A stretch of 64,000 nt of DNA. Source: Polytrichum commune. Its lineage: Eukaryota > Streptophyta > Polytrichopsida > Polytrichales > Polytrichaceae. How positions within the stretch are numbered: the first letter of the stretch is position 1; each line of letters starts with the position of its first letter. Positions 1 through 64,000 of the stretch are shown here, one piece after another. The translations under genes and the position numbers were made by a program. The stretch covers positions 16,430,001 to 16,494,000 of the forward strand of contig OX485803.1 of NCBI GenBank assembly GCA_950295325.1, read 5' to 3'. Under the pieces are notes generated by a model. It saw nothing but the letters and a program-made list of their open reading frames with translations. It was not told the origin of the DNA and did not search any database.

Positions 1-1005
1 AATCGCAACCTCTTTCTTTGAAAAAAGATCATCATATAATTGCTTAGTAATATTATGTGTTGTAAACTGCTTGAAAGGGTATAACATCATGTACTTCTTA
101 ATGTTTTTAGTTAAAAACGACCCTCTCTAAAAATTAGATAATATATCATGTGCATTATTAGAATCAAAACTGACATTTGTATACAAAATTTCGAACTCAT
201 ATACACACCGAAAATCACCATTGTCACATATGATTTTAATTCAACTTCCTTTTTACATATTTGTGCTAAATACGAACTAAAGATCATAAGCCAAATAAAT
301 AAAATGCTATTCTAATGCTTGTCGGGGGTCACTCATACAAATTAGTCATGTATCTCGATTAAGAACACGCTCGGTCCTCTTAACGGTAAACTTACTCAAA
401 TTTAGCCTCCCTATTTGGTCAACGAGTGTCCACGAGAGATTGACCGCTTCCCTAATATGAGATAGTTGGTATCATTTCAATTTCAACCCGCAATGTTGAA
501 AAGGTCTCGTGCCCAACAATCATATAACATCTAACAATATATAAACATGTCATTCAACACTTACATGAGATTTCGTGCAACATGCCACCCAGAATGCTGC
601 AACCTCACGAGTGTTTCCAAATTCCAAACATAAGTTGGACTTGATCAAGAGAATAACAACAAGTTGGCAAGTTTGATTTCAATGGGCACAAGGAATACAC
701 CGAAACTACCTTATGTGCCACGAGGTTGCCCCACACCCAAGGGGCCACTTCACACACGAGCCAAGGTCCGTGACCATGTATAGTAGAGGTGCCTATTCCT
801 AATCAAGACCCCATCGGCAATCTATAGGGCATCATAATTTTGATAAGGCTAAGATTAAATTTCGATCAAGTTGGTATTGAACTTTGATCAGGACGGAACC
901 AATAATGCAATGACACATGTCTTAGTTTTGAGTGTTAGAGTGAGGAAGAATGAGTCGTTAAAACAAGTAGTTATGGCGAACTTTAGACGTTGATAATATG
1001 TTTGG

Positions 1006-1356
1006 CTCGGGGGGGGGGGGGGTGGTAGTCATTGGTTGGAGTAGCAATATACGTGCAAACAAATGATAGGGTATTTTAAAAACATGGGGGCAAAAAAATA
1101 TAAATGGACTTAAGAGTAATATAGGGTATCAAAAATGGCACTGGACATCTTTAAAGTACTATAGGGTATGGAATAATAGATCATTTGGAACTATAAGTAA
1201 TGCAAGCCATTTTTCTATCAACCCAAAGTAGAAAATTAGATAATGATAGCATGTGAAAAAAAAAAAAGAGAATTGAAAGTAATACCCCCCTATAAAATAG
1301 TGGTTGTTCGCACCTATATCCTTAGCTTTTTAACACAGTGCCCCCCCCCCCCGAGG
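1006..1356. mobile_element. Small inverted-repeat element with poly-G/poly-C ends
   Basis: The left end reads CTCGGGGGGG and the right end is its inverse, CCCCCCCGAG. It is flanked on both sides by TGTTTGG (999-1005 and 1357-1363). The related repeat at 60226-64000 lacks this roughly 350-bp block at the matching place (near 62110). A 7-8 bp target duplication would suit a hAT-type element, but the exact ends are uncertain by a base or two. Confidence 0.5.
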
Positions 1357-2492
1357 TGTTTGGGCCAACTTTGGTGTCGAAAATTTGTAGTAGTTTCGAT
1401 TTAAGGAATAAAATTACTGATAAAAATTGCAACCCTCTCGATTTCCATCATCCTGCACAAGAAAATTTTACATGGCTTTATGCTTCTCAAGATGTGGTGT
1501 AGAATCTCTTAAGTGGTCAACAATGGGCGCTTCTACTCTAATTGTGAGGGTCCTTCACTCTCATCCAAAAGCCATACTAGTTGTTTAACTGACACGTCTT
1601 TCGGGGTTTGTTTCATGCCTCCCTCTTAGAGGTGGGCCTGATGCAAATTTCGGTAGACTATGAAACATTATATATAGATTGCTATGTAGGATTCCATGTA
1701 GGCTTTTCATCCATGATAAAATATTTGGGCCCTTAGGCCTTCATCATCTAGTGTGAAGTGGCTTTAATATGTTGACGATGTACATTATTTTGAATATTTA
1801 CTACATTAATAACAAAATATAACAATTTTATATTGTGATGTGGTTGCTATACGGATGGATAAACAAGTTATAGATTTTGTGTTTTGGGCTGATCCAAGGT
1901 ATTTTGCATGGGTAAGGAGACAACCTAATTGCAAAGGCAACCTAATTGCACGTGGTAGTGTACACATGTCACAAGTCATCATGGCATCTTAATGGGAGAT
2001 TGAGCTACTTTGATATAAGGGCCACTTTACAATGGAGCTTGAGGGCCCTTGACTTGTAGTATACAAATTATGTGATTGTTTGGAAAGTTGGAGACAATCC
2101 AAGTTCACTTTCCACTAGTCTTTGATGTCCTAAGGGACCAAAGAAATTTGAATGATTGAAAAATCTACAGGGTGTTCTTCATGGGAATAAGTGGATAGTA
2201 TTTTATGGTCTACCATATATTGCATTAAACCCATTACGAAGAGGTGGGTTTGATGCAAAAATTGGGCAAAATGATTACATATGTCACAAGTCATAATGAC
2301 ATTTGAACGGGAGATCAAACTTCTATGTATAAGCTTAGGTACCAAAATTCATCTTATTTTCAAATCAGACAAGAGTTCCCTACCAATATCAGTGAATGCA
2401 TGGGGTACCAATAATCAACATCAATACCAATATAAAGAGCGAACACATGGGTTTGAAAATTGTAATAGTAGTCAAGTATTGTTGTTTGGTGG

Positions 2493-2917
2493 CCACGGGG
2501 AGGTCACTCCATTGTCAAGTTGAAAACCATGTGCAAACAAAGTTTGCTACCCCTATATTATATGCCATAGATAATTTTAAAAATTATGATATTTTTCCTA
2601 CATATACATAACCATTGATAATATCTTTTGCAATTTTTTTTGAAATTTTTAGCCATCTTCATTTTTGTAGTAATTGTTTTAGTTCAATTCCACGTCATTC
2701 TAGTTAGAAACAATATTTAAAAAAGCATTTAAATCATCAATTTTGGTTATCATATTTTACTATGTAATAGATACCATGTATATCTACTCATGAAAAAAAA
2801 TTGACAAAATTATTGACCCATTTTGGTGATGCAACTTAGAATATATATATATATACATATATATTCCTTTTTTTTGCACGTGGTTTTCAACTTCACAATG
2901 GAGTGACCTCCCCGTGC
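2493..2917. mobile_element. MITE with about 43-bp terminal inverted repeats
   Basis: The left terminus begins CACGGGGAGGTCACTCCATT and the right terminus is its near-perfect inverse. The match runs inward for about 43 bases. TGGTGG lies on both sides (2487-2492 and 2918-2923). The other copy of the surrounding repeat has the empty site near 63416. The element is 425 bp, AT-rich and has no ORF, so it is non-autonomous. The superfamily was not determined. Confidence 0.75.
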
Positions 2918-3368
2918 TGGTGGGTATGTTGGGGTGAGAAAATAAATTTTTATCCAAGTTTTTTTTGGGTCAATACTACTCTAAACCATATTGAGACTAG
3001 TTTAACTTTGCCTAGGTTTGAAGATTCTTGCATGGTACATATACCTAAATGATTATGAAAAAATAATATTCTCCAATACCCATACCTTATTTCTATAAAA
3101 AAAAAGGTGAAATTCTTATTATAGATACCCCAATGGCATAAACCTAAAATCTAAAATGATACTAGTTCAACATTGGTCATGCCCACACCACCAAGTAGGG
3201 GATACTTGACTTTTAGCTAAGGATACACGACCGGCCTTGTTTTTGGGCTATATAGCTAACGATCTATGAGAGGTGGAGTTCAGTTAGACTAGGGTGCATT
3301 GTCCATGGCATTTAGTATCACTTTTTGAAGTTACATGATGGTATGAAACACTACATACGTGCATGCAC

Positions 3369-3391
3369 GTATGTATGTATGTATGTATGTA
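3369..3391. repeat. ATGT microsatellite
   Basis: A short run of the tetranucleotide GTAT/ATGT. A longer and more variable run sits at the equivalent place of the right-hand copy (63663-63772). Confidence 0.85.
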
Positions 3392-3597
3392 CAAATCATA
3401 CAAGAGGTTATCATGTTAATGGGATCATGTAGATCTTATGGTATGTTAATATGTTAATTTTGAATTTTTTGAATGTCATGGATGTAACATGTTATTGATG
3501 ATATGGATGTTAAAATTTCAAATTTAATCGTTAACAATTTGAGGGTTTTAAAAAATGTGCACTTTTTGATAGGAAATTGAGTTTCAATTCCAATGGC

Positions 3598-4837
3598 AAA
3601 AGCACTCCCTCGGTTTCCGGAGTAGGGCAAGGCTTTGGAACTTCACATCAGCTCACCCACTTCTTTTTTTAAAACAATTGAGTTGTTAGTACACTAAATA
3701 TTGTATTTAGTGTCACCAATCTTAATTGTCTTGCTCTACACTAAATGTAAATTGTTCCTGTAGTGACACAAACACTAAATGCAAACCGAACATTACTTGT
3801 CATTCCTTATTAAAAAAAGAATCGGGCATTCATATAGTTATGATGTTGCAAATACTAAGTAATTCTTCATTTAAAGTTCAATCATCCGTAACAATATTCC
3901 TTTACAAAAATGTTAGGATACAAAGTACACCAAAAGTTGACAATTTAAAAGTAATTTAGGATTACAATATTTGTAGAACAATTCACAAAGTGGTTAAACA
4001 TTGAAAGTCAAGAGGTGTAGGATTGATTGTAGTTGCAAGTAGAATCATTGTAGAAAATTTCAGCCTTAGTTGTCCTCATTCTTGCACCATAGTTGCAACA
4101 TTCTTCGCCATATTCAACTTACATACCTTATCTTTTTTCGTGAGAAGAAAATAAACATGTAGATGAGGGCATTATGCTTAGAGTTTGGGACACATTTTCT
4201 ACGAGTGCATTGCATGATGTCATAATGCCCTTTCCTTAAACTTTAGCCTATTTTGGGAATAATTGGACAAATAAGAACAAAGGAAGAAAAAAAAACAATA
4301 GTTTTTCACGTATTGAATATGAACCTAATTTCATACAAGCTCCAAATTTTGTGAGGAAAAATGGTTGTGGCTTTGACTTGGATTTGCTCTTCATCTCACA
4401 CCAATTACGTGTTTCATATCCTAGGAGAAAGAGGTGCAAGGCTAAAAACGTCAAGTTTAGGCACAATCACCAAACTACATGGTAAGTTTAGCCTCCATCT
4501 CCCACCCCATGCTCAGTGGCTTAGGAATTGTGTGAGCTGTGGAAAGTGATCCATTATAAACCACTCCACACTGTAGGTTTATGGTTGATTCATCCCAAAT
4601 TAGTTTCTTGAAACCAACTCAAAGTCTCTAATCTTAGTTATGTGAGCAAATGTGCTAAAAAGAGAATGAAAACCCCAAGCTACTAGAGATACGCATGTTG
4701 CCACAAATCATTGGCAACAGTGTTGTGTTTGCAGATCTCTACATAAAAAACTAAAAACTAAAATGAAGTTACATGCATTCGGATATAATCTCCAGTGCAT
4801 ACAAATACAACTCATACTTCAAAATACTTAACTACAA
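3598..4837. other. AT-rich stretch without a recognisable gene
   Basis: Only short random-looking frames are present. Around 3693-3785 there are several inverted copies of the motif ACACTAAAT. They resemble the ends of the small element at 55595-55920, so a decayed relative may lie here. Confidence 0.6.
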
Positions 4838-6730
4838 AATACATTTAGTCAATCACCAATATAAATTTTAATACACGATAGTTATAAACTATCAATGTTT
4901 CAAAACCACATTTGTGGAAAGTTTAGGAATAGATGGTAATTTGTTTGCATTCCATTTTACTTGGTTGTAGTGGTATAGATGTACCCAACCCATGTATTCG
5001 GGCTTACTCCGAACACATCATATATCATATAGTCGGTGATGTAGACTTGGCCAAAAAATTCCATGTAAGTTGAAGGTGAGAATGTTAGTAAAAACATCAA
5101 TCTACAAATGGGATCTATACATGTGATCGAAATTGGAGTTACATCTCTGCCATCGGTAATTTCGAGCCCGAGCTGTTCAGCATCTGCTCACGGGCGACCA
5201 TTTGGCGTTCGGATCGGTATATTCGATCGCACTGGGAGGTCGCGGGGAAGCAAGGGTTTGGTTGCACAGGACGAGGTTTCGGATTTCGAGGTCGTAGGGG
5301 ATGGAAGGCAGCGGCGGTGTGGTGAGGAAGGTTAATTGGAGTTGATTTGAGGGTGTGGTATGGTGTGTCGGGAGGTCGCGGGGAAGCAAGGGTTTGGTTG
5401 CACAGGATGAGGTTTTGGATTTTGAGGTCGTAGGGGATGGAAGGCAGCGGCGGTGTGGTGAGGAAGGTTAATTGGAGTTGATTTGAGGGTGTGGTATGGT
5501 GTGTCGTGGTGGTGTTACGCGATCGCGAAGGGAGGGAGGGAGAAGTGAAGGTGGGGGTAGGGTTGAGTGAATCTGTGGATCGAGTGGAAGAGAGGGAGAG
5601 GGAGAGAGAGAGAGTGTGAAAGTGGCGTGTGATGAGGTTGCGACGACTCTCTTCTGTCATTCTACGGATAGCGGTGCGATGCGAATGTTGATTTGTTCGG
5701 AGGAGGCTGCCCCGGTTCCGTCCCGTCCTGTCGTCCATCATGGTACGTTGTGGCGCTTGCCCTTTGCCCTTGCGTTAGGGTTTCTTGCTCCTCCTGTTTC
5801 TTGCTCTCGGTGGACCTCAGGGCCGGTGCGCTGAGGCAGGAGTTTTTACTGAGCCCCTTCATTCATATCGGTTGAATGTACACAGACACCACAAAGCTCT
5901 AAGCGTTTCAGAACCTCCGTGTGTACAAGCAAACATAAACATGAAGTTGCAACTATAAGTAGTTCAAAACTCATTGAAGATTCATGGCCTTATTTTACTT
6001 AAAGTGTACATAGTGGTAGAGTGGTCACTAATCTCAATGGAACTTCGATCTCCACCAGGTGCTCACGCAGGGTGTCTGTGAAGAGAAGTTCTGTGAGTGC
6101 AATATAGGGTAAGGAAAGAGACATAATGTGCCGGGATCTTGCGCACCTTTAGAAGCTAGGGGTGTGTACCGAAAGGTTCGTTAGAGATTGCCAGGATGCG
6201 AGGCTGGCCGTGCTCGAATGATTCGTGAGTAATATTGTTTTGAGAAATGTACGGATGTTTTTTTCTTCTCCAAGAAACGCGGTTGAGGAGAATGTGTGAA
6301 ATCGAATGACCTCATTGGGAGATGTGGTATAGTTCATGGGCCCAGGCATTATCTACTCTTTCTATGTCATCTCCCCATTCAAAATTCAGGATCTCAGTAT
6401 ATTAGGGCATGGCGAACAATCGTGATACAATATAATTAGTGGGAAATGGTTACGAGCGTATGTTAGGGCATGGATCTTGTCACACCGACATAGACTACTC
6501 GTTTCGGTGCATGTGGAACTGATGATTTGGAAAATTAGAGTTGCAGAGGTAGCATGCATCACGGTAGAATATGAGTGTGGGGTGAGGTTTCTCAATTTTG
6601 AAAATGTAGTAGAATTGATAACTTTCCAGTGACCTTTTATTTCGAATTTTTCTTACCATGAATTTTGTACGAGAGACCATACCTCCTTCAATCCCTTTCA
6701 AATTCTGTCCAAGCACTCGGATTTATGATG
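4838..6730. repeat. Duplicated segment, copy A (copy B at 7524-8595)
   Basis: Copies A and B start with the same AATACATTTAGTCAATC sequence and end at the same GGATTTATGATG. Copy B lacks about 0.7 kb that copy A has (about 5600-6294), which includes the candidate myosin start codon. Copy A also holds a purine-rich GAGAGGGAGAG tract near 5588-5620. Part of copy A (about 5840-6060) recurs at 58632-58870. Confidence 0.85.
5234..5505. repeat. Two tandem copies of a 136-bp unit
   Basis: Units 5234-5369 and 5370-5505 both begin GGGAGGTCGCGGGGAAGC and are nearly identical. Copy B at 7524-8595 has only one such unit, so the tandem duplication arose in copy A. Open frames across this stretch are by-products of GC-rich sequence. 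Confidence 0.9.
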
Positions 6731-7425
6731 TCTTGGTCACTGTATGCCCTGGTTTGTCTGTACTAGTTTCATGTACCTAATTATATCTAATTAGGGCTAC
6801 ATTGAGGTCCCAACGATCATTTTGCTGTAGAAGACGAGAGCTAGGAAGTTAATACCGTCAAAATATAAAGCTAGGATCGTTTGTAGTGGTTCTGAGTGGG
6901 CCACATCGTGTGTCAAAGTTTGTAATTTTCTTCTTTCCAGCCTACGTTTTGATGGCTGTAATTTGGTGTATCTTGCAAAAATATGCCATGAAGAATAAAT
7001 TTATTATGATGGGCCGATTCTACTGAGTGCAATTTCATAGGTTCTTCCTGGATTTGTGTAACTTGCATCAGGTGCAGCAAGGATGCAGACTATTTCTGTA
7101 TTGTTCGGGCTCTCATTCTTTCGTACTTAATTCGTTAGTTATGTAGAATTTTTTGTTTTTCTACAGTTGTGGTAACATTCAATTCAGGGCCGCTGGACTT
7201 GCACTTTCGTTCTTGTAGTGTCATTTTTTGTAATCATAGTTATGGCAGGATGACTTCGCCTGACTAGTGAACTTTATTTGGTGGCTTTGTGTGCAGTCGA
7301 CTGCAATGAATATTGCAGTGGGGGCCCAAGTCTGGGTTGAGGACCCAGAATTGGCCTGGTGTGAGGCAGAGGTCTATGAAATCAACGGCAAGAAGGTCAA
7401 AGCCTGAACCATCAAAGGACAAGAG
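5740..7425 (+). pseudogene. Fragment of a class XI myosin gene (N-terminal exons)
   Basis: The segment 7297-7425 reads as a 43-codon exon between an AG acceptor (TTGTGTGCAG) and a GT donor (GTATAT). Its translation contains AVGAQVWVEDPELAWCEAEV followed by the INGKKV stretch. This matches the SH3-like N-terminal domain that opens plant class XI myosins, the motors of actin-based organelle transport. An in-frame TGA at 7405-7407 breaks it. A plausible first exon ends with ATG at 5740-5742 directly before a GTACGT donor. That would give a phase-0 intron after the start Met, which fits the very short first coding exon of plant myosin genes. No later myosin exon (motor, IQ or tail) is seen before the next repeat begins. 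I take this as a captured or duplicated 5' gene fragment, not a working gene. Family recognition is firm; the exon-1 assignment is inference. Confidence 0.72.
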
Positions 7426-7523
7426 GTATATTGAGTAACTTCCTGCTCTGGAAAAAGGGTGTGGCACTGGCTAACACTTATGAAATTGGACATCAGACAT
7501 CTGCAAGAGTGTTTTTTGTGTGG

Positions 7524-8595
7524 AATACATTTAGTCAATCACCAATATAAATTTTAATACACGATAGTTATAAACTATCAATGTTTCAAAACCACATTTG
7601 TGGAAAGTTTAGGAATAGATGGTAATTTGTTTACATTCCATTTTACTTGGTTGTAGTGGTATAGATGTACCCAACCCATGTATTCGGGCTTACTCCAAAC
7701 ACATCATATATCATATATCCGAGATGTAGACTTCGCCCAAATATTCCATGTAAGTTGGAGGTAAAAATGTTAGTAAAACATCGATCTTTAAATGGGATCT
7801 ATACATGTGATCGAAATTGGAGTTACATCTCTGCCATCGGTAATTTCGAGCCCCAGCTGTTCAGAATCTGCTCACGGGCGACCATTTGGCGTTCGGATCG
7901 GTATATTCAATCCCACGGGGAGGTCACGGGGAAGCAAGGGTTTGGTTGCACAGGACGAGGTTTCGGATTATGAGGTCGTAAGGGATGGAAGGCAGCGGCG
8001 GTGTGGTGAGGAAGGTTAATTGGAGTTGATTTGAGGGTGTGGTATGGTGTGTCATGGTGGTGTGACGCGATTGCGAAGGGAGGGAGGGAGGAGTGAAAGT
8101 GGCGGTAGGGTTGAGTGGATCTGTGGATCGAGTGGAAGAGAGGGAGAGTAGAGCGTGTGACATCGAATGACCTCATTGGGAGATGTGGTATAGTTCATGA
8201 GCCCAGGCATTATCTACTCTTTCTATGGCATCTTCCCATTCGAAATTCAAGATCTCAGTATATTAGGGCATGGCAAACAATCATGACACAATATAGTTAG
8301 TGGGGAATGGTTACGTGTGTATGTTAGGGCATGGATCTTGTCACACCGACATAGACTACTCGGTTCGGTGCATGTGGAGCTGAGGATCTGGGAAATTAGA
8401 GTTGCAGAGGTAGCATGCATCACGGTAGAATATGAGTGTGGGGTGAGATTTCTGAATTTTGAAAATGTAGGAGAATTGATAACCTTCCAGCGACCTTTTA
8501 TGTGGAATTTTTCTTGCCATGAATTTTGTACGAGAGACCATACCTCCTTCAATCCCTTTCAAATTCTGTCCAAGCACTCGGATTTATGATGTGTT
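7524..8595. repeat. Duplicated segment, copy B
   Basis: Homologous to 4838-6730 but shorter: it lacks one 136-bp unit and the roughly 0.7-kb block with the candidate start codon. It follows directly after the myosin exon fragment, so the fragment is sandwiched between the two copies. Confidence 0.85.
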
Positions 8596-11012
8596 GGCAT
8601 AGGTGATGAACTGCAGGGTGCCTGTTTAGTGACCTTCACACCCGCTATGCATCATACCTTTGTCGCTTTATGTTGAATCAAGGCATATGGATGTTGAGGT
8701 TGGTGATGAGATGTACACCAATATCCAATTTGCTAGACACTGGACATAGGTGAGGAACTTGAGAGTCCCTTTTTATTGACCCTCAGAGCAGCTGTGCATC
8801 GTACCTTGGTTGCTTAATGTTGATTCAGTGCATAGATGTTTTGAGTCAATACATATGGATGTAGAGGCTTGTGATGACATGACCCAAACGGGGTCAGAGA
8901 GGCTCACCTTTTGTAGCTCCCTCTTAATTTATATTTTAGCAAACGCTACTTCTGTTGGGTTCCTGACATTAGCTCCCATCATCTCATGCGCATCAAGGAA
9001 ACTAGCCTTACAAGCTCTTCAATAATCTTGGAAGCAGATGAGTACTGTAGCGAAATGTTGTCAAGATGTGCAATCTTGAAGTGCTTAGTTGCCCATAAAG
9101 CTGCACTCCAACCAATTCATTCTTTGAATCAATGTTGGATCAACATTAAACATTTGAAGTGATGTTGAATTAGCCGTTGGGCAAATTTTGGAACACCCCT
9201 GTGAAGATATTGAGCCGTGAATGGGCTGTAATAAGTTTGATTCAACATTACATGCTGACCCTTGACGGATGTGTAGTCTGGACTCTAGACGAATTTTGCA
9301 CTAGCTGCGAGGAACAAATATGATAAATTTTAATCCTTTTAGAGGTAGGGAAGAGATTCTCAGAGTATTCAACTTTGGGACAGCCGTAGACATCTAAGAA
9401 TGCGTATACTTTGTGTGCAGTGTCTTGGATACATTTATTGCTTCAGCAAATTACCAGATTTTGTGCCACCCAGGCGTCTCCCACGTACTTGTCTGGCGCT
9501 TTTCCACCATCTGTGGCTGAGGTACTTTTATACATAATGAACATTTGAAGGATCCGTATCAATGGCTTGCTTCGTAATTCCTCACTTGTGCAATGCGCAT
9601 GAAAAATTGATTGCTTGCAATTAAATCTACCATCATGTAGAAGTAATTCAATAACTTTGTTTCTCTATTCAACTGCTTTTGATGACTTTTTGCTCTATGT
9701 GCCACACCAACACTTGAAGATCCTTAATTGCTCATTTTACATGGAACCTTGTTGGCCTCGTAACTTGCACTTCATTGACAATTTTTATCGGAGTAGGGGC
9801 TTGTACTATGTGTTGATTAGAATTGGTAATCTTTAGTGGCCTTTTTAAATCAAGTAATCTACATATTTATATGACGGTAGAGAAAATAATGATCAAATCT
9901 TTTACTACAATGTATGGATAATGTGAAGGTAATCTTTGCTTTTTATACTTTTTGAAGAACTTTTTTTGTGGCAATTTACTCTAGTTTCATGAGCATGTAT
10001 GCAATATATGCAGCTAAAAACCTTATGAACTTGATTGTGCATCTTTATTTAATCCAAAGAGTGTTGTAAACTTCAATTTTTAAAGACATTCTAGGTAATT
10101 TTATACCTCTCATCTTCACTGCATCCAAAGTCAATGTCCATTGAACTAAACGCAAGGATGACAATATTGGGTTGCTAGCCAAGACAAAATAGGAGTATAA
10201 TTATTAACTAAAATCATAAATTTGTACATTGAGAGTTGTAACTTGCAAGAGGTTGCTTCAAAATTTTGAAAGGGAGATTGAATGGAGTGTTGATTCCTAG
10301 GACTTGACGACTTGCATTTGGGTGACCATCCACTTTCAACACCGAGTGGCTTATAAGTCAATGTGGAGAAGCCTATGGGTTACATCTAGTTGATAACTTT
10401 GTCTTATTTTTCATTAACTACAATTATTATAGAAGTAGAGTTTTTATTCTTGTATATAATCTAGAACTCCCAATTCTTATCTCGGGGGAGCAAGGTGTAG
10501 TTACTAATGTTGTGCACTTGCTCATGTTATGAATGAAGCACTGAAGTATATGCTACACTTATGTAGTTTTAAGTGTGTTGAATTTGTCTCTAGGAACGTT
10601 ATCAAATGTTACAATTTTGGGGTTTTGGAGTATGTTGGGAAAATCTTGAATTAAGCATAATAGCCCCTATCTAGATACTCAAAAAATGCATGTACATACG
10701 AAATTAAAAAAAAGGTGTTCTTGTCGTGTTTCACATGTTCCTAATAAGAGAGCACTTGGGGCCAAGGCTAACTAAATTGATATGTTTGCATCTATTATTG
10801 GCTACTTTAATGACAATTTGTATGTACCTATTTCAATTTATATTTTCATTGTGAATTGTAGAGATTTTAGGGGGTTGTCAATATGACTTTATGGTCCATG
10901 GATGTTTGCAGATGGAGTGACCTCTTTCATATGCTTGGACTACGAAGATTATCCCTTCTTTGGATATTTGCCGTTGATGGAGACAATTTAGGCTTCCCGC
11001 AAAAATTTCATC
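8596..11012. other. Stretch without a recognisable gene
   Basis: AT-rich sequence with frequent stops in all frames. I see no family match and no clear repeat. The last few hundred bases would hold the promoter and 5' leader of the kinase-NB-ARC-LRR gene that follows. No TATA element stands out. Confidence 0.5.
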
Positions 11013-12698
11013 ATGGCGGAGCTTTTACAATTGTTTTTTGAGAAACTATCAAGAGTTTGGGGTTGCATTGTCACTTGCTTTATGATGTTCTGGACATATC
11101 GGCAACGAGGAACCATTTACAAATATGACATTGGAGGTGTATTGCAATAGCAGAAGGAAGAAATAAGTAGGCTTGAAGAGATTTCAAATGGGAATGAAAT
11201 ATTGAATAAGAAGCAATGTAAACATCTTCTCACCAAGCTTAACCAAGTCGTAGAATGTGTTGGTAAGATGATCACATTGAATAGTGAGGTCCAAGAGTTC
11301 GGTGTTGCACTTGAGGAGCTATGTTGCATTACACAAAAATTGGGAGTTGTGATCAGTGAATGCGGAAATCAAAATCAAAGTCAAGCAATTGCTTTGCAAA
11401 TAAATAACAAGGAGGCTTTCCGAGAAATTGTGTCCGATTTGAGGTGTTGTTGGGATGTGATTTGTGAGATGCATTCAACAAACCATCTAGGGTCGCATTT
11501 TGAGATGTTTATCATTGATATAGACATGCCCACCTTGAAAGAAATTGAGGATGACGAAAAAGTTCTTCAAGAAAGTCTCAAAGATGGTAGCAACTATGAA
11601 TGGAACGAACATTTACGGCAAAGATTGGGGGATTTGCAACTAGAAGGCGGAGAACTCGATGGTGTGGAGGTTCCAACTGTTATGGATTCATTGAAACCAA
11701 AACTTCTTAAGCAAGTTGGGAAAGGATCATATGGTGTTGTGTTTGAATCAATATGGTTGGGATTTAAATGTGCAACAAAGATTTTGCCAGCTTTAGATGG
11801 AATTGAAAATCTCCGCAAAGAGGTTGGTATTTTGGCCGGCTTGAGCCATCCAAATCTCATCAAATTCATTTATTGTGGAGTTGGTCGGAGCATAGACGAG
11901 TTATGTTCTTGGACTCTCAAAGGTTTACGGAAATGCAAAGGAGGAAATGGCAAAACTCTTGACAATTTGTATTTAGTGATGGAGTTCATGGACATGAGCT
12001 TGAGTGGCATGTTGAAGAAGCAACCTAAACCATTACCATATCTTCTTGCAATTGATATTATGCATCAAATTGCAAGTGGTGTGTGTTATCTTCATGACAT
12101 GCATGTTGCCCATCTTGATTTGAAGCCGGACAATGTGCTCATGAAACCCAATTCCATTATAGAAGGAAAATTGAATTTTAGGCGATATTCGGTCAAGTTG
12201 GTTGATTATGGTACTTCCAACATTGAGGTTCCAAGCAAAGTTTCCAAGAACCAAACTTGCCAGCGTGTTGGTACATCTAAGTATATGGCACCGGAGATAA
12301 TTGAACGAAACCTTGAAGCTCATGCAAGTCTATTTCAAGCTGATGTATGGTCCTTTGCTATGACATGTTCAGAGATCTTGTCACAAATTGCTCCATTTGG
12401 GAGCAATTTCGTGCAAACCAAAGACATTTTGAAAAAAATAAAGGAATTTGAGAGGCCAGAGTTGCCAATGAATTGTGAAGAGCTTACGAAGTTGATTGAG
12501 GAATGTTGGGTGGAGGATCCTTCACAAAGGCCGACATTTTTTGAAATTTGTCAGGAATTGATGGATTTGAAGAAAATGTTCTTGAGAGGAACATATTCGG
12601 CAAGCCTACGTCCCAAGTTTGAAAAGGATGGAGCCTCACTCCAAAAGAAGTCAAGAATCGAGAAGGCAAAGGAGGTCAAGGAGAATCATGTAATAAAG
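11013..12698 (+). CDS. Kinase-NB-ARC-LRR immune receptor, exon 1 (kinase)
   Basis: This exon encodes a helical N-terminal region and a Ser/Thr-type protein kinase. The glycine loop GKGSYGVV, the ATP-binding lysine in CATKILPA, the catalytic loop HLDLKPDN, a DYG in place of DFG, and MAPEII are all present, so the domain looks catalytically competent. The exon ends at an AAG/GTACGA donor in phase 0, and the next exon continues with the NB-ARC domain. Kinase-NB-ARC-LRR proteins are an intracellular immune-receptor class known from mosses. The start is uncertain. ATG 11013 is in frame but is followed by an in-frame TAG at 11148-11150. The next in-frame ATG is 11268, which still leaves the kinase whole. 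A TAG made from CAG would fit the flanking codons. A 96-bp intron ending at the TAG is another option. Confidence 0.85.
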
Positions 12699-12857
12699 GT
12701 ACGAGCCATTTTGGTGTTAAAATACTTAAGCAACTACAGTATATATATGTATGTATGTATGTAGCTTTTCATTTTTATTGATTAGATTAAATATAGGTCT
12801 TTGAGGGTGTCATTTTGAATGAGAATTATGTACTTATTGCACGCGTTGTTTATGTAG

Positions 12858-13931
12858 GTGAATAAAGCAACAATGCAAGTGAACAACAAGGTGGTTGGTG
12901 TTGAACGAAACCTTACAAAAGTAAAAAATCGCCTCAAGGAAGTGAGGATTTTGGGTGTCATTGGCATGGGTGGAATTGGGAAAACTACATTGGCAAATGT
13001 CATATTTCATGAATTGAAATCCACATACAATGCATCATATTTTGCCAAGGAATTGAAGAATGAAAGTGATTCACTTGGAATTCTATGTGACATGTTAACA
13101 AACTTTGGAGAAGATCCTAAAAACTTGCCAACAAATTTAGTGGATGCACAAAACATGTTGAAGCAATTTATGGTTGGTAAGAAGGTTCTCATAATATTGG
13201 ATGATGTAAAGCATCGAGATCAAATAGATAATCTTCTCCATCCGGATATTTTGAGGGACAACGCAGGCGTCACATTGATTATAACAACCTGCCATTGGGA
13301 TAAGATTAAAGATCTCGTTGGGGAGAATGGCAAAATAGAGGTTGACACATTGGATGAAAATGCAGCAAAGGAGCTTTTTATCCTTCATTCATGTGGGCCC
13401 GGAGGTTCCTTACCAATTGAATTTGGTGATATAGAAGGAAGAATTGTGGAAGCTTGCAATGGCTTGCCTTTAAGCCTAGGAGTATTGGGTGCATTTTTGC
13501 GGGATAAAAGGAGGTTGCGAAGTTGGGAGCGAGCATTACGAAGAATGAAAAGGGGAAGATGTTTGGATGGTAACAAAGAATCTGAAGACACGAAGCTTTG
13601 GAGCACATTGAGGATAAGCTTTGATGGATTGGAAATGGTTGAAAGAAATATGTTTTTGGACATAGCGTGCTTCTTTTGCAAGGACGTGTGGCCTGAAGGC
13701 ATGTCAATAGGTAGAGCCTTGTACGTGTGGACCATGAATGATATTCCCCCGATGAAATCATTCAATATATTGATAGAGCGGTCATTGGTAAATGTTGACA
13801 TATATGGAAACATAGAGATGCACGACCAACTTCGTGACATGGGACGAATGATCGTGCAAAAGGATGAAGAATACTTGGGCACTCGAGTTTGGGGCGTTGA
13901 TTTCATTCCATCGACTCCATCTACAAGCAAG
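12858..13931 (+). CDS. Kinase-NB-ARC-LRR immune receptor, exon 2 (NB-ARC)
   Basis: Joined in phase 0 to the kinase exon across a 159-bp intron (12699-12857, GT...TATGTAG). It encodes a complete NB-ARC nucleotide switch: P-loop GMGGIGKTTLA, kinase-2 KVLIILDDV, an RNBS-B-like VTLIITT, CNGLPLSLGVLG (GLPL), FLDIACFF (RNBS-D) and EMHDQLRDMG (MHD). The FLDIACFF form and the Asp at the end of kinase 2 are the TIR-NBS-LRR-like flavour. The exon ends at AGCAAG/GTGCGA, again phase 0. Without splicing the frame would stop at 13986. The domain ATP/ADP state normally controls receptor activation in the cytosol or nucleus. All key motifs are intact. Confidence 0.93.
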
Positions 13932-14196
13932 GTGCGAATTGTAATGAACGATTTGTATGACAAAGTTTGTTCCATGCTGTCTTTGTAAAGTCTATATAAA
14001 CAAAATGTGTAATTAGATTTGGATTATATTGGGCCGTTAGTTTCATGTTTATAACGGACAAGATATTTAAAATCAATTCAGATTCGTGTATAGTCTTTGC
14101 AATGATTCATTTTATTCCATCTTTCTGCAAAATAATATATGATTCTATTGATACTCTATTTGTTTTTTGATATAATTTTTACATCTTGCTAAGCAG

Positions 14197-14940
14197 GGCA
14201 CCAAGAAAGTTGAAGGTATATTGTACAAAAGATCGCGGTGCCATTTACAAGGTCAGAGTTTTTGTTTAGACTTAGATGTAAGCAATCTTCGCCTACTGAT
14301 AATTCATGATCATACCAACAATAATTCAACCGACTTCCAACTATTCAAAGTTCCTCTTTCACACAATCAAGAACATTTATGCCAATTGCAAGCCATAATT
14401 ATACATGGTAACTTTCAACAGTTACCAAACCAATTGTGGGAAATGCATTCATTGAAAAGCTTAGACATCAAAGGATTGGAAACTCTCAAAGCATTGCATG
14501 AGGGACTTGGAAATCTCACTTCTTTGACAAACCTTACATTGGAGGTATGTTGGGCATTGAGAACATTACCCGAGGGACTTGGAAACCTCACTTCTTTGAC
14601 AAACCTTCAATTGGAGGGATGTTGGAGATTGACAACATTACCCGAGGGACTTGGAAACCTCACTTCTTTGACAAACCTTCAATTGGAGGGATGTTGGAGA
14701 TTGACAACATTACCCGAGGGACTTGGAAACCTCACTTCTTTGACAAACCTTACATTGGAGGGATGTTCAAGATTGACAACATTACCCGAGGGACTTGGAA
14801 ACCTCACTTCTTTGACACAGTTTTCTTTGTCGTATTGTTCAAGCTTGACAACATTACCCGAGGGACTTGGAAACCTCACTTCTTTGACACAGTTTCCTTT
14901 GTCGTATTGTTCAAGCTTGACAACATTACCCGAGGGACTT
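14197..14940 (+). CDS. Kinase-NB-ARC-LRR immune receptor, exon 3, first LRR block
   Basis: The acceptor GCTAAGCAG is followed by GTKKVEGILY, the GT..EGI signature that opens the LRR-side exon in TIR-NBS-LRR-like genes. The phase is 0, so the reading frame runs through from NB-ARC. A linker then leads to 24-residue leucine-rich repeats of the type LTTLPEGLGNLTSLT, each encoded by 72 bp. The array is cut at 14940/14941, inside a repeat, by an antisense retroelement. It resumes at 18143. LRRs usually mediate autoinhibition and ligand or effector recognition. Two other forward frames and one reverse frame also stay open across the repeats and are not genes. Confidence 0.88.
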
Positions 14941-15439
14941 TCCATTGTTAAGCCACGCCTCGATCGCACGGGGGTGATGCCAAGTCCCGCCCGACTCGGT
15001 TCCCACTTTGCTCTTTCGAGACATGGGTTCATGACTCCCATGCGCCAACTCTCGTTAGCTCGCGGGTAGCACTTTTATGAGCACGCTCCATCACCTTGTC
15101 CCCGCCCGGACAAGCCCACAACTAAGAAGTTTCTTGGTTTTATCCAAGGCCCCTCCTAGCCATGGCCCCCAATTACTCGGCTTACCCAACCTAGTTTGGC
15201 ATGTCTATTCCCCCTCTTCCACTAACCAAGCACAAGTACAAGACTAGGACCTCATCTCATACTTTTCTCTTTGCACCACTAAAGTTTGGACTTTATTCCC
15301 TCAAGCCAAAGAACAAGTTCATGTTGTGGAGTAATTAACCTCGAAGCTAAGTGTGCTACTAGCGTCTCTTCCCCACTAAAGGAGATTGATGTCCTCATCA
15401 ATGCCTACGCTTCATTTCATTGGAGTGTCTAGCCTTAGT

Positions 15440-16572
15440 TTCTTCAAAGTGCTTTACCAATTCCTTGCCGTTCATCATGTCTCTTGCCGCTACCCAAACG
15501 GCTTCTTTCTCATGGTATCCTCACCATTTCACCAACTACTTCTTTGTACATTTTCTTTCATTTTCACTTGGGCTTCCTACACTTGGGGATGCCCTCCTAC
15601 CTCATGTTCCAAATGACGTCCACAAGGTCGGGACGTGGCCTAATCACTTGCTTGTGTTCAGGCCACAAGGTGTCGTCCTAAAATGACTTTCGTAATGAGA
15701 CATGAAATGTCGGATGCACTTTGATCTCCGGCAGTAATTCCAATCTATACATGTCCTTGAACACTTGTTGCACAATGAAAAACAAAGCTCCAATTTTGGA
15801 CATGAACTTTGGAGTGAGGCCTTCCGGCTAAGTGAAGTTGTTCACATTCAACAACACCTTTTGGCCCACCTCATTCTCCACTTCGCGTCTTCCGGCATTG
15901 ACTTGCACTTCGTAGCACCTTCGGGCTTTCTCCACCAACAACTTGGTCATCTCCAAGACTTGTTCACCATCCTTGGCCAAATCCTCACCATGTTGGTTGA
16001 ACTCTAGTGTTGAATGTGCCCCCTCGAGAGCTAGGTTAATAGGTTGGAGCGCATCCACTCCATAAGCCACCACGAAAGACCACCCCTTGGTAGCCAAGTG
16101 CGTGGCTACATTGCAATTACACTCCGCTCGACCCACATAGTCTGCCAAATCTCCTTGGTCCGCCCCCACCAAGTTCCTCAAGTATTGCTTCAAGACTCCA
16201 TTCACATCCTCCGCTTTCTCATCCACTTGGGAATGCAAGGTCGTGCTAAACCTTAGTTTCATTCCGACCTCCTTAGAGAAATGCACTTGTGAACTTTGGA
16301 TCTTGATCCCACACAATCACTCTTGGCAACCCGTGGTGCCTCAACCATCCTTTGAGAAAAGGCTATGCGGTCTCCAACGCGGTGGCGGTTTCCACAATCG
16401 GCACCATGTGTGCCAACTTGGCAAACCGCTCAACCATCAACAAGATGGCATCATATCCATGTGACTCCGGCAAACTTGTGATCAAGTCCATGTACATACT
16501 ATGCCATGGCGCCGACGGGATAGGCAACGGTTGCAAGAAACCGCCTTGCTTTTGGTAAGAGACTCGGTTCAC
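15440..16572 (-). pseudogene. Ty3 integrase and chromodomain remnant
   Basis: The upstream part carries the integrase core lead-in (LPIPSAPW, then MDLITSLPESHGYDAILLMV). A later frame carries the TTLHSQVDEKAEDVNGVLKQ type motif of the third catalytic region. The LVKW-stop-GYHEKEAVWV stretch near 15490-15535 is a chromodomain, which directs integration in chromoviruses. Frameshifts and stops separate the pieces, so no functional product is expected. Confidence 0.8.
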
Positions 16573-17249
16573 TTGGTACTTTGATTCAAGCCTTCACAAA
16601 GTGGGCTATATCTTCCTTTATGCACCGCCAATGGTACCTCCATGATACCATTCTATGGCGATTTTTTCTTTCTCCTCTAAGGCCGGCAATAGGACTATCA
16701 AATTCCTCCTTCAAAACCGATAGCCTCTACTTGCCTTGTGGCACATACACCCAACTTTGCTTGCACTTGAACAATCCGTCCACCAACTTAACCTCTTTGA
16801 GCACCTTGCTCTTGTGAAGCTCACCTAAAAGCTTTTGTGCTTTGGGGTAGTTAATTTACCCCTCCCATATCTTGCATCACAAGTTTCCTTCGCCGGCACA
16901 CATTAGCCACAAGGTTTGGATGGTTCTCATTGCTTGGAAATTTTCCGGTCTACTTCGCGCATCCGGCACCACATTTCTACGGTCCGGTTTGTGGATCAAA
17001 TCCACCTTCATAAGCGCCAAACTATCATGTCACTGCAATGACTTGGCGCTCACTTACGCTTGAATGTCAAAATTCTTTTAGGACACATTGTCCATGTAGA
17101 CCTTTGCTTTGTGCAACCCCAAATAGTGTCGCCACATCTTCAAGCAATGCACTACGGCAAAGAAATTCTTTGTCATGAGTTGGTTGTCTTATTTGACAAC
17201 CATCGAGCTTCATGCTCCCATATGCAATGGCCATCCAATTACACATAAT

Positions 17250-17880
17250 CCACCATTGGCAAAGTCGCTCACCCCCGTATGCACCTCAAAAGGTTTGTCA
17301 AGCTCCGCGAACTTGAGCACGGGCGTCTAAGAACACTTGCTCTCAAGCTCCCCAAAGACTTGGTGGCAAGGCTCATCCCACTCTTGGGATAGTCATTTCT
17401 TCCACAAGTCGGATAAGGTCGGATAACCATCAAGCTTAACGCTCTCATATGCAATGGCCATCCATCCTATGTTAACCATCTGCCAATGGCAAAGTCACTC
17501 GCCCCCGTATGCACCTTAAAAGGTTTGTCAAATTTCGCAAACTTAAGCACGGGCGGCGAAGAGAACTTCGTCTTAAGCTCCTTAAAGACTTTGTGGCAAG
17601 GCTCATCCCACTCTTGGGATAACCATTTCTTGCACAAGCCGGACAAGGTTCGACAATCATGGAGCTTAATGCTCCCACAAGCAATGGTCATCCATCTTGG
17701 ATCAACATCCACCAATGGTAAAATCCTTCGCCTCCATGTGCACCTCAAAATGCTTATGAAAACCCGGAAACTTAACCACATCTTGTGAAGAGAACTTGCT
17801 CTTGAGCTCCCCAAAGGCTTGGCGACAAGGCTCATCCCACTCTTGGGATAGCCATTTCCCTCAATAAGTTGAATAAGGTC
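17250..17880 (-). repeat. Triplicated RNase H segment, about 230-bp period
   Basis: The sequence around GCTCATCCCACTCTTGGGAT occurs three times, about 230 bp apart (near 17371, 17601 and 17830). Each copy encodes the start of a Ty3 RNase H domain (SQEWDEPCHKVF type) on the minus strand. Tandem triplication of a short pol segment is not part of a functional element. It shows local amplification after or during decay. Confidence 0.8.
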
Positions 17881-18142
17881 CTAACAACCTTCAAAAACTC
17901 TCGAATGAAGTGGTGGTAGTAGTTGGCTAGGCCAACAAATGACCAAAGCCCTTTTTGAATGAAGGGCCAATTCTCCTTTTGGATTGCCTTCACATTCTTC
18001 ATGTTCGTCCACCAACTTCCTTTGTCACCACATACCTCAAGAACTCAATCTCTCGTTGAACAAAGTTGTTTTTCACTCCTTGGCGGTAACTTTTTGGGCA
18101 ACACATTGGTGAATACATCCTTTTATTTCACCAACATCCCAC

Positions 18143-19476
18143 CAAAGCTTCAATTGGAGGGATGTTCAAGATTGACAACATTACCCGAGGGATTTGGAAA
18201 CCTCACTTCTTTCACAGAGCTTAAGTTGTGGGGTTGTTCAAGCTTGACAACATTACCCGAGGGACTTGGAAACCTCATTTTTTTGACGATGCTTGAGTTG
18301 TGGTGTTGTTCAAGGTTGACAACATTACCCGAGGGACTTGGAAACCTCACTTCTTTGACAGAGCTTCAATTGGAGACATGTTCAAGCTTGACAACATTAC
18401 CCGAGGGACTTGGAAACCTCACTTCTTTGACATACCTTGTATTGGAGGGATGTTCAAGCTTGACAACATTACCCGAGGGTTTTGGAAACCTCACTTCTTT
18501 GAGAAGGGTTTTTAGGTGGCATTGTTCAAGCTTGACAACATTACCAGAGGGACTTGGAAACCTCACTTCTTTGACGGAACTTAACTTGTGGCATTGTTCA
18601 AGCTTGACAACATTACCTGAGGGACTTGGAAACCTCACTTCTTTGACGGAACTTAACTTGTGGCATTGTTCAAGCTTGACAACATTACCCGAGGGACTTG
18701 GAAACCTCACTTCTTTGATGATCCTTATATTGATAGGTTGTTCAAGCTTGAGAACATTACCCGAGGGACTTGGAAACCTCACTTCTTTGACAAAGCTTCA
18801 ATTGGAGGGATGTTCAAGCTTGACAACATTACCCGAGGGACTTGGAAACCTCACTTCTTTGAGACACCTTGCATTGGGGAGTTGTTCAAGCTTGACAACA
18901 TTACCCGAGGGACTTGGAAACCTCACTTCTTTGAGACACCTTGCATTGGGGAGTTGTTCAAGCTTGACAACATTACCCGAGGGACTTGGAAACCTCACTT
19001 CTTTGAGACACCTTGCATTGGGGAGTTGTTCAAGCTTGACAACATTACCCGAGGGACTTGGAAACCTCACTTCTTTGAGACACCTTGCATTGGGGAGTTG
19101 TTCAAGCTTGACAACATTACCCGAGGGACTTGGAAACCTCACTTCTTTGAGACACCTTGCATTGGGGAGTTGTTCAAGCTTGACAACATTACCCGAGGGA
19201 CTTGGAAACCTCACTTCTTTGAGACACCTTGCATTGGGGAGTTGTTCAAGCTTGACAACATTACCCAAGGGACTTGGAAACCTCACTTCTTTGACAAAGC
19301 TTCAATTGGAGGGATGTTCAAGCTTGACAACATTACCCGAGGGATTTGGAAACCTCACTTCTTTGACAGAGCTTCAATTGGAGAGATGTTCAAGCTTGAC
19401 AACATTACATGAGGGACTTGGAAACCTCACTTCTTTGACAACGCTTCAATTGGAGGGATGTTGAAGCTTGACAACA
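18143..19476 (+). CDS. Kinase-NB-ARC-LRR immune receptor, exon 3, second LRR block (truncated)
   Basis: The 72-bp LRR array resumes in the same repeat register after the antisense retroelement and runs for about 18 more units. The last complete phrase is LQLEGC, followed by TGA (19462-19464) where other units have TCA (Ser). The repeat then breaks at about 19477, where TGTGAGCCCAAG begins the next retroelement. The 3' end of the gene is not in the window. With two retroelement interruptions and a stop, the LRR part is very likely non-functional as drawn, although the upstream kinase and NB-ARC exons are intact. Confidence 0.85.
18861..19292 (+). repeat. Six near-identical 72-bp LRR units
   Basis: Six consecutive units of exactly 72 bp (432 bp) begin GAGACACCTTGCATTGGGG and encode LRHLALGSCSSLTTLPEG followed by LGNLTS. 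Apart from one CCCGAG to CCCAAG change near the end they appear identical, while neighbouring units differ. This points to recent unequal exchange. Confidence 0.9.
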
Positions 19477-21279
19477 TGTGAGCCCAAGTTGATGTGCCCA
19501 CATGTGTGCTAGGACTAGAAACCAATTAGACTTAGGATTTGAGTTGAATTAAACCAACAAAAACATAAATAGAGTGCTAGCTTTAAGTTTAATTCGAATT
19601 AAGTGTAAGGGGGTTAGTGGGGTATTCGGTGTTGATGGGGACTAGTTAGATTCGTTAAATTAGATTCTCGGGTGTTAAATGCTTAGTGCTGGCCAATTGG
19701 ACTTGGTGTTGGGATTTAAACGTTTTAGATAGGGCTTTGTGGTGTTCTTTTAAGGCTGCGACATGGTTTATTTTGGGCTCGAAGCCGTTAAGGGCAAGTT
19801 GGCTTGCCGGAATTCCGGATCGGTGGATGAGGGGGGGGGGGTCCCCTGTTCGGTTACTCTCTTCCCTTTCTTCTCTCTCTTTAGGTGTGCATGCGGCAGG
19901 GCTTGAGGGCGGAGCCCTGTGAAAAATGTTGGTTGCTGGAATTCCATGCTGCCAAAAAATGCTAGCAAATGCAGGTATGGATACAAAGCATGGATCGTGC
20001 AAGTGGCTTCGGAGGGTTGCCACAAGGTCACGGCTGGTTGGAGCTTGGCCGAGGTGCCAAACAGAGCAGGCAGAGAGGAGAAGCTCGGTGGCAGGAGAAT
20101 GAGATTCTGGCTAAATTTGTGATGAAGATGCCTACTAGGTTCCGGCAAGACTATGGTCGTCGAATTGGCGTTAGAAAAGGAGCTCTAGCATAATGCAGGA
20201 GCCAGCGGCCACTTTGGAGGGATGGTCAGAGTGAAAACAACGATTGAAGCAGCAAGGACAGGGTGTATTTAGCTTCGACACAGTGTTGTGACCACCACTG
20301 GAATCACATTCAGCGAACTGCAAGCTGGGAATTGGAGGAGGTTCGAGGAGAGCAGTAGAGCAGACTGAAGGGTAGAGGAGGCATCGTGAATTCAGTGGTT
20401 GAGTCCGGGAGAGATCTGTGAGCGAATTGATCAATAGTCAGCAGCCAAGGGAGAAGCGCATTAATTGACTCAAAAATCAAGGTAAATGTTATAGACTACT
20501 GCGCTGGTTGAAACTCATTCTTCGAATGCTCGCAGTTGGGAGGGGAAAAGTCAAATTTGAAGAGGTTTGTGCACAGCACATCAACTGCTTCCAGCTTCGA
20601 GGGTTGCAGTTACAAGGTGGGTTGGGTTTCTGTCACCGAACGCTACTGTTGGGGGCGAACCAAGTGGACTGTCATCAACGCAGAAGGGGGGTTTCTGAAG
20701 GACGATCAGGGGCCTGAAGGGGAGGCTACCGGCCGCTAGAATACAGACGTTCTAACTAGGGACGGGCAGTTTGAGCCCAAAATGAGTGCTCACATGTGAC
20801 CTTATGCTATGGGAGTATTAAGATTAAAGTTGCACCTTAGGATTATTTATACAAAACATTAAAAAAATGTGAGTTTTAGTTTAGCAGTAGGATTAAGTTA
20901 ATGGCGAGTGTGGATTGATTTATGAGGGTCTCAAGCGAGCTTAGGCTAGACAAATGTTTGAATTAGGCTAGAGTGGTGGTGGCTTAGGCTTTTAGTGTTG
21001 TTAGCTTTGAGTACTATCACTGGTTGTTTAGAAAGGGGGTCTCTGCCCTCGGAAGATAGAGCTGGGACCTTCGGAGCCAGGGCTGGGAGGCTCCTAGAAT
21101 GCTCGGGAGAGGAGGAAAAAACTCTCTCTTCGGTTGTGAGCAGGGTTGACAGGGAGGCGCCGCCGAGGGTGGTGGCAGCTGAAGAAAAACAAGCACGGAG
21201 CTGCTACCGGATGTAGAGGGAGCGAGGGCTGAATGCCCACCGAATTGAAGGGCGAGGGGCAACGGTAGGGGAAGAGATT

Positions 21280-21289
21280 ATGAGGCAGT
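21280..21289. repeat. Left 10-bp target site duplication of the MULE
   Basis: ATGAGGCAGT, identical to 42228-42237. It lies 12 bp outside the inverted motif TATGTGAGCG, at exactly the same distance as the right-hand copy. Confidence 0.88.
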
Positions 21290-21334
21290 GGGAAACTCAA
21301 GTATGTGAGCGTAGAGCGGAGAGCGGAGAGCATA
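21290..21334 (+). repeat. Left terminal inverted repeat of the MULE
   Basis: Contains TATGTGAGCG at 21302-21311, then GGAGAGC-type subrepeats ending GAGCATA at 21334. The inverse lies at 42175-42227. The outermost 12 bases match at only 5 positions beyond the shared GG start and spacing. Confidence 0.8.
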
Positions 21335-22530
21335 AATTTTTGGTATAAATTTTGACAGAAAGTGGGTGTATTACCGTGGGTTTAGGGGGTATTAGTAGAA
21401 ACATTTGTTGAAAAGGGAGCCCAATTCCGTTGAAATATACATAAATTAGGGCTGACGTCAGCACTATGTGAGCCCAATATCGTGCCCACATGCGTTCTTA
21501 ACATTAAAACTTATAAAGCCCTTGGTGGTGAGTGTTTCATTAAGGAGGTTCACATGTCAGGGGTGGAGTTAGATTCAGATCTATTATTTCAATCCTAACA
21601 CACCCTAGTATCAATGTCACATCACAATCTAAATGACTAACTATTCCATCATCTATTGTATTGCTTTGGGCTTCCTCCCCCTTATCTCACATTGGGTTCA
21701 ACCCTTTTAGGCATCGATATTAACTAACCCAGCTTAGCCTTAGTAGCAACCAGCAGCTTGGCTGCAACCAGAACCCAGCTTAGCCTTAATAGCAACCAGC
21801 AGCTTGGTTGCAACCAGAACCCAGCTTAGCCGCAGTAGTCCAGCAGCTTGGCTGCAACCAGAACCCAACTTAGTCTCAGTAGCACCAGCAGTTTGGCTGC
21901 AACCAGAACCCAACTTAGCCTCAGTAGCACCAGCAGCTCGGCTGCAACCAGAACCCAGCGCCGCAGTAGTCCAGCAACAACCTTAAGCTGCAATAGTCTA
22001 ATCCACACTTGCTAGTTAACCCCGCTAAGCCCCTAACTAACACCGCTAATTAACTTCACTAATTCGCTAAACATCCCTTCCTAATTCACACATTGTCCTA
22101 GCTCTAAGAGCTCAAGACTTCTAGAGAAGGGAATTAACTATACTTAAGGGCTAATCCACAAACTAATTAGATTAGCAGTAATAAATGAAGAATGCAATGC
22201 GGGTAGTATGAATTGGAGTGTATTGTGTGGTGTGCAACTTAAGTATTATTGAATACTTATGATTTAATGAAACAAGGAGGAGGTGTGTGAGGCACCAACC
22301 TTTTATTGGAATGGGTGTATGCTAGATTGTTTTGTGACTAGAAGTTAAGAGATCCGAACAATGAAGGAAAAATGAAGAATGCAATGCGGGTTGACATTAT
22401 GAATATGAAATAATGGAGAGAAAGAATGAGACTTGCGCCGGATATAAAAAATAAAACCAACATACAACTTTTTTTAAAGCCGGAAAACAACAACAAACTG
22501 AGTTATAATCTCCAACACCAAAATCATAAA
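21335..22530. other. MULE left subterminal region with minisatellite, no gene
   Basis: From about 21728 to 21985 there are roughly five imperfect units of about 45-50 bp built on CAGCAGCTTGGCTGCAACCA and CCCAGCTTAGCC. The phrase AATGAAGAATGCAATGCGGG occurs twice (near 22182 and 22370). Near 21466-21495 a short sequence resembles the start of the surrounding Ty3 element (TGTGAGCCCAA...GTGCCCACATG). I see no coding region here. Confidence 0.7.
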
Positions 22531-23246
22531 CTAAGGGCTTGGAGAACATTCCCTATCACTCTCCTCACCCTCATTTGCTTCTAGCAAGAAAAGATTTCGA
22601 GCTCCATGCGAGAAATGACGAACGCGAGGAGGAGGTGGGGACTCCGCCTTCGCAAAGCAATCCGCCATTGCACTAGCATACGGGGGAAGCTCAAATGGCT
22701 TCGGAGGACTTGAAAACATGTCTCGACGAATGACTGCGTCCTCCACTGGCTCTCTAAACACCCAAGCAAAAGGATTAGAAACATGATGACACTGGAAAAT
22801 GAGAACCTGAAATCAAGGCAAACATGGCAAAATATAGAAATCAAACTTACGCACAAAGGAATCCGAATGCCCGTTTGGTCATCTTCTGAGGAGGATCAAA
22901 GATAGATGTAGACGGTGCGGCAACTGAGCGAGATATACGCGCAGGCTGGAGATCGCGCATGGGGAGTAGGAGTGCATTGAAAATGATGGGGTCATTCTCA
23001 AGAGCCACAATATGCCGCTCAAGGGAGCGACATGCTGTAATCGAACTACCTAAAGCAAAGAGAGGTAAAATGTTAGTATGGAAACTAGTGAAGAAAAAAT
23101 AACCGAAAATTCAAAGTAAGGATGATGCTGAAAGAGAATGCGTACCTACACCACATTGCCAGTCCATAATAACATCATTCTTGTCGGTGATAGTAGCAAA
23201 AATGATAGAGAAAAAAACATGATGCTTTTCGCGAGCACCTCTCCAG
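22531..23246 (-). CDS. Methyltransferase motif I / SAM-binding part, last exons
   Basis: With the insertion removed, the exon reads through TITDKNDVIMDWQCGVG and is spliced to SSITACRSLERHIVALENDP. This is the glycine-rich SAM-binding motif I and the acidic loop after it, as in bacterial DNA adenine methyltransferases (canonical DPFxGxG ... GxE). Asp and GxG are kept; the usual Phe is replaced. The final two exons (23049-22851 and 22753-22531) add an acidic, Pro-rich tail ending at TAG 22531-22533. Confidence 0.78.
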
Positions 23247-23251
23247 GGTAT

Positions 23252-26200
23252 TGTCGCGGCCCGCCTTTTCTTAAAATCTTAAGAAACCTTGTTTTAAGAT
23301 TAAGGAATAGATTTGAGCGAGGAAAACATAATAAGTAGAGTACTTTATTGGTAGATTGTTAGGTAGGCTAGTAAGAATTGAGGAGAAAAACTAAAATCAT
23401 TAAAATAGTTAAAAATACCGAATTGAATTAGTGTTAGGAATTCCGTTTCGACTCGGAAACCTTAGAGCGGAGCGGACCGCAACCCCTATGGCCACCCAAA
23501 CACGGAAGCGGATCGCGGACAAGCCGCTAGCCCTCCGCAAGGTGCACGTGGTCACCCCCACTGGTCGAGAGGAGAACAATGAGTTGGAGGCAGACTTGAG
23601 GCGCATGGGCTGCCTCGGGTTATGGGAAGGTGAGGGAGTTGGTCACTGGGGAGGTGGACCAAGTTTACGCTTCCACCATCCGGGGTCGACCGGATAGGTG
23701 AAATGCGGAATTGTGGAGTCGGGTTTACGGGTTTAAGCAAGGAGGGGAAGGAATGACCACTAAGAGAGAGGATTGTACGAGGGACAAATTCTCCCAGAGG
23801 CTAGACCCCAAGTATGAATATTTTGTGAAGGATTGTAAAGATGAGAGGGAAAGGAGGATGTTAGCTTTTTTAGTATCTATCTTCAGCCTGGAAAAGCCTT
23901 ATAACATCACTCTTACCCTTGCCACCACCTTACTCCTTGCATACTCCGAGAATAAGGTGGTGGATTGGGGGAGCATCATTGGGGAGTTGGTGCACAAGTT
24001 GGCAACCAACACTAAGCGCGGCCAACCTTCCTACATTGGGTCTTTCCTCTTCAACCTTTATGCACACGAAAATCTATTCACGGACGAAGAGGACACCCTA
24101 TGGACATCGCATCAGTTCATGCGGGAGCTCCAGACTACCGACTCGGAGCCGGAGATGGGCCAGGAGGATTTGAAGGAGAAAGACGTGGTGGAAATGAGCG
24201 ACGAAGAGCGGCACGTGACCAAGAAGCGGAAACTAATGTTGGGAAATCGTGCGACGCGGACCAGGTCCGCCACCAAGCCGGTAGGAGGTGGAACCTCCAC
24301 CTTTCCCTTGGAGGACAATCCGGTGGACTCCATTATCCGCGACTTGGAGGGAGTACGGTCCCGGATTGTGGACTATGAGCTACAAATGCACCAAGTAGGG
24401 GAATTGGGAGGCAATCCGCCGCGGGAGAGTTTGGTTGCCGCAATAAAGGAGGCCATCCAAGATCCGCGTCGGTTGCGGGAGCTGGAGCGTAAAGTGGGCC
24501 ACCTTACTGCGGAAAAGCGGAAGACCGCGGAGCGAGTGTGGAAGTTCGAGGTGGAGCGAGAGAAGCTCCTTAAGCAGGTAAAGGATATCACTCTCACGGT
24601 ACACAAGTTGAGTGATATGGTGGAAATCCCGGGGAACGTGTGGTGGAAAGCCAAGATGTTCGACGCGGAATTGAAGAACGCGGGCTACGTTTCCGGGTCG
24701 AAGATGGTTACCTTCATCATGGATCAAGGGAGTAAGATGGACGCATCCTTGAAAGCAATGAAGGCCCTCATTGCTAGTTGCACGGAGTTATTTCCCATGG
24801 TAGTTGAATCATCGGAGGAGAGGGAGTCTTTATCCGGCTACTCCGACTTGACCCCTCATGACATGGTGGAAATTCAAGGTGCCGCGGTGAAAGATGGAAA
24901 CCAACATGCGGAAGAGGTGGACCAGGTGGAGGACATCACGGCGATCACGGCCCTCCCGGTTTTCACCACTGAGGTGTTAGTTCCCAATGCCACCCCAGTT
25001 TCCGCCGCGGTTGGAGAGGAAACCTTGGGTGATTGCCACGTGGCCGATGTCTCAACTCCAACCCTTGCCCCGGACTTCCAAGTGGTTGTCCGGGATCCGC
25101 CGCCACTTGCCATTCTTGCTCCGGAATTTCCGCCGAACAACCAACTATCCGCCCCACTGGTACCGGACGTTGCGGAAACGGTGGACCGCGTGGGAGTGAT
25201 TTCCGCGCCGAATGCTCCCGATGTGCAAGGGGCGCCACCACGTGCTCCATTTTTGGCACTGGACAGCGCGGACCACCGCGAGGAGCGGAAGCAGAATAAG
25301 AAGGAAGCCAAGTTGAAGAAGCGGAAGGATAAGGAATAGATTTTAGTTAGGATTCTATTTTGGATTGTTTTGGGCAAGTAGTTAGGTGGCCCCGGTTTGT
25401 GCGCCTCGTCATTTTCTTTGTTTGGGTTTTGACCTCTCCATGAGGTGGATTGTCAGGACTGCCACGTGGCCCGCGATTTCCAGCATAGAAATCATGGCAT
25501 GTGGGTGTTAGTTTGGTTTTAAAGGGAGAACACTTCGGTATTTCCCTCATCATTTTGCAATGCAAGTGTTCTTTTGTTCAATTCGGACCTTATGCTTTAC
25601 TTCACCTTCGGTTTGAGTTAAGTCTTGAGTACATGTGTAATGCAAGTGGTCCCTCTTTTCCGTACTTGAGGTTTCCGAGTTTTCCGCCATTCCCTATCAT
25701 TGTGTAGGTTAGTTAGGTTAGTTAGGTTAGTATTCCGTGATAGGACAGGGGGTCAGTAATACCCCGAGGTGCGTGTGGTTAAAACGCCCCTGTGTGAGCA
25801 GGTGATGGGCGGAGGAATCTTAAGCACGGAAAGGCGGAAAGGATTGGCCGAGCAAGGGGAAAGAACCCCACCGTGGGGTTGTTGGGCAAGGGAAGTTCCA
25901 CACACGCGGTAGGTTCTTCCCCACTTACTCCGTCCAACTAGGGACCGACAATGAGCAGCAGTGGATAGACCTGTCCAATAGTAGGGGGAGAGTTCTGGTT
26001 TACGCCTTCCGCTTGCCGTGACCTGGAGGTGGATCACACCGATCAGCAGTAACGGAATGGTCTAGAACACTCATGCACCTGCCGCGACTGGCGCTTGGTT
26101 CCCACCGCGGATGGTAGGCGTGGTAGCCCCATCCCTATGTTAGCCCCGCCGTCACGGAAATCAACAAACCTTAGATCCTATCTTGTGTGACCTGTGAAAC

Positions 26201-27041
26201 AGCACCAGCTACCCATTGTGAGGATAGGAGCGAAGATGTTGTGTTTCCACCTTTCTCGAGGGAGGATTCGGTTTCCGCGTGTGGTATAGTGGAAATTATG
26301 CCATCACGGAAACCAGATCAAGCTGGTTTTGTAGACCCAAAACTTCCTCCACATTTTCCCCTGTCAAAGGGGGTGGCATGCGTCGGATACTTGAGTGGGA
26401 CACCTTCCCAAGGGAGGGTTGCCCCCATCATAACACTAGTCTAAGGGAGTAATAGTTAGAAGGAGGAAGTGGAGATAGGGAGACAACCCTAAGAAATCAA
26501 CCCAGAGGGTGAAATCCTGATGAACAACTACCAAGTCTCTGTGAGCATTCTAGCCTAAACCCCTAGAATTATGGTCCTTGTGACACGGTCGAAAATATAG
26601 CGGATAGTGGAAATACAGGTAGGATCCGCTACCTCCATCGCGGAAACCTTATCCCGGAAGTCATGACCCGTAATAAGGAATCTTAGAATGGGGTGTATAT
26701 AGTTGTTATACTATGGATTTGGGACGCTGAGTCTATTGTTGTTACTACTCTAGGGTGGGAGCTTGTCCATACTTTGTGTTGTGTTCCCTACCTCGGTCCA
26801 CTACCGGGAAGGCGGAAATTTCCGTGCTATAATTTCCGTAATATCCCGGATTTCTTAATCCGCTTTGTGCTATCTTAGTTTCTGGTGTTTCTTGTGTGTG
26901 TGTGTGTGTTAGTCAAAGATTTCCTCTCTCTTGTATTGTAAACAACCGCAGGTTCTTCGTGGGAACGAACTCGGCGCGGTTTTAACATTTTACGCGTTAA
27001 TTAGGTTAATTAACTGAATACGTTACCACCGTGCTACGACA
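23252..27041 (+). mobile_element. 3.79-kb insertion with LTR-like ends and 5-bp target duplication
   Basis: It begins TGTCGCGGCCCG, ends CGTGCTACGACA, and is flanked by GGTAT on both sides (23247-23251 and 27042-27046). Removing it with one GGTAT restores the reading frame of the methyltransferase exon exactly, which proves insertion into coding DNA. TG...CA ends plus a 5-bp duplication are typical of LTR retrotransposon integration. I see no pair of direct LTRs inside, so it may be one very long solo LTR or a non-autonomous derivative. It carries one long ORF and a GT microsatellite near 26893-26910. Confidence 0.85.
23753..25339 (+). CDS. 528-codon ORF of the 3.79-kb element, function unknown
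   Basis: An intact ORF from ATG 23753 to TAG 25337-25339. The first 130 residues are helical and rich in hydrophobics (TLATTLLLAYSENKVVDWG region). They recall the putative plant transposon protein domain found with some Ty3 elements, but the match is only by pattern. A highly charged segment follows (codons about 145-200), then a likely coiled coil (about 235-300, with LERKVGHLTAEKRK), a Pro/Val-rich part, and a Lys-rich C-terminus (KKEAKLKKRKDK). There are no Cys/His fingers, protease or polymerase motifs. Codon use is GC-richer than the surroundings. The long open frame suggests it was recently active. A gag-like or DNA-binding role is speculation. Confidence 0.7.
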   Translation: MTTKREDCTRDKFSQRLDPKYEYFVKDCKDERERRMLAFLVSIFSLEKPYNITLTLATTLLLAYSENKVVDWGSIIGELVHKLATNTKRGQPSYIGSFLFNLYAHENLFTDEEDTLWTSHQFMRELQTTDSEPEMGQEDLKEKDVVEMSDEERHVTKKRKLMLGNRATRTRSATKPVGGGTSTFPLEDNPVDSIIRDLEGVRSRIVDYELQMHQVGELGGNPPRESLVAAIKEAIQDPRRLRELERKVGHLTAEKRKTAERVWKFEVEREKLLKQVKDITLTVHKLSDMVEIPGNVWWKAKMFDAELKNAGYVSGSKMVTFIMDQGSKMDASLKAMKALIASCTELFPMVVESSEERESLSGYSDLTPHDMVEIQGAAVKDGNQHAEEVDQVEDITAITALPVFTTEVLVPNATPVSAAVGEETLGDCHVADVSTPTLAPDFQVVVRDPPPLAILAPEFPPNNQLSAPLVPDVAETVDRVGVISAPNAPDVQGAPPRAPFLALDSADHREERKQNKKEAKLKKRKDKE

Positions 27042-27288
27042 GGTATCCCATCACTACGCATCGCCTGACTCTTCTCATCGGTAAAAATATTCAACCATCC
27101 ATCTCGCTGGAGGTTGTAACCATACTCTTGCATGGCCTCCTCACGCACTTTGAGAACGGAGTTAATACGAACAAGAACCTTGATGTTGAATTTCCGAGTC
27201 TGAAAAAAACAAAACGATTTCATAAGACTCGGAAGAAGTGAAATAAAAAGCAAAATAAAATCGGAGTAGGAGATGGAGAGTAGCTTAC

Positions 27289-27624
27289 AATTCCAGAGGG
27301 GACCACAAGAGATTGGAGGTCCATATCATTCATACCGAACCAATCTTCGGCGACGTAGAAGTCGTACGTGTGTGCCCAATCGAAAACAATCCTAGAAACA
27401 CTGGCACTCGCACAATGGGCTAGGACAAGGACACCATGATCATAGAGGTTAGATTTCGCAAATGCAAAAAGACACTCATAATATGATTCATGTAGCTTGT
27501 TCCAAGCAGGAACATCGGTGGAGATGTTGGGCACCGGCAAATTCTCGGGAATGTATGCGAAGAGCAAATCGAGGCCCTTGTGAGTTGTAGTCAAGGTGTT
27601 CACACGGGAACGACCTGCCCCAAC
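27289..27624 (-). CDS. Methyltransferase motif IV exon, catalytic motif degenerate
   Basis: The exon encodes GLDLLFAYIPENLPVP, which lines up with the catalytic region of DNA adenine methyltransferases (vDLxxxDPPY). Here the DPPY tetrad reads AYIP, so the usual catalytic residues are absent. It is followed by a helix and a strand (DHGVLVLAHCASASVSRIVF) as in the fold. With motif IV before motif I, the order is that of beta-class enzymes. The protein may have lost catalysis and kept DNA or SAM binding. Confidence 0.65.
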
Positions 27625-28869
27625 CTACAATTAAAACTACATGAAAAAACAAGAGGAAGGAAAAAATAAACAAACCAAAAGGAAAGGAGTTTGAAAAATG
27701 AAGAAGGGAAAAATACAAACTTTGGCAATGAACTCCTGGATGCGCGTATATGCCGGGAGGGGACCTCCTGCAAGCTCAGAATCGAGCATGAGTTGGACCA
27801 TGTCCACATTTTTTATGAGGGCAATAGTGTTAGGCGACTCTGAAGAGGTGGCACTCGTATCCAAGAGGGCGGCCTTCCTCTTGCGAGGCAAGGATAGAAG
27901 AGAAGTGCCACTGTGAGAAGGAGTAGCAATAGTTTGTGGACGAGATGCTGAGGGAGTAATAGAGGGGGCAGCTGATGGAGCCACGGAGGGAGTGCTAGAT
28001 GGACTCTGTAGGAGGGTGGGTGGTTGAAGGGGGATCTTTGAAGCAGACCGAGTGGGAAGGTGGGAAGTTGCTTGAGTGCCGGTATTCTTTGCTCTGCCCT
28101 TTCCCTGTGGTGCCTTGGGTTTAGGAGGAGGAAGCTCAATGATGTCGGGTTCTTCAAAGGGGACAATGTTTTCCTCGGGAGCAGTACTCATAATGCTGGA
28201 AAAAAGAGGCTTCTCTTCCGCATGCACAAATCCTCCAGAACAATCCAAGTACCATCCCCCAGCCTGCAAGTGAGACTCCGGAAATTTGGCAACTTGCATA
28301 GCCGTATACACACAAAGATTGGAGTTGACATCGACCCAATCTACAAGGAAAGTTGGCAAGCACGAAGAAGGCATAACATTCTTTGCAACGAGCTCACGGT
28401 GAATGAACCTGGAAAATGAAGAACATCATGAATAAAAACGGTGGCGGAAAGGTAATAAAACGAAAACAATATGTACTAAATGAAAACTCAAAATATTACC
28501 GGTAAGTGACGCGTTCGATTGATATGGGGCCTTCCTCAAATTCCATGAGATCAAGGCCTTTGACAAATTTAAGATCTCCCTTGTCGTCAAAATAAACCAA
28601 AAATGCCTTGTCCCACAGAATCAGCCTCTAATGCTCAACATAATTGGCCGGTTGGAAAATATCTTCCATGGAACCCCAATCGATTTCAACGGAACACTCA
28701 TTTTCAAATGAAGCAATCTCAGCCTCAACCCCCTTCTCCAACTATGACAAGAAAGAAAAATAGTTAGAAATGTAAAGTAGAGAAATGAACAAATAGATAA
28801 CTTAGAAATCTCAAACTATCACTAGACTCGACATTTGAAACTCAAACATGGCCGAGATGGTGCCCAAGT

Positions 28870-30590
28870 CCTTACAAATTCTCAAATATGACACTAGCCT
28901 AGAAATCAGAAGCTCAAACATGGCCCTTGAAAATCCAGATTTCCCCACCCTAAACAGTAGCCTAGAAATCAGAAACTCAAACATGGCCCTTTGTAAAACC
29001 ACATTTCTGCACCCTCTCGGAACCGAGAGGGTGCCAAAGTCCTTACAAATTCTCAAATATGACACTATCCTGTAAATCAGAAACTCAAACATGGCACTTG
29101 AAAATCCACATTTCTGCACCCTCTCGGAACCGAGAGGGTGCCCCAGTCATTACAAATTCTCAAATATGACACTAGCTTAGAAATAAGAAACTCAAACATG
29201 GCCCTTGAAACTCCATTTTCCCCCATCTAAAATATGACACTAGCCTAGAAATCAGAAACTCAAACATGGCCCTTGAAAATCCATATTTACCCATCCCAAA
29301 TATGACACTAGCTTAGAAATAAGAAACTCAAACATGGCACTTGAAATCCACACTTCTGCACCCTCTCGGAACCGAGAGGTTGCCCAGTCCTTATAAATTC
29401 TCAAATATGACACTAGCCTAGAAATCAGAAACTCAAACATGGCCCTTGAAAATCCATTTTTCCCCATCTAAAATATGACACTAGCCTAGAAATCAGAAAC
29501 TCAAACATGGCCTTTGAAAATCCATATTTACCCATCCCAAATATGACACTAGCTTAGAAATAAGAAACTCAAACATGGCACTTGAAATCCACATTTCTGC
29601 ACCCTCTCGGAACCGAGAGGGTGCCCAGTCCTTATAAATTCTCAAATATGACACTAGCCTAGAAATCAGAAACTCAAACATGGCCCTTAAAATCCACATT
29701 TCTGCACCCTCTCGAAACCGAGAGGGTGCCCAGTCCTTATAAATTCTCAAATATGACACTAGCCTAGAAATCAGAAACTCAAACATGGCCCTTGAAATCC
29801 ACATTTCTGCACCCTCTCGGAACCGAGAGGGTGCCCAGTCCTTATAAATTCTCAAATATGACACTAGCCTAGAAATCAGAAACTCAAACATGGCCCTTGA
29901 AATCCACATTTCTGCACCCTCTCGGAACCGAGAGGGTGCCCAGTCCTTATAAATTCTCAAATATGACACTAGCCTAGAAATCAGAAACTCAAACATGGCA
30001 CTTGAAATCCACATTTCTGCACCCTCTTGGAACCGAGAGGGTGCCCAGTCCTTATAAATTCTCAAATATGACACAAGCCTAGAAATCAGAAACTCAAACA
30101 TGGCACTTGAAATCCACATTTCTGCACCCTCTCGGAACCGAGAGGGTGCCCCAGTCCATACAAATTCTCAAATATGACACTAGCCTAGAAATGAGAAACT
30201 AAAAAAGGGCACTTGAAAATCCACATTTTCCCACCCATGACACTAGCCTAGAAAACAGAAACTCAAACATGGCCCTTGAAAATCCATATGTACCCATCCC
30301 AAATATGACACTAGCTTAGAAATAAGAAACTCAAACATGGCCCTTGAAAATCCATTTTTCCCCATCTAAAATATGACACTAGCCTAGAAATCAAAAACTC
30401 AAACATGGCCCTTGAAAATCCAGATTCCCCCACCTTCAACACTAGCCTAGAAATCAGAAACTCAAACATGGCCATTTGAAAAACCACATTTCTGCACCCT
30501 CTCGGAACCGAGAGGGTGCCCCAGTCCTTACAAATTCTCAAATATGAAACTAGCCTAGAAATAAGATACTGAAATAGAGAAAGGAATAAA
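28870..30590. repeat. Satellite array of about 105-bp units in intron 6 of the ParB-methyltransferase gene
   Basis: Units share TGACACTAGCCTAGAAATC, AACTCAAACATGG and the near-palindrome CCCTCTCGGAACCGAGAGGG (9-bp arms, AA loop). Around 29493-30120 at least five units are nearly identical. The array lies between exons 30835-30617 and 28741-28500. Minus-strand open frames across it come from the 105-bp period, which is a multiple of three. Confidence 0.92.
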
Positions 30591-31488
30591 CAGAGGGAAA
30601 AATATTGTAGATGCACCTGAGCCCAGAATGAAGCTTTGTTGAGCCAGTTTTCGAGGACTTTCTCCCTAAGAGGGAGAGCCGATGGAAATCTATTCTTATC
30701 TTTGACCTCGGCAGGGGAGTTCCACCAACGAAGCCACTTGGCCTTGAAGTGGGGATCCACATGTGCGGTGGCCACCTTGTGAAGTTTTTCGATTGTCATA
30801 TCAGTGACGAGGAAGGTGGAGAAATGACGGTCAATCTGCCACATACAAGAGTGATAAGTAAGAAAGAAATATCAAGCACGAGAGGATTTATAGGAGAATG
30901 AAAAACTAAATGAAAATACAAAGATAGCAGAGTCACCTCGTTGAAGAAATCATCACCGTTGTCCTTGTGGGCAACGGAAATGAACTTCTCAAAGTTCCGA
31001 GAACGAATGCTTTTGATCAACCTATCCTGGGCTTTTGTCATAGCATCCCAAATTTCTGGCGCTGATCTGAGAGCCTCGGGAGTGGCCTCACGGTATAACC
31101 TTGCCGCCGTATCAGCCGCGTTGGATATCTCCCTCTGAATCAAACAAAAAGAAGGATAAGGAACGCACATAAACATGGGAGAAGCAAAGTCAAGGAAAAT
31201 TTACACAAAATTTTCCTTGTATAAGAATTTGACGAAGACGTCTAATGTAAGGGGATACCAAGTAGGATTCTTCTCCATCTTGGACTCACACATCTTGTAG
31301 TCTGCAACGGAAAGGAGGTCTTTAAACTCCTCTAGCCTCATCTTCCCAAACGTCCGAATGCGAAGTAACTTGGCGGGCAGGTTGTCCTTAACATGGTCAT
31401 GCTCCGTGGACCTAAACAAAGAAAATGTTAGGGGAAAAAATGCGAAAAAACAAAAGACAAGCACAACAACATAAAATGTCAAACTCAC

Positions 31489-32066
31489 CAGTTGATGTCA
31501 TTCATAGCATTAAGGAAGAGGGCGGTGCAATTTCTTGGATCCACCACAATACAATCAGCAGAGATATGCCAATCTTTGTCCATCGGGTGATGATTGTTGA
31601 TGTGCCTCCACCAAGCTGTCAATCGATGGTTCCCCTCCCACACATAGAACATTTTGTCAACAAAGTTAGCAAGGTCGGAGTCTCCTTGGAGAATGGCATC
31701 AAACTCTGCATTGGCCTCATGCCATAATGGACTCCAGGAGGCCTTGATGTCATCGGAGACATGAAGGACCTCATCGAGGTTGTTGAATGGAGAGACGTAC
31801 ATAGCTCGGTCACCATCACGATAACCCATCACGAACTCATTCTCCAAACGAGCAACATCAACGTCGTTGATGGGCCGAACTAGAGGAAGACAACGCAAGC
31901 GACACAATGGAATAGAGAAACGAGACTTCCCGAGAGGTTTGAATCGAACCCGCTGAATCACGGTGTTCGAGTCTTATTTCTGCGATCTCCGAATCAATAG
32001 CTCAGTCTCATCCGGATTCGACTCAGCTAGAGGTCGAAGGCAGTCAGATACAATCGGAACATCAAT
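31489..32066 (-). CDS. ParB/sulfiredoxin-like domain exon
   Basis: The core reads SIPLCRLRCLPLVRP then, about 90 residues on, YVWEGNHRLTAW. This matches the ParB/Srx fold, where a strand-rich N-part is followed by the GxxR-type box (usually dGxHRxxA). In bacteria and phages such domains bind CTP or nucleic acid, or act as nucleases, and some phage proteins join them to adenine methyltransferases. A TAA lies early in the exon (31976-31974), and the flanking codons AAA and GAC suggest CAA to TAA. The exon runs from an AG acceptor (TTTTTTGTAG) to a TG/GTGAGT donor, phase 0 in and phase 2 out. Confidence 0.75.
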
Positions 32067-32374
32067 CTACAAAAAAAAATGCAAAGCATAAGATGATAAC
32101 ACAAAAACCAAATATACAAGAATCTGAATTAAACATTGATACAACAAAAAAATACCAACAAAGCTCAACGAATTAAACACCTCTCCCTGTGAGATGTCAT
32201 CAAGAGCCGCAATGAGAGCCACAGGAGGCGACAATGGAACATCGACATCTTCCATTAAGTGCACAAGTGATACAGGAAGAGCCAAAGCCTGCGATGCCTG
32301 CATAAACAAAATACACCTTAAGAAACCAGACTTGAAATTGAAAACATCAAACCCTCCCTCATAATACCGACAAT

Positions 32375-35300
32375 GCCCATCCTCTCGGAACCGAGAGGGT
32401 GCCCCAGTCCTTACAAATTCTCAAATATGACACTAGCCTAGAAACCAGAAACTCAAACATGGCACTTGAGAACCCACATTTCAACACCTTCTCGGAACCG
32501 AGAGGGTGCTCCAGTTCTTACAAATTCTCAAATATGACACTAGCCTAGAAATCAGAAACTCAAACATGGCACTTGAAAATCCATATTTCCCCACCCTCTC
32601 GGAACCGAGAGGGTGCCCGAGCCTTACAAATTATGAAATATAACACTAGCCTAGAAATCAGAAACTCAAACATGGCACTTGAAAATCCATATTTCCCCAC
32701 CCTCTCGGAACCGAGAGGGTGCCCCAGTCCTTACAGATTCTGATATATAACACTAGCCTAGAAATCAGAAACTACAAAAGGGCACTTGAAAATCCATATT
32801 TCCCCACCCTCTCGGAACCGAGAGGGTGCCCCAATTCTAACAAATTCTCAAATATGACACTAGCCAAGAAATCAGACACTCAAACATGGCACTTGAACAT
32901 CCATATTTCCCCACCCTCTCGGAACCGAGAGGGTGCCCCAGTCCTTACAGATTCTGAAATATAACACTAGCCTAGAAATCAGAAACTACAAAAGGGCACT
33001 TGAAAATCCATATTTCCCCACCCACTCGGAACCGAGAGGGTGCCCCAGATCTAACAAATTCTCAAATATGACACTAGCCAAGAAATCAGAAACTCAAACA
33101 TGGCACTTTAAAACTCATATTTCCCCACCCTCTCGGAACCGAGAGGGTGCCCCAGCCTTACAGATTCTGAAATATAACACTAGCCTAGAAATCAGAAACT
33201 CAAACATGGCCCTTTGTAAAACCACATTTCTGCACCCTCTCGGAACCGAGAGGGTGCCCCAGCCTTACAAATTCTCAAATATGACACTAGCCTAGTAATT
33301 AGAAACCCAAATATGGCCCTTGAGAATCCAGATTTCAGCACCCTCTCTGAACCGAGAGGGTGCCCCAGTCCTTACAGATTCTGAAATATCACACTCTCCT
33401 AGAAATCAGATAATCAAACATGGCACTTGAAAATCCATATTTCCCCACCCTCTCGGAACCGAGACGGTGCCCCAGTCCTTACAGATTCTGATATATAACA
33501 CTAGCCTAGAAATCAGAAACTACAAAAGGGCACTTGAAAATCCATATTTCCCCACCCTCTCGGAACCGAGAGGGTGCCCCAATTCTAACAAATTCTCAAA
33601 TATGACACTAGCCAAGAAATCAGACACTCAAACATGGCACTTGAACATCCATATTTCCCCACCCTCTCGGAACCGAGAGGGTGCCCCAGTCCTTACAGAT
33701 TCTGAAATATAACACTAGCCTAGAAATCAGAAACTACAAAAGGGCACTTGAAAATCCATATTTCCCCACCCACTCGGAACCGAGAGGGTGCCCCAGATCT
33801 AACAAATTCTCAAATATGACACTAGCCAAGAAATCAGAAACTCAAACATGGCACTTTAAAACTCATATTTCCCCACCCTCTCGGAACCGAGAGGGTGCCC
33901 CAGCCTTACAGATTCTGAAATATAACACTAGCCTAGAAATCAGAAACTCAAACATGGCCCTTTGTAAAACCACATTTCTGCACCCTCTCGGAACCGAGAG
34001 GGTGCCCCAGCCTTACAAATTCTCAAATATGACACTAGCCTAGTAATTAGAAACCCAAATATGGCCCTTGAGAATCCAGATTTCAGCACCCTCTCTGAAC
34101 CGAGAGGGTGCCCCAGTCCTTACAGATTCTGAAATATCACACTCTCCTAGAAATCAGATAATCAAACATGGCACTTGAAAATCCATATTTCCCCACCCTC
34201 TCGGAACCGAGACGGTGCCCCAGCCTTACAAATTCTCAAATATCACAATAGCCTAGAAATCAGATAATCAAACATGGCACTTGAAAATCCATATTTTCCC
34301 ACCCTCTCGGAACCGAGAGGGTGCCCAAGTCCTTACAAATTCTCAAATATGACACTAGCCTAGAAATCAGAAACTGAAACATGGCCCTTGCAAATCCAGA
34401 TTCCCTCACCTAAAACACTAGCCTAGAAATCAGATATTCGAACATGGCCCTTGAAAACCCACATTTCGACACCCTCTCGGAACCGAGAGGGTGCCCCAGC
34501 CTTACAAATTCTGAAATATAACACTAGCCTAGAAATCAGAAACTCAAACATGGGTCTTGAAAATCCATATTTCCCCACCCTCTCGGAACCGAGAGGGTGC
34601 CCCAGCCTTACAAATTCTGAAATATAACACTAGCCTAGAAATCAGAAACTCAAACATGGGGCTTGAAAATCCATATTTCCCCACCCTCTCGGAACCGAGA
34701 GGGTGCCCCAGCCTTAGAAATTCTCAAATATGACACTAGCCTAGAAATTAGAAACTCAAACATGGCCCTTGAAAATCCAGATTTCCCCACCCTAACCACT
34801 AACCTAGAAATCAGAATCTCAAACATGGCCCTTTGTAAAACCACATTTCTGCACCCTCTCGGAACCGAGAAGGTGCCCCAGCCTTACAAATTCTGAAATA
34901 TAACACTAGCCTAGAAATCAGAAACTCAAACATGGCAATTGAAAATCCACATTTCTGCACCCTCTCGGAACCGAGAGGGTGCCCAGTCCTTACAAATTCT
35001 CAAACATGACAGTCGCCTAGAAATCTGAACCTCAAACATGGCACTTGAGAATCCAGAAATGAGAGATGGTGGAGGCTCCTTGCCTCTGCCGGGCGATAGT
35101 GGGGGCTCCTGGCTCCTCCCTCCGAACGACCTATTCGCAAACTTTCTTCTCAAACTCTCTTTGCAAACTTTAGTTAGGTCAGGCCCTAGGGTTGCTTCTA
35201 GTAGTTGGTTCCCACCTAGCCGTATGATTAGGGGCATCGGGGGTGGACCCCCTCGACATGTTTTCAAACTCTAATTAGGTACTAGGTGCCATGGTCACTA

Positions 35301-36020
35301 GCCTAGAAATCGTAAACTCAAAGATGGCACTTGAAAACCCACATTTCAGCACCCTTTCGGAACCGAGAGGGTGCCCCAGCCTTACAAATTCTCAAATATG
35401 ACACTAGCCTAGAAATCAGAAACTGAAACATGGCCCTTGCAAATCCAGATTCCCTCACCTAAAACACTAGCCTATAAATCAGATAATCAAAGATGGCCCT
35501 TGAAAACCCACATTTCGACACCCTCTCAGATCCCATAGGGTGCCCCAGCCTTACAAATTCTGAAATATAACAGTAGCCTATAAATCATAAACTAAAAAAT
35601 GGCCCTTGAAAACCCACATTTCAACACCCTCTCGGAACCGAGAGGGTGCCCAGTCCTTATAAATTCTCAAATATGACACAAGCCTAGAAATCAGAAACTC
35701 AAACATGGCACTTGAAATCCACATTTCTGCACCCTCTCGGAACCGAGAGGGTGCCCCAGTCCTTACAAATTCTGAAATATAACAGTAGCCTAGAAATCGT
35801 AAACTCAAAAATGGCCCTTGAAAACCCACATTTCGACACCCTCTCGGAACCGAGAGGGTGCCCAGTCCTTATAAATTCTCAAATATGACACTAGCCTAGA
35901 AATCAGAAACTCAAACATGGCACTTGAAATCCACATTTCTGCACCCTCTCGGAACCGAGAGGGTGCCCCAGTCATTACAAATTCTCAAACATGACAGTAG
36001 CCTAGAAATCTGAACCTCAA
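32375..36020. repeat. Satellite array of about 100-105-bp hairpin units in intron 1
   Basis: The same unit as at 28870-30590, with CCCTCTCGG-AA-CCGAGAGGG followed by TGCCCCAG in most copies. It fills most of the 4.3-kb first intron (36621-32298). Near 36362-36395, at the exon-1 side of the intron, a single CCCTCTCGGTTCCGG half-site exists outside the array. A segment of about 230 bp unrelated to the unit occurs twice (35033-35290 and 36017-36271), so part of the array was copied as a block. Confidence 0.92.
32719..34214. repeat. 748-bp higher-order duplication inside the satellite
   Basis: Sequence from about 32719 recurs from 33467 with no difference I can see over 748 bp (about seven basic units), including variant bases such as CCCACTCGG and GAGACGGTG. 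This is a recent block duplication by unequal exchange. Confidence 0.88.
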
Positions 36021-36621
36021 ACATGGCACTTGAGAATCCAGAAATGAGAGATGGTGGAGGCTCCTTGCCTCTGCCGGGCGATAGTGGGGGCTCCTGGCTC
36101 CTCCCTCCGAACGACCTATTCGCAAACTTTCTTCTCAAACTCTCTTCGCAAACTTTAGTTAGGTTAGGCGCTAGGGTTGATTCTAGTAGTTGGTTCCCAC
36201 CTAGCCGTATGATTAGGGGCATCGGGGGTGGACCCCGGAGACATGTATTCAAACTCTACTAGGTACTGGGTGCCATGGTTGCTAGTTGGCGGCCTCGCAC
36301 AAATTTGTGATGAGCTGAAAGCCTAGTTGCGGTGCCACACTATGACAATCTCGTACATATTCTTTGACCCTCTCGGTTCCGGTTATATACTCCCCTCTCA
36401 CTAACTTCAACATCTGATGATGGACTCATTTAAACAAAATGAGAACTTTCTACAATTGTCTTTTTGGGGAACATTCCACACAACATCAGTGGTTGGTTTA
36501 TGGGTCATTTTCCAAATCCATTCAACATGTACTTCATGAAGATTCACATTAGATAACTCAATTTCAAATGCCATTTTTTAAATAACCTAAATGTATATCT
36601 GTCCCTAGTGCCCAAACTTAC

Positions 36622-36966
36622 TGTGCTAATTGAGTCCTCTTTTGTCTCCTCCTCCAATCCGCTCATATCGGAATTGCTTCGATGCTCGCTCTCTGCCATC
36701 GATGGTTCGCGTGATCCACTGTGCTCCCTTTCTTCCTCTATCCGTTGCAATTCCTCGTTCCTGCTAGATGTCCTTGTCTCAGACTCTCCGCCCGTCTTGC
36801 TCAAATCTGTTGGTGGGTCACTTCCCTGTGTACACGTTTGCTCCTTCTTCCTAAGTTCTCTCCGTCGCCTCTGTTTTGAATTGCTAAAACTCGTCCCTCC
36901 CTTTCTTTTCTTCCTCTTTCTTCCAGGATCGGATGTGGAGACTAGACTATTTCTTGGTTCCTTCAT
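36622..36966 (-). CDS. Exon 1 of the ParB-methyltransferase gene, nuclear-targeting N-terminus
   Basis: ATG at 36966 opens 115 codons that end at a perfect AGCACA/GTAAGT donor, phase 0. The first 45 residues carry two basic clusters, RKRKKRKGG and KQRRRRELRKK, which look like nuclear localisation signals. The rest is Glu/Ser-rich and disordered. Assignment to this gene rests on strand, phase and the absence of any other acceptor-led reading; a missed small exon in the satellite-filled intron is possible. Confidence 0.7.
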
Positions 36967-37299
36967 GTGTGCGTCCCGGTTTCCCAATACTTCTCTCTCT
37001 CCTATCCTCTTCTCTTAGGGCATCGCTCTGCTTCACTCAGATACTAACCCTTTCCTTTCCTTGTATTGTTCTTTATATTGCCAGTGCTTGAGGGTTAGGG
37101 TTTCCCTCCTTCTGCCAGCCATGCATTGTTTTCCCTTTTTGGCATCCTTCCTCTAATCTTTATATATCAACATAGCTTCCTCGTCATCTGTGCCTTCCGT
37201 TTTGGACATGGTGACATCACAATGTTTGATTCTTGACCATTCTTCTTCTTTATGTATCTATGCATCTTTGTTCCTTTGCGTTTGTATTTTTCTGCCTTC
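36967..37299. promoter_or_regulatory. Bidirectional promoter between ParB-methyltransferase and transposase genes
   Basis: 333 bp separate the two divergent start codons. On the plus strand CTTTATATATCAAC at about 37158-37171 could be the TATA box of the transposase gene. On the minus strand TATAAA at 37077-37072 could serve the ParB-methyltransferase gene. Shared control would couple expression of both proteins. Start sites are not known. Confidence 0.55.
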
Positions 37300-40200
37300 A
37301 TGGCGTCCACCGCAATGGCCGAACTTCGTTCCCATGGCATCGGTGTCCCTATTCTATTCCCCATTGATGAACATGGTATTGCTGCTATCTCTGACCTTCA
37401 TCTTAACATTAGGTTCTCGTTGAAAGCTAGTACAATTTGGGTAGAACGTGAGATCTTCAATCCTGATACTGAATTGGTCGTTCAAACCTTGCATGAGACC
37501 TCCAAACTAACTGACAATGGCAATATCATATGGGAGCTTGGCGTGGGAAAGTATAGGGTTTATGGCCTTCCCGATTCTCAGATGGGAGTGTCACGAGAAA
37601 TTCTTACTCCTCTTCGATCATCCACTTCTTCCTTAAGCACCCCGCCGGTAATAAGTGTCAAGACGGAGCCAGATGTGGACAACGTTATAGACTTGTCTGA
37701 TTCTTCGAACGAAGATGTACCAGTGCAGAAGGCTGCTGTTCATGATTCCCCTCCTTTGTTTCCCTCTGCTTCCTATGTAACGCCTTCTCCTTCTCGCTCT
37801 GTGCCTTTAACTCCTTTGGTACCGTCTATGTCCAAACCTCCTCAACCTATAGTTCAATGTCTTCGTCGTCTTGGTTCTATGCCCGGTAGTAAGAGCGTCC
37901 TCAAGAAAATAGATTACGATAAACTCAAAATCCAAGAGGTTAATCACCTTCCCCCTCGTTTCGATGGTACCCAGTTATTTGTCCTCCCTGCAGCAGAAGT
38001 CTCATCATCTCAAACTAGGGCCAAGTCTATGGACGGCATGGACAAGCAATATGATGGCCATGTTTGGACGAAGACTCAAACCACCAACATTACAAACGAC
38101 GTTGGCCTTTCATTTCGTTCCTCTACCTGTGTTGGCCATCTCCAATGCCAAAACCCGAATTGTGATTACCTTCAACGCGCCCATCGTACCTCTAAGGTCA
38201 ATGACACGGAATTTGATGGTTTCACTAAAGAGCCTTTCCCTCTCTCTGGCATTGTGCCATCCGGATGTACTATTGTGTGCAGGCTCTGCAAAGAGCCTCC
38301 CAAATGCATTGCACTATGCGAGGCGAAAATATTCTACGTCCACGGGAAGGAGTCCTCCCAAAGAGCCTGCATTCATATCGGAACTCATCAACATCCAGTG
38401 AAGGTTGGAGACTGCAGAGACAGCCGAAAGCGTATCAATGCACTTCTCAAGGAGCACGTTGATCGTACGCCTCAAGCCACGCATAGCAAGATCGTCCTTG
38501 AAGCCAGCAAGGACATTGTTGGTGAGTTCCTCCTTTCTGGCGATAATGACACACACCGTCTCCTCTCCCTAAAAGAGCTGGAACCTGTGTTTGATAGCTA
38601 TAGAGAGTTGAATTCCCCAAACCTTCGATCTAAGGTTACCTCTTTCAAATATTTGCGGAGGTTTGGTGTTATGGATGGCATCACAAAGCTCCGAGGCGTT
38701 AGCAATTGGGCCTACGTCCAACGGAACCAATTCCCAGGACAAGGTGACGATGCGGACAAGGTGTTCGTCTTCAAGATGTCGGAGGTTGGTCCTGGAAGTG
38801 GTGTGGATTTGGTTCGTCGGATGCAACCGGGTGGAGACCTTGAGAACGCGTGGATGATGTCTGATCACGTGAAGCGGGTCAAAGGGTGGACCACCATGGC
38901 CGCTCATGTGTACGATGGGACTTATCAACGGGTCATGACCATTTCATGTTGTGATTTCCAATCGGAGGATAAGGATGCCCAAGTGCTCTTCTGGCAGAAC
39001 CTGAACCACGTCATGGCCCGCCATGGTATCCCACATCCAACCTTTATTGGCTTCATGGCGGACAGTGCGCAAGCCAATTGGAACGTTGTGCGCATTGTGT
39101 ATGGTTCAGGAGATCCCAAAGTTCCAATGGAGGGCCGTGAGCGCACTTGTTTTTTCCATTGGAAACAATCGCTCGAGAAACATACGAAATCGTATATAAA
39201 GCATGAGTTACAAGACCAACATAAACACCTTTGCCTTCAATATCGGAATGCGTCATCTATGGAAGAGGCGGAGACTAGGTACCTAGCTATCAAGGCTTGG
39301 TGGGCATCATCGAATTGTACTTCTGAGGACGGTCTCAAGCACCTCCACCTCTAGCTTGCTTTTTGGCACTTCCGCTACCTTCAATGGGGTGGTTTCATGG
39401 AACTGGTACATCCCCTTTATGATTCATTCTTGTTTTATCCTGGAATTAGTTTCCTCTCTCTGTACTCCCTCTAATACTCCTTCTGTACTCTCCAATCAGG
39501 AAAAGATTTTGACCCAAGACCAGTTGGCCGAGATGCCGTCGTGCAATCTTGCGGAGTCCGTCCACAACAAGTGGCTTCAAGCCTCCGGCAACAAGGGTGG
39601 AGATCTATACGTGGCTACCGTGGACGACTACATTCGCGCCTTCCTACAAGTTGTTGCATACTACCAATTCCTTAAAGGTGGAATTGGCGGAGATGGTCCA
39701 AGCAAAGAAGAACTGAAGCTCAGGGGTGCTCAACGTCGAGCTCAGCGTACTGGCGACCCCACAGTGTTGCAGAAGGTCTTGCTTGACATGCCCGGTGGGG
39801 AAGAGTTTTGCACTCGCGATCCACACCTTAAGGGCGCCGAGGTGTTTGGATCGCAGAAGCGAAGACCGGACACTCCAATTGGTAGTGATGGCGAGACCCA
39901 CCGCCCCGATACCGTCAACTTCTCTCGCCCTCCCCCCGCTAAACGAGTCACTCGATCTCAACCAGTACCACTACCTACTATCATTGAGGAGTCCTCCCCG
40001 TCTGTACAAGAGGTTCAAGTGCCTTCTCCAGCAGGAATTGGTTTTCATCGTGTCACCGCCGTACAAGAAACCAAAGTAGATGTTTCTCTTTGGCACATTG
40101 CCCGCATACCTCATACCTCTGGGAAGTCTTGTTGGGCTAATCATGCTGGCACGAAGAAGAAGTGCACCGCAAGAATCATCACCAATAATAAGAGCATTCC

Positions 40201-40957
40201 TGCGCTGACCTACACCGGTATGTGGCATCATTACACACTCCAAGCGGAGAAGCGCATGGACTTTGTCTTTTGCCCAGACGACATCGAGCGTTGTGTAAAG
40301 AGCCCTCGTCGGAAATGGGTCATGTCGTTCTCTGCTAATGATCAAAAACCTCCTATTCCCCCAATCTGGCCTGTCAAGATTGGTACCAACCTCACCCGTT
40401 CGGAGATTTTCGCACTTGAGAACGCAGGTTTTCAACTCCCACCAAAGGAGCGCATCCCACCAACTCGACTCTTCACCAACTCCGCTCCCCCACTGGATAT
40501 GTCTGGAATCCGTATTCCAGACAACCCAGACTTCATCCCTCCGACAAGATTGTCCAAGGTTGTTCGACGATCCAGCAGCGCACCTTCGGCAAAGCAGAGG
40601 CAGATGGTTGCCTCTGCTGTAGCTATGCATGGTACTGTTATGAAATTAACTATGATCCCTCAACCGGGCTTTGGTTGCATTATCACTCTGCAGTCCAAGT
40701 CAGAACCGCAACCTCCCATTTACCAAGTGACAGTGAGTTCTCTTCCGGAGTGCAATTACGCATGCTTCTTGGATATGCTTTCCAAGTTCGGCCGCAAACG
40801 AAATTCTTATCTGAATTGTAAGCATCTCTATTACATCTTCATCAAGGTTTCTAATTTGGATCCGGAAGTGAATTTGTTCATTCACGCCCCGACCTTTAGC
40901 TTCAATGAAGTCAAACTCATCCTCGAAGGGGGCCTCTTGACACAGTCTACTTCCTAG
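37300..40957 (+). pseudogene. Mutator-like (MULE) transposase
   Basis: Two exons, 37300-39405 and 39500-40957, join in phase 0 (CTG/GTACAT ... CCAATCAG/GAA) into 1,187 codons. In order: a Ser/Pro-rich N-terminus, a WRKY/GCM1-like zinc-binding region (CVGHLQCQNPNCDYL, then C..C and HIGTHQHP), a DDE core and a C-terminal SWIM finger (PECNYAC ... NCKHLYYI). The core shows Asp in YDGTYQ, Asp in FMADSAQANW, the CFFHW motif and Glu in NLAESVHNKW. This is the standard MULE transposase plan for cut-and-paste transposition. TAG at 39352-39354 (codon 685) interrupts it. The context HLHL-stop-LAFWHF suggests a former TGG (Trp). Start chosen at ATG 37300 (MASTAMAEL) because the longer frame upstream has no ATG and overlaps the promoter. 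Diverges from the ParB-methyltransferase gene. Confidence 0.88.
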
Positions 40958-41173
40958 AATTCCTCTCAGCCTAGCACTACATTTTGTCCTCATGGATGTG
41001 GTCAGTTCTGGACCGAATGTGAACTCATAATTGATTGCTATAATAAATAAAATTACATGGATGATTTTTATTCACTTCAAAATTTTGTATTACAGTACAC
41101 AATGTGTCATGTGTGTCTCTCCCGGTTGAACATTTCATGTTCAATTTGAAGGTACTACCTCTGTCTATCAAAT

Positions 41174-41671
41174 CTACTTCCATTTCGCCAACCTCCTAGA
41201 TGTTTCATCGTCCCTTCTTGATGGAGGTGGACCCGGTCGAAGCAAATCAATATAAGAAACTCTTTTATCTCTCATTCGATCCTTCAGTGGACGACGATGC
41301 GGCGACAATCCTCTCATTCTCTCGCGAAACGACAAAGACCTCGAAGATTCGCCTACTACCTTCACCTCTTCCTTCCCGTTTGACGTTTTTTCTTCATTCA
41401 AATCAGCGTCTTCATTCACATCAGCGTCTTTATCCTGCACATCCGCTCGCGTTTTTTTATTCTTTGCATATTGTTTCTGCTCCTCCTGCATCCTCCACCT
41501 CCATGCTTGTGTGGACTGCGAAAATGGAGTCATCTCGTAGTCATCACTACATTGCTTTCCAGCACCGTTGTCATGTACCGGCGATGTATTAAAAGAAATA
41601 TGGGGATCTCCTAGACTTCTAATCTCCTTCTCCTATCCTAGGCCAGCGAACATGTCTCTCTCCTCTCCCAT
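41174..41671 (-). pseudogene. Small charged protein gene of the MULE, family unknown
   Basis: ATG at 41671 opens a 166-codon frame with one internal TAG at codon 13 (41635-41633) and a final stop at 41174. After the TAG the frame is long and protein-like: a mixed start (SLGDPHISFNTSP), a Gln/Lys-rich helix (QEEQKQYAKNKK), an acidic Asp/Glu segment, then a basic Arg/Pro tail (RERMRGLSPHRRPLKDRMRD). I do not recognise it. It converges with the transposase gene, 216 bp away, and lies inside the MULE ends, so it is probably a third element gene. If the TAG is real, translation could begin at a later ATG such as 41533. Confidence 0.55.
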
Positions 41672-42174
41672 TGTGTCCCTAAACCCTCTACCTCCGTATT
41701 TGATATGAGTATAACTTCTATCCTTATGTATATTGAGCTGAAGATAATCTCTTCAACCACAAACAATAATTGTGCGAGTCCAAGCTCTATAGTTGACTCA
41801 CACATAAGACAAATATAAAAGTGATGGAATAAAAACCAAGCAAGTTGGTCGCCATTTGTATTTTGATTGACTCATTCTTCAATTATACCAAACTCGAAAA
41901 AATCATTTTCAGATATTCTTTTTTGGAAGCACCCTTGATTTAAATCATATACTTATCTATTTTATCATAGTTTTTATATCAATTTTTCACTTCCTGGTTT
42001 CCAAATTTAACGAGTCCATTTCAAATTCACGTCATTTTAATTTATTTTTGGACCTAACCATTCCACGGAAATAGGTCATACATTTTTACTATTTTTAGAA
42101 TATTATAGGTATATTCGTTACTATTTTAAAATTTCCTAAATTTAGTATGCCAATTTTGCTATTTCTACTTCCTC
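41672..42174. other. MULE right subterminal region, AT-rich, no gene
   Basis: AT-rich sequence between the small gene start and the right inverted end. It probably includes that gene promoter. No repeats of note. Confidence 0.6.
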
Positions 42175-42227
42175 TATGCTCTCCGCTCTCCAAATCTCCG
42201 CTCTCCGCTCACATAGAAGTGTCGTCC
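42175..42227 (-). repeat. Right terminal inverted repeat of the MULE
   Basis: Read inward on the minus strand: GG plus 10 bases, TATGTGAGCG (42215-42206), then GAGAGCGGAGA, an 8-base expansion, and GCGGAGAGCATA. It pairs with 21290-21334. Confidence 0.8.
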
Positions 42228-42237
42228 ATGAGGCAGT
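42228..42237. repeat. Right 10-bp target site duplication of the MULE
   Basis: ATGAGGCAGT, the same as 21280-21289. The flanks outside both copies are G-rich on the plus strand, as expected if they were once contiguous. Confidence 0.88.
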
Positions 42238-43160
42238 CACCGAGCCGTGTGGTTGGAGGTTGTGCAAAGGAAACCACGAGGGTAAGGAGGTTAGAAGGCT
42301 AGTCCACCGGATTCACGTGGAGGGATTGGGCTGGAGTCAGCCGGGAGGGAAGTGAAGTGTCACTGCAATCTGAAGGGGTGCCTCAGTAGGCAGCATTGCA
42401 CCCAGGTGAATAAGGGGGCAAGCAAGCCGGCATTGAGGAATAGAGGTTTGAAATCTGGCCAGGATGCGGAATTGGGAGGTTGTCCTATGGCTGGTAGAAT
42501 GCCACGAATGCAGTGGTGGGAATTGAGTGAGTTGGAGGCAACAGGTGCGGTAGGGCAGTGAATGGTGGGAGAGATCAAAATTCTGAAGGATCAGGTTCAA
42601 TGCCAACATTTCGCAACGACCTGGCACTCTGTGTTAAATCGGTGGGCCAGCTAGGGATAAGGGAGGCGATCCCAAGGGATTTCAGTGCCGCGGGGTGATA
42701 CATTTCAAAGGTCGGAGGCCTCTGAGGGTCGGAGTGCTAATGAAGTCCTGGAACTTCCAACAGTGAGGAAGAACATAGAGCCGAGGTGGTAGTTGGGGGC
42801 GACCGGGACTGTTACAGGGTAGGTTGAGAAGGAACTGCCAAGGTGGCAGTTGGGAGGTGGCATCCAGCTGCTCATTAACGGGAGCCGAAGGTTGGACGGT
42901 AGCGGCCAGAGGGGTTCCCAACCGGGCCAGGCTACTCGAAGGAGAAGGACAGTTAAGCAACCAATAGCTAGGACTTAGGAATTTAGATAAAGGGGGGAGT
43001 TCAAATTGTTGATGAGGTACAAGCATTTGTTAATACTTGTGCCCAAAAGATTAATAAAGAGAGTTAGCTTTGCAATTCACCATATCCACAAAACCCTACA
43101 CAATTAGGGTACACTTCTTCCACAAGTAATTCAATTGTGACGAAGGATCCCCCAACCGGA

Positions 43161-43691
43161 ATCAGACGTACTTAAGGTTGGGTTGATTTTGGTTTCACAG
43201 GCAGTGACGGGTTGGTGAAGGGCAGTGACGGGTTGGTCACAACTATATCGCATTGTGTTGGAAACGAGAGAGTGATGCCTAAGTCTTTAATGCGGTGCAT
43301 GGCGAAGGTCAGCCCCTCACTCTCGGTATTGTGGTGAGTGCCAATTTAAGGAAGAGTGCGGAGGTGATTCTCCGGCTTAACTGAGAATTGGCATGAACAT
43401 GCCTATCCCTTGTTTGGGATTTTTCATTTAAATGGGCTTGCAGGTTCTCTTCCTCGCCTCCTCAAAAAAAATTTATTGCACCAAGATAAGTGAAAACATT
43501 AATGAGTGAAGGTAGTGAGGGGTATGTTTGGTCAAGTGAGGGTTGATTGATTCCTTGGGGAATGCAAGGTAAGACTCGATCTCAAAAACCAATGTTGGAA
43601 TTAAGAGTAGACAAAGTTACACGTGGAAGAAAATCATCTAGGGTTCCCGAAGTTCTGGAAGAAGTTGGAGTACGTTAGATTAGAAAGTTGC
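43161..43691 (+). other. Leader of the outer Ty3 element
   Basis: Between the G-rich LTR-like part and gag. GGCAGTGACGGGTTGGT is repeated in tandem around 43200-43238. I could not identify a primer binding site with confidence. A GTG-led frame upstream of gag ATG 43692 is open but has no ATG. Confidence 0.45.
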
Positions 43692-44948
43692 ATGAATGTG
43701 GAGCCTAGTGTTAGTCCGTTGTTAGGAATAGTAGAGAAAGGGGCTCAAATTGAGAACGAGGAAACTCTTTCTAAGTTGGGTGGCGAGATACCGTCAGAGA
43801 CTGATACACTTAGGGAAGGCATTTCAATAGGAACTAGTAGAGACATAGGAGTGGATACACCTGTTACTATGGTTCAGGATGGAGGCGGAGACGTACCCAT
43901 ACCACCTATGTATCCCATTGATCCATTGGTTAGACCGAGAGGTCTGCCAATTGTGGTTCCACAAAATTTAGCGGCGGTGGACATGCCATCCCACCTTCCT
44001 AAGTTTTATGGAACTAAAGATGAGGATCCATCTAGGCATATGGAGAGGTACATTGAAAGGTTGGCTAATTCTCTGGTGACTACGCAGGGGTATTGGTTGG
44101 TTGGGTTTCCTAACACTCTAGAGGGTGAGGCTTATGAGTGGTATAAAGACCATGCCGAGGGACATTTTAGAGAATGGGAGCAATTGCAAAAAGAGTTTTT
44201 GGATGAATTTAGGCCAGAGGTTGGTCAAAGCACGGCTTTGAGGGCATTGGCTTCATTGAAGCAAGGTAGGAAAGAAAAAATCTCGGCTTACATTAGGAGG
44301 TTTGATTTAGTGTGTACACGATTTGTGGGAACCATGCTCAATGATGACACACTAAAACAATTCTTCATTCAAGGATTCTTTAAGTCGGGAACAATTAGAG
44401 GTGTTCTTGAAATGAATCCTCAAACCTTGGCGGATGCCAAGAGGGCGGGTAGAGAGATGAAGAATCTAGATAGGGATCATGAGAGATTGTGGAGAAGAGA
44501 GGATGAATTAGTTCCTCAATTCATCCCCATTCGGCCAAGAATGGTGGAAAGAGAGCAAGGTAAGTATGGGAGTCAAGCTCCATACGCTGTCATTGACGCA
44601 TGTCCACGTCCTTTGGCGGTAAGAGAACCAGCACCACTTCTAACATTACCGGCTCCTAGAGTGGATCCTCACCTAGAGGAAGTAGAGAAGAGATTAGGGG
44701 CTAGTCAGTTGGGGTTTCAAGAGGCCATGATTAAGCAAATACAAAGTCTTACGGATCAAATGTCATTGATGGTTAGGAGCCAACAACCTAGTCCTCGTCC
44801 TCAAGTTGAGTCGGGTAGGCATGCATCGGGATTGTGGTGTATTCAGTGTGGCCAACCGGGTCAGACTCGTCAGTTTTGTAGGAATGGACAAAACCGGGAT
44901 CAAAGAATGAACGGTGGTCCACCTCCACAAAACCAGAGAGGTCAATGA
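43692..44948 (+). CDS. Ty3-type gag polyprotein (truncated by stop)
   Basis: Contains the retrotransposon gag core: PSHLPKFYGTKDEDPSRHME, the EWYKDH region, then EFLDEFRPEVGQSTALRALA and the SAYIRRFD helix. Gag forms the particle shell. A zinc-knuckle-like CIQCGQPGQTRQFC near the end has Gln where His is expected. The frame is stopped by TGA at 44946, yet the same frame continues beyond it with a second stop at 45047-45049 and a good zinc knuckle CSNCGGNHPSDEC near 45095-45135. The original gag therefore ran to about 45440, and this copy is broken. Confidence 0.88.
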   Translation: MNVEPSVSPLLGIVEKGAQIENEETLSKLGGEIPSETDTLREGISIGTSRDIGVDTPVTMVQDGGGDVPIPPMYPIDPLVRPRGLPIVVPQNLAAVDMPSHLPKFYGTKDEDPSRHMERYIERLANSLVTTQGYWLVGFPNTLEGEAYEWYKDHAEGHFREWEQLQKEFLDEFRPEVGQSTALRALASLKQGRKEKISAYIRRFDLVCTRFVGTMLNDDTLKQFFIQGFFKSGTIRGVLEMNPQTLADAKRAGREMKNLDRDHERLWRREDELVPQFIPIRPRMVEREQGKYGSQAPYAVIDACPRPLAVREPAPLLTLPAPRVDPHLEEVEKRLGASQLGFQEAMIKQIQSLTDQMSLMVRSQQPSPRPQVESGRHASGLWCIQCGQPGQTRQFCRNGQNRDQRMNGGPPPQNQRGQ

Positions 44949-45535
44949 CAATTTCAGTATGGACATGGTGACAATAGGGGACCTCCTCCTAGAGGACAAG
45001 GTGGTCAAAATGTGGAGCAGAAGGAGTTTCATCCCTTTTGTGGAAAATGACATGCACAAGGTCAATGTTGGTCCGAGGGACAAGGTTATGGTTGTAGTAA
45101 TTGTGGAGGAAACCATCCTTCGGACGAGTGTCGTCAACCGGATAAGATCATTAGCATACCCAACCCGGTAGCCAATCCACAACAACACGCTATGGACGAT
45201 ATGAGGGGAGCGAGGCCACAAGGTAGACTAACGAATGAGCTTAGGCCACTGAACTTGTATTATGACCATGGGAATGCAAGACAAACTTTTCATCCTCCGT
45301 CAGGATTGCAAACGACAAACGGATACATCCCGATTCAGAATAGGCAAGGGGTCCCACAGAATTTCAACAATAGGAGGCAAGCTCCTCCATGGATCCGGGT
45401 CTGTCCAATTATCAGGATGTCAGGTTCACCGAGGGTGTAGTGGAGCCACATCATGATGAGTCTATTCATTTTCAAATGGGTGTTGGTGAGGAATAAGATC
45501 AATGGCCTCCACACACCAATGCCATCACCTATGAG

Positions 45536-47341
45536 TTGAAAAGTTTAGATGGTGAGGTCACTCATGAGGCGCCGGCATTGGCGGTCACCACTAGGGCTAT
45601 GAGAGGCAATCTTCCACGAGAGGAAGACGTGGATCCACAGGAAGAGGATTCTTCGGGAGAGGCTCCTAAATTGTTAGATTTAGATAAAGCAGCTAGGACA
45701 GCTAGAAGAGCCACTGAGGCTCTAGAGAGGGAGAATGTGATTCTCCAAAATAGGGAGAGGCCTAATGTTATTCATGATTTAGAGGGTAGTGAGATGGGAG
45801 AATGGAAAGGACCGGGAATTCCTTTGGATGAATTTGATGGTATGAGCAATGCAAAGATGAAAAAACTGAATGGCTATGATTTATGGGCCGATCTTAGCTT
45901 CCTTAAGGCTGACATTACCTTTGGACAGTTATTGGAAATATCACCCATGGCTCGTAAAACTCTAAAAGAGGGGATGTCAGTGAATATGAGGACTAGGAAG
46001 GTGAAGACGAGGGTGGCCGCTAGAATTCAATTCCAAGGAGGAGGACGTGATGTCAAGGCAATTGAAATTGAGATTACGGTGGTGGACAAAGTGGTTCCCA
46101 ATGTGTTAGTGGATGGAGGTAGTGGTCTAAACATCTTGCCGGAGCACACCATGAAGAGGTTGGGTCTTAGTCTTACGGGTCCATCACCTTTTATCATCAA
46201 CATGGCGAATCAAACTCCGGTTGTGCCCTTGGGAATTATTAAGGATTGTAGGATTAACAGCGGAGGGGAAGACTATGTAGTAATTTTTCATGTCATCAAG
46301 ATGCATTGCAACAAAGATACATTTCCCATCTTGTTAGGTAGGCCATGGTTGAGAATGTCGGAGACCATTGTAGAGTGGGAAGAAGCCAAGCCTTCCATTA
46401 CTTATGGTCCTAAAGATAATAGAGTCAAAGTCTCCATAGGATCATTAGGTGATTGGGTGCGAAAAAAGATCACCTCATCTTCTGAGGATGAGGTTGATGA
46501 CAAGGTGGACAAAGAGGATGGCGAGGCATTGGTAGGAGTGGTCCATTCGGATGGTCATAGAAAAATCATAGATTCAGGATCGGGTGGCTTAGGTCCTAGT
46601 TTCTATCACTATGGGGATGATGGGGATGATGGGGAGTATGCATAATGGTTGAGGGATTATCCGGAGTCGGAGTTTGATGTGATGGTGACGTCTCACCATG
46701 CATATTTGAACGATGAGATTATTAGTTCTAGGGGTGAGGAATATTCCTTGTTTGAGCCATGTGAGGTGCTCACCGAGGAGGAATGGATTTTAGGAGGATA
46801 AACACCTTGGGTAGATGGTATGGAAGAGAGTGACGTTAGTTTAGTACATGTGGATGAGACTCAGGACGAGGAGGCTATTGTCGAAGCTGCGAGGTTGGAG
46901 GAGCCATTGCACTTCAAGACTACGTCGACGGGGATAATGGTAGGACAACATGTCAAAGATTATCCTAAGGTTCCTCCAGATTGGTATAGGAACAATGATG
47001 AACAAACTCATGTGTTGGAAGCGGATTGGAAATATGTGGATGTGACAACACAGAATGGGAAGGTTAGACAAATGAAAATGGGGTCTAAGTTGGACGAGAA
47101 GAAAATCAAATAATATAGCGAGTTGGTGGATGAATTTAGTGACACCTTTGCTTGGTCATATGATGAGCTTAAAGGAATTCCTAGAGAGATGGTGGAGCAT
47201 CGCATTTCCTTGATTCCAGGTGCTAGGCCGATTAGGCAAAATGAGAGAAAGATGAACCCGCAATTATAATTGTTGGTTAAGGCGGAATTAGAGAGGTTGT
47301 TGAAGGCCGGGTTTATTAAGCCGGTGGAGATTACGGATTGA
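45536..47341 (+). pseudogene. Ty3 protease and reverse transcriptase start, broken
   Basis: One frame holds a retropepsin-like aspartic protease (VLVDGGSGLNILPEHTMKRL, catalytic D-G/S-G type, and ILLGRPWL) and later the N-terminal edge of reverse transcriptase (SLIPGARPIRQNERKMNP, then LLKAGFIKPVE). Stops occur at about 46643, 46799, 47111, 47267 and 47339. The polymerase palm (YVDD), RNase H and integrase are absent; sequence similarity ends at about 47346. Confidence 0.88.
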
Positions 47342-47346
47342 GTCTT

Positions 47347-48155
47347 GTGAGGCCAAACCACCCACCCTTAAGCGTCCTAGTCCAGGTAAGGGAATGGGTA
47401 TCACATTCATGTTCCATACTCCATTTTACCAAATTCGTGAGACTCCATTACAATTCCCATCAATCATTGCACACCAATCCATTCTACGATAATATTACAA
47501 GCGTTGACAAACGCTCTTCTCTATTATCTCAATCATAATATCCCCTATTGCTATCCCAATATCATCCACACCCCAATACAACCGCTATTCTTACCTAATG
47601 ATTTAAACTAATATTAAGTGACAACCTAATTCACTATCTATTACCACGTCCAATGTGGCACCACGGGCTTTGCCCCCTTTATATCCCTTGGTCCCCTCAA
47701 GTCCTCTAACTAAAATCCTCCAAAGCGTAGCATTAAACCCTGGCAACCGCCACTCCCATTCTGGCCTTGTGAGCTCGGCAGCCGCTAGCTTCTCAGCCAG
47801 TCTAAGTCCAGCAGCTCTACCTTCGGTGCCTCTGAATTCCCTTGTAAGCCTGCAGCTGACCTCTCAGCCAATCTAAGTCCAGCAGCTCTACCTTCGCTGC
47901 ATCTGAATTCCCTTGTAAGCCTGCAGCTGACCTTCCCAGCCCGTCTAAGTCCAGTAGCTCTACTTTCGGCTGCCTCTAAATCCCCCTAGAAGCCCGCAGC
48001 TGACCCCTCAGCCAGTCTAAGTCCAACAGCTCTACCTTCGCTACCTCTTAATTCCCTTGTAAGCCCGCAGCTGACCTCTCAGCCAGTCTAAGTCCAGCAG
48101 CTCTACCTTTGCTGCCTCTGAATTCCCATGTAAGCCCGCAGCTGACCTCTCAGCC
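47347..48155. repeat. C-rich region ending in a 71-bp minisatellite
   Basis: From about 47790 to 48155 there are roughly five imperfect units of about 71 bp, built on TCTAAGTCCAGCAGCTCTACC and TAAGCCCGCAGCTGACC. Between 47347 and 47790 I see no gene. Confidence 0.8.
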
Positions 48156-51100
48156 TGTCGCAACCCTTGCTAGCCCCCGTTCACAATCTTCAATTTTCAA
48201 TTCTCCAATTCTCCAATTTTCAATTCTAGCAAAGGTTACGAGCTCTAACCATTCGCATACCGCCATGCTAATGGTTAGCTCCTCTTACCCCGGACCATAT
48301 AAATCAAAGGAGGGGAACCAACCCTCCTACTTTGCTTTCGGGACTCACCCCTTAATCGGTAAACCATTTCTTTGATGTGGACTTCCATCCATGGAAGTCC
48401 AATCCTATGTTGATCATCGCGTTGCCGGAGCAACACTACAACAACCCGAACCATACTAGGCAACTATGGCCTCACATTGGGCCAATGCCCATGGAGGCCG
48501 TGCCGTTCGGCCTCGGGTGGGTGAGGCCACACCACCTCACCCATATAAGCCTCTAGGACTTTACGCGGGGCCCCTACCCCACCGTCAACCAACCTCTTGT
48601 CTCTCTACCAAGAGTTGGGGCCAAGTGGACATTTTCCTTTAGCTGCTGGGCCTAGAACACCCCCCCCCCCCCCCCCAGCAGCTTCAGACCATCATAACTT
48701 CCTTGTATGATGTCTGATCATGACAACCAACCACTCCATCTTCATCTACGCTTCACGTAGATGCCGATGGACTCCTCACTTGCCCCATTCGGGCAAGTCT
48801 TGAGGAAGTTATACCTGTTTGAACCTTGGCAGTCCCGGGAATCCCTCCCAGGCACTGCTGTACCAGGGCGCTGTCCCGGGACAGCGCCCCACTCAAATGG
48901 CCATAACTCCTAGCTCACACCTCTGCTTGAGGTGATCTTGAGCATTCTAGAATCACCACGCCATGAGCTACGCATAGCTCATGGCCTTACCCTCATGCCT
49001 CCTAGTCTCCGTGGGTGGGAGGCGTTCCCAACGCCCGGGGCCCTCACCCACACTAGGATCACTTGGGCCCTCTCACCAACGGCGCCACAAGTTCCGGGTG
49101 TCCCTCCGGGGTCCCCCTTGTGCCCATGGTGTTTCGGGCACTCCTCATGGAGAGGTGCACGACAATACATGGGCAATCACAAGAAAAATACTTGGCCCCT
49201 CACACATCGGAATCCCAACTGCACACCGTGTCATAACAATGACAGAGACACATGGTCCCACCTCTGTGAACCCTTAGAGTGGTCCACCACTCCGCGGGAT
49301 CACTTTTAGTTAGAATGTTAGCATTAAAAGTTAGAATTGATAGGGAATTTAGAGAAAATTAGTTCATTTAGCATTTAGCCTAGAAGAAGGAAGGTCAAAA
49401 TGAAACTAAGTAGTGCTAGAAAATAGCAAAGTAAAAAAAATATGCTAGCTAGTAAAAACAACTAGCTAAGCAAATGTTAGTATATGCGAGCTAACCAAAT
49501 GTTAGTTTATTAGTTAGTGTGAGGCACACAAGACTACTGGAGGTGTTTGGCGTAAGAAGACGAAATCGGCTTAAAGACTTTTGACGAAAAAAAGAAATGC
49601 CGAGGGAGCTACTTGCCCACTTGCCCCCTTGCCAACTCGATGGCGAAAAATTAGAAAGATTTCTAAGGTTTCCCGTCGGAGCCACCTCGGCGAGAGGGTG
49701 GCAACTTCAACCGGAAAAACCCCCGAGCCAAAATTTCGGGAAAGGGTTCAAAAAATGGAGCCGGTGGCGGAGGGGTCCAACCTTTTTTGAAAGGGTTTAA
49801 AAACCCCTCCTTCCACTTTGTAGGAACTCTCTCTTTCTCTAATGTTTGGGCGAAGCCCTGCTTCAATGTAGTTAGGAAAAATACTCTAGCATGCATTCTC
49901 TATGGCCTAAGAGAAAGGCTTGAAAAACTCCTCTACTCTCTCTTCTAGTTAGAATGTGTGTTTATTAACACACCAACAAAATTCTTCTTTTCTTATATAG
50001 AGGTAGGTTGGATTGTAGAATTTCAAATGGAGGCATTGTAGACCTCAGCTGCCAATGCCCTGAAGGCTTAGTTCTCAGAGAGATTTATTATAGCTATCCA
50101 TAGCGATTTCTCATTTGTGATTTGGTTGAGATGATAATTAATTATGGATTTTCAAAGATGGAGTAGAAAAAACGGATGGTTAGAATTGTGGAAGACGGGA
50201 CACATAGTTTGAGAACTCTTGGTTGACTGCTGTATTACAGAGGATCTGCTGGGTTCACTTCGGCTTAACTTTCTAATCACATATTTTTATCAAAAACATA
50301 TTTTTAATATATCTCCATGATCATATAGAACGTTTGATTTGAATAAGATTTGAATTACATATGAATTGTTGAAGGTAAGATACATAGTTTAAGCCTTCTT
50401 GATTGACTGTTGTGTTACAAGGAGTCTGCTGAATTTTTATTAGCTTAACCTGCTGATGTCATAATTTTCCTAGTTAGAACTTGTTAATAGCTTTTCAATG
50501 GTATAAAGAAAGTCTAGATCCAAGTAGTAAGGAATGTGCTATGAATTTTTGAACTTAGAAGTTAGATAGGTGGGTTGGAAGGGTCGGTTGAATCGACCTC
50601 ACACTTCCAACCCTCATAATTTTTGCATTTCTTATCCGATTAAAGTGATTTTTAGATCATTGGAAAGACAATTAGGTGCACTAAGTATAAATATTATGCT
50701 TAGGATTAAATTATAGCGCAGAATAAATACTTTATATTTTAATTGTAAACTAAGGTACGCTTACTACCAAACTAGTTACAAAGAAAAATGCAAGGTCGAC
50801 GCTCGGAAAGTGGAGCAAGGAAGGAGGTAGCGGCTCGGCCTACATCAAGCCCAAATCAACCAAGGAGAATTGAGGTAAATTAACTAACCTTAAGTCTTTC
50901 ATTTAGGGTTGGAGGGAGCGCGGCTAAGGTATGCATCTCTAAACCTACTCACCTATCTCGTAAGGTCAAGTGGCTTGACCACTTGACCGCCAAGGGAATA
51001 CCTAATTTCATTGTTTTCAGGGCCCTTAGTATGTTTTGTGATAGTAACTTCATTTATTAGCAAGTTTCGTATGTGGTAAGTCGGATTAATCACCGACATA

Positions 51101-53113
51101 ACCACTCTTAATGTTGTTGGTAGAAAGGTGGAATTAATGACCCGCGAATCCACTATTATGTTGTTGGCCCCATAGATTGGGAGTAATGGCCCCAATTTAT
51201 GAAGATTGCGCAATAGGTTGAACCTACATGTCGTCCGTCACCCTGGTCCCATTAAGTTGCATTTCGTGGTCTATCCAATGTAAACACATTTAACATTTAA
51301 AACATACAAAATAAATCGTAAACCCTTGTTGGCAAGAGACCCGAATCGGAAACTTAACTCGGTAGAATGACACCACCCTTCGAACCATTGATGTCCGAAT
51401 GGGTTTGAGGTGTCACTCAACATTCAAAGGACTTGCACGAGGCCTTAGAAGGTTCCGAGATAAGGGGTGCACCAACCAGGTAAGGGGTGATGCCTAATAT
51501 GTGAATGTAGTGAGATAAGACGTGCAAACGAAAGTAAGTAATTAAGAAGGAATTTGTATGAAGGATGGGACTTAGGCCAAGTTCCCCCGTTTAGAAAACT
51601 AAATAGAACTAAGTAAAGAAATAGGAAGAATTGAATGGTCCATCAAATTGTCGTTATTCCGTTCATTGAGCTAGGGTGATATGAGTCACATCCGGTTGGT
51701 ATGTATCAAAACCATCCCAATTCACAAGTTATGATTGTCTTGATTTCAAGGTTGGTGCGTCTGCGCGTAAAATAGGTTGTAAGTTAAGGTTAGAACTAGA
51801 TATGAAATTGGTTAGTGGAATTTAGAGCCACAATAGTAAAAAACTAAGGCCCAACCTCCGGAGGTACTACGACGCATATTTAATTTCCCTTAAGAATCTA
51901 ACTACTCACGTTACACACCTATCATCCGGGTTCGGCTTAGGCACCTGCAAGTTCAGGCCACCTTTACCGAAGGGCTTGTGTGATACTTTTAGGCTCCCTC
52001 GAAAGGGGGTTGCCCAAAAGTACCACAATTTCCTATCAACATGCAAAAACCCAAATGTAAAAGGCCAAAGAAATGCACAACACAACAAAGTGGTACACCT
52101 CATTATCCAAACACTACAAGCATGTAAGAACATTGTTGCGCACCTCTCCATGAGGAGTGCCCCAAGCACCATGGGCACAAGGGGGACCACAGAGTGACAC
52201 CCGCGACTTGTGGCACTATTGGTGAGAGGGCCCAAGTGATTCTAGTGTGGGTGAGGGCCGCAGGCATTAAGAACGCCTCCCACCCACGGAAATTAGAAGT
52301 CACAAGGGTAAGGCCATAAGCTACAAGTAGCTTATGACGTCTGGATTTTATAATGCTAAAGGGCACCTCAATTGGAGGTGTGAGCTAGGAGATATGGCAA
52401 TTTGAGTGGGGCATTGTCGCGGGACAACGTCCTGATACCAGTTGGCGTGGGAATGGTGTTCATGATTGCCAAGGTTTGAACATGCATAACTTCTTCAATA
52501 CTTGCCTGAGTGGGGCAAGTGAATAGTCCATTAGCATCTACGTAAAATGTAGATGACAATGGAGTGATTGTTTGATTTCATTAGAGATCATGCAAAGAAG
52601 CTATGGGGTTTTGAAGTTGTTGGGGGTTTCCAGCCCCAGAGGCTAAGGGAAAATGTCTACTTGGCCCCCACTCTTGGTAAATAGACAAATGGTTAGTTGA
52701 CGATGAGTTAGGGGTCCTGCCAAAAGTCCTAGAGGCTTATATGGGTGAGGTGGTGTGGCCGGCCAAACCTATCCGAGGCCGAACGGCATGGCCTTCACGG
52801 GCATTGGCCCAACATGGAGGCATAGTTGTTTAGTATGGTTCAAGTTGTTGTAGTATTACTCCGGCAACGCGATGATCAACTTAATATTGGACTTCCATGG
52901 ATGGAAGTCCACATCTTACCGTTGGTTACCGATTAAGTGGTGAGTCCCGAATGCAAGTGTATGAGGGTTGGTCCCCCTCCTATGAACTAAGAGGTCCACG
53001 GTATGGGGAGCTAACCATTAGCATGGCGGAATGCAAAGGATTAGTACTCATGACCCTTGCTAGAATCAAAAAATGATCAAGAAAGTTAAGGGAAGCTAGC
53101 AAAGGTTGCGACA
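48156..53113. repeat. 5-kb structure with about 1-kb inverted arms
   Basis: The left arm (about 48156-49165) starts TGTCGCAACCCTTGCTAGC. The right arm (about 52135-53113) ends with its inverse, GCTAGCAAAGGTTGCGACA. The arms share GTTGCCGGAGCAAC, the near-palindrome around CCATCCATGGAAGTCC, and CTCCTCATGGAGAGGTG at their inner edge. They have clearly diverged. The ends start TG and end CA like LTRs, but I see no matching target duplication. Two LTRs in opposite orientation or a fold-back element are both possible. A C17 tract lies at about 48661-48677. Confidence 0.75.
49166..52134. other. Centre of the inverted-arm structure, no recognisable gene
   Basis: AT-rich with short frames only. A segment with TTGACTGCTGTATTACA and GGATCTGCTG near 50222-50255 is repeated in diverged form about 180 bp downstream (50400-50435). 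No retroelement protein motifs were found. Confidence 0.55.
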
Positions 53114-54189
53114 AACACCCAGTTTTTCATGCTTACCAATGCATGTAATTTTATCAACAAAGCACCCAAACAAACAATCCCATATTGGCTCCTCAAATGC
53201 ACATGTTTACAAACAACATGCCAATGCCAAGCCAAATTAAGACCAAACATCTTATGCATAATTGGAGCCCCGAACCACACATAAACGCTAATATCACCCT
53301 TTCCCACGTTTACAATCCAACTCATTGAATTCATATACTTCCACAACAAATTCCCCAACCAAGCCCTCACACACAAGCACACCAAATACAACGCAGTAAT
53401 TAACACCATACAAAATAATGGATGGAAAACCAATCCCCTCATTACCATCACAACCAGAGTAAGAGGGGCTATACACGAACATTCCATTAATAAACTTACC
53501 AATCTAAAAATCCCAAAACCAACCATTAAAACCCTCATGAAAAACATACACTAGAACGTCATCAAATATCTCACACACCTTGTATTAAACAAAATAATAC
53601 TTGAAATTAAGAAAGCACCCACCCCCCCCCTGCGCAATAAACTGGAATAACTTGTACACCATTTGAGCCCACCTCCCAAATAGGCATAACGTTGCATCAC
53701 GGACAACCGTGATCAACATTAGGCTAACAACCTCACATTCATGCCGATACCTAGCTACGGGTGTTATTTATTCTTTTCTTTTCTTTTCTTTTCAAACTAT
53801 CTACAAATTGCAAGTGCAAAAGAATCGGTATACTAAAATTTTTTTTGCTTCTGTTTAAGAGGAGCAATACGGGGAATTGGTTCTCTTGCGAAGATATTCA
53901 AAATCTAAGAAAACATAAATTCTTTCATGAATATGGAAATTGTTACAAATTTCAAAATCAATAAACTTAGGGTGAAATACAATCGATCTATAGGTTAACC
54001 CAGAACCGCCCATCTACATTCTAATGTTTGGTTACGATACTTGTCATAATTCTTATGATAGTTCTCAATCACAAAACACCAACAGATAAACCTTAACTTT
54101 GTTCACCTAAAAAATATAAAACTCATCCATGTCAACATTACATGACCCCAGTGAACAATTAAATGGATTTGGTCAACTATGGATGCCTT
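53114..54189. other. AC-rich then AT-rich stretch without a supported gene
   Basis: Between about 53114 and 53750 the plus strand is unusually rich in A and C. This keeps a 153-codon minus-strand frame open (53547-53086) with a membrane-like composition, but it matches nothing I know and overlaps the end of the inverted arm. A TTTTC microsatellite lies at about 53774-53795. Confidence 0.5.
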
Positions 54190-55029
54190 GCCCTTAACCC
54201 CTAAGTGCCCAAGCCTTTCAGAATGCACTTTTCCTAAGAAATATGTGCATGGCTTTAATACAATCCCCAATGGAGGAATTTGTCTTTTATCCAAAATCTA
54301 ACCGTATAGATGTTTAAAGAACTTGTTTATTAGTATGCATACCAATTTTGAGACCGAGATTGCATAAGAGTTGTGAGATTCAAACAAGAGAAATGTATAT
54401 ATTCTTTTTTTTGTATGCCGCCCCTCCCCACAATGTTGGTATGATTTGCTCATAAGTGTTTTTAGGAGTTTGAGGTGACATGAACAACTCCAACATGTGA
54501 AAGAATACGAAAATGTGATTCCAAAGACCCTATGTATGCATATAGAGCTATCCCAATCATTTCGCAATCCTCCTTGCAATTCTTGAAATGCATTTTCTTT
54601 ATTTTAACACTTGACGATTTGATATTGCAAATTACTTCACATTGGTAATTGTGAATACTCATATTCAACGGTCAAAAATACGGAATTTTTTTACTCTTTC
54701 CACTACGACACTTTTCAAAAGAAATGAATAATGAGAACTCTTTGGATGTCAAAAACAAGTACAATAATCCAATTAGCTGAAACATTGAGGAAATAGTAAA
54801 GCACTTTCTCCACCCATTCCCTACATCACGGACATATATGCCTTTGCGACCCTCTCTAAAATCGAATATTTACTCTTTTTGGTCAAAAATGCCTCAATCC
54901 AAAAGTTGCCCTTCCATACTGCCCGCCAAAAAAATTTACGCGGTCAAAGGAATTTTACCTGCCCACGCACAAACGAGCCGAAATTTTTGATCAACCATAT
55001 ATGGTTGCTCGGGCACTTAGGGGTTAAGG
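54190..55029. mobile_element. Candidate MITE with about 23-bp inverted ends
   Basis: CCTTAACCCCTAAGTGCCC near the left edge is inverted as GGGCACTTAGGGGTTAAGG near the right edge. The interior is AT-rich and non-coding. Target duplication not resolved. Confidence 0.5.
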
Positions 55030-55192
55030 TTAATCAAGAGGTGTGTATGACATTAACCATGACAATTTATTATTATATACCACCATGTATGTACATGTAG
55101 TATTTACAATTTGCCTTTATTGTAAATTGAAGCCTATCAATTGCCCCGCGGTGGCCACGCTAGATTGTTCGACAATCCCTCAAGCCTACTTA

Positions 55193-56665
55193 GGGTTGGT
55201 TTACACTATGGACCATGAAAGAGGGCCTTTTTTAATGGTTCGAGTTTATGGTCCAACTTTCATGGTCTAACTTTTTTTTAAATTTAGTTTTGAAAGCCTT
55301 GGGCTCCTCACTGGGTGTAAACCAAATGTGCACCAAGAAGAATGACCATGCACCAAAAAATGAATGTGTTGATTTTTCTTTAATACATGCCCAAATACGG
55401 TAGTTTTTGAGAAAAAAAAACATCAAGTTTGACCATTCTCTTGTCTTCTCTTGGGCTTCACTTGTCTTCACTTCTTGTTGAATGTGTCAAAGATGTGGCT
55501 TGCAAATCTTCTCACAACATTTTTTTACAAAAAATGAGTGATTTAATTTATACATATTCAATCCAATTTACACGTGACATGTACCTTGTGTTGTCACTAC
55601 ATTAAATAGGATATTTAGTGTTTGTTTAAATTTAATTTTGTTACCATTGTACCTTGCTCAACACTAAATTTTCAAATCTTTGATAATTATTGTTAGAAGA
55701 TTTGCTAGAAGATATGTTGGAATTATCCTTTTATCATTGTTATTTTTCTTCATATCCTTACTCTTAGTAAATAAAAACATGTAACTTCCAGATATTACCA
55801 TAATTGATATTTAGTGTTTGAGTTTACATTCATTGTTACTTACTTTCATAGGGTTATTGATATTTAATGTATGCGTTCATATTTCGTGTATCAAACACTA
55901 AATGTCCTATTTAGTGTAGTAGAAGACTATGCAAAAAAGAACCGCAATTGTTAACCCATTGTGGTTATTTTGACCACCTTGATCTACAATCGCTAGACGA
56001 GTACAAATTATTTATTTTTCATTTTGCAACTCCAATTTTTTGAAAAAATCGGGCATATAATATATTGTTGGAAAGGTGTTTTTCAAGACCTTTCCAATTA
56101 TATTTTACATACCCCCAAATTCCATACATTTCAGTTGGTAGACCGAAAAAACAAATTTGCACTCAAATTCTTGAGTTTTAGATGTCCCACATTGTTTGAT
56201 GAAACATATGGGAGCAAGTTTAAAGGGTAGGGCATGGAAAATAATGTTATGTCTCATGGGCTATGATATGATCTAGGCACATAGAGGGTGGACTTGCTTC
56301 TCAAGATTCACCATATGGATGCTAAAAATGTGCCTTGTGAGCCTTGCCTTGTGGAAAGAGTTTTGTATGAAGCCCCCCTAAAAACTATTCATTGAAAAAA
56401 AATCATAACAAAATTTCTTTGCCGTGGGCCCTTGCCTTTTCCTACCGGACCACCTCTCTTGCCTCTCTCACCGCAAAACCCGTTGGACCATGTTAGTGCA
56501 TTTATTAAGCCTTCAAAATTATATTTTGGGGACCTTGACCTCAATGGTCCCTTTGCCATTTTTTCCTTATTGTAAACCGAAGTGGTCTCGGGACAACTTC
56601 AGCATCCAATCAACGTTTTTACAACGCCATGGTCCGACTTTGTGGTCCATAGTCTAAATTGGCCC
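55193..56665. mobile_element. Non-autonomous DNA transposon, TTA target duplication
   Basis: Ends GGGTTGGTTTACACTATGGA and, inverted, GGGCCAATTTAGACTATGGA are similar over about 28 bases and are flanked by TTA on both sides (55190-55192 and 56666-56668). A 3-bp TWA target and ends starting GGG fit the PIF/Harbinger superfamily. The 1,473-bp element has no transposase and contains a smaller nested element. Confidence 0.7.
55595..55920. mobile_element. Nested small element with ACTACACTAAATAGG-type ends
   Basis: The left end CACTACATTAAATAGGATAT is nearly inverted at the right end (ATGTCCTATTTAGTGTAGT), with about 28 matching bases. It is about 326 bp, has no ORF, and lies inside the TTA-flanked transposon. 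The ends recall CACTA-type termini, but a 3-bp target duplication is not clear. Confidence 0.6.
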
Positions 56666-57039
56666 TTAGAAAAAGGAGAAAGAAATGATTAAGTGTCAAA
56701 TGTAGTAATGTCATGTTCCGAAATTGAATTCTTATGATATGTCTTGCTTGATTCTTACTCGATTAAAAGTAAACAAGAAGCCTATGTCATAGCCTTCCTT
56801 AAGATCTTTCCAACAAGTTATCATCCACAATGACTTTGTATTTAATCCAACAATGTGGCAACATGTGGTGACTCGGATGGCTAGGTACGAAAATTAAATG
56901 TGCATTAGGTTTAGAGTAGACATGCTCAATTTCGATGCCCTCCCAATCTTAATACATAGAGTTTCCTAAAGTCGTGAAGTTCCACACATATGGCTGTCAT
57001 TTTTCAATGTGATGGAATCAGTCATGAAGAATCACACAT

Positions 57040-57450
57040 GTATAGTAGAGGTGCATGATCCCGATCAGGTCCCCATTGGCAATTTATAAGGTAACGGAAT
57101 TTTGATTAGGCTAGGACTGAATTCCAATCATGTTGGGATTGAATTTCAATCAAGTCATAACAAATAATGTCATGACACATGTTGTGATTTTAAGTGCTAA
57201 AGCGAGGGCAATGAGCAATTAAATTGATAAATTATGGCAAATTCTAGAGGGTATTTATCTTTAGACCAAATTATGGTCTCAAAATTCACATTAATTTTAA
57301 TTTAACGAATTAAATTACCTTTCTTTTTTGCAATCCTCCTTATTTCTAGCTTCTTGCACATGAAAAAAAATTGAATTACCTTATACTTCTCCAAATTTTG
57401 CGCATAATCTCTTAAGTGATCGGTTACAAGCACCTCTACTCTAGCCATCT
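57040..57450. repeat. Third, partial copy of the terminal repeat family
   Basis: Matches 776-1530 (less the element at 1006-1356) and 61915-62280: for example TATAGTAGAGGTGC, GACACATGT and the ATTACC...CTTATACTTCTC stretch. Confidence 0.7.
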
Positions 57451-58631
57451 CATCTGGCGTAAGAAAGAAGTAAGTTTAAAGGACAAGGATTTGGTTTCCT
57501 TGAAAATAACATTGATTATACTCAAGATTTCATTACTTAGGTATCGGAAATAGGTCAACCTATGATATGAATATGGGTTGGCAGAGAATATGACCTTTGA
57601 AAATTTACAATATTTTCAATTTTTATTAAATGTTGTGATATCAATTTCCATACATGTGAAAAATCGCCCCAATATCACACATGTATCACACTTATGCAAA
57701 ATCACTTGAGTTAATGGGAGAAGGTTCTCTAGTACCTAAGAACGCAAATATAGGAAGTGTGAGAATTTACAATTCATAAGAGTGTCAATGAACAAGAGAT
57801 CCTTGGAAGTCCTAGATTTGCATAATTAAAATGCAGTCCTCCCATTTATTTGGGTGGTCATATATTCGGTGTTGGCATTGGTGTTGGGGTTGGGTTGAGT
57901 TGCCTTGGTCACAATTTGTTCTTTGTCAACACATGCATTCCTATTATTTGAATTGTAGTACATTTGGTGGGAACCACTATACTTTGTTGACAAAGGTTGC
58001 ACACATTTCAAGTTAAAAGGTACCTAATATCTCAATTAGTGCACGTTGCAATTGTCCATGGCAAATCAGATGGACCAAAATAAGTCACAAACTTACAATT
58101 TGAGTTGAAATCATCTAAACCATTAAATTGTCTCGCTTTCTATTGGAGAGAGGGAATTATTGCATACAATGTACTTCTCATCCATCCAACATAAAACCAC
58201 GACCCCCCCCCCCTCTAAACATGTGGCCAATTCATCTTAAGTGACATATACTATACTAATTTGAGGTCTTTAAAGCTAAATTCGATGTTGCAACTCAAAG
58301 TAGTATCCTCCAGGTTGCAAATCAATTCATGATTTCATCGATGTTGGATGAATGGAAGATACTTTTGTATGCGATAAGTCCCTCTCTCTCCCTTTCTAGC
58401 GCCTTTCTATTCATCTCACGTATACAATCAAGGTTGGAGTAGGTTAGTTGTAAGTAGAGAATACTTGAATTATCACAATAAGCCTCAAGCTTCATGATGT
58501 CTACGTAAACTCATTCATGGTGAAGGTGGAAAGGCAATGAACTATTCTATGATTTGGATTCTTTCTTTATAGACGAGGAGACTCATAAATAGTATAAGAA
58601 TCCCGAATAAGTTTGATGGGACCCAAATGGA

Positions 58632-58870
58632 AATGATCAAGCGGGAGTTTTTGCTAAACCCCTTCATTCATAACGATTGAATTTATACAGACACCACAAA
58701 GCTCTAAGTGTTTTAAAACCCCTTTATGTACAAGCAAACGTGGACATGAAGTTGCAAGTATAAGAAGTTCAAAACTTGTTGAAGATTGATGGCCTTATCT
58801 GTACTTTAAATGTACATAACGGTAGAGTGGTCACTAATTTTGATGGAACTTCAAACTCCACCTTGACAAT
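58632..58870. repeat. Copy of a segment of duplicated region A
   Basis: Matches about 5840-6060 in the same orientation, including GACACCACAAAGCTCTAAG and GTAGAGTGGTCACTAAT. The copy lies far from the GA-rich part of region A. Confidence 0.8.
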
Positions 58871-61262
58871 GAATAACGTATTTAGCATTTGAGTCCCACT
58901 ACACAATTAAATTGGGATGGGTTTGCATTAAGATAATTGTCCAAGAAACTTGGGGTTCAAAATATTCCTTAATTTTTCTTACTTGACCCGGGGGGTGGAC
59001 TCTTCATCCCATGTATAAACTAACGCAAGTCTACAAAGGGGTAAATTTTAGGTATTAGTGTCCGCAATACACATAAGGGAGAGGTGTTGTTTTCTCTAGT
59101 GTGTACATATAGAAAAGGTTATAAATTTTTCAATTTAAAGGTAGATGTACAAAAGAGGGCCCCAAGGTTTAGAGGGAAAAATAACATTAGACGTGCTAGT
59201 TTCATCTAATTAATGTTTCCATTCATTGTTGTCATATGGTGATAGTCCCCGATGACTTGTATATGTAGTAAAGACTCCCGGGATTGGACTCTTCATTGAA
59301 TAGCTAAACGACATGCGTGGGTGACTATGAAATAAAACCCCTTTATATGATAAGTCTATATAGAGAGATAATATTGTATACACACTAACTGGGGGCTAGA
59401 GAATGGACTTGTGATTTTATACTAAGATTTTCAGTTTAATGTGATTAATGCCACCAATACATACATAGGTTTTCAAATCATTTATTTAATAGGCCTTTGT
59501 TACATATCCAAGTCATCGGGAACTATTACGATATGACAACAATGGATGAAAACGTAAATTGGATGAAGCTAACACATTTATTGTCAATCTTTTCTTCACA
59601 ATTAGGGCCCCCTTTTGTGAATCTACATGTACATCAAACTTCTTAATAAATTTTTTTAATGTAGACACTAGAGAAAAACAATGTCTTTCCCTTATGTATA
59701 CTATGAACTATAATGCCTCAAGTAATACTCCTTATTATACTCATGTTGGTTCGTATGTCGTATGAAGAGTCCACCCCTTGGTTAAAGACCTATATGCTTC
59801 ATAATTTACATTTTGTGTTTGAATATATGAGCTCATATTCTAGCCTATTGTTAGCACGTATACATTTTGTTTGTTATGAACTTCTCGTTTATGAGGGATT
59901 TTATTCCATAGTCACTCACACACATCATTTAGGTTTCCAATGAAGAGATCCGCTCCCCGTGTTTACTTGAGGACTCGAGATTGAAGTTTGGTTTCTTGTC
60001 TTGGGTGCAAAATTTTCTTGGGGGACCAACAAGATTGGGCAGGAGAGTGGTCACATTAGCACCACCTCATTTTCTTCTACTTTGAACTTGGACCATGCTG
60101 ATGATTCAACTCCTTGCTTGCGCTTTGTAGGACCAAAATATCTAGAGAGAATAATTATCATTTGATTTTGTGATGTTGTATACAATAGAATTTTGACAAG
60201 CAACTGAAATTTATCAAAAAAAATAATCACAACCTCTTTCTTTGGAAACATACCATCATTTAGTTTCTTAGTAATATTATGTATTATAAACTCTTGGGTC
60301 CACATAATTACCCTCCATAATTTTGGAGCCCATCCCATTGTTGAGTTCAATTTCTCGGAGTGTTTGATGTCATCATTGTTTTAGTAAATTAAAGCACAAC
60401 CATAATGTAAAATCACCCTTGACCATATGGCTAGTTTTCCGTCAAGCAGAGAGACGAATTCATGGCCGTGAATTGCCAACCACTCCGTCTAGGTTGGGTA
60501 CCTCTCCACTATCATCCGGTAGTTTAGGGTCATCTTGGACCACTTGTTCCCCGTACTCTAGGTTTATGTAATCCAACTTAAAAGTCCGAGGGGCCCGTTC
60601 CGAGCCTCAAGATGTCACATGAAATAATAAAACATCATGTACTTCTTAATGTTTTTGATTTACAATGTTAAAAATGGCTATCTAAGATTAAATGATAATA
60701 TATCATATGCATTATTACGATCAAAACAAACATTCATGTAGAACAATGTGTACAAAATTTTGAGCTCATATAATTTACCTAGAGTCCAAAAATCACCGTT
60801 GTCACATATGATTCGGCTTCCTTTTAACATATTTGTGCTAAATATCATAAGACAAATATAAAATATGTTATTTTAATGCTTGTCGGGGGTCACTCATACA
60901 AATAGTCATGTATCTCGTTTAAGAACACGCTCGGTCCTCTTAGCGGTTAACTTACTCAAATTTAGCCTCACTATTCGGTCAACGAGTGTGCACGAGAGAT
61001 TGACCACTTCCCTAACATGAGATAGTTGGTGTCTTTTCAATTTTCAATCCGCAATGTTGAAAAGGTCTCGTGCCCAACAATCATATAACATCTAACAATA
61101 AATAAACATGTCATTCAACACTTACATGAGATTTCGTGCGACATGCCACCCGGAATGCTGCAACCCCATGAGTGTTTCCAAACATAAGTTGGACTTGATC
61201 AAGAGAATAACAACAGGTTGGCAAGTTTGATTTCAACGGGCACAAGGAATACACCGAAACTA

Positions 61263-61844
61263 GGGCCGCTTTATATTAGGGCCCATTTGGCGGCCGGCCC
61301 ATTTGGAGTAGAGCCCACTTGGACTTGAAGTGGGCCTTAACTTTAGCCCTACTTTACAAAGTGGGCCGTTGAGTGGGCCTTGCAATATAAAGTCCATAGG
61401 CCCACTTGTAGGGTCCAAATTGGAAATTCTACTTTAAAGTGGGCCTTCCAAATGGGCCTAGGGACTTTATGTTGCAAGGCCCAATCCACGGCCCACTTTG
61501 TCTTAAATGAATTATGCCCTTGCTTGAACTAAAGTCATAAAGTCATAAAACCATAAAGTTATAAAGTCATAAAGTCATAAATGACTATATGACAGAAGTT
61601 GGGTGAAGTGGGCCGTAGATGCGAAGTGGGTCTCCATAAACCCTCGACCCATTTTTTTTGCCTTCGGCCCACTTTTTTCCCTCCAAAACGCCGCCATGTC
61701 ACCCGCCATGCAAGCTTTAGGAGAAGTGGGCCAACTCTCAATATAAAGCCCTTTGGCCCATTTGGGCACTCTAAGCACTCTCATTGGTTGATGCCTAGGG
61801 TTTGGAAATGGGCCCTAGAAATGGGCCCTAATATAAAGTGGCCC
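61263..61844. mobile_element. 582-bp TA-flanked MITE
   Basis: Ends GGGCCGCTTTATATTAGGGC and, inverted, GGGCCACTTTATATTAGGGC, about 26 bp, flanked by TA on both sides (61261-61262 and 61845-61846). Removing the element and one TA gives CGAAACTAACTTATGTGCC; the left repeat copy has CGAAACTACCTTATGTGCC near 702-720, a clean empty site with one mismatch. The interior is dense in TGGGCC/GGCCCA and has a run of ATAAAGTC repeats (61537-61585). A TA target suggests a Tc1/mariner-like source, but the ends are not the usual Stowaway type. Confidence 0.8.
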
Positions 61845-62985
61845 TAACTTATGTGCCACGAGGTCACCCCTCACCCAAGGGGCCACTTCACACACGAGCC
61901 AAGGTCCGTGACCATGTATAATAGAGGTGCCTATTCCTAATCAAGACCCCATCGGCAATCTATAGGGCAACATAATTTTGATAAGGCTGGGATTGAATTT
62001 TGATTAGGACGGAACCAATAATGCAATGACACATGTCCTAGTTTTGAGTGCTAGAGTGAGGAGGAATGAGTGATTGAAACGAGCAATCACGGTTTCCTCT
62101 AGACATTGATAATATGTTCATGCCAACTTTGGCTTCAAAAATTCACAATATTTTTCATTCAAGGAATAAAATTACTAAAGAAGATTGTAGTCCTCTCGAT
62201 TCCTATCTTCCTACACATGGAAATTTTACACTATCTTATACTTCTCAAGATCTGGCGTAGAATCTATTAAGTGATCGGTAATGGGCATAGAATCTCTTAA
62301 TTGTGAGGGTCCTTAACTCTCATCCAAAAGCCATACCAATTGTTTAATTGACACGGTATGTCGGAATTTGCATCATGCCTACCCCTTGGAGGTGGACTTG
62401 ATGAAAATTCCAGTAGACCACGAAACATTATTTATAAATTGCCATGTAGGATTTCATCTAGGTGAATTTATACATGCCCTTGGGCCTTCACCTTCTAGTG
62501 TGAAGTGAACTTGGACCGCATCCTCCTTTCCAACCAATGAGAAATCTTAGAACTGTTTTGAATATATATATATATATATATATATAACGTGGTTGCTATA
62601 TGGATGGATAAACAAGTTATAGAATTTCTAATTTCGCTCAATCGAAGGTATTTTGCATGGGTAAAGAGACAACCTATTTGCAAAACGCAAATTAAATTGC
62701 ACATAGTGGCGTACACATGTCACAAGTTGTCATGGCATCTCAATGGGAGATACGAGTACTTCGACATCAGGGCCACTTTACACTGAAGCTTGAGGGCCCT
62801 TGACCCATGGTATACAAATTATGTGATTGGTTGGAAAGTTGGAGACGGTCCAAGTTCACTTTCCACTGATCTTAGAGGTCACGAAGGACCCAAAGAAATT
62901 TGAATGATTGAAAATTTTATGTAGTGTTCCTCATGGGAATGAGTGGATTCTATTTCGTGGTCTACCATATATTGTGTTAGGTCCA

Positions 62986-63153
62986 GCTAGGAACTTGTAT
63001 AGTGTGTCACTATAGTGTCCATCCTCGAAAGGGGAGAGTAGTATTTGTCCCAATGTCCCCTTGTCCAGTGGGCATCGGGTCATTGGCATTACGAACGGAC
63101 ATTTTATTCACGCCGGCCCCTTGCTTGAAAGGGGTTGGAGTTTCTATCTATCT
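62986..63153. mobile_element. 168-bp insertion between 10-bp direct repeats
   Basis: Flanked by GTTAGGTCCA at 62976-62985 and 63154-63163. The left repeat copy has a single diverged version of this site (near 2225-2235) and no insert. No clear inverted ends are visible. The duplication length fits a MULE-type or other unknown insertion. Confidence 0.6.
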
Positions 63154-63662
63154 GTTAGGTCCATCACAAAGAAGTGGGTTTGATGCAAAACTAGAGCAAG
63201 ATGATACATATGTCACAAGTCATAATGACATCTCAACTGGAAATCAAACTTCTTTGTATAAGCTTAGGTACCAAAAATCACGTTATTTTCAAACCCGACA
63301 AAAGGTCCTTACCAATGTTGGTGAATGCATGGAGTATCAATAATCCACATCAACAATGGTACAAAGAACCCACACATGGGTATCAAACTTGTAATAGTAG
63401 TCGAGTATTGTTGTTTGGTGGGTAAGGGGCAAGTATGTAAGGGTGAGAGAATATTTGTTTATATGAGGATACTTGACTTTTAGCATTAGCTAAGGATACA
63501 CGACTGACCCTGTTTTTGGGCTATATAGCTAACGACCTATGAGAGGATGAGTTAAGTTAGATTAGAATGCATTGTCTATGGCATTTATTCATAGTATTTA
63601 GTATCACTTTTTGAAGTTACATGATGCTATAAAACACTACATACATGCATCCATAAATTAAT

Positions 63663-63772
63663 TGTATGTATGTGTGTGTGTGTGTGTGTGTATTTATGTA
63701 TGTATACATGGATGGATGCATGGATGTATGGATGTGTGTATGTATGCATGGATGGATGGATGGATGGATGAT
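63663..63772. repeat. Compound ATGT/GTGT/GATG microsatellite
   Basis: Mixed runs of TATG, TG and GATG; the longer counterpart of 3369-3391. Confidence 0.9.
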
Positions 63773-64000
63773 ACAAGAGGTTATCATTCTAACGAGATCA
63801 TGTAGCTCTTATAGTATATTAATGTGTTAAATCTGGACACTTTTTAATGTTATGGATGTAACATGTTATTGATAATATGGATGTTAAAATTTAATTTCAT
63901 GCAAACTCTTGTTCACAATCAATGAAATCATGAACAATTTGAGGGTTGTCATAACTGTGCACTTTGTGATAAGAAATTGAGTTTCATTCCAATGGCAAAG

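Follow-up and report, generated by a model that had tools for sequence, protein, structure and literature searches.

Positions 21290 to 42227 of the window, the 64,000-nucleotide stretch of Polytrichum commune DNA analysed here, are confirmed as a Mutator-like (MULE) transposon by a target duplication, inverted ends, and the plan of the transposase. Across related copies, the sequence of the palindromes arrayed at its accessory gene follows the ParB half of the encoded protein, and neither the methyltransferase half nor the rest of the element. From this comparison we consider it reasonably likely that the element encodes a self-recognising ParB protein, which would bind its own iterons and work like VANC or like ParB-parS. 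The palindrome arrays, missed by the initial annotation, are the strongest clue to mechanism.

Element ends and transposase

The direct repeats of ATGAGGCAGT that bound the element (Table 1) are its only two occurrences in the window; of the ~2.05e9 pairs of positions separated there by over 5 kb, 9,586 share a 10-mer, a chance of ~5e-6 for any one pair. Inverted TATGTGAGCG starts at 21302 on the plus strand and lies at 42206 to 42215 on the minus strand, 12 bp inside each element end, just where the initial annotation had placed it relative to the 10-bp repeats. The inverted match between the two ends, interrupted by a single 8-bp gap and a single mismatch, spans 33 bp on the left and 41 bp on the right. 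Target duplications of 10 bp, within the MULE range of 8 to 11 bp, and imperfect terminal inverted repeats of 20 to 41 bp were found in three elements: the one in the window, a copy designated c7, and a C-type element. An artefact of nested transposable elements was considered and dropped, since another copy and a second family each carry their own duplication. Of the 20.9-kb element first proposed, the extent held but the intact size did not: the 3,790-bp nested insertion is foreign, so that the element proper amounts to ~17.1 kb. An LTR pair was looked for in this insertion, and none was found.

A zinc finger and a C-x2-H motif are hallmarks of MULEs. In Foldseek searches, the transposase matched a GCM domain (probability, 0.98; E, 0.008) and WRKY (probability, 0.85; E, 0.15), while none of the 50 matches listed was clearly an RNase-H-fold transposase for the DDE core. 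D519, D585, and C-x2-H are conserved in the transposase family and sit within a beta-beta-beta-alpha-beta stretch. SWIM (PF04434) was matched at 6.8e-5 in 1 of 30 family members and Transposase_mut likewise in 1 of 30, at 0.034 only; the window copy has a tyrosine in place of the second SWIM cysteine. The plan of zinc finger, DDE, and SWIM regions originally read for a MULE-type element holds across the family. Altogether, the element is a MULE of autonomous type, but the window copy is dead.

Table 1. Features of the transposon and its surroundings in the window
Feature	Positions	Strand	Basis
Target-site duplication ATGAGGCAGT, left copy	21280..21289	.	exact sequence match
Left end: imperfect over the outermost 12 bp, with inverted repeat TATGTGAGCG...GGAGAGCGGAGAGCATA inside	21290..21334	+	sequence comparison
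Accessory gene exon 10: region of methyltransferase motifs I/II	22862..23050	-	tblastn with exon from other copies
Accessory gene exon 9, distal piece, severed by nested insertion	23144..23250	-	
Nested insertion of 3,790 bp with GGTAT duplication and ends TGTCG...CGACA; foreign to transposon	23251..27040	.	
Accessory gene exon 9, proximal piece	27041..27199	-	
Accessory gene exon 8: region of methyltransferase motif IV, which reads AYIPEN in window copy	27289..27624	-	
Accessory gene exon 7: linker; homology step between ParB and methyltransferase halves inside	27721..28408	-	
Cassette: ParB half and arrays; against B-type elements only ParB exons align (~66%); left edge approximate	28300..37235	.	
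Accessory gene exon 6, one in-frame stop in window copy	28500..28741	-	
Intron 5 tandem array containing palindrome CCCTCTCGGAACCGAGAGGG 10 times	28850..30577	.	
Accessory gene exon 5	30617..30835	-	
Accessory gene exon 4	30937..31134	-	
Accessory gene exon 3	31207..31411	-	
Accessory gene exon 2: predicted ParB/Srx-fold domain with GNHR, one in-frame stop	31489..32066	-	
Accessory gene exon 1 as read (most 5' of the exons identified)	32181..32297	-	
Tandem array 5' of accessory gene, unit ~107 bp, 29-30 palindrome copies	32376..36042	.	
Transposase exon 1: GCM/WRKY-type zinc finger, first part of DDE core, one in-frame stop	37300..39405	+	
Transposase exon 2 as read, with approximate 3' limit: remainder of DDE core and SWIM-like C terminus	39500..40957	+	
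Right end, inverted relative to left end	42175..42227	-	sequence comparison
Target-site duplication ATGAGGCAGT, right copy	42228..42237	.	exact sequence match

The accessory gene and its product

The accessory gene is a multi-exon, minus-strand gene with GT/AG splice sites, divergent from the transposase. In the window it is broken by stops in exons 2 and 6 and by the nested insertion that splits exon 9, and because this copy is without an intact methyltransferase end, relatives were needed to read that domain. Pfam, PHROGs, and PDB single-sequence searches with the window proteins returned nothing useful. For the spliced full-length protein, 7,995 candidates out of 5.8 billion proteins were scored and no homologue emerged at E up to 10, for which a database of unspliced frames probably accounts; exon 2 alone gave 169 matches in a protein search. 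Scans of viral contigs and of prokaryote-genome contigs confirmed no relative at their sensitivity, and thus no donor was seen. In other samples, transposase and ParB protein matches occurred on equal-sized contigs (5,609 bp; 674,632 bp), which suggests linkage, the sharing of a contig being judged by size only; our argument does not draw on these matches.

By predicted fold, the N-terminal half belongs to the ParB/sulfiredoxin superfamily, and it retains a GNHR motif. The C-terminal half reads as a beta-class (DpnA/CcrM-like) N6A/N4C DNA methyltransferase by motif order and relatedness, with no claim to active membership: its profile matches DpnA and CcrM, and the motifs that we take to be IV, X, I, and II follow in that order, the permuted one of beta-class enzymes; GxG is retained (DWQCGVGGS). 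A 38% relative, its junction residue masked as uncertain, gave a Pfam match of 9.6e-7, against 3.4e-8 for the best. That the methyltransferase call was a misreading was considered and dropped, as the profile and Pfam matches speak against it. With a predicted ParB fold and a beta-class profile, the initial picture of a ParB and methyltransferase protein of bacterial or phage flavour is upheld.

The aromatic residue of motif IV contacts the flipped base in such enzymes. None of the 26 copies read carried the catalytic form (D/N/S)PP(Y/F/W), and 18 of the 26 had D[IV]PE; activity is doubtful because DPPY is absent from every copy read. Judged from these residues, a binding or SAM-sensing role appears somewhat more likely than catalysis, and "modification" may be the wrong word for a protein with a noncanonical methylase motif. 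For exons 8 and 9, dN/dS was 0.12 to 0.34 between lineages; some within-group comparisons (exons 4, 7, 8, and 9) gave 0.3 to 0.9, which counts against our preferred explanation. These observations bear on whether the element marks itself, with the ParB half delivering to the arrays an active methyltransferase for adenine (or N4-cytosine) and the mark blocking silencing or labelling the element. We regard this as possible though on the unlikely side: the motif order with GxG, the DpnA and CcrM matches, and the between-lineage constraint favor it, and in the available text the authors of an Ectocarpus study raise the possibility that proteins of this kind modify the transposon that encodes them (PMC12477816), but the loss of DPP plus an aromatic residue, in favor of D[IV]PE in most copies, argues against it.

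Palindrome arrays and ParB type

The 5' region of the accessory gene and one of its introns together hold 39 palindromes of the form CCCTCTCGG-AA-CCGAGAGGG, and none was found elsewhere in the window. Such cognate-style arrays in introns and upstream regions resemble the VANDAL/VANC kind of layout, as far as sequence can tell, with another motif. Tandem repeats as such are common in this DNA.

With the stretch searched per gene chosen by us and few independent lineages represented, all five A-type ParB halves occurred with palindrome A and all four B-type halves with GAGGCCTCGGATCCGAGGCCTC (palindrome B), and a third family carries a palindrome of its own. The tally excludes c3, which has neither ParB half nor palindrome in 30 kb, the second genes of the c2 and c7 regions, whose ParB exon 2 lies outside the stretch, and the c7 flank, whose three A-like palindromes are not part of the element. 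The ParB half and the array differ as a single cassette between elements otherwise mostly 84 to 98% alike. In a prediction on three copies, non-A palindromes were expected; D2 and E had A-like ParB halves and palindrome A, and the 10 kb examined for D1 yielded neither a palindromic array nor ParB exons 1 to 3. One A-like copy (81%) on contig C1, covered up to 34.62 Mb, was without an exact palindrome within 10 kb. These exceptions count against the self-recognition reading.

The arrays might be ordinary minisatellites, their match with ParB type reflecting hitchhiking of adjacent DNA. The abundance of such repeats, the place of the array next to a ParB half with which it varies, and the bases adjoining the palindrome, which are also partly common to copies (20, 15, 14, and 11 of 22), speak for this explanation. 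The flanks of the palindrome in c7 and in the second c5 gene (c5second) are, in addition, weakly alike. However, in the seven stretches scanned, palindrome arms of at least 10 bp were found only in arrays assigned to accessory genes, the others reaching at most 7; array CpGs fall mainly inside the palindrome; and the palindrome persists in repeat units otherwise largely unrelated. Linkage alone could carry the adjacent ParB half and arrays together, yet not one palindrome in largely unrelated units, and we deem minisatellites improbable. Ascertainment as a source of the conservation was also considered and dropped, the units having been located by an anchor outside the palindrome.

Other copies and families

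The left 311 bp matched 44 stretches in the genome, some being pieces of one copy and many only ~40 bp long. Among the seven copies with the window's left end, duplications were demonstrated for two, the window element and c7, which has its own 10-bp GAATCAGGCC; for the other five (c2 to c6), no matching duplication was found within 30 kb. The concern that no other copies would share the proposed ends is dispelled by these matches and by c7. Right-end-like sequence without a matching duplication was present in c5, c2 had only a 36-bp reverse-oriented match, and the right end was absent within the 30 kb read in c3, c4, and c6. The two genes, proposed to stay together, did so in three of the six other copies fetched (c5, c6, and c7), as well as in a second family, strongly diverged (36 to 44% identical), in which the gene lies beside the transposase with inverted ends and a 10-bp duplication. 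They did not in c2 and c3, where a transposase was absent within 30 kb, or in c4, whose sole transposase within 30 kb is that of the second family, nested there.

Exons 8 and 2 each had at least 150 matches in the genome (the best 150 of 960 and of 1,252 candidates, respectively); the exon-2 and exon-8 comparison used 149 of the 150 exon-2 matches, one on contig C61 being left out. Ready gene capture by MULEs (see PMC6446971, available in part) would allow the ParB-methyltransferase gene to be passive cargo, as in Pack-MULEs, but so many matches, the protein-level constraint, and the gene's recurrence next to the transposase in a second family, which has ends of its own, make this very hard to credit.

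Two of the three elements with proven duplications lie in or beside the iteron array of another such element. This hints at array targeting and, along with the background that ParB relatives segregate DNA, would suit a transposase-side or maintenance role of the arrays, in which the ParB protein pairs ends, picks targets, tethers, or partitions, and silencing is uninvolved. The palindromes, however, are central and intronic, away from the element ends, and nested insertion into arrays may be chance, since arrays are large targets. We rate such a role rather unlikely.

Discussion

We favor a self-recognising ParB protein. Besides its transposase, the MULE would encode, in divergent orientation, a protein able to recognise the very element it comes from. 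The palindromic site of a ParB protein is parS; here the ParB half would bind the element's own palindromes in the same manner, probably as a dimer, and may load there and spread. Through such binding, loading, and spreading, the protein would coat the DNA that separates the two genes, intergenic and 5' region alike, and would keep the element expressed and mobile, working in the manner of VANC of VANDAL MULEs. A fuller version, tentative but quite conceivable, is a eukaryotic transposon-borne ParB-parS-like system in which ParB would load on cognate iteron arrays and spread over the DNA of the element, families would diversify by swapping ParB-iteron specificity cassettes between otherwise alike transposons, and the methyltransferase may have lost catalysis.

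Algal transposons with ParB-methylase genes have been described before. Sola1-1_Ec32 of Ectocarpus, a 21.5-kb giant DNA transposon, encodes a 1,104-amino-acid ParB-like and N4C/N6A-type methyltransferase protein on the strand opposite its transposase, and related green and red algal transposons also carry such genes (PMC12477816). Compared by description only, the MULE shares with them a ParB and methyltransferase protein, opposite the transposase, inside a transposon; Sola1-1_Ec32, in contrast, belongs to the Sola1 transposase superfamily and another lineage, and the available text mentions neither palindromic iterons nor cassette exchange for it (PMC12477816). In the literature searched, we found neither a published MULE with a ParB-methyltransferase gene nor a coupling of palindrome to ParB half.

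As described in the available text, VANDAL elements are likewise MULEs with an accessory DNA-binding-type protein, the target motifs are tandem repeats in accessory-gene introns and upstream of the transposase, and motif and protein change between families (PMC5735166). Arabidopsis VANC, however, has DUF1985 and DUF287, with neither ParB fold nor methyltransferase reported in that text, its motif YAGTATTAY is nonpalindromic, and its anti-silencing is demonstrated (PMC5735166), whereas here anti-silencing is what we infer. The spliced, broken window protein had no Pfam match to DUF1985 or DUF287 at E up to 10. Phage fusions, frequent on mobile elements, similarly join a ParB fold to an N6/N4-type methyltransferase (PMC12704722); relative to them and to ParB-parS, as far as the available text goes, the spliced gene on a MULE, the arrays of tens of sites, and the altered motif IV are different. 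TET/JBP genes in KDZ and other fungal transposons also place a DNA-modification-type enzyme near DNA transposase genes, but these are dioxygenases, unrelated to the methyltransferase here (PMC12730594, available in part).

How transposons escape host silencing has been worked out at the molecular level in few cases, of which VANC is one. The MULE system offers a second protein, unrelated to VANC, with a matched, simple palindromic candidate target and many related copies in the genome, and its altered methylase motif raises the question of modification versus recognition only. If the ParB half does read the palindromes, swappable ParB-iteron cassettes would be natural orthogonal DNA addresses in eukaryotes, and a bacterial plasmid-partition module would be linked to a eukaryotic mobile element.

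Ends, copies, and transposase of the element

The initial annotation placed 10-bp direct repeats 12 bp outside an inverted sequence at either end of a Mutator-like transposon (MULE), and both sides bear this out: inverted TATGTGAGCG lies 12 bp inside each end, in a longer, imperfect inverted repeat of 33 and 41 bp with one gap. The left 311 bp had 44 matching stretches, many of them short, in the 407.8-Mb genome (window included; 406.1 Mb in seven large contigs), and six further copies with this left end were fetched (c1 to c7 together with the window copy). Of these, c7 (15,224 bp) is bounded by a 10-bp duplication of its own, GAATCAGGCC, and its right terminus closely resembles that of the window element; for the other five, no duplication was found within the 30 kb examined. 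Further copies, which the annotation had proposed to look for, thus do occur, sharing the left end and, in c7, a similar right end.

The first coding exon of the transposase has 82 relatives. When 29 relatives were aligned with the window copy (30 members in all), the zinc-finger cysteines and histidines were largely invariant, and two core aspartates and a C-x2-H motif were invariant or nearly so. A C-terminal SWIM pattern was present in proteins P0005 and P0077, and PF04434 (SWIM) was found in 1 of the 30 members (6.8e-5). In the predicted model (mean pLDDT, 71.5; pTM, 0.43), the strands are ordered as in an RNase-H fold, and the zinc finger resembles a GCM domain (prob 0.98, E 0.008) as well as a WRKY one (prob 0.85, E 0.15). 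No structure match to the model reached E 0.001 or better, and the core had no clear transposase match among the 50 listed. The proposed transposase with zinc finger, DDE, and SWIM regions is upheld at the level of the family. Because these features occur together with 10-bp duplications, the element is best called a MULE.

Features of the window element and its surroundings
Feature	Position in window	Length (bp)	Duplication	Remarks
Element	21290-42227		ATGAGGCAGT	Flanked by the only two window copies of this sequence
Tandem array 5' of accessory gene	32376-36042
Tandem array in intron 5 of accessory gene	28850-30577
Nested insertion splitting exon 9	23251-27040	3,790	GGTAT	TG...CA ends, 545-aa open frame, no LTR pair
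45-bp tandem repeat near left end	21726-21959			Shared with c2 and c3; no long palindromes
Leucine-rich-repeat-like frame (by eye)	17959-19464			501 aa; 72-bp tandem repeats, 18.5 copies
Second array noted with this frame	14500-14940
Open frame like LTR retrotransposon gag (by eye)	43611-44948			About 1.4 kb past right end of element
Complete C-type element		13,429	CTCTCGGTTC	Inside the A array of c4; inverted ends

The accessory gene encodes ParB and methyltransferase halves

Nine exons with GT/AG splice signals were read for the accessory gene on the minus strand, with two in-frame stops in the window copy; the insertion in exon 9 is perhaps a solo LTR or other element. Exon 2 has 169 relatives, and in 36 aligned ones similarity ends, by eye, at a common splice site. 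Sequence profiles detected no known domain, but ParB and sulfiredoxin headed the Foldseek matches of the predicted structure (pLDDT, 83.7), and did so again in a second look. Beyond window exon 9, other copies carry W-R-G-A-R-E-K and D-W-Q-C-G-V-G-G-S, which we take to be the X and I motifs of beta-class methyltransferases. A ten-sequence profile matched DpnA (1.3e-4) and CcrM (0.0022), and a diverged relative, 38% alike in exon 8, matched the DNA methylase family PF01555 (9.6e-7). Of 26 copies in which motif IV (exon 8) was read, 18 have D-[IV]-P-E and not one has DPP; the window copy has Y in place of D. These data agree with the earlier reading of a ParB-DNA methyltransferase gene, its catalytic motif IV being non-canonical.

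In the genome, 44 of 149 exon-2 matches lie in 18 Mb of contig C4 (41-59.1 Mb); they include 31 of 56 intermediate-type copies (ParB half at 70-80%), a number of them with stops. This part of C4 is rich in old copies and is perhaps a non-recombining region such as a sex-linked one. In eight B-type copies (C1:62616940 and seven other places), exon 8 is 94% alike to that of the window, the scores are identical, and frames of 180-452 aa are open, which suggests recent spread.

Palindrome type follows the ParB half

Across the two arrays of the window element there are 39 palindromes CCCTCTCGGAACCGAGAGGG (palindrome A) that deviate at no more than one position, plus one with four mismatches; the rest of the window has none. 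Of 54 array units identified through an anchor outside the palindrome, 39 contained it, 26 of them without mismatch, 12 with one, and 1 with four; 13 of the 15 lacking it were short units. Among the 39 units that measure 100-112 bp, 38 of them with the palindrome, no other 20-column stretch is as conserved, and 77 of 94 array CpGs fall inside palindromes. The genome contains palindrome A 1,484 times in exact form, and the reversed control gave 0. Among the first 100 matches listed, 98 lay in two clusters, each with an accessory gene match.

Copies with A-type ParB halves (c1, c2, c4, and the additional copies D2 and E; exon 2 at 86-99% to the window) carry 28-54 copies each of palindrome A (≤2 mismatches) and no palindrome B, while B-type copies (c5, c6, c7, and a second gene of the c5 region; 61-68%) carry 5-10 copies each of GAGGCCTCGGATCCGAGGCCTC (palindrome B) and no palindrome A. 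In a C-type gene (36%), GTTTGGGTCGNNCGACCCAAAC occurs 20 times and another 28-bp palindrome 7 times. Arrays expected beforehand in D1, D2, and E were found in two of the three; the stretch of D1 that was read had no such array, and ParB exons 1-3 were also not found there. Palindromes unlike A had also been expected in these three copies; D2 and E proved A-like in their ParB halves (88% and 86%, respectively) and carried palindrome A. Palindrome A accompanies three types of methyltransferase half, with exon 8 at 90-100%, 80%, or 61%, and exon 8 of B-type copies stands at 81-92%. Palindrome type therefore follows the ParB half. Among 97 exon-2/exon-8 pairs, covering scored matches only (52 exon-2 matches had no scored exon 8 nearby), A-type ParB occurred with all three methyltransferase classes (7, 16, and 8), B-type with two (43 and 6), and intermediate-type with one (17).

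Outside the ParB half and arrays, aligned parts of the window copy and c5, c6, and c7 are 84-98% alike, except for one c5 segment at 74.6%. In each of the three comparisons, the divergent block stops at 37236. Between A and B, synonymous divergence reaches saturation in exon 4 and is ~0.56-0.60 in exon 7 (the linker) and 0.13-0.21 in exon 8. The palindrome is retained in units with little resemblance in their outer flanks (the observed score is reached by 40, 29, 104, and 10 of 500 shuffles), although the 22 adjoining bases are partly shared (20, 15, 14, and 11 of 22). Across seven stretches scanned, palindrome arms of ≥10 bp occurred only in arrays assigned to accessory genes, with ≤7 bp in other arrays. 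The left flank of c7 holds a 70-81-bp array ~0.7 kb from C4:50962513-50963088. Its motif, CTCTCGGAACCGAGAG, is a shortened relative of palindrome A, and the array adjoins a ParB exon 2 at 76%; joint divergence of motif and ParB would lead one to expect such a pairing.

Linkage could account for part of the coupling, which comes from few lineages. On contig C1 up to 34.62 Mb (matches taken as in order), exact palindrome A lay within 10 kb of the window copy and the sole intermediate copy (79%), and not within 10 kb of one A-like copy (81%) or any of five B-type copies. Recognition of its own palindromes by the ParB half is the best explanation for the coupling.

A second family retains the same organization

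The complete C-type element contains a transposase (44%) and a ParB-methyltransferase gene of the C type, and between the two genes lie palindromic arrays of its own. The two genes, whose staying together had been a point to check, are thus kept together within their own inverted ends and duplication, and this element offers independent support for transposase, accessory gene, and iterons as one unit. Of three elements with proven duplications, two lie in or beside an iteron array of another such element (the c4 region, C2:44.45-44.48 Mb, and c7, C4:50.96 Mb), and the C-type duplication sits inside a palindrome A; arrays are possible insertion targets.

Relation to known systems

In the literature searched, which lay mostly outside subscription papers, we found no MULE with ParB-methyltransferase cargo, in keeping with the initial annotation, and no palindrome arrays tied to such cargo. 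ParB-methyltransferase fusions are reported to be frequent in phages (PMC12704722). As described in PMC5735166, VANC, the anti-silencing protein of Arabidopsis VANDAL MULEs, causes methylation loss on its own elements, and its targets are tandemly repeated in the introns of VANC and VANB as well as 5' of VANA; similarly, the arrays here lie in an accessory gene intron and between the divergent genes. The non-canonical motif IV makes methylation by the putative methyltransferase half less probable. The ParB half would bind its own palindromes, possibly with loading and spreading by analogy to ParB, and the accessory protein may thereby provide anti-silencing or transcriptional self-support of the element.
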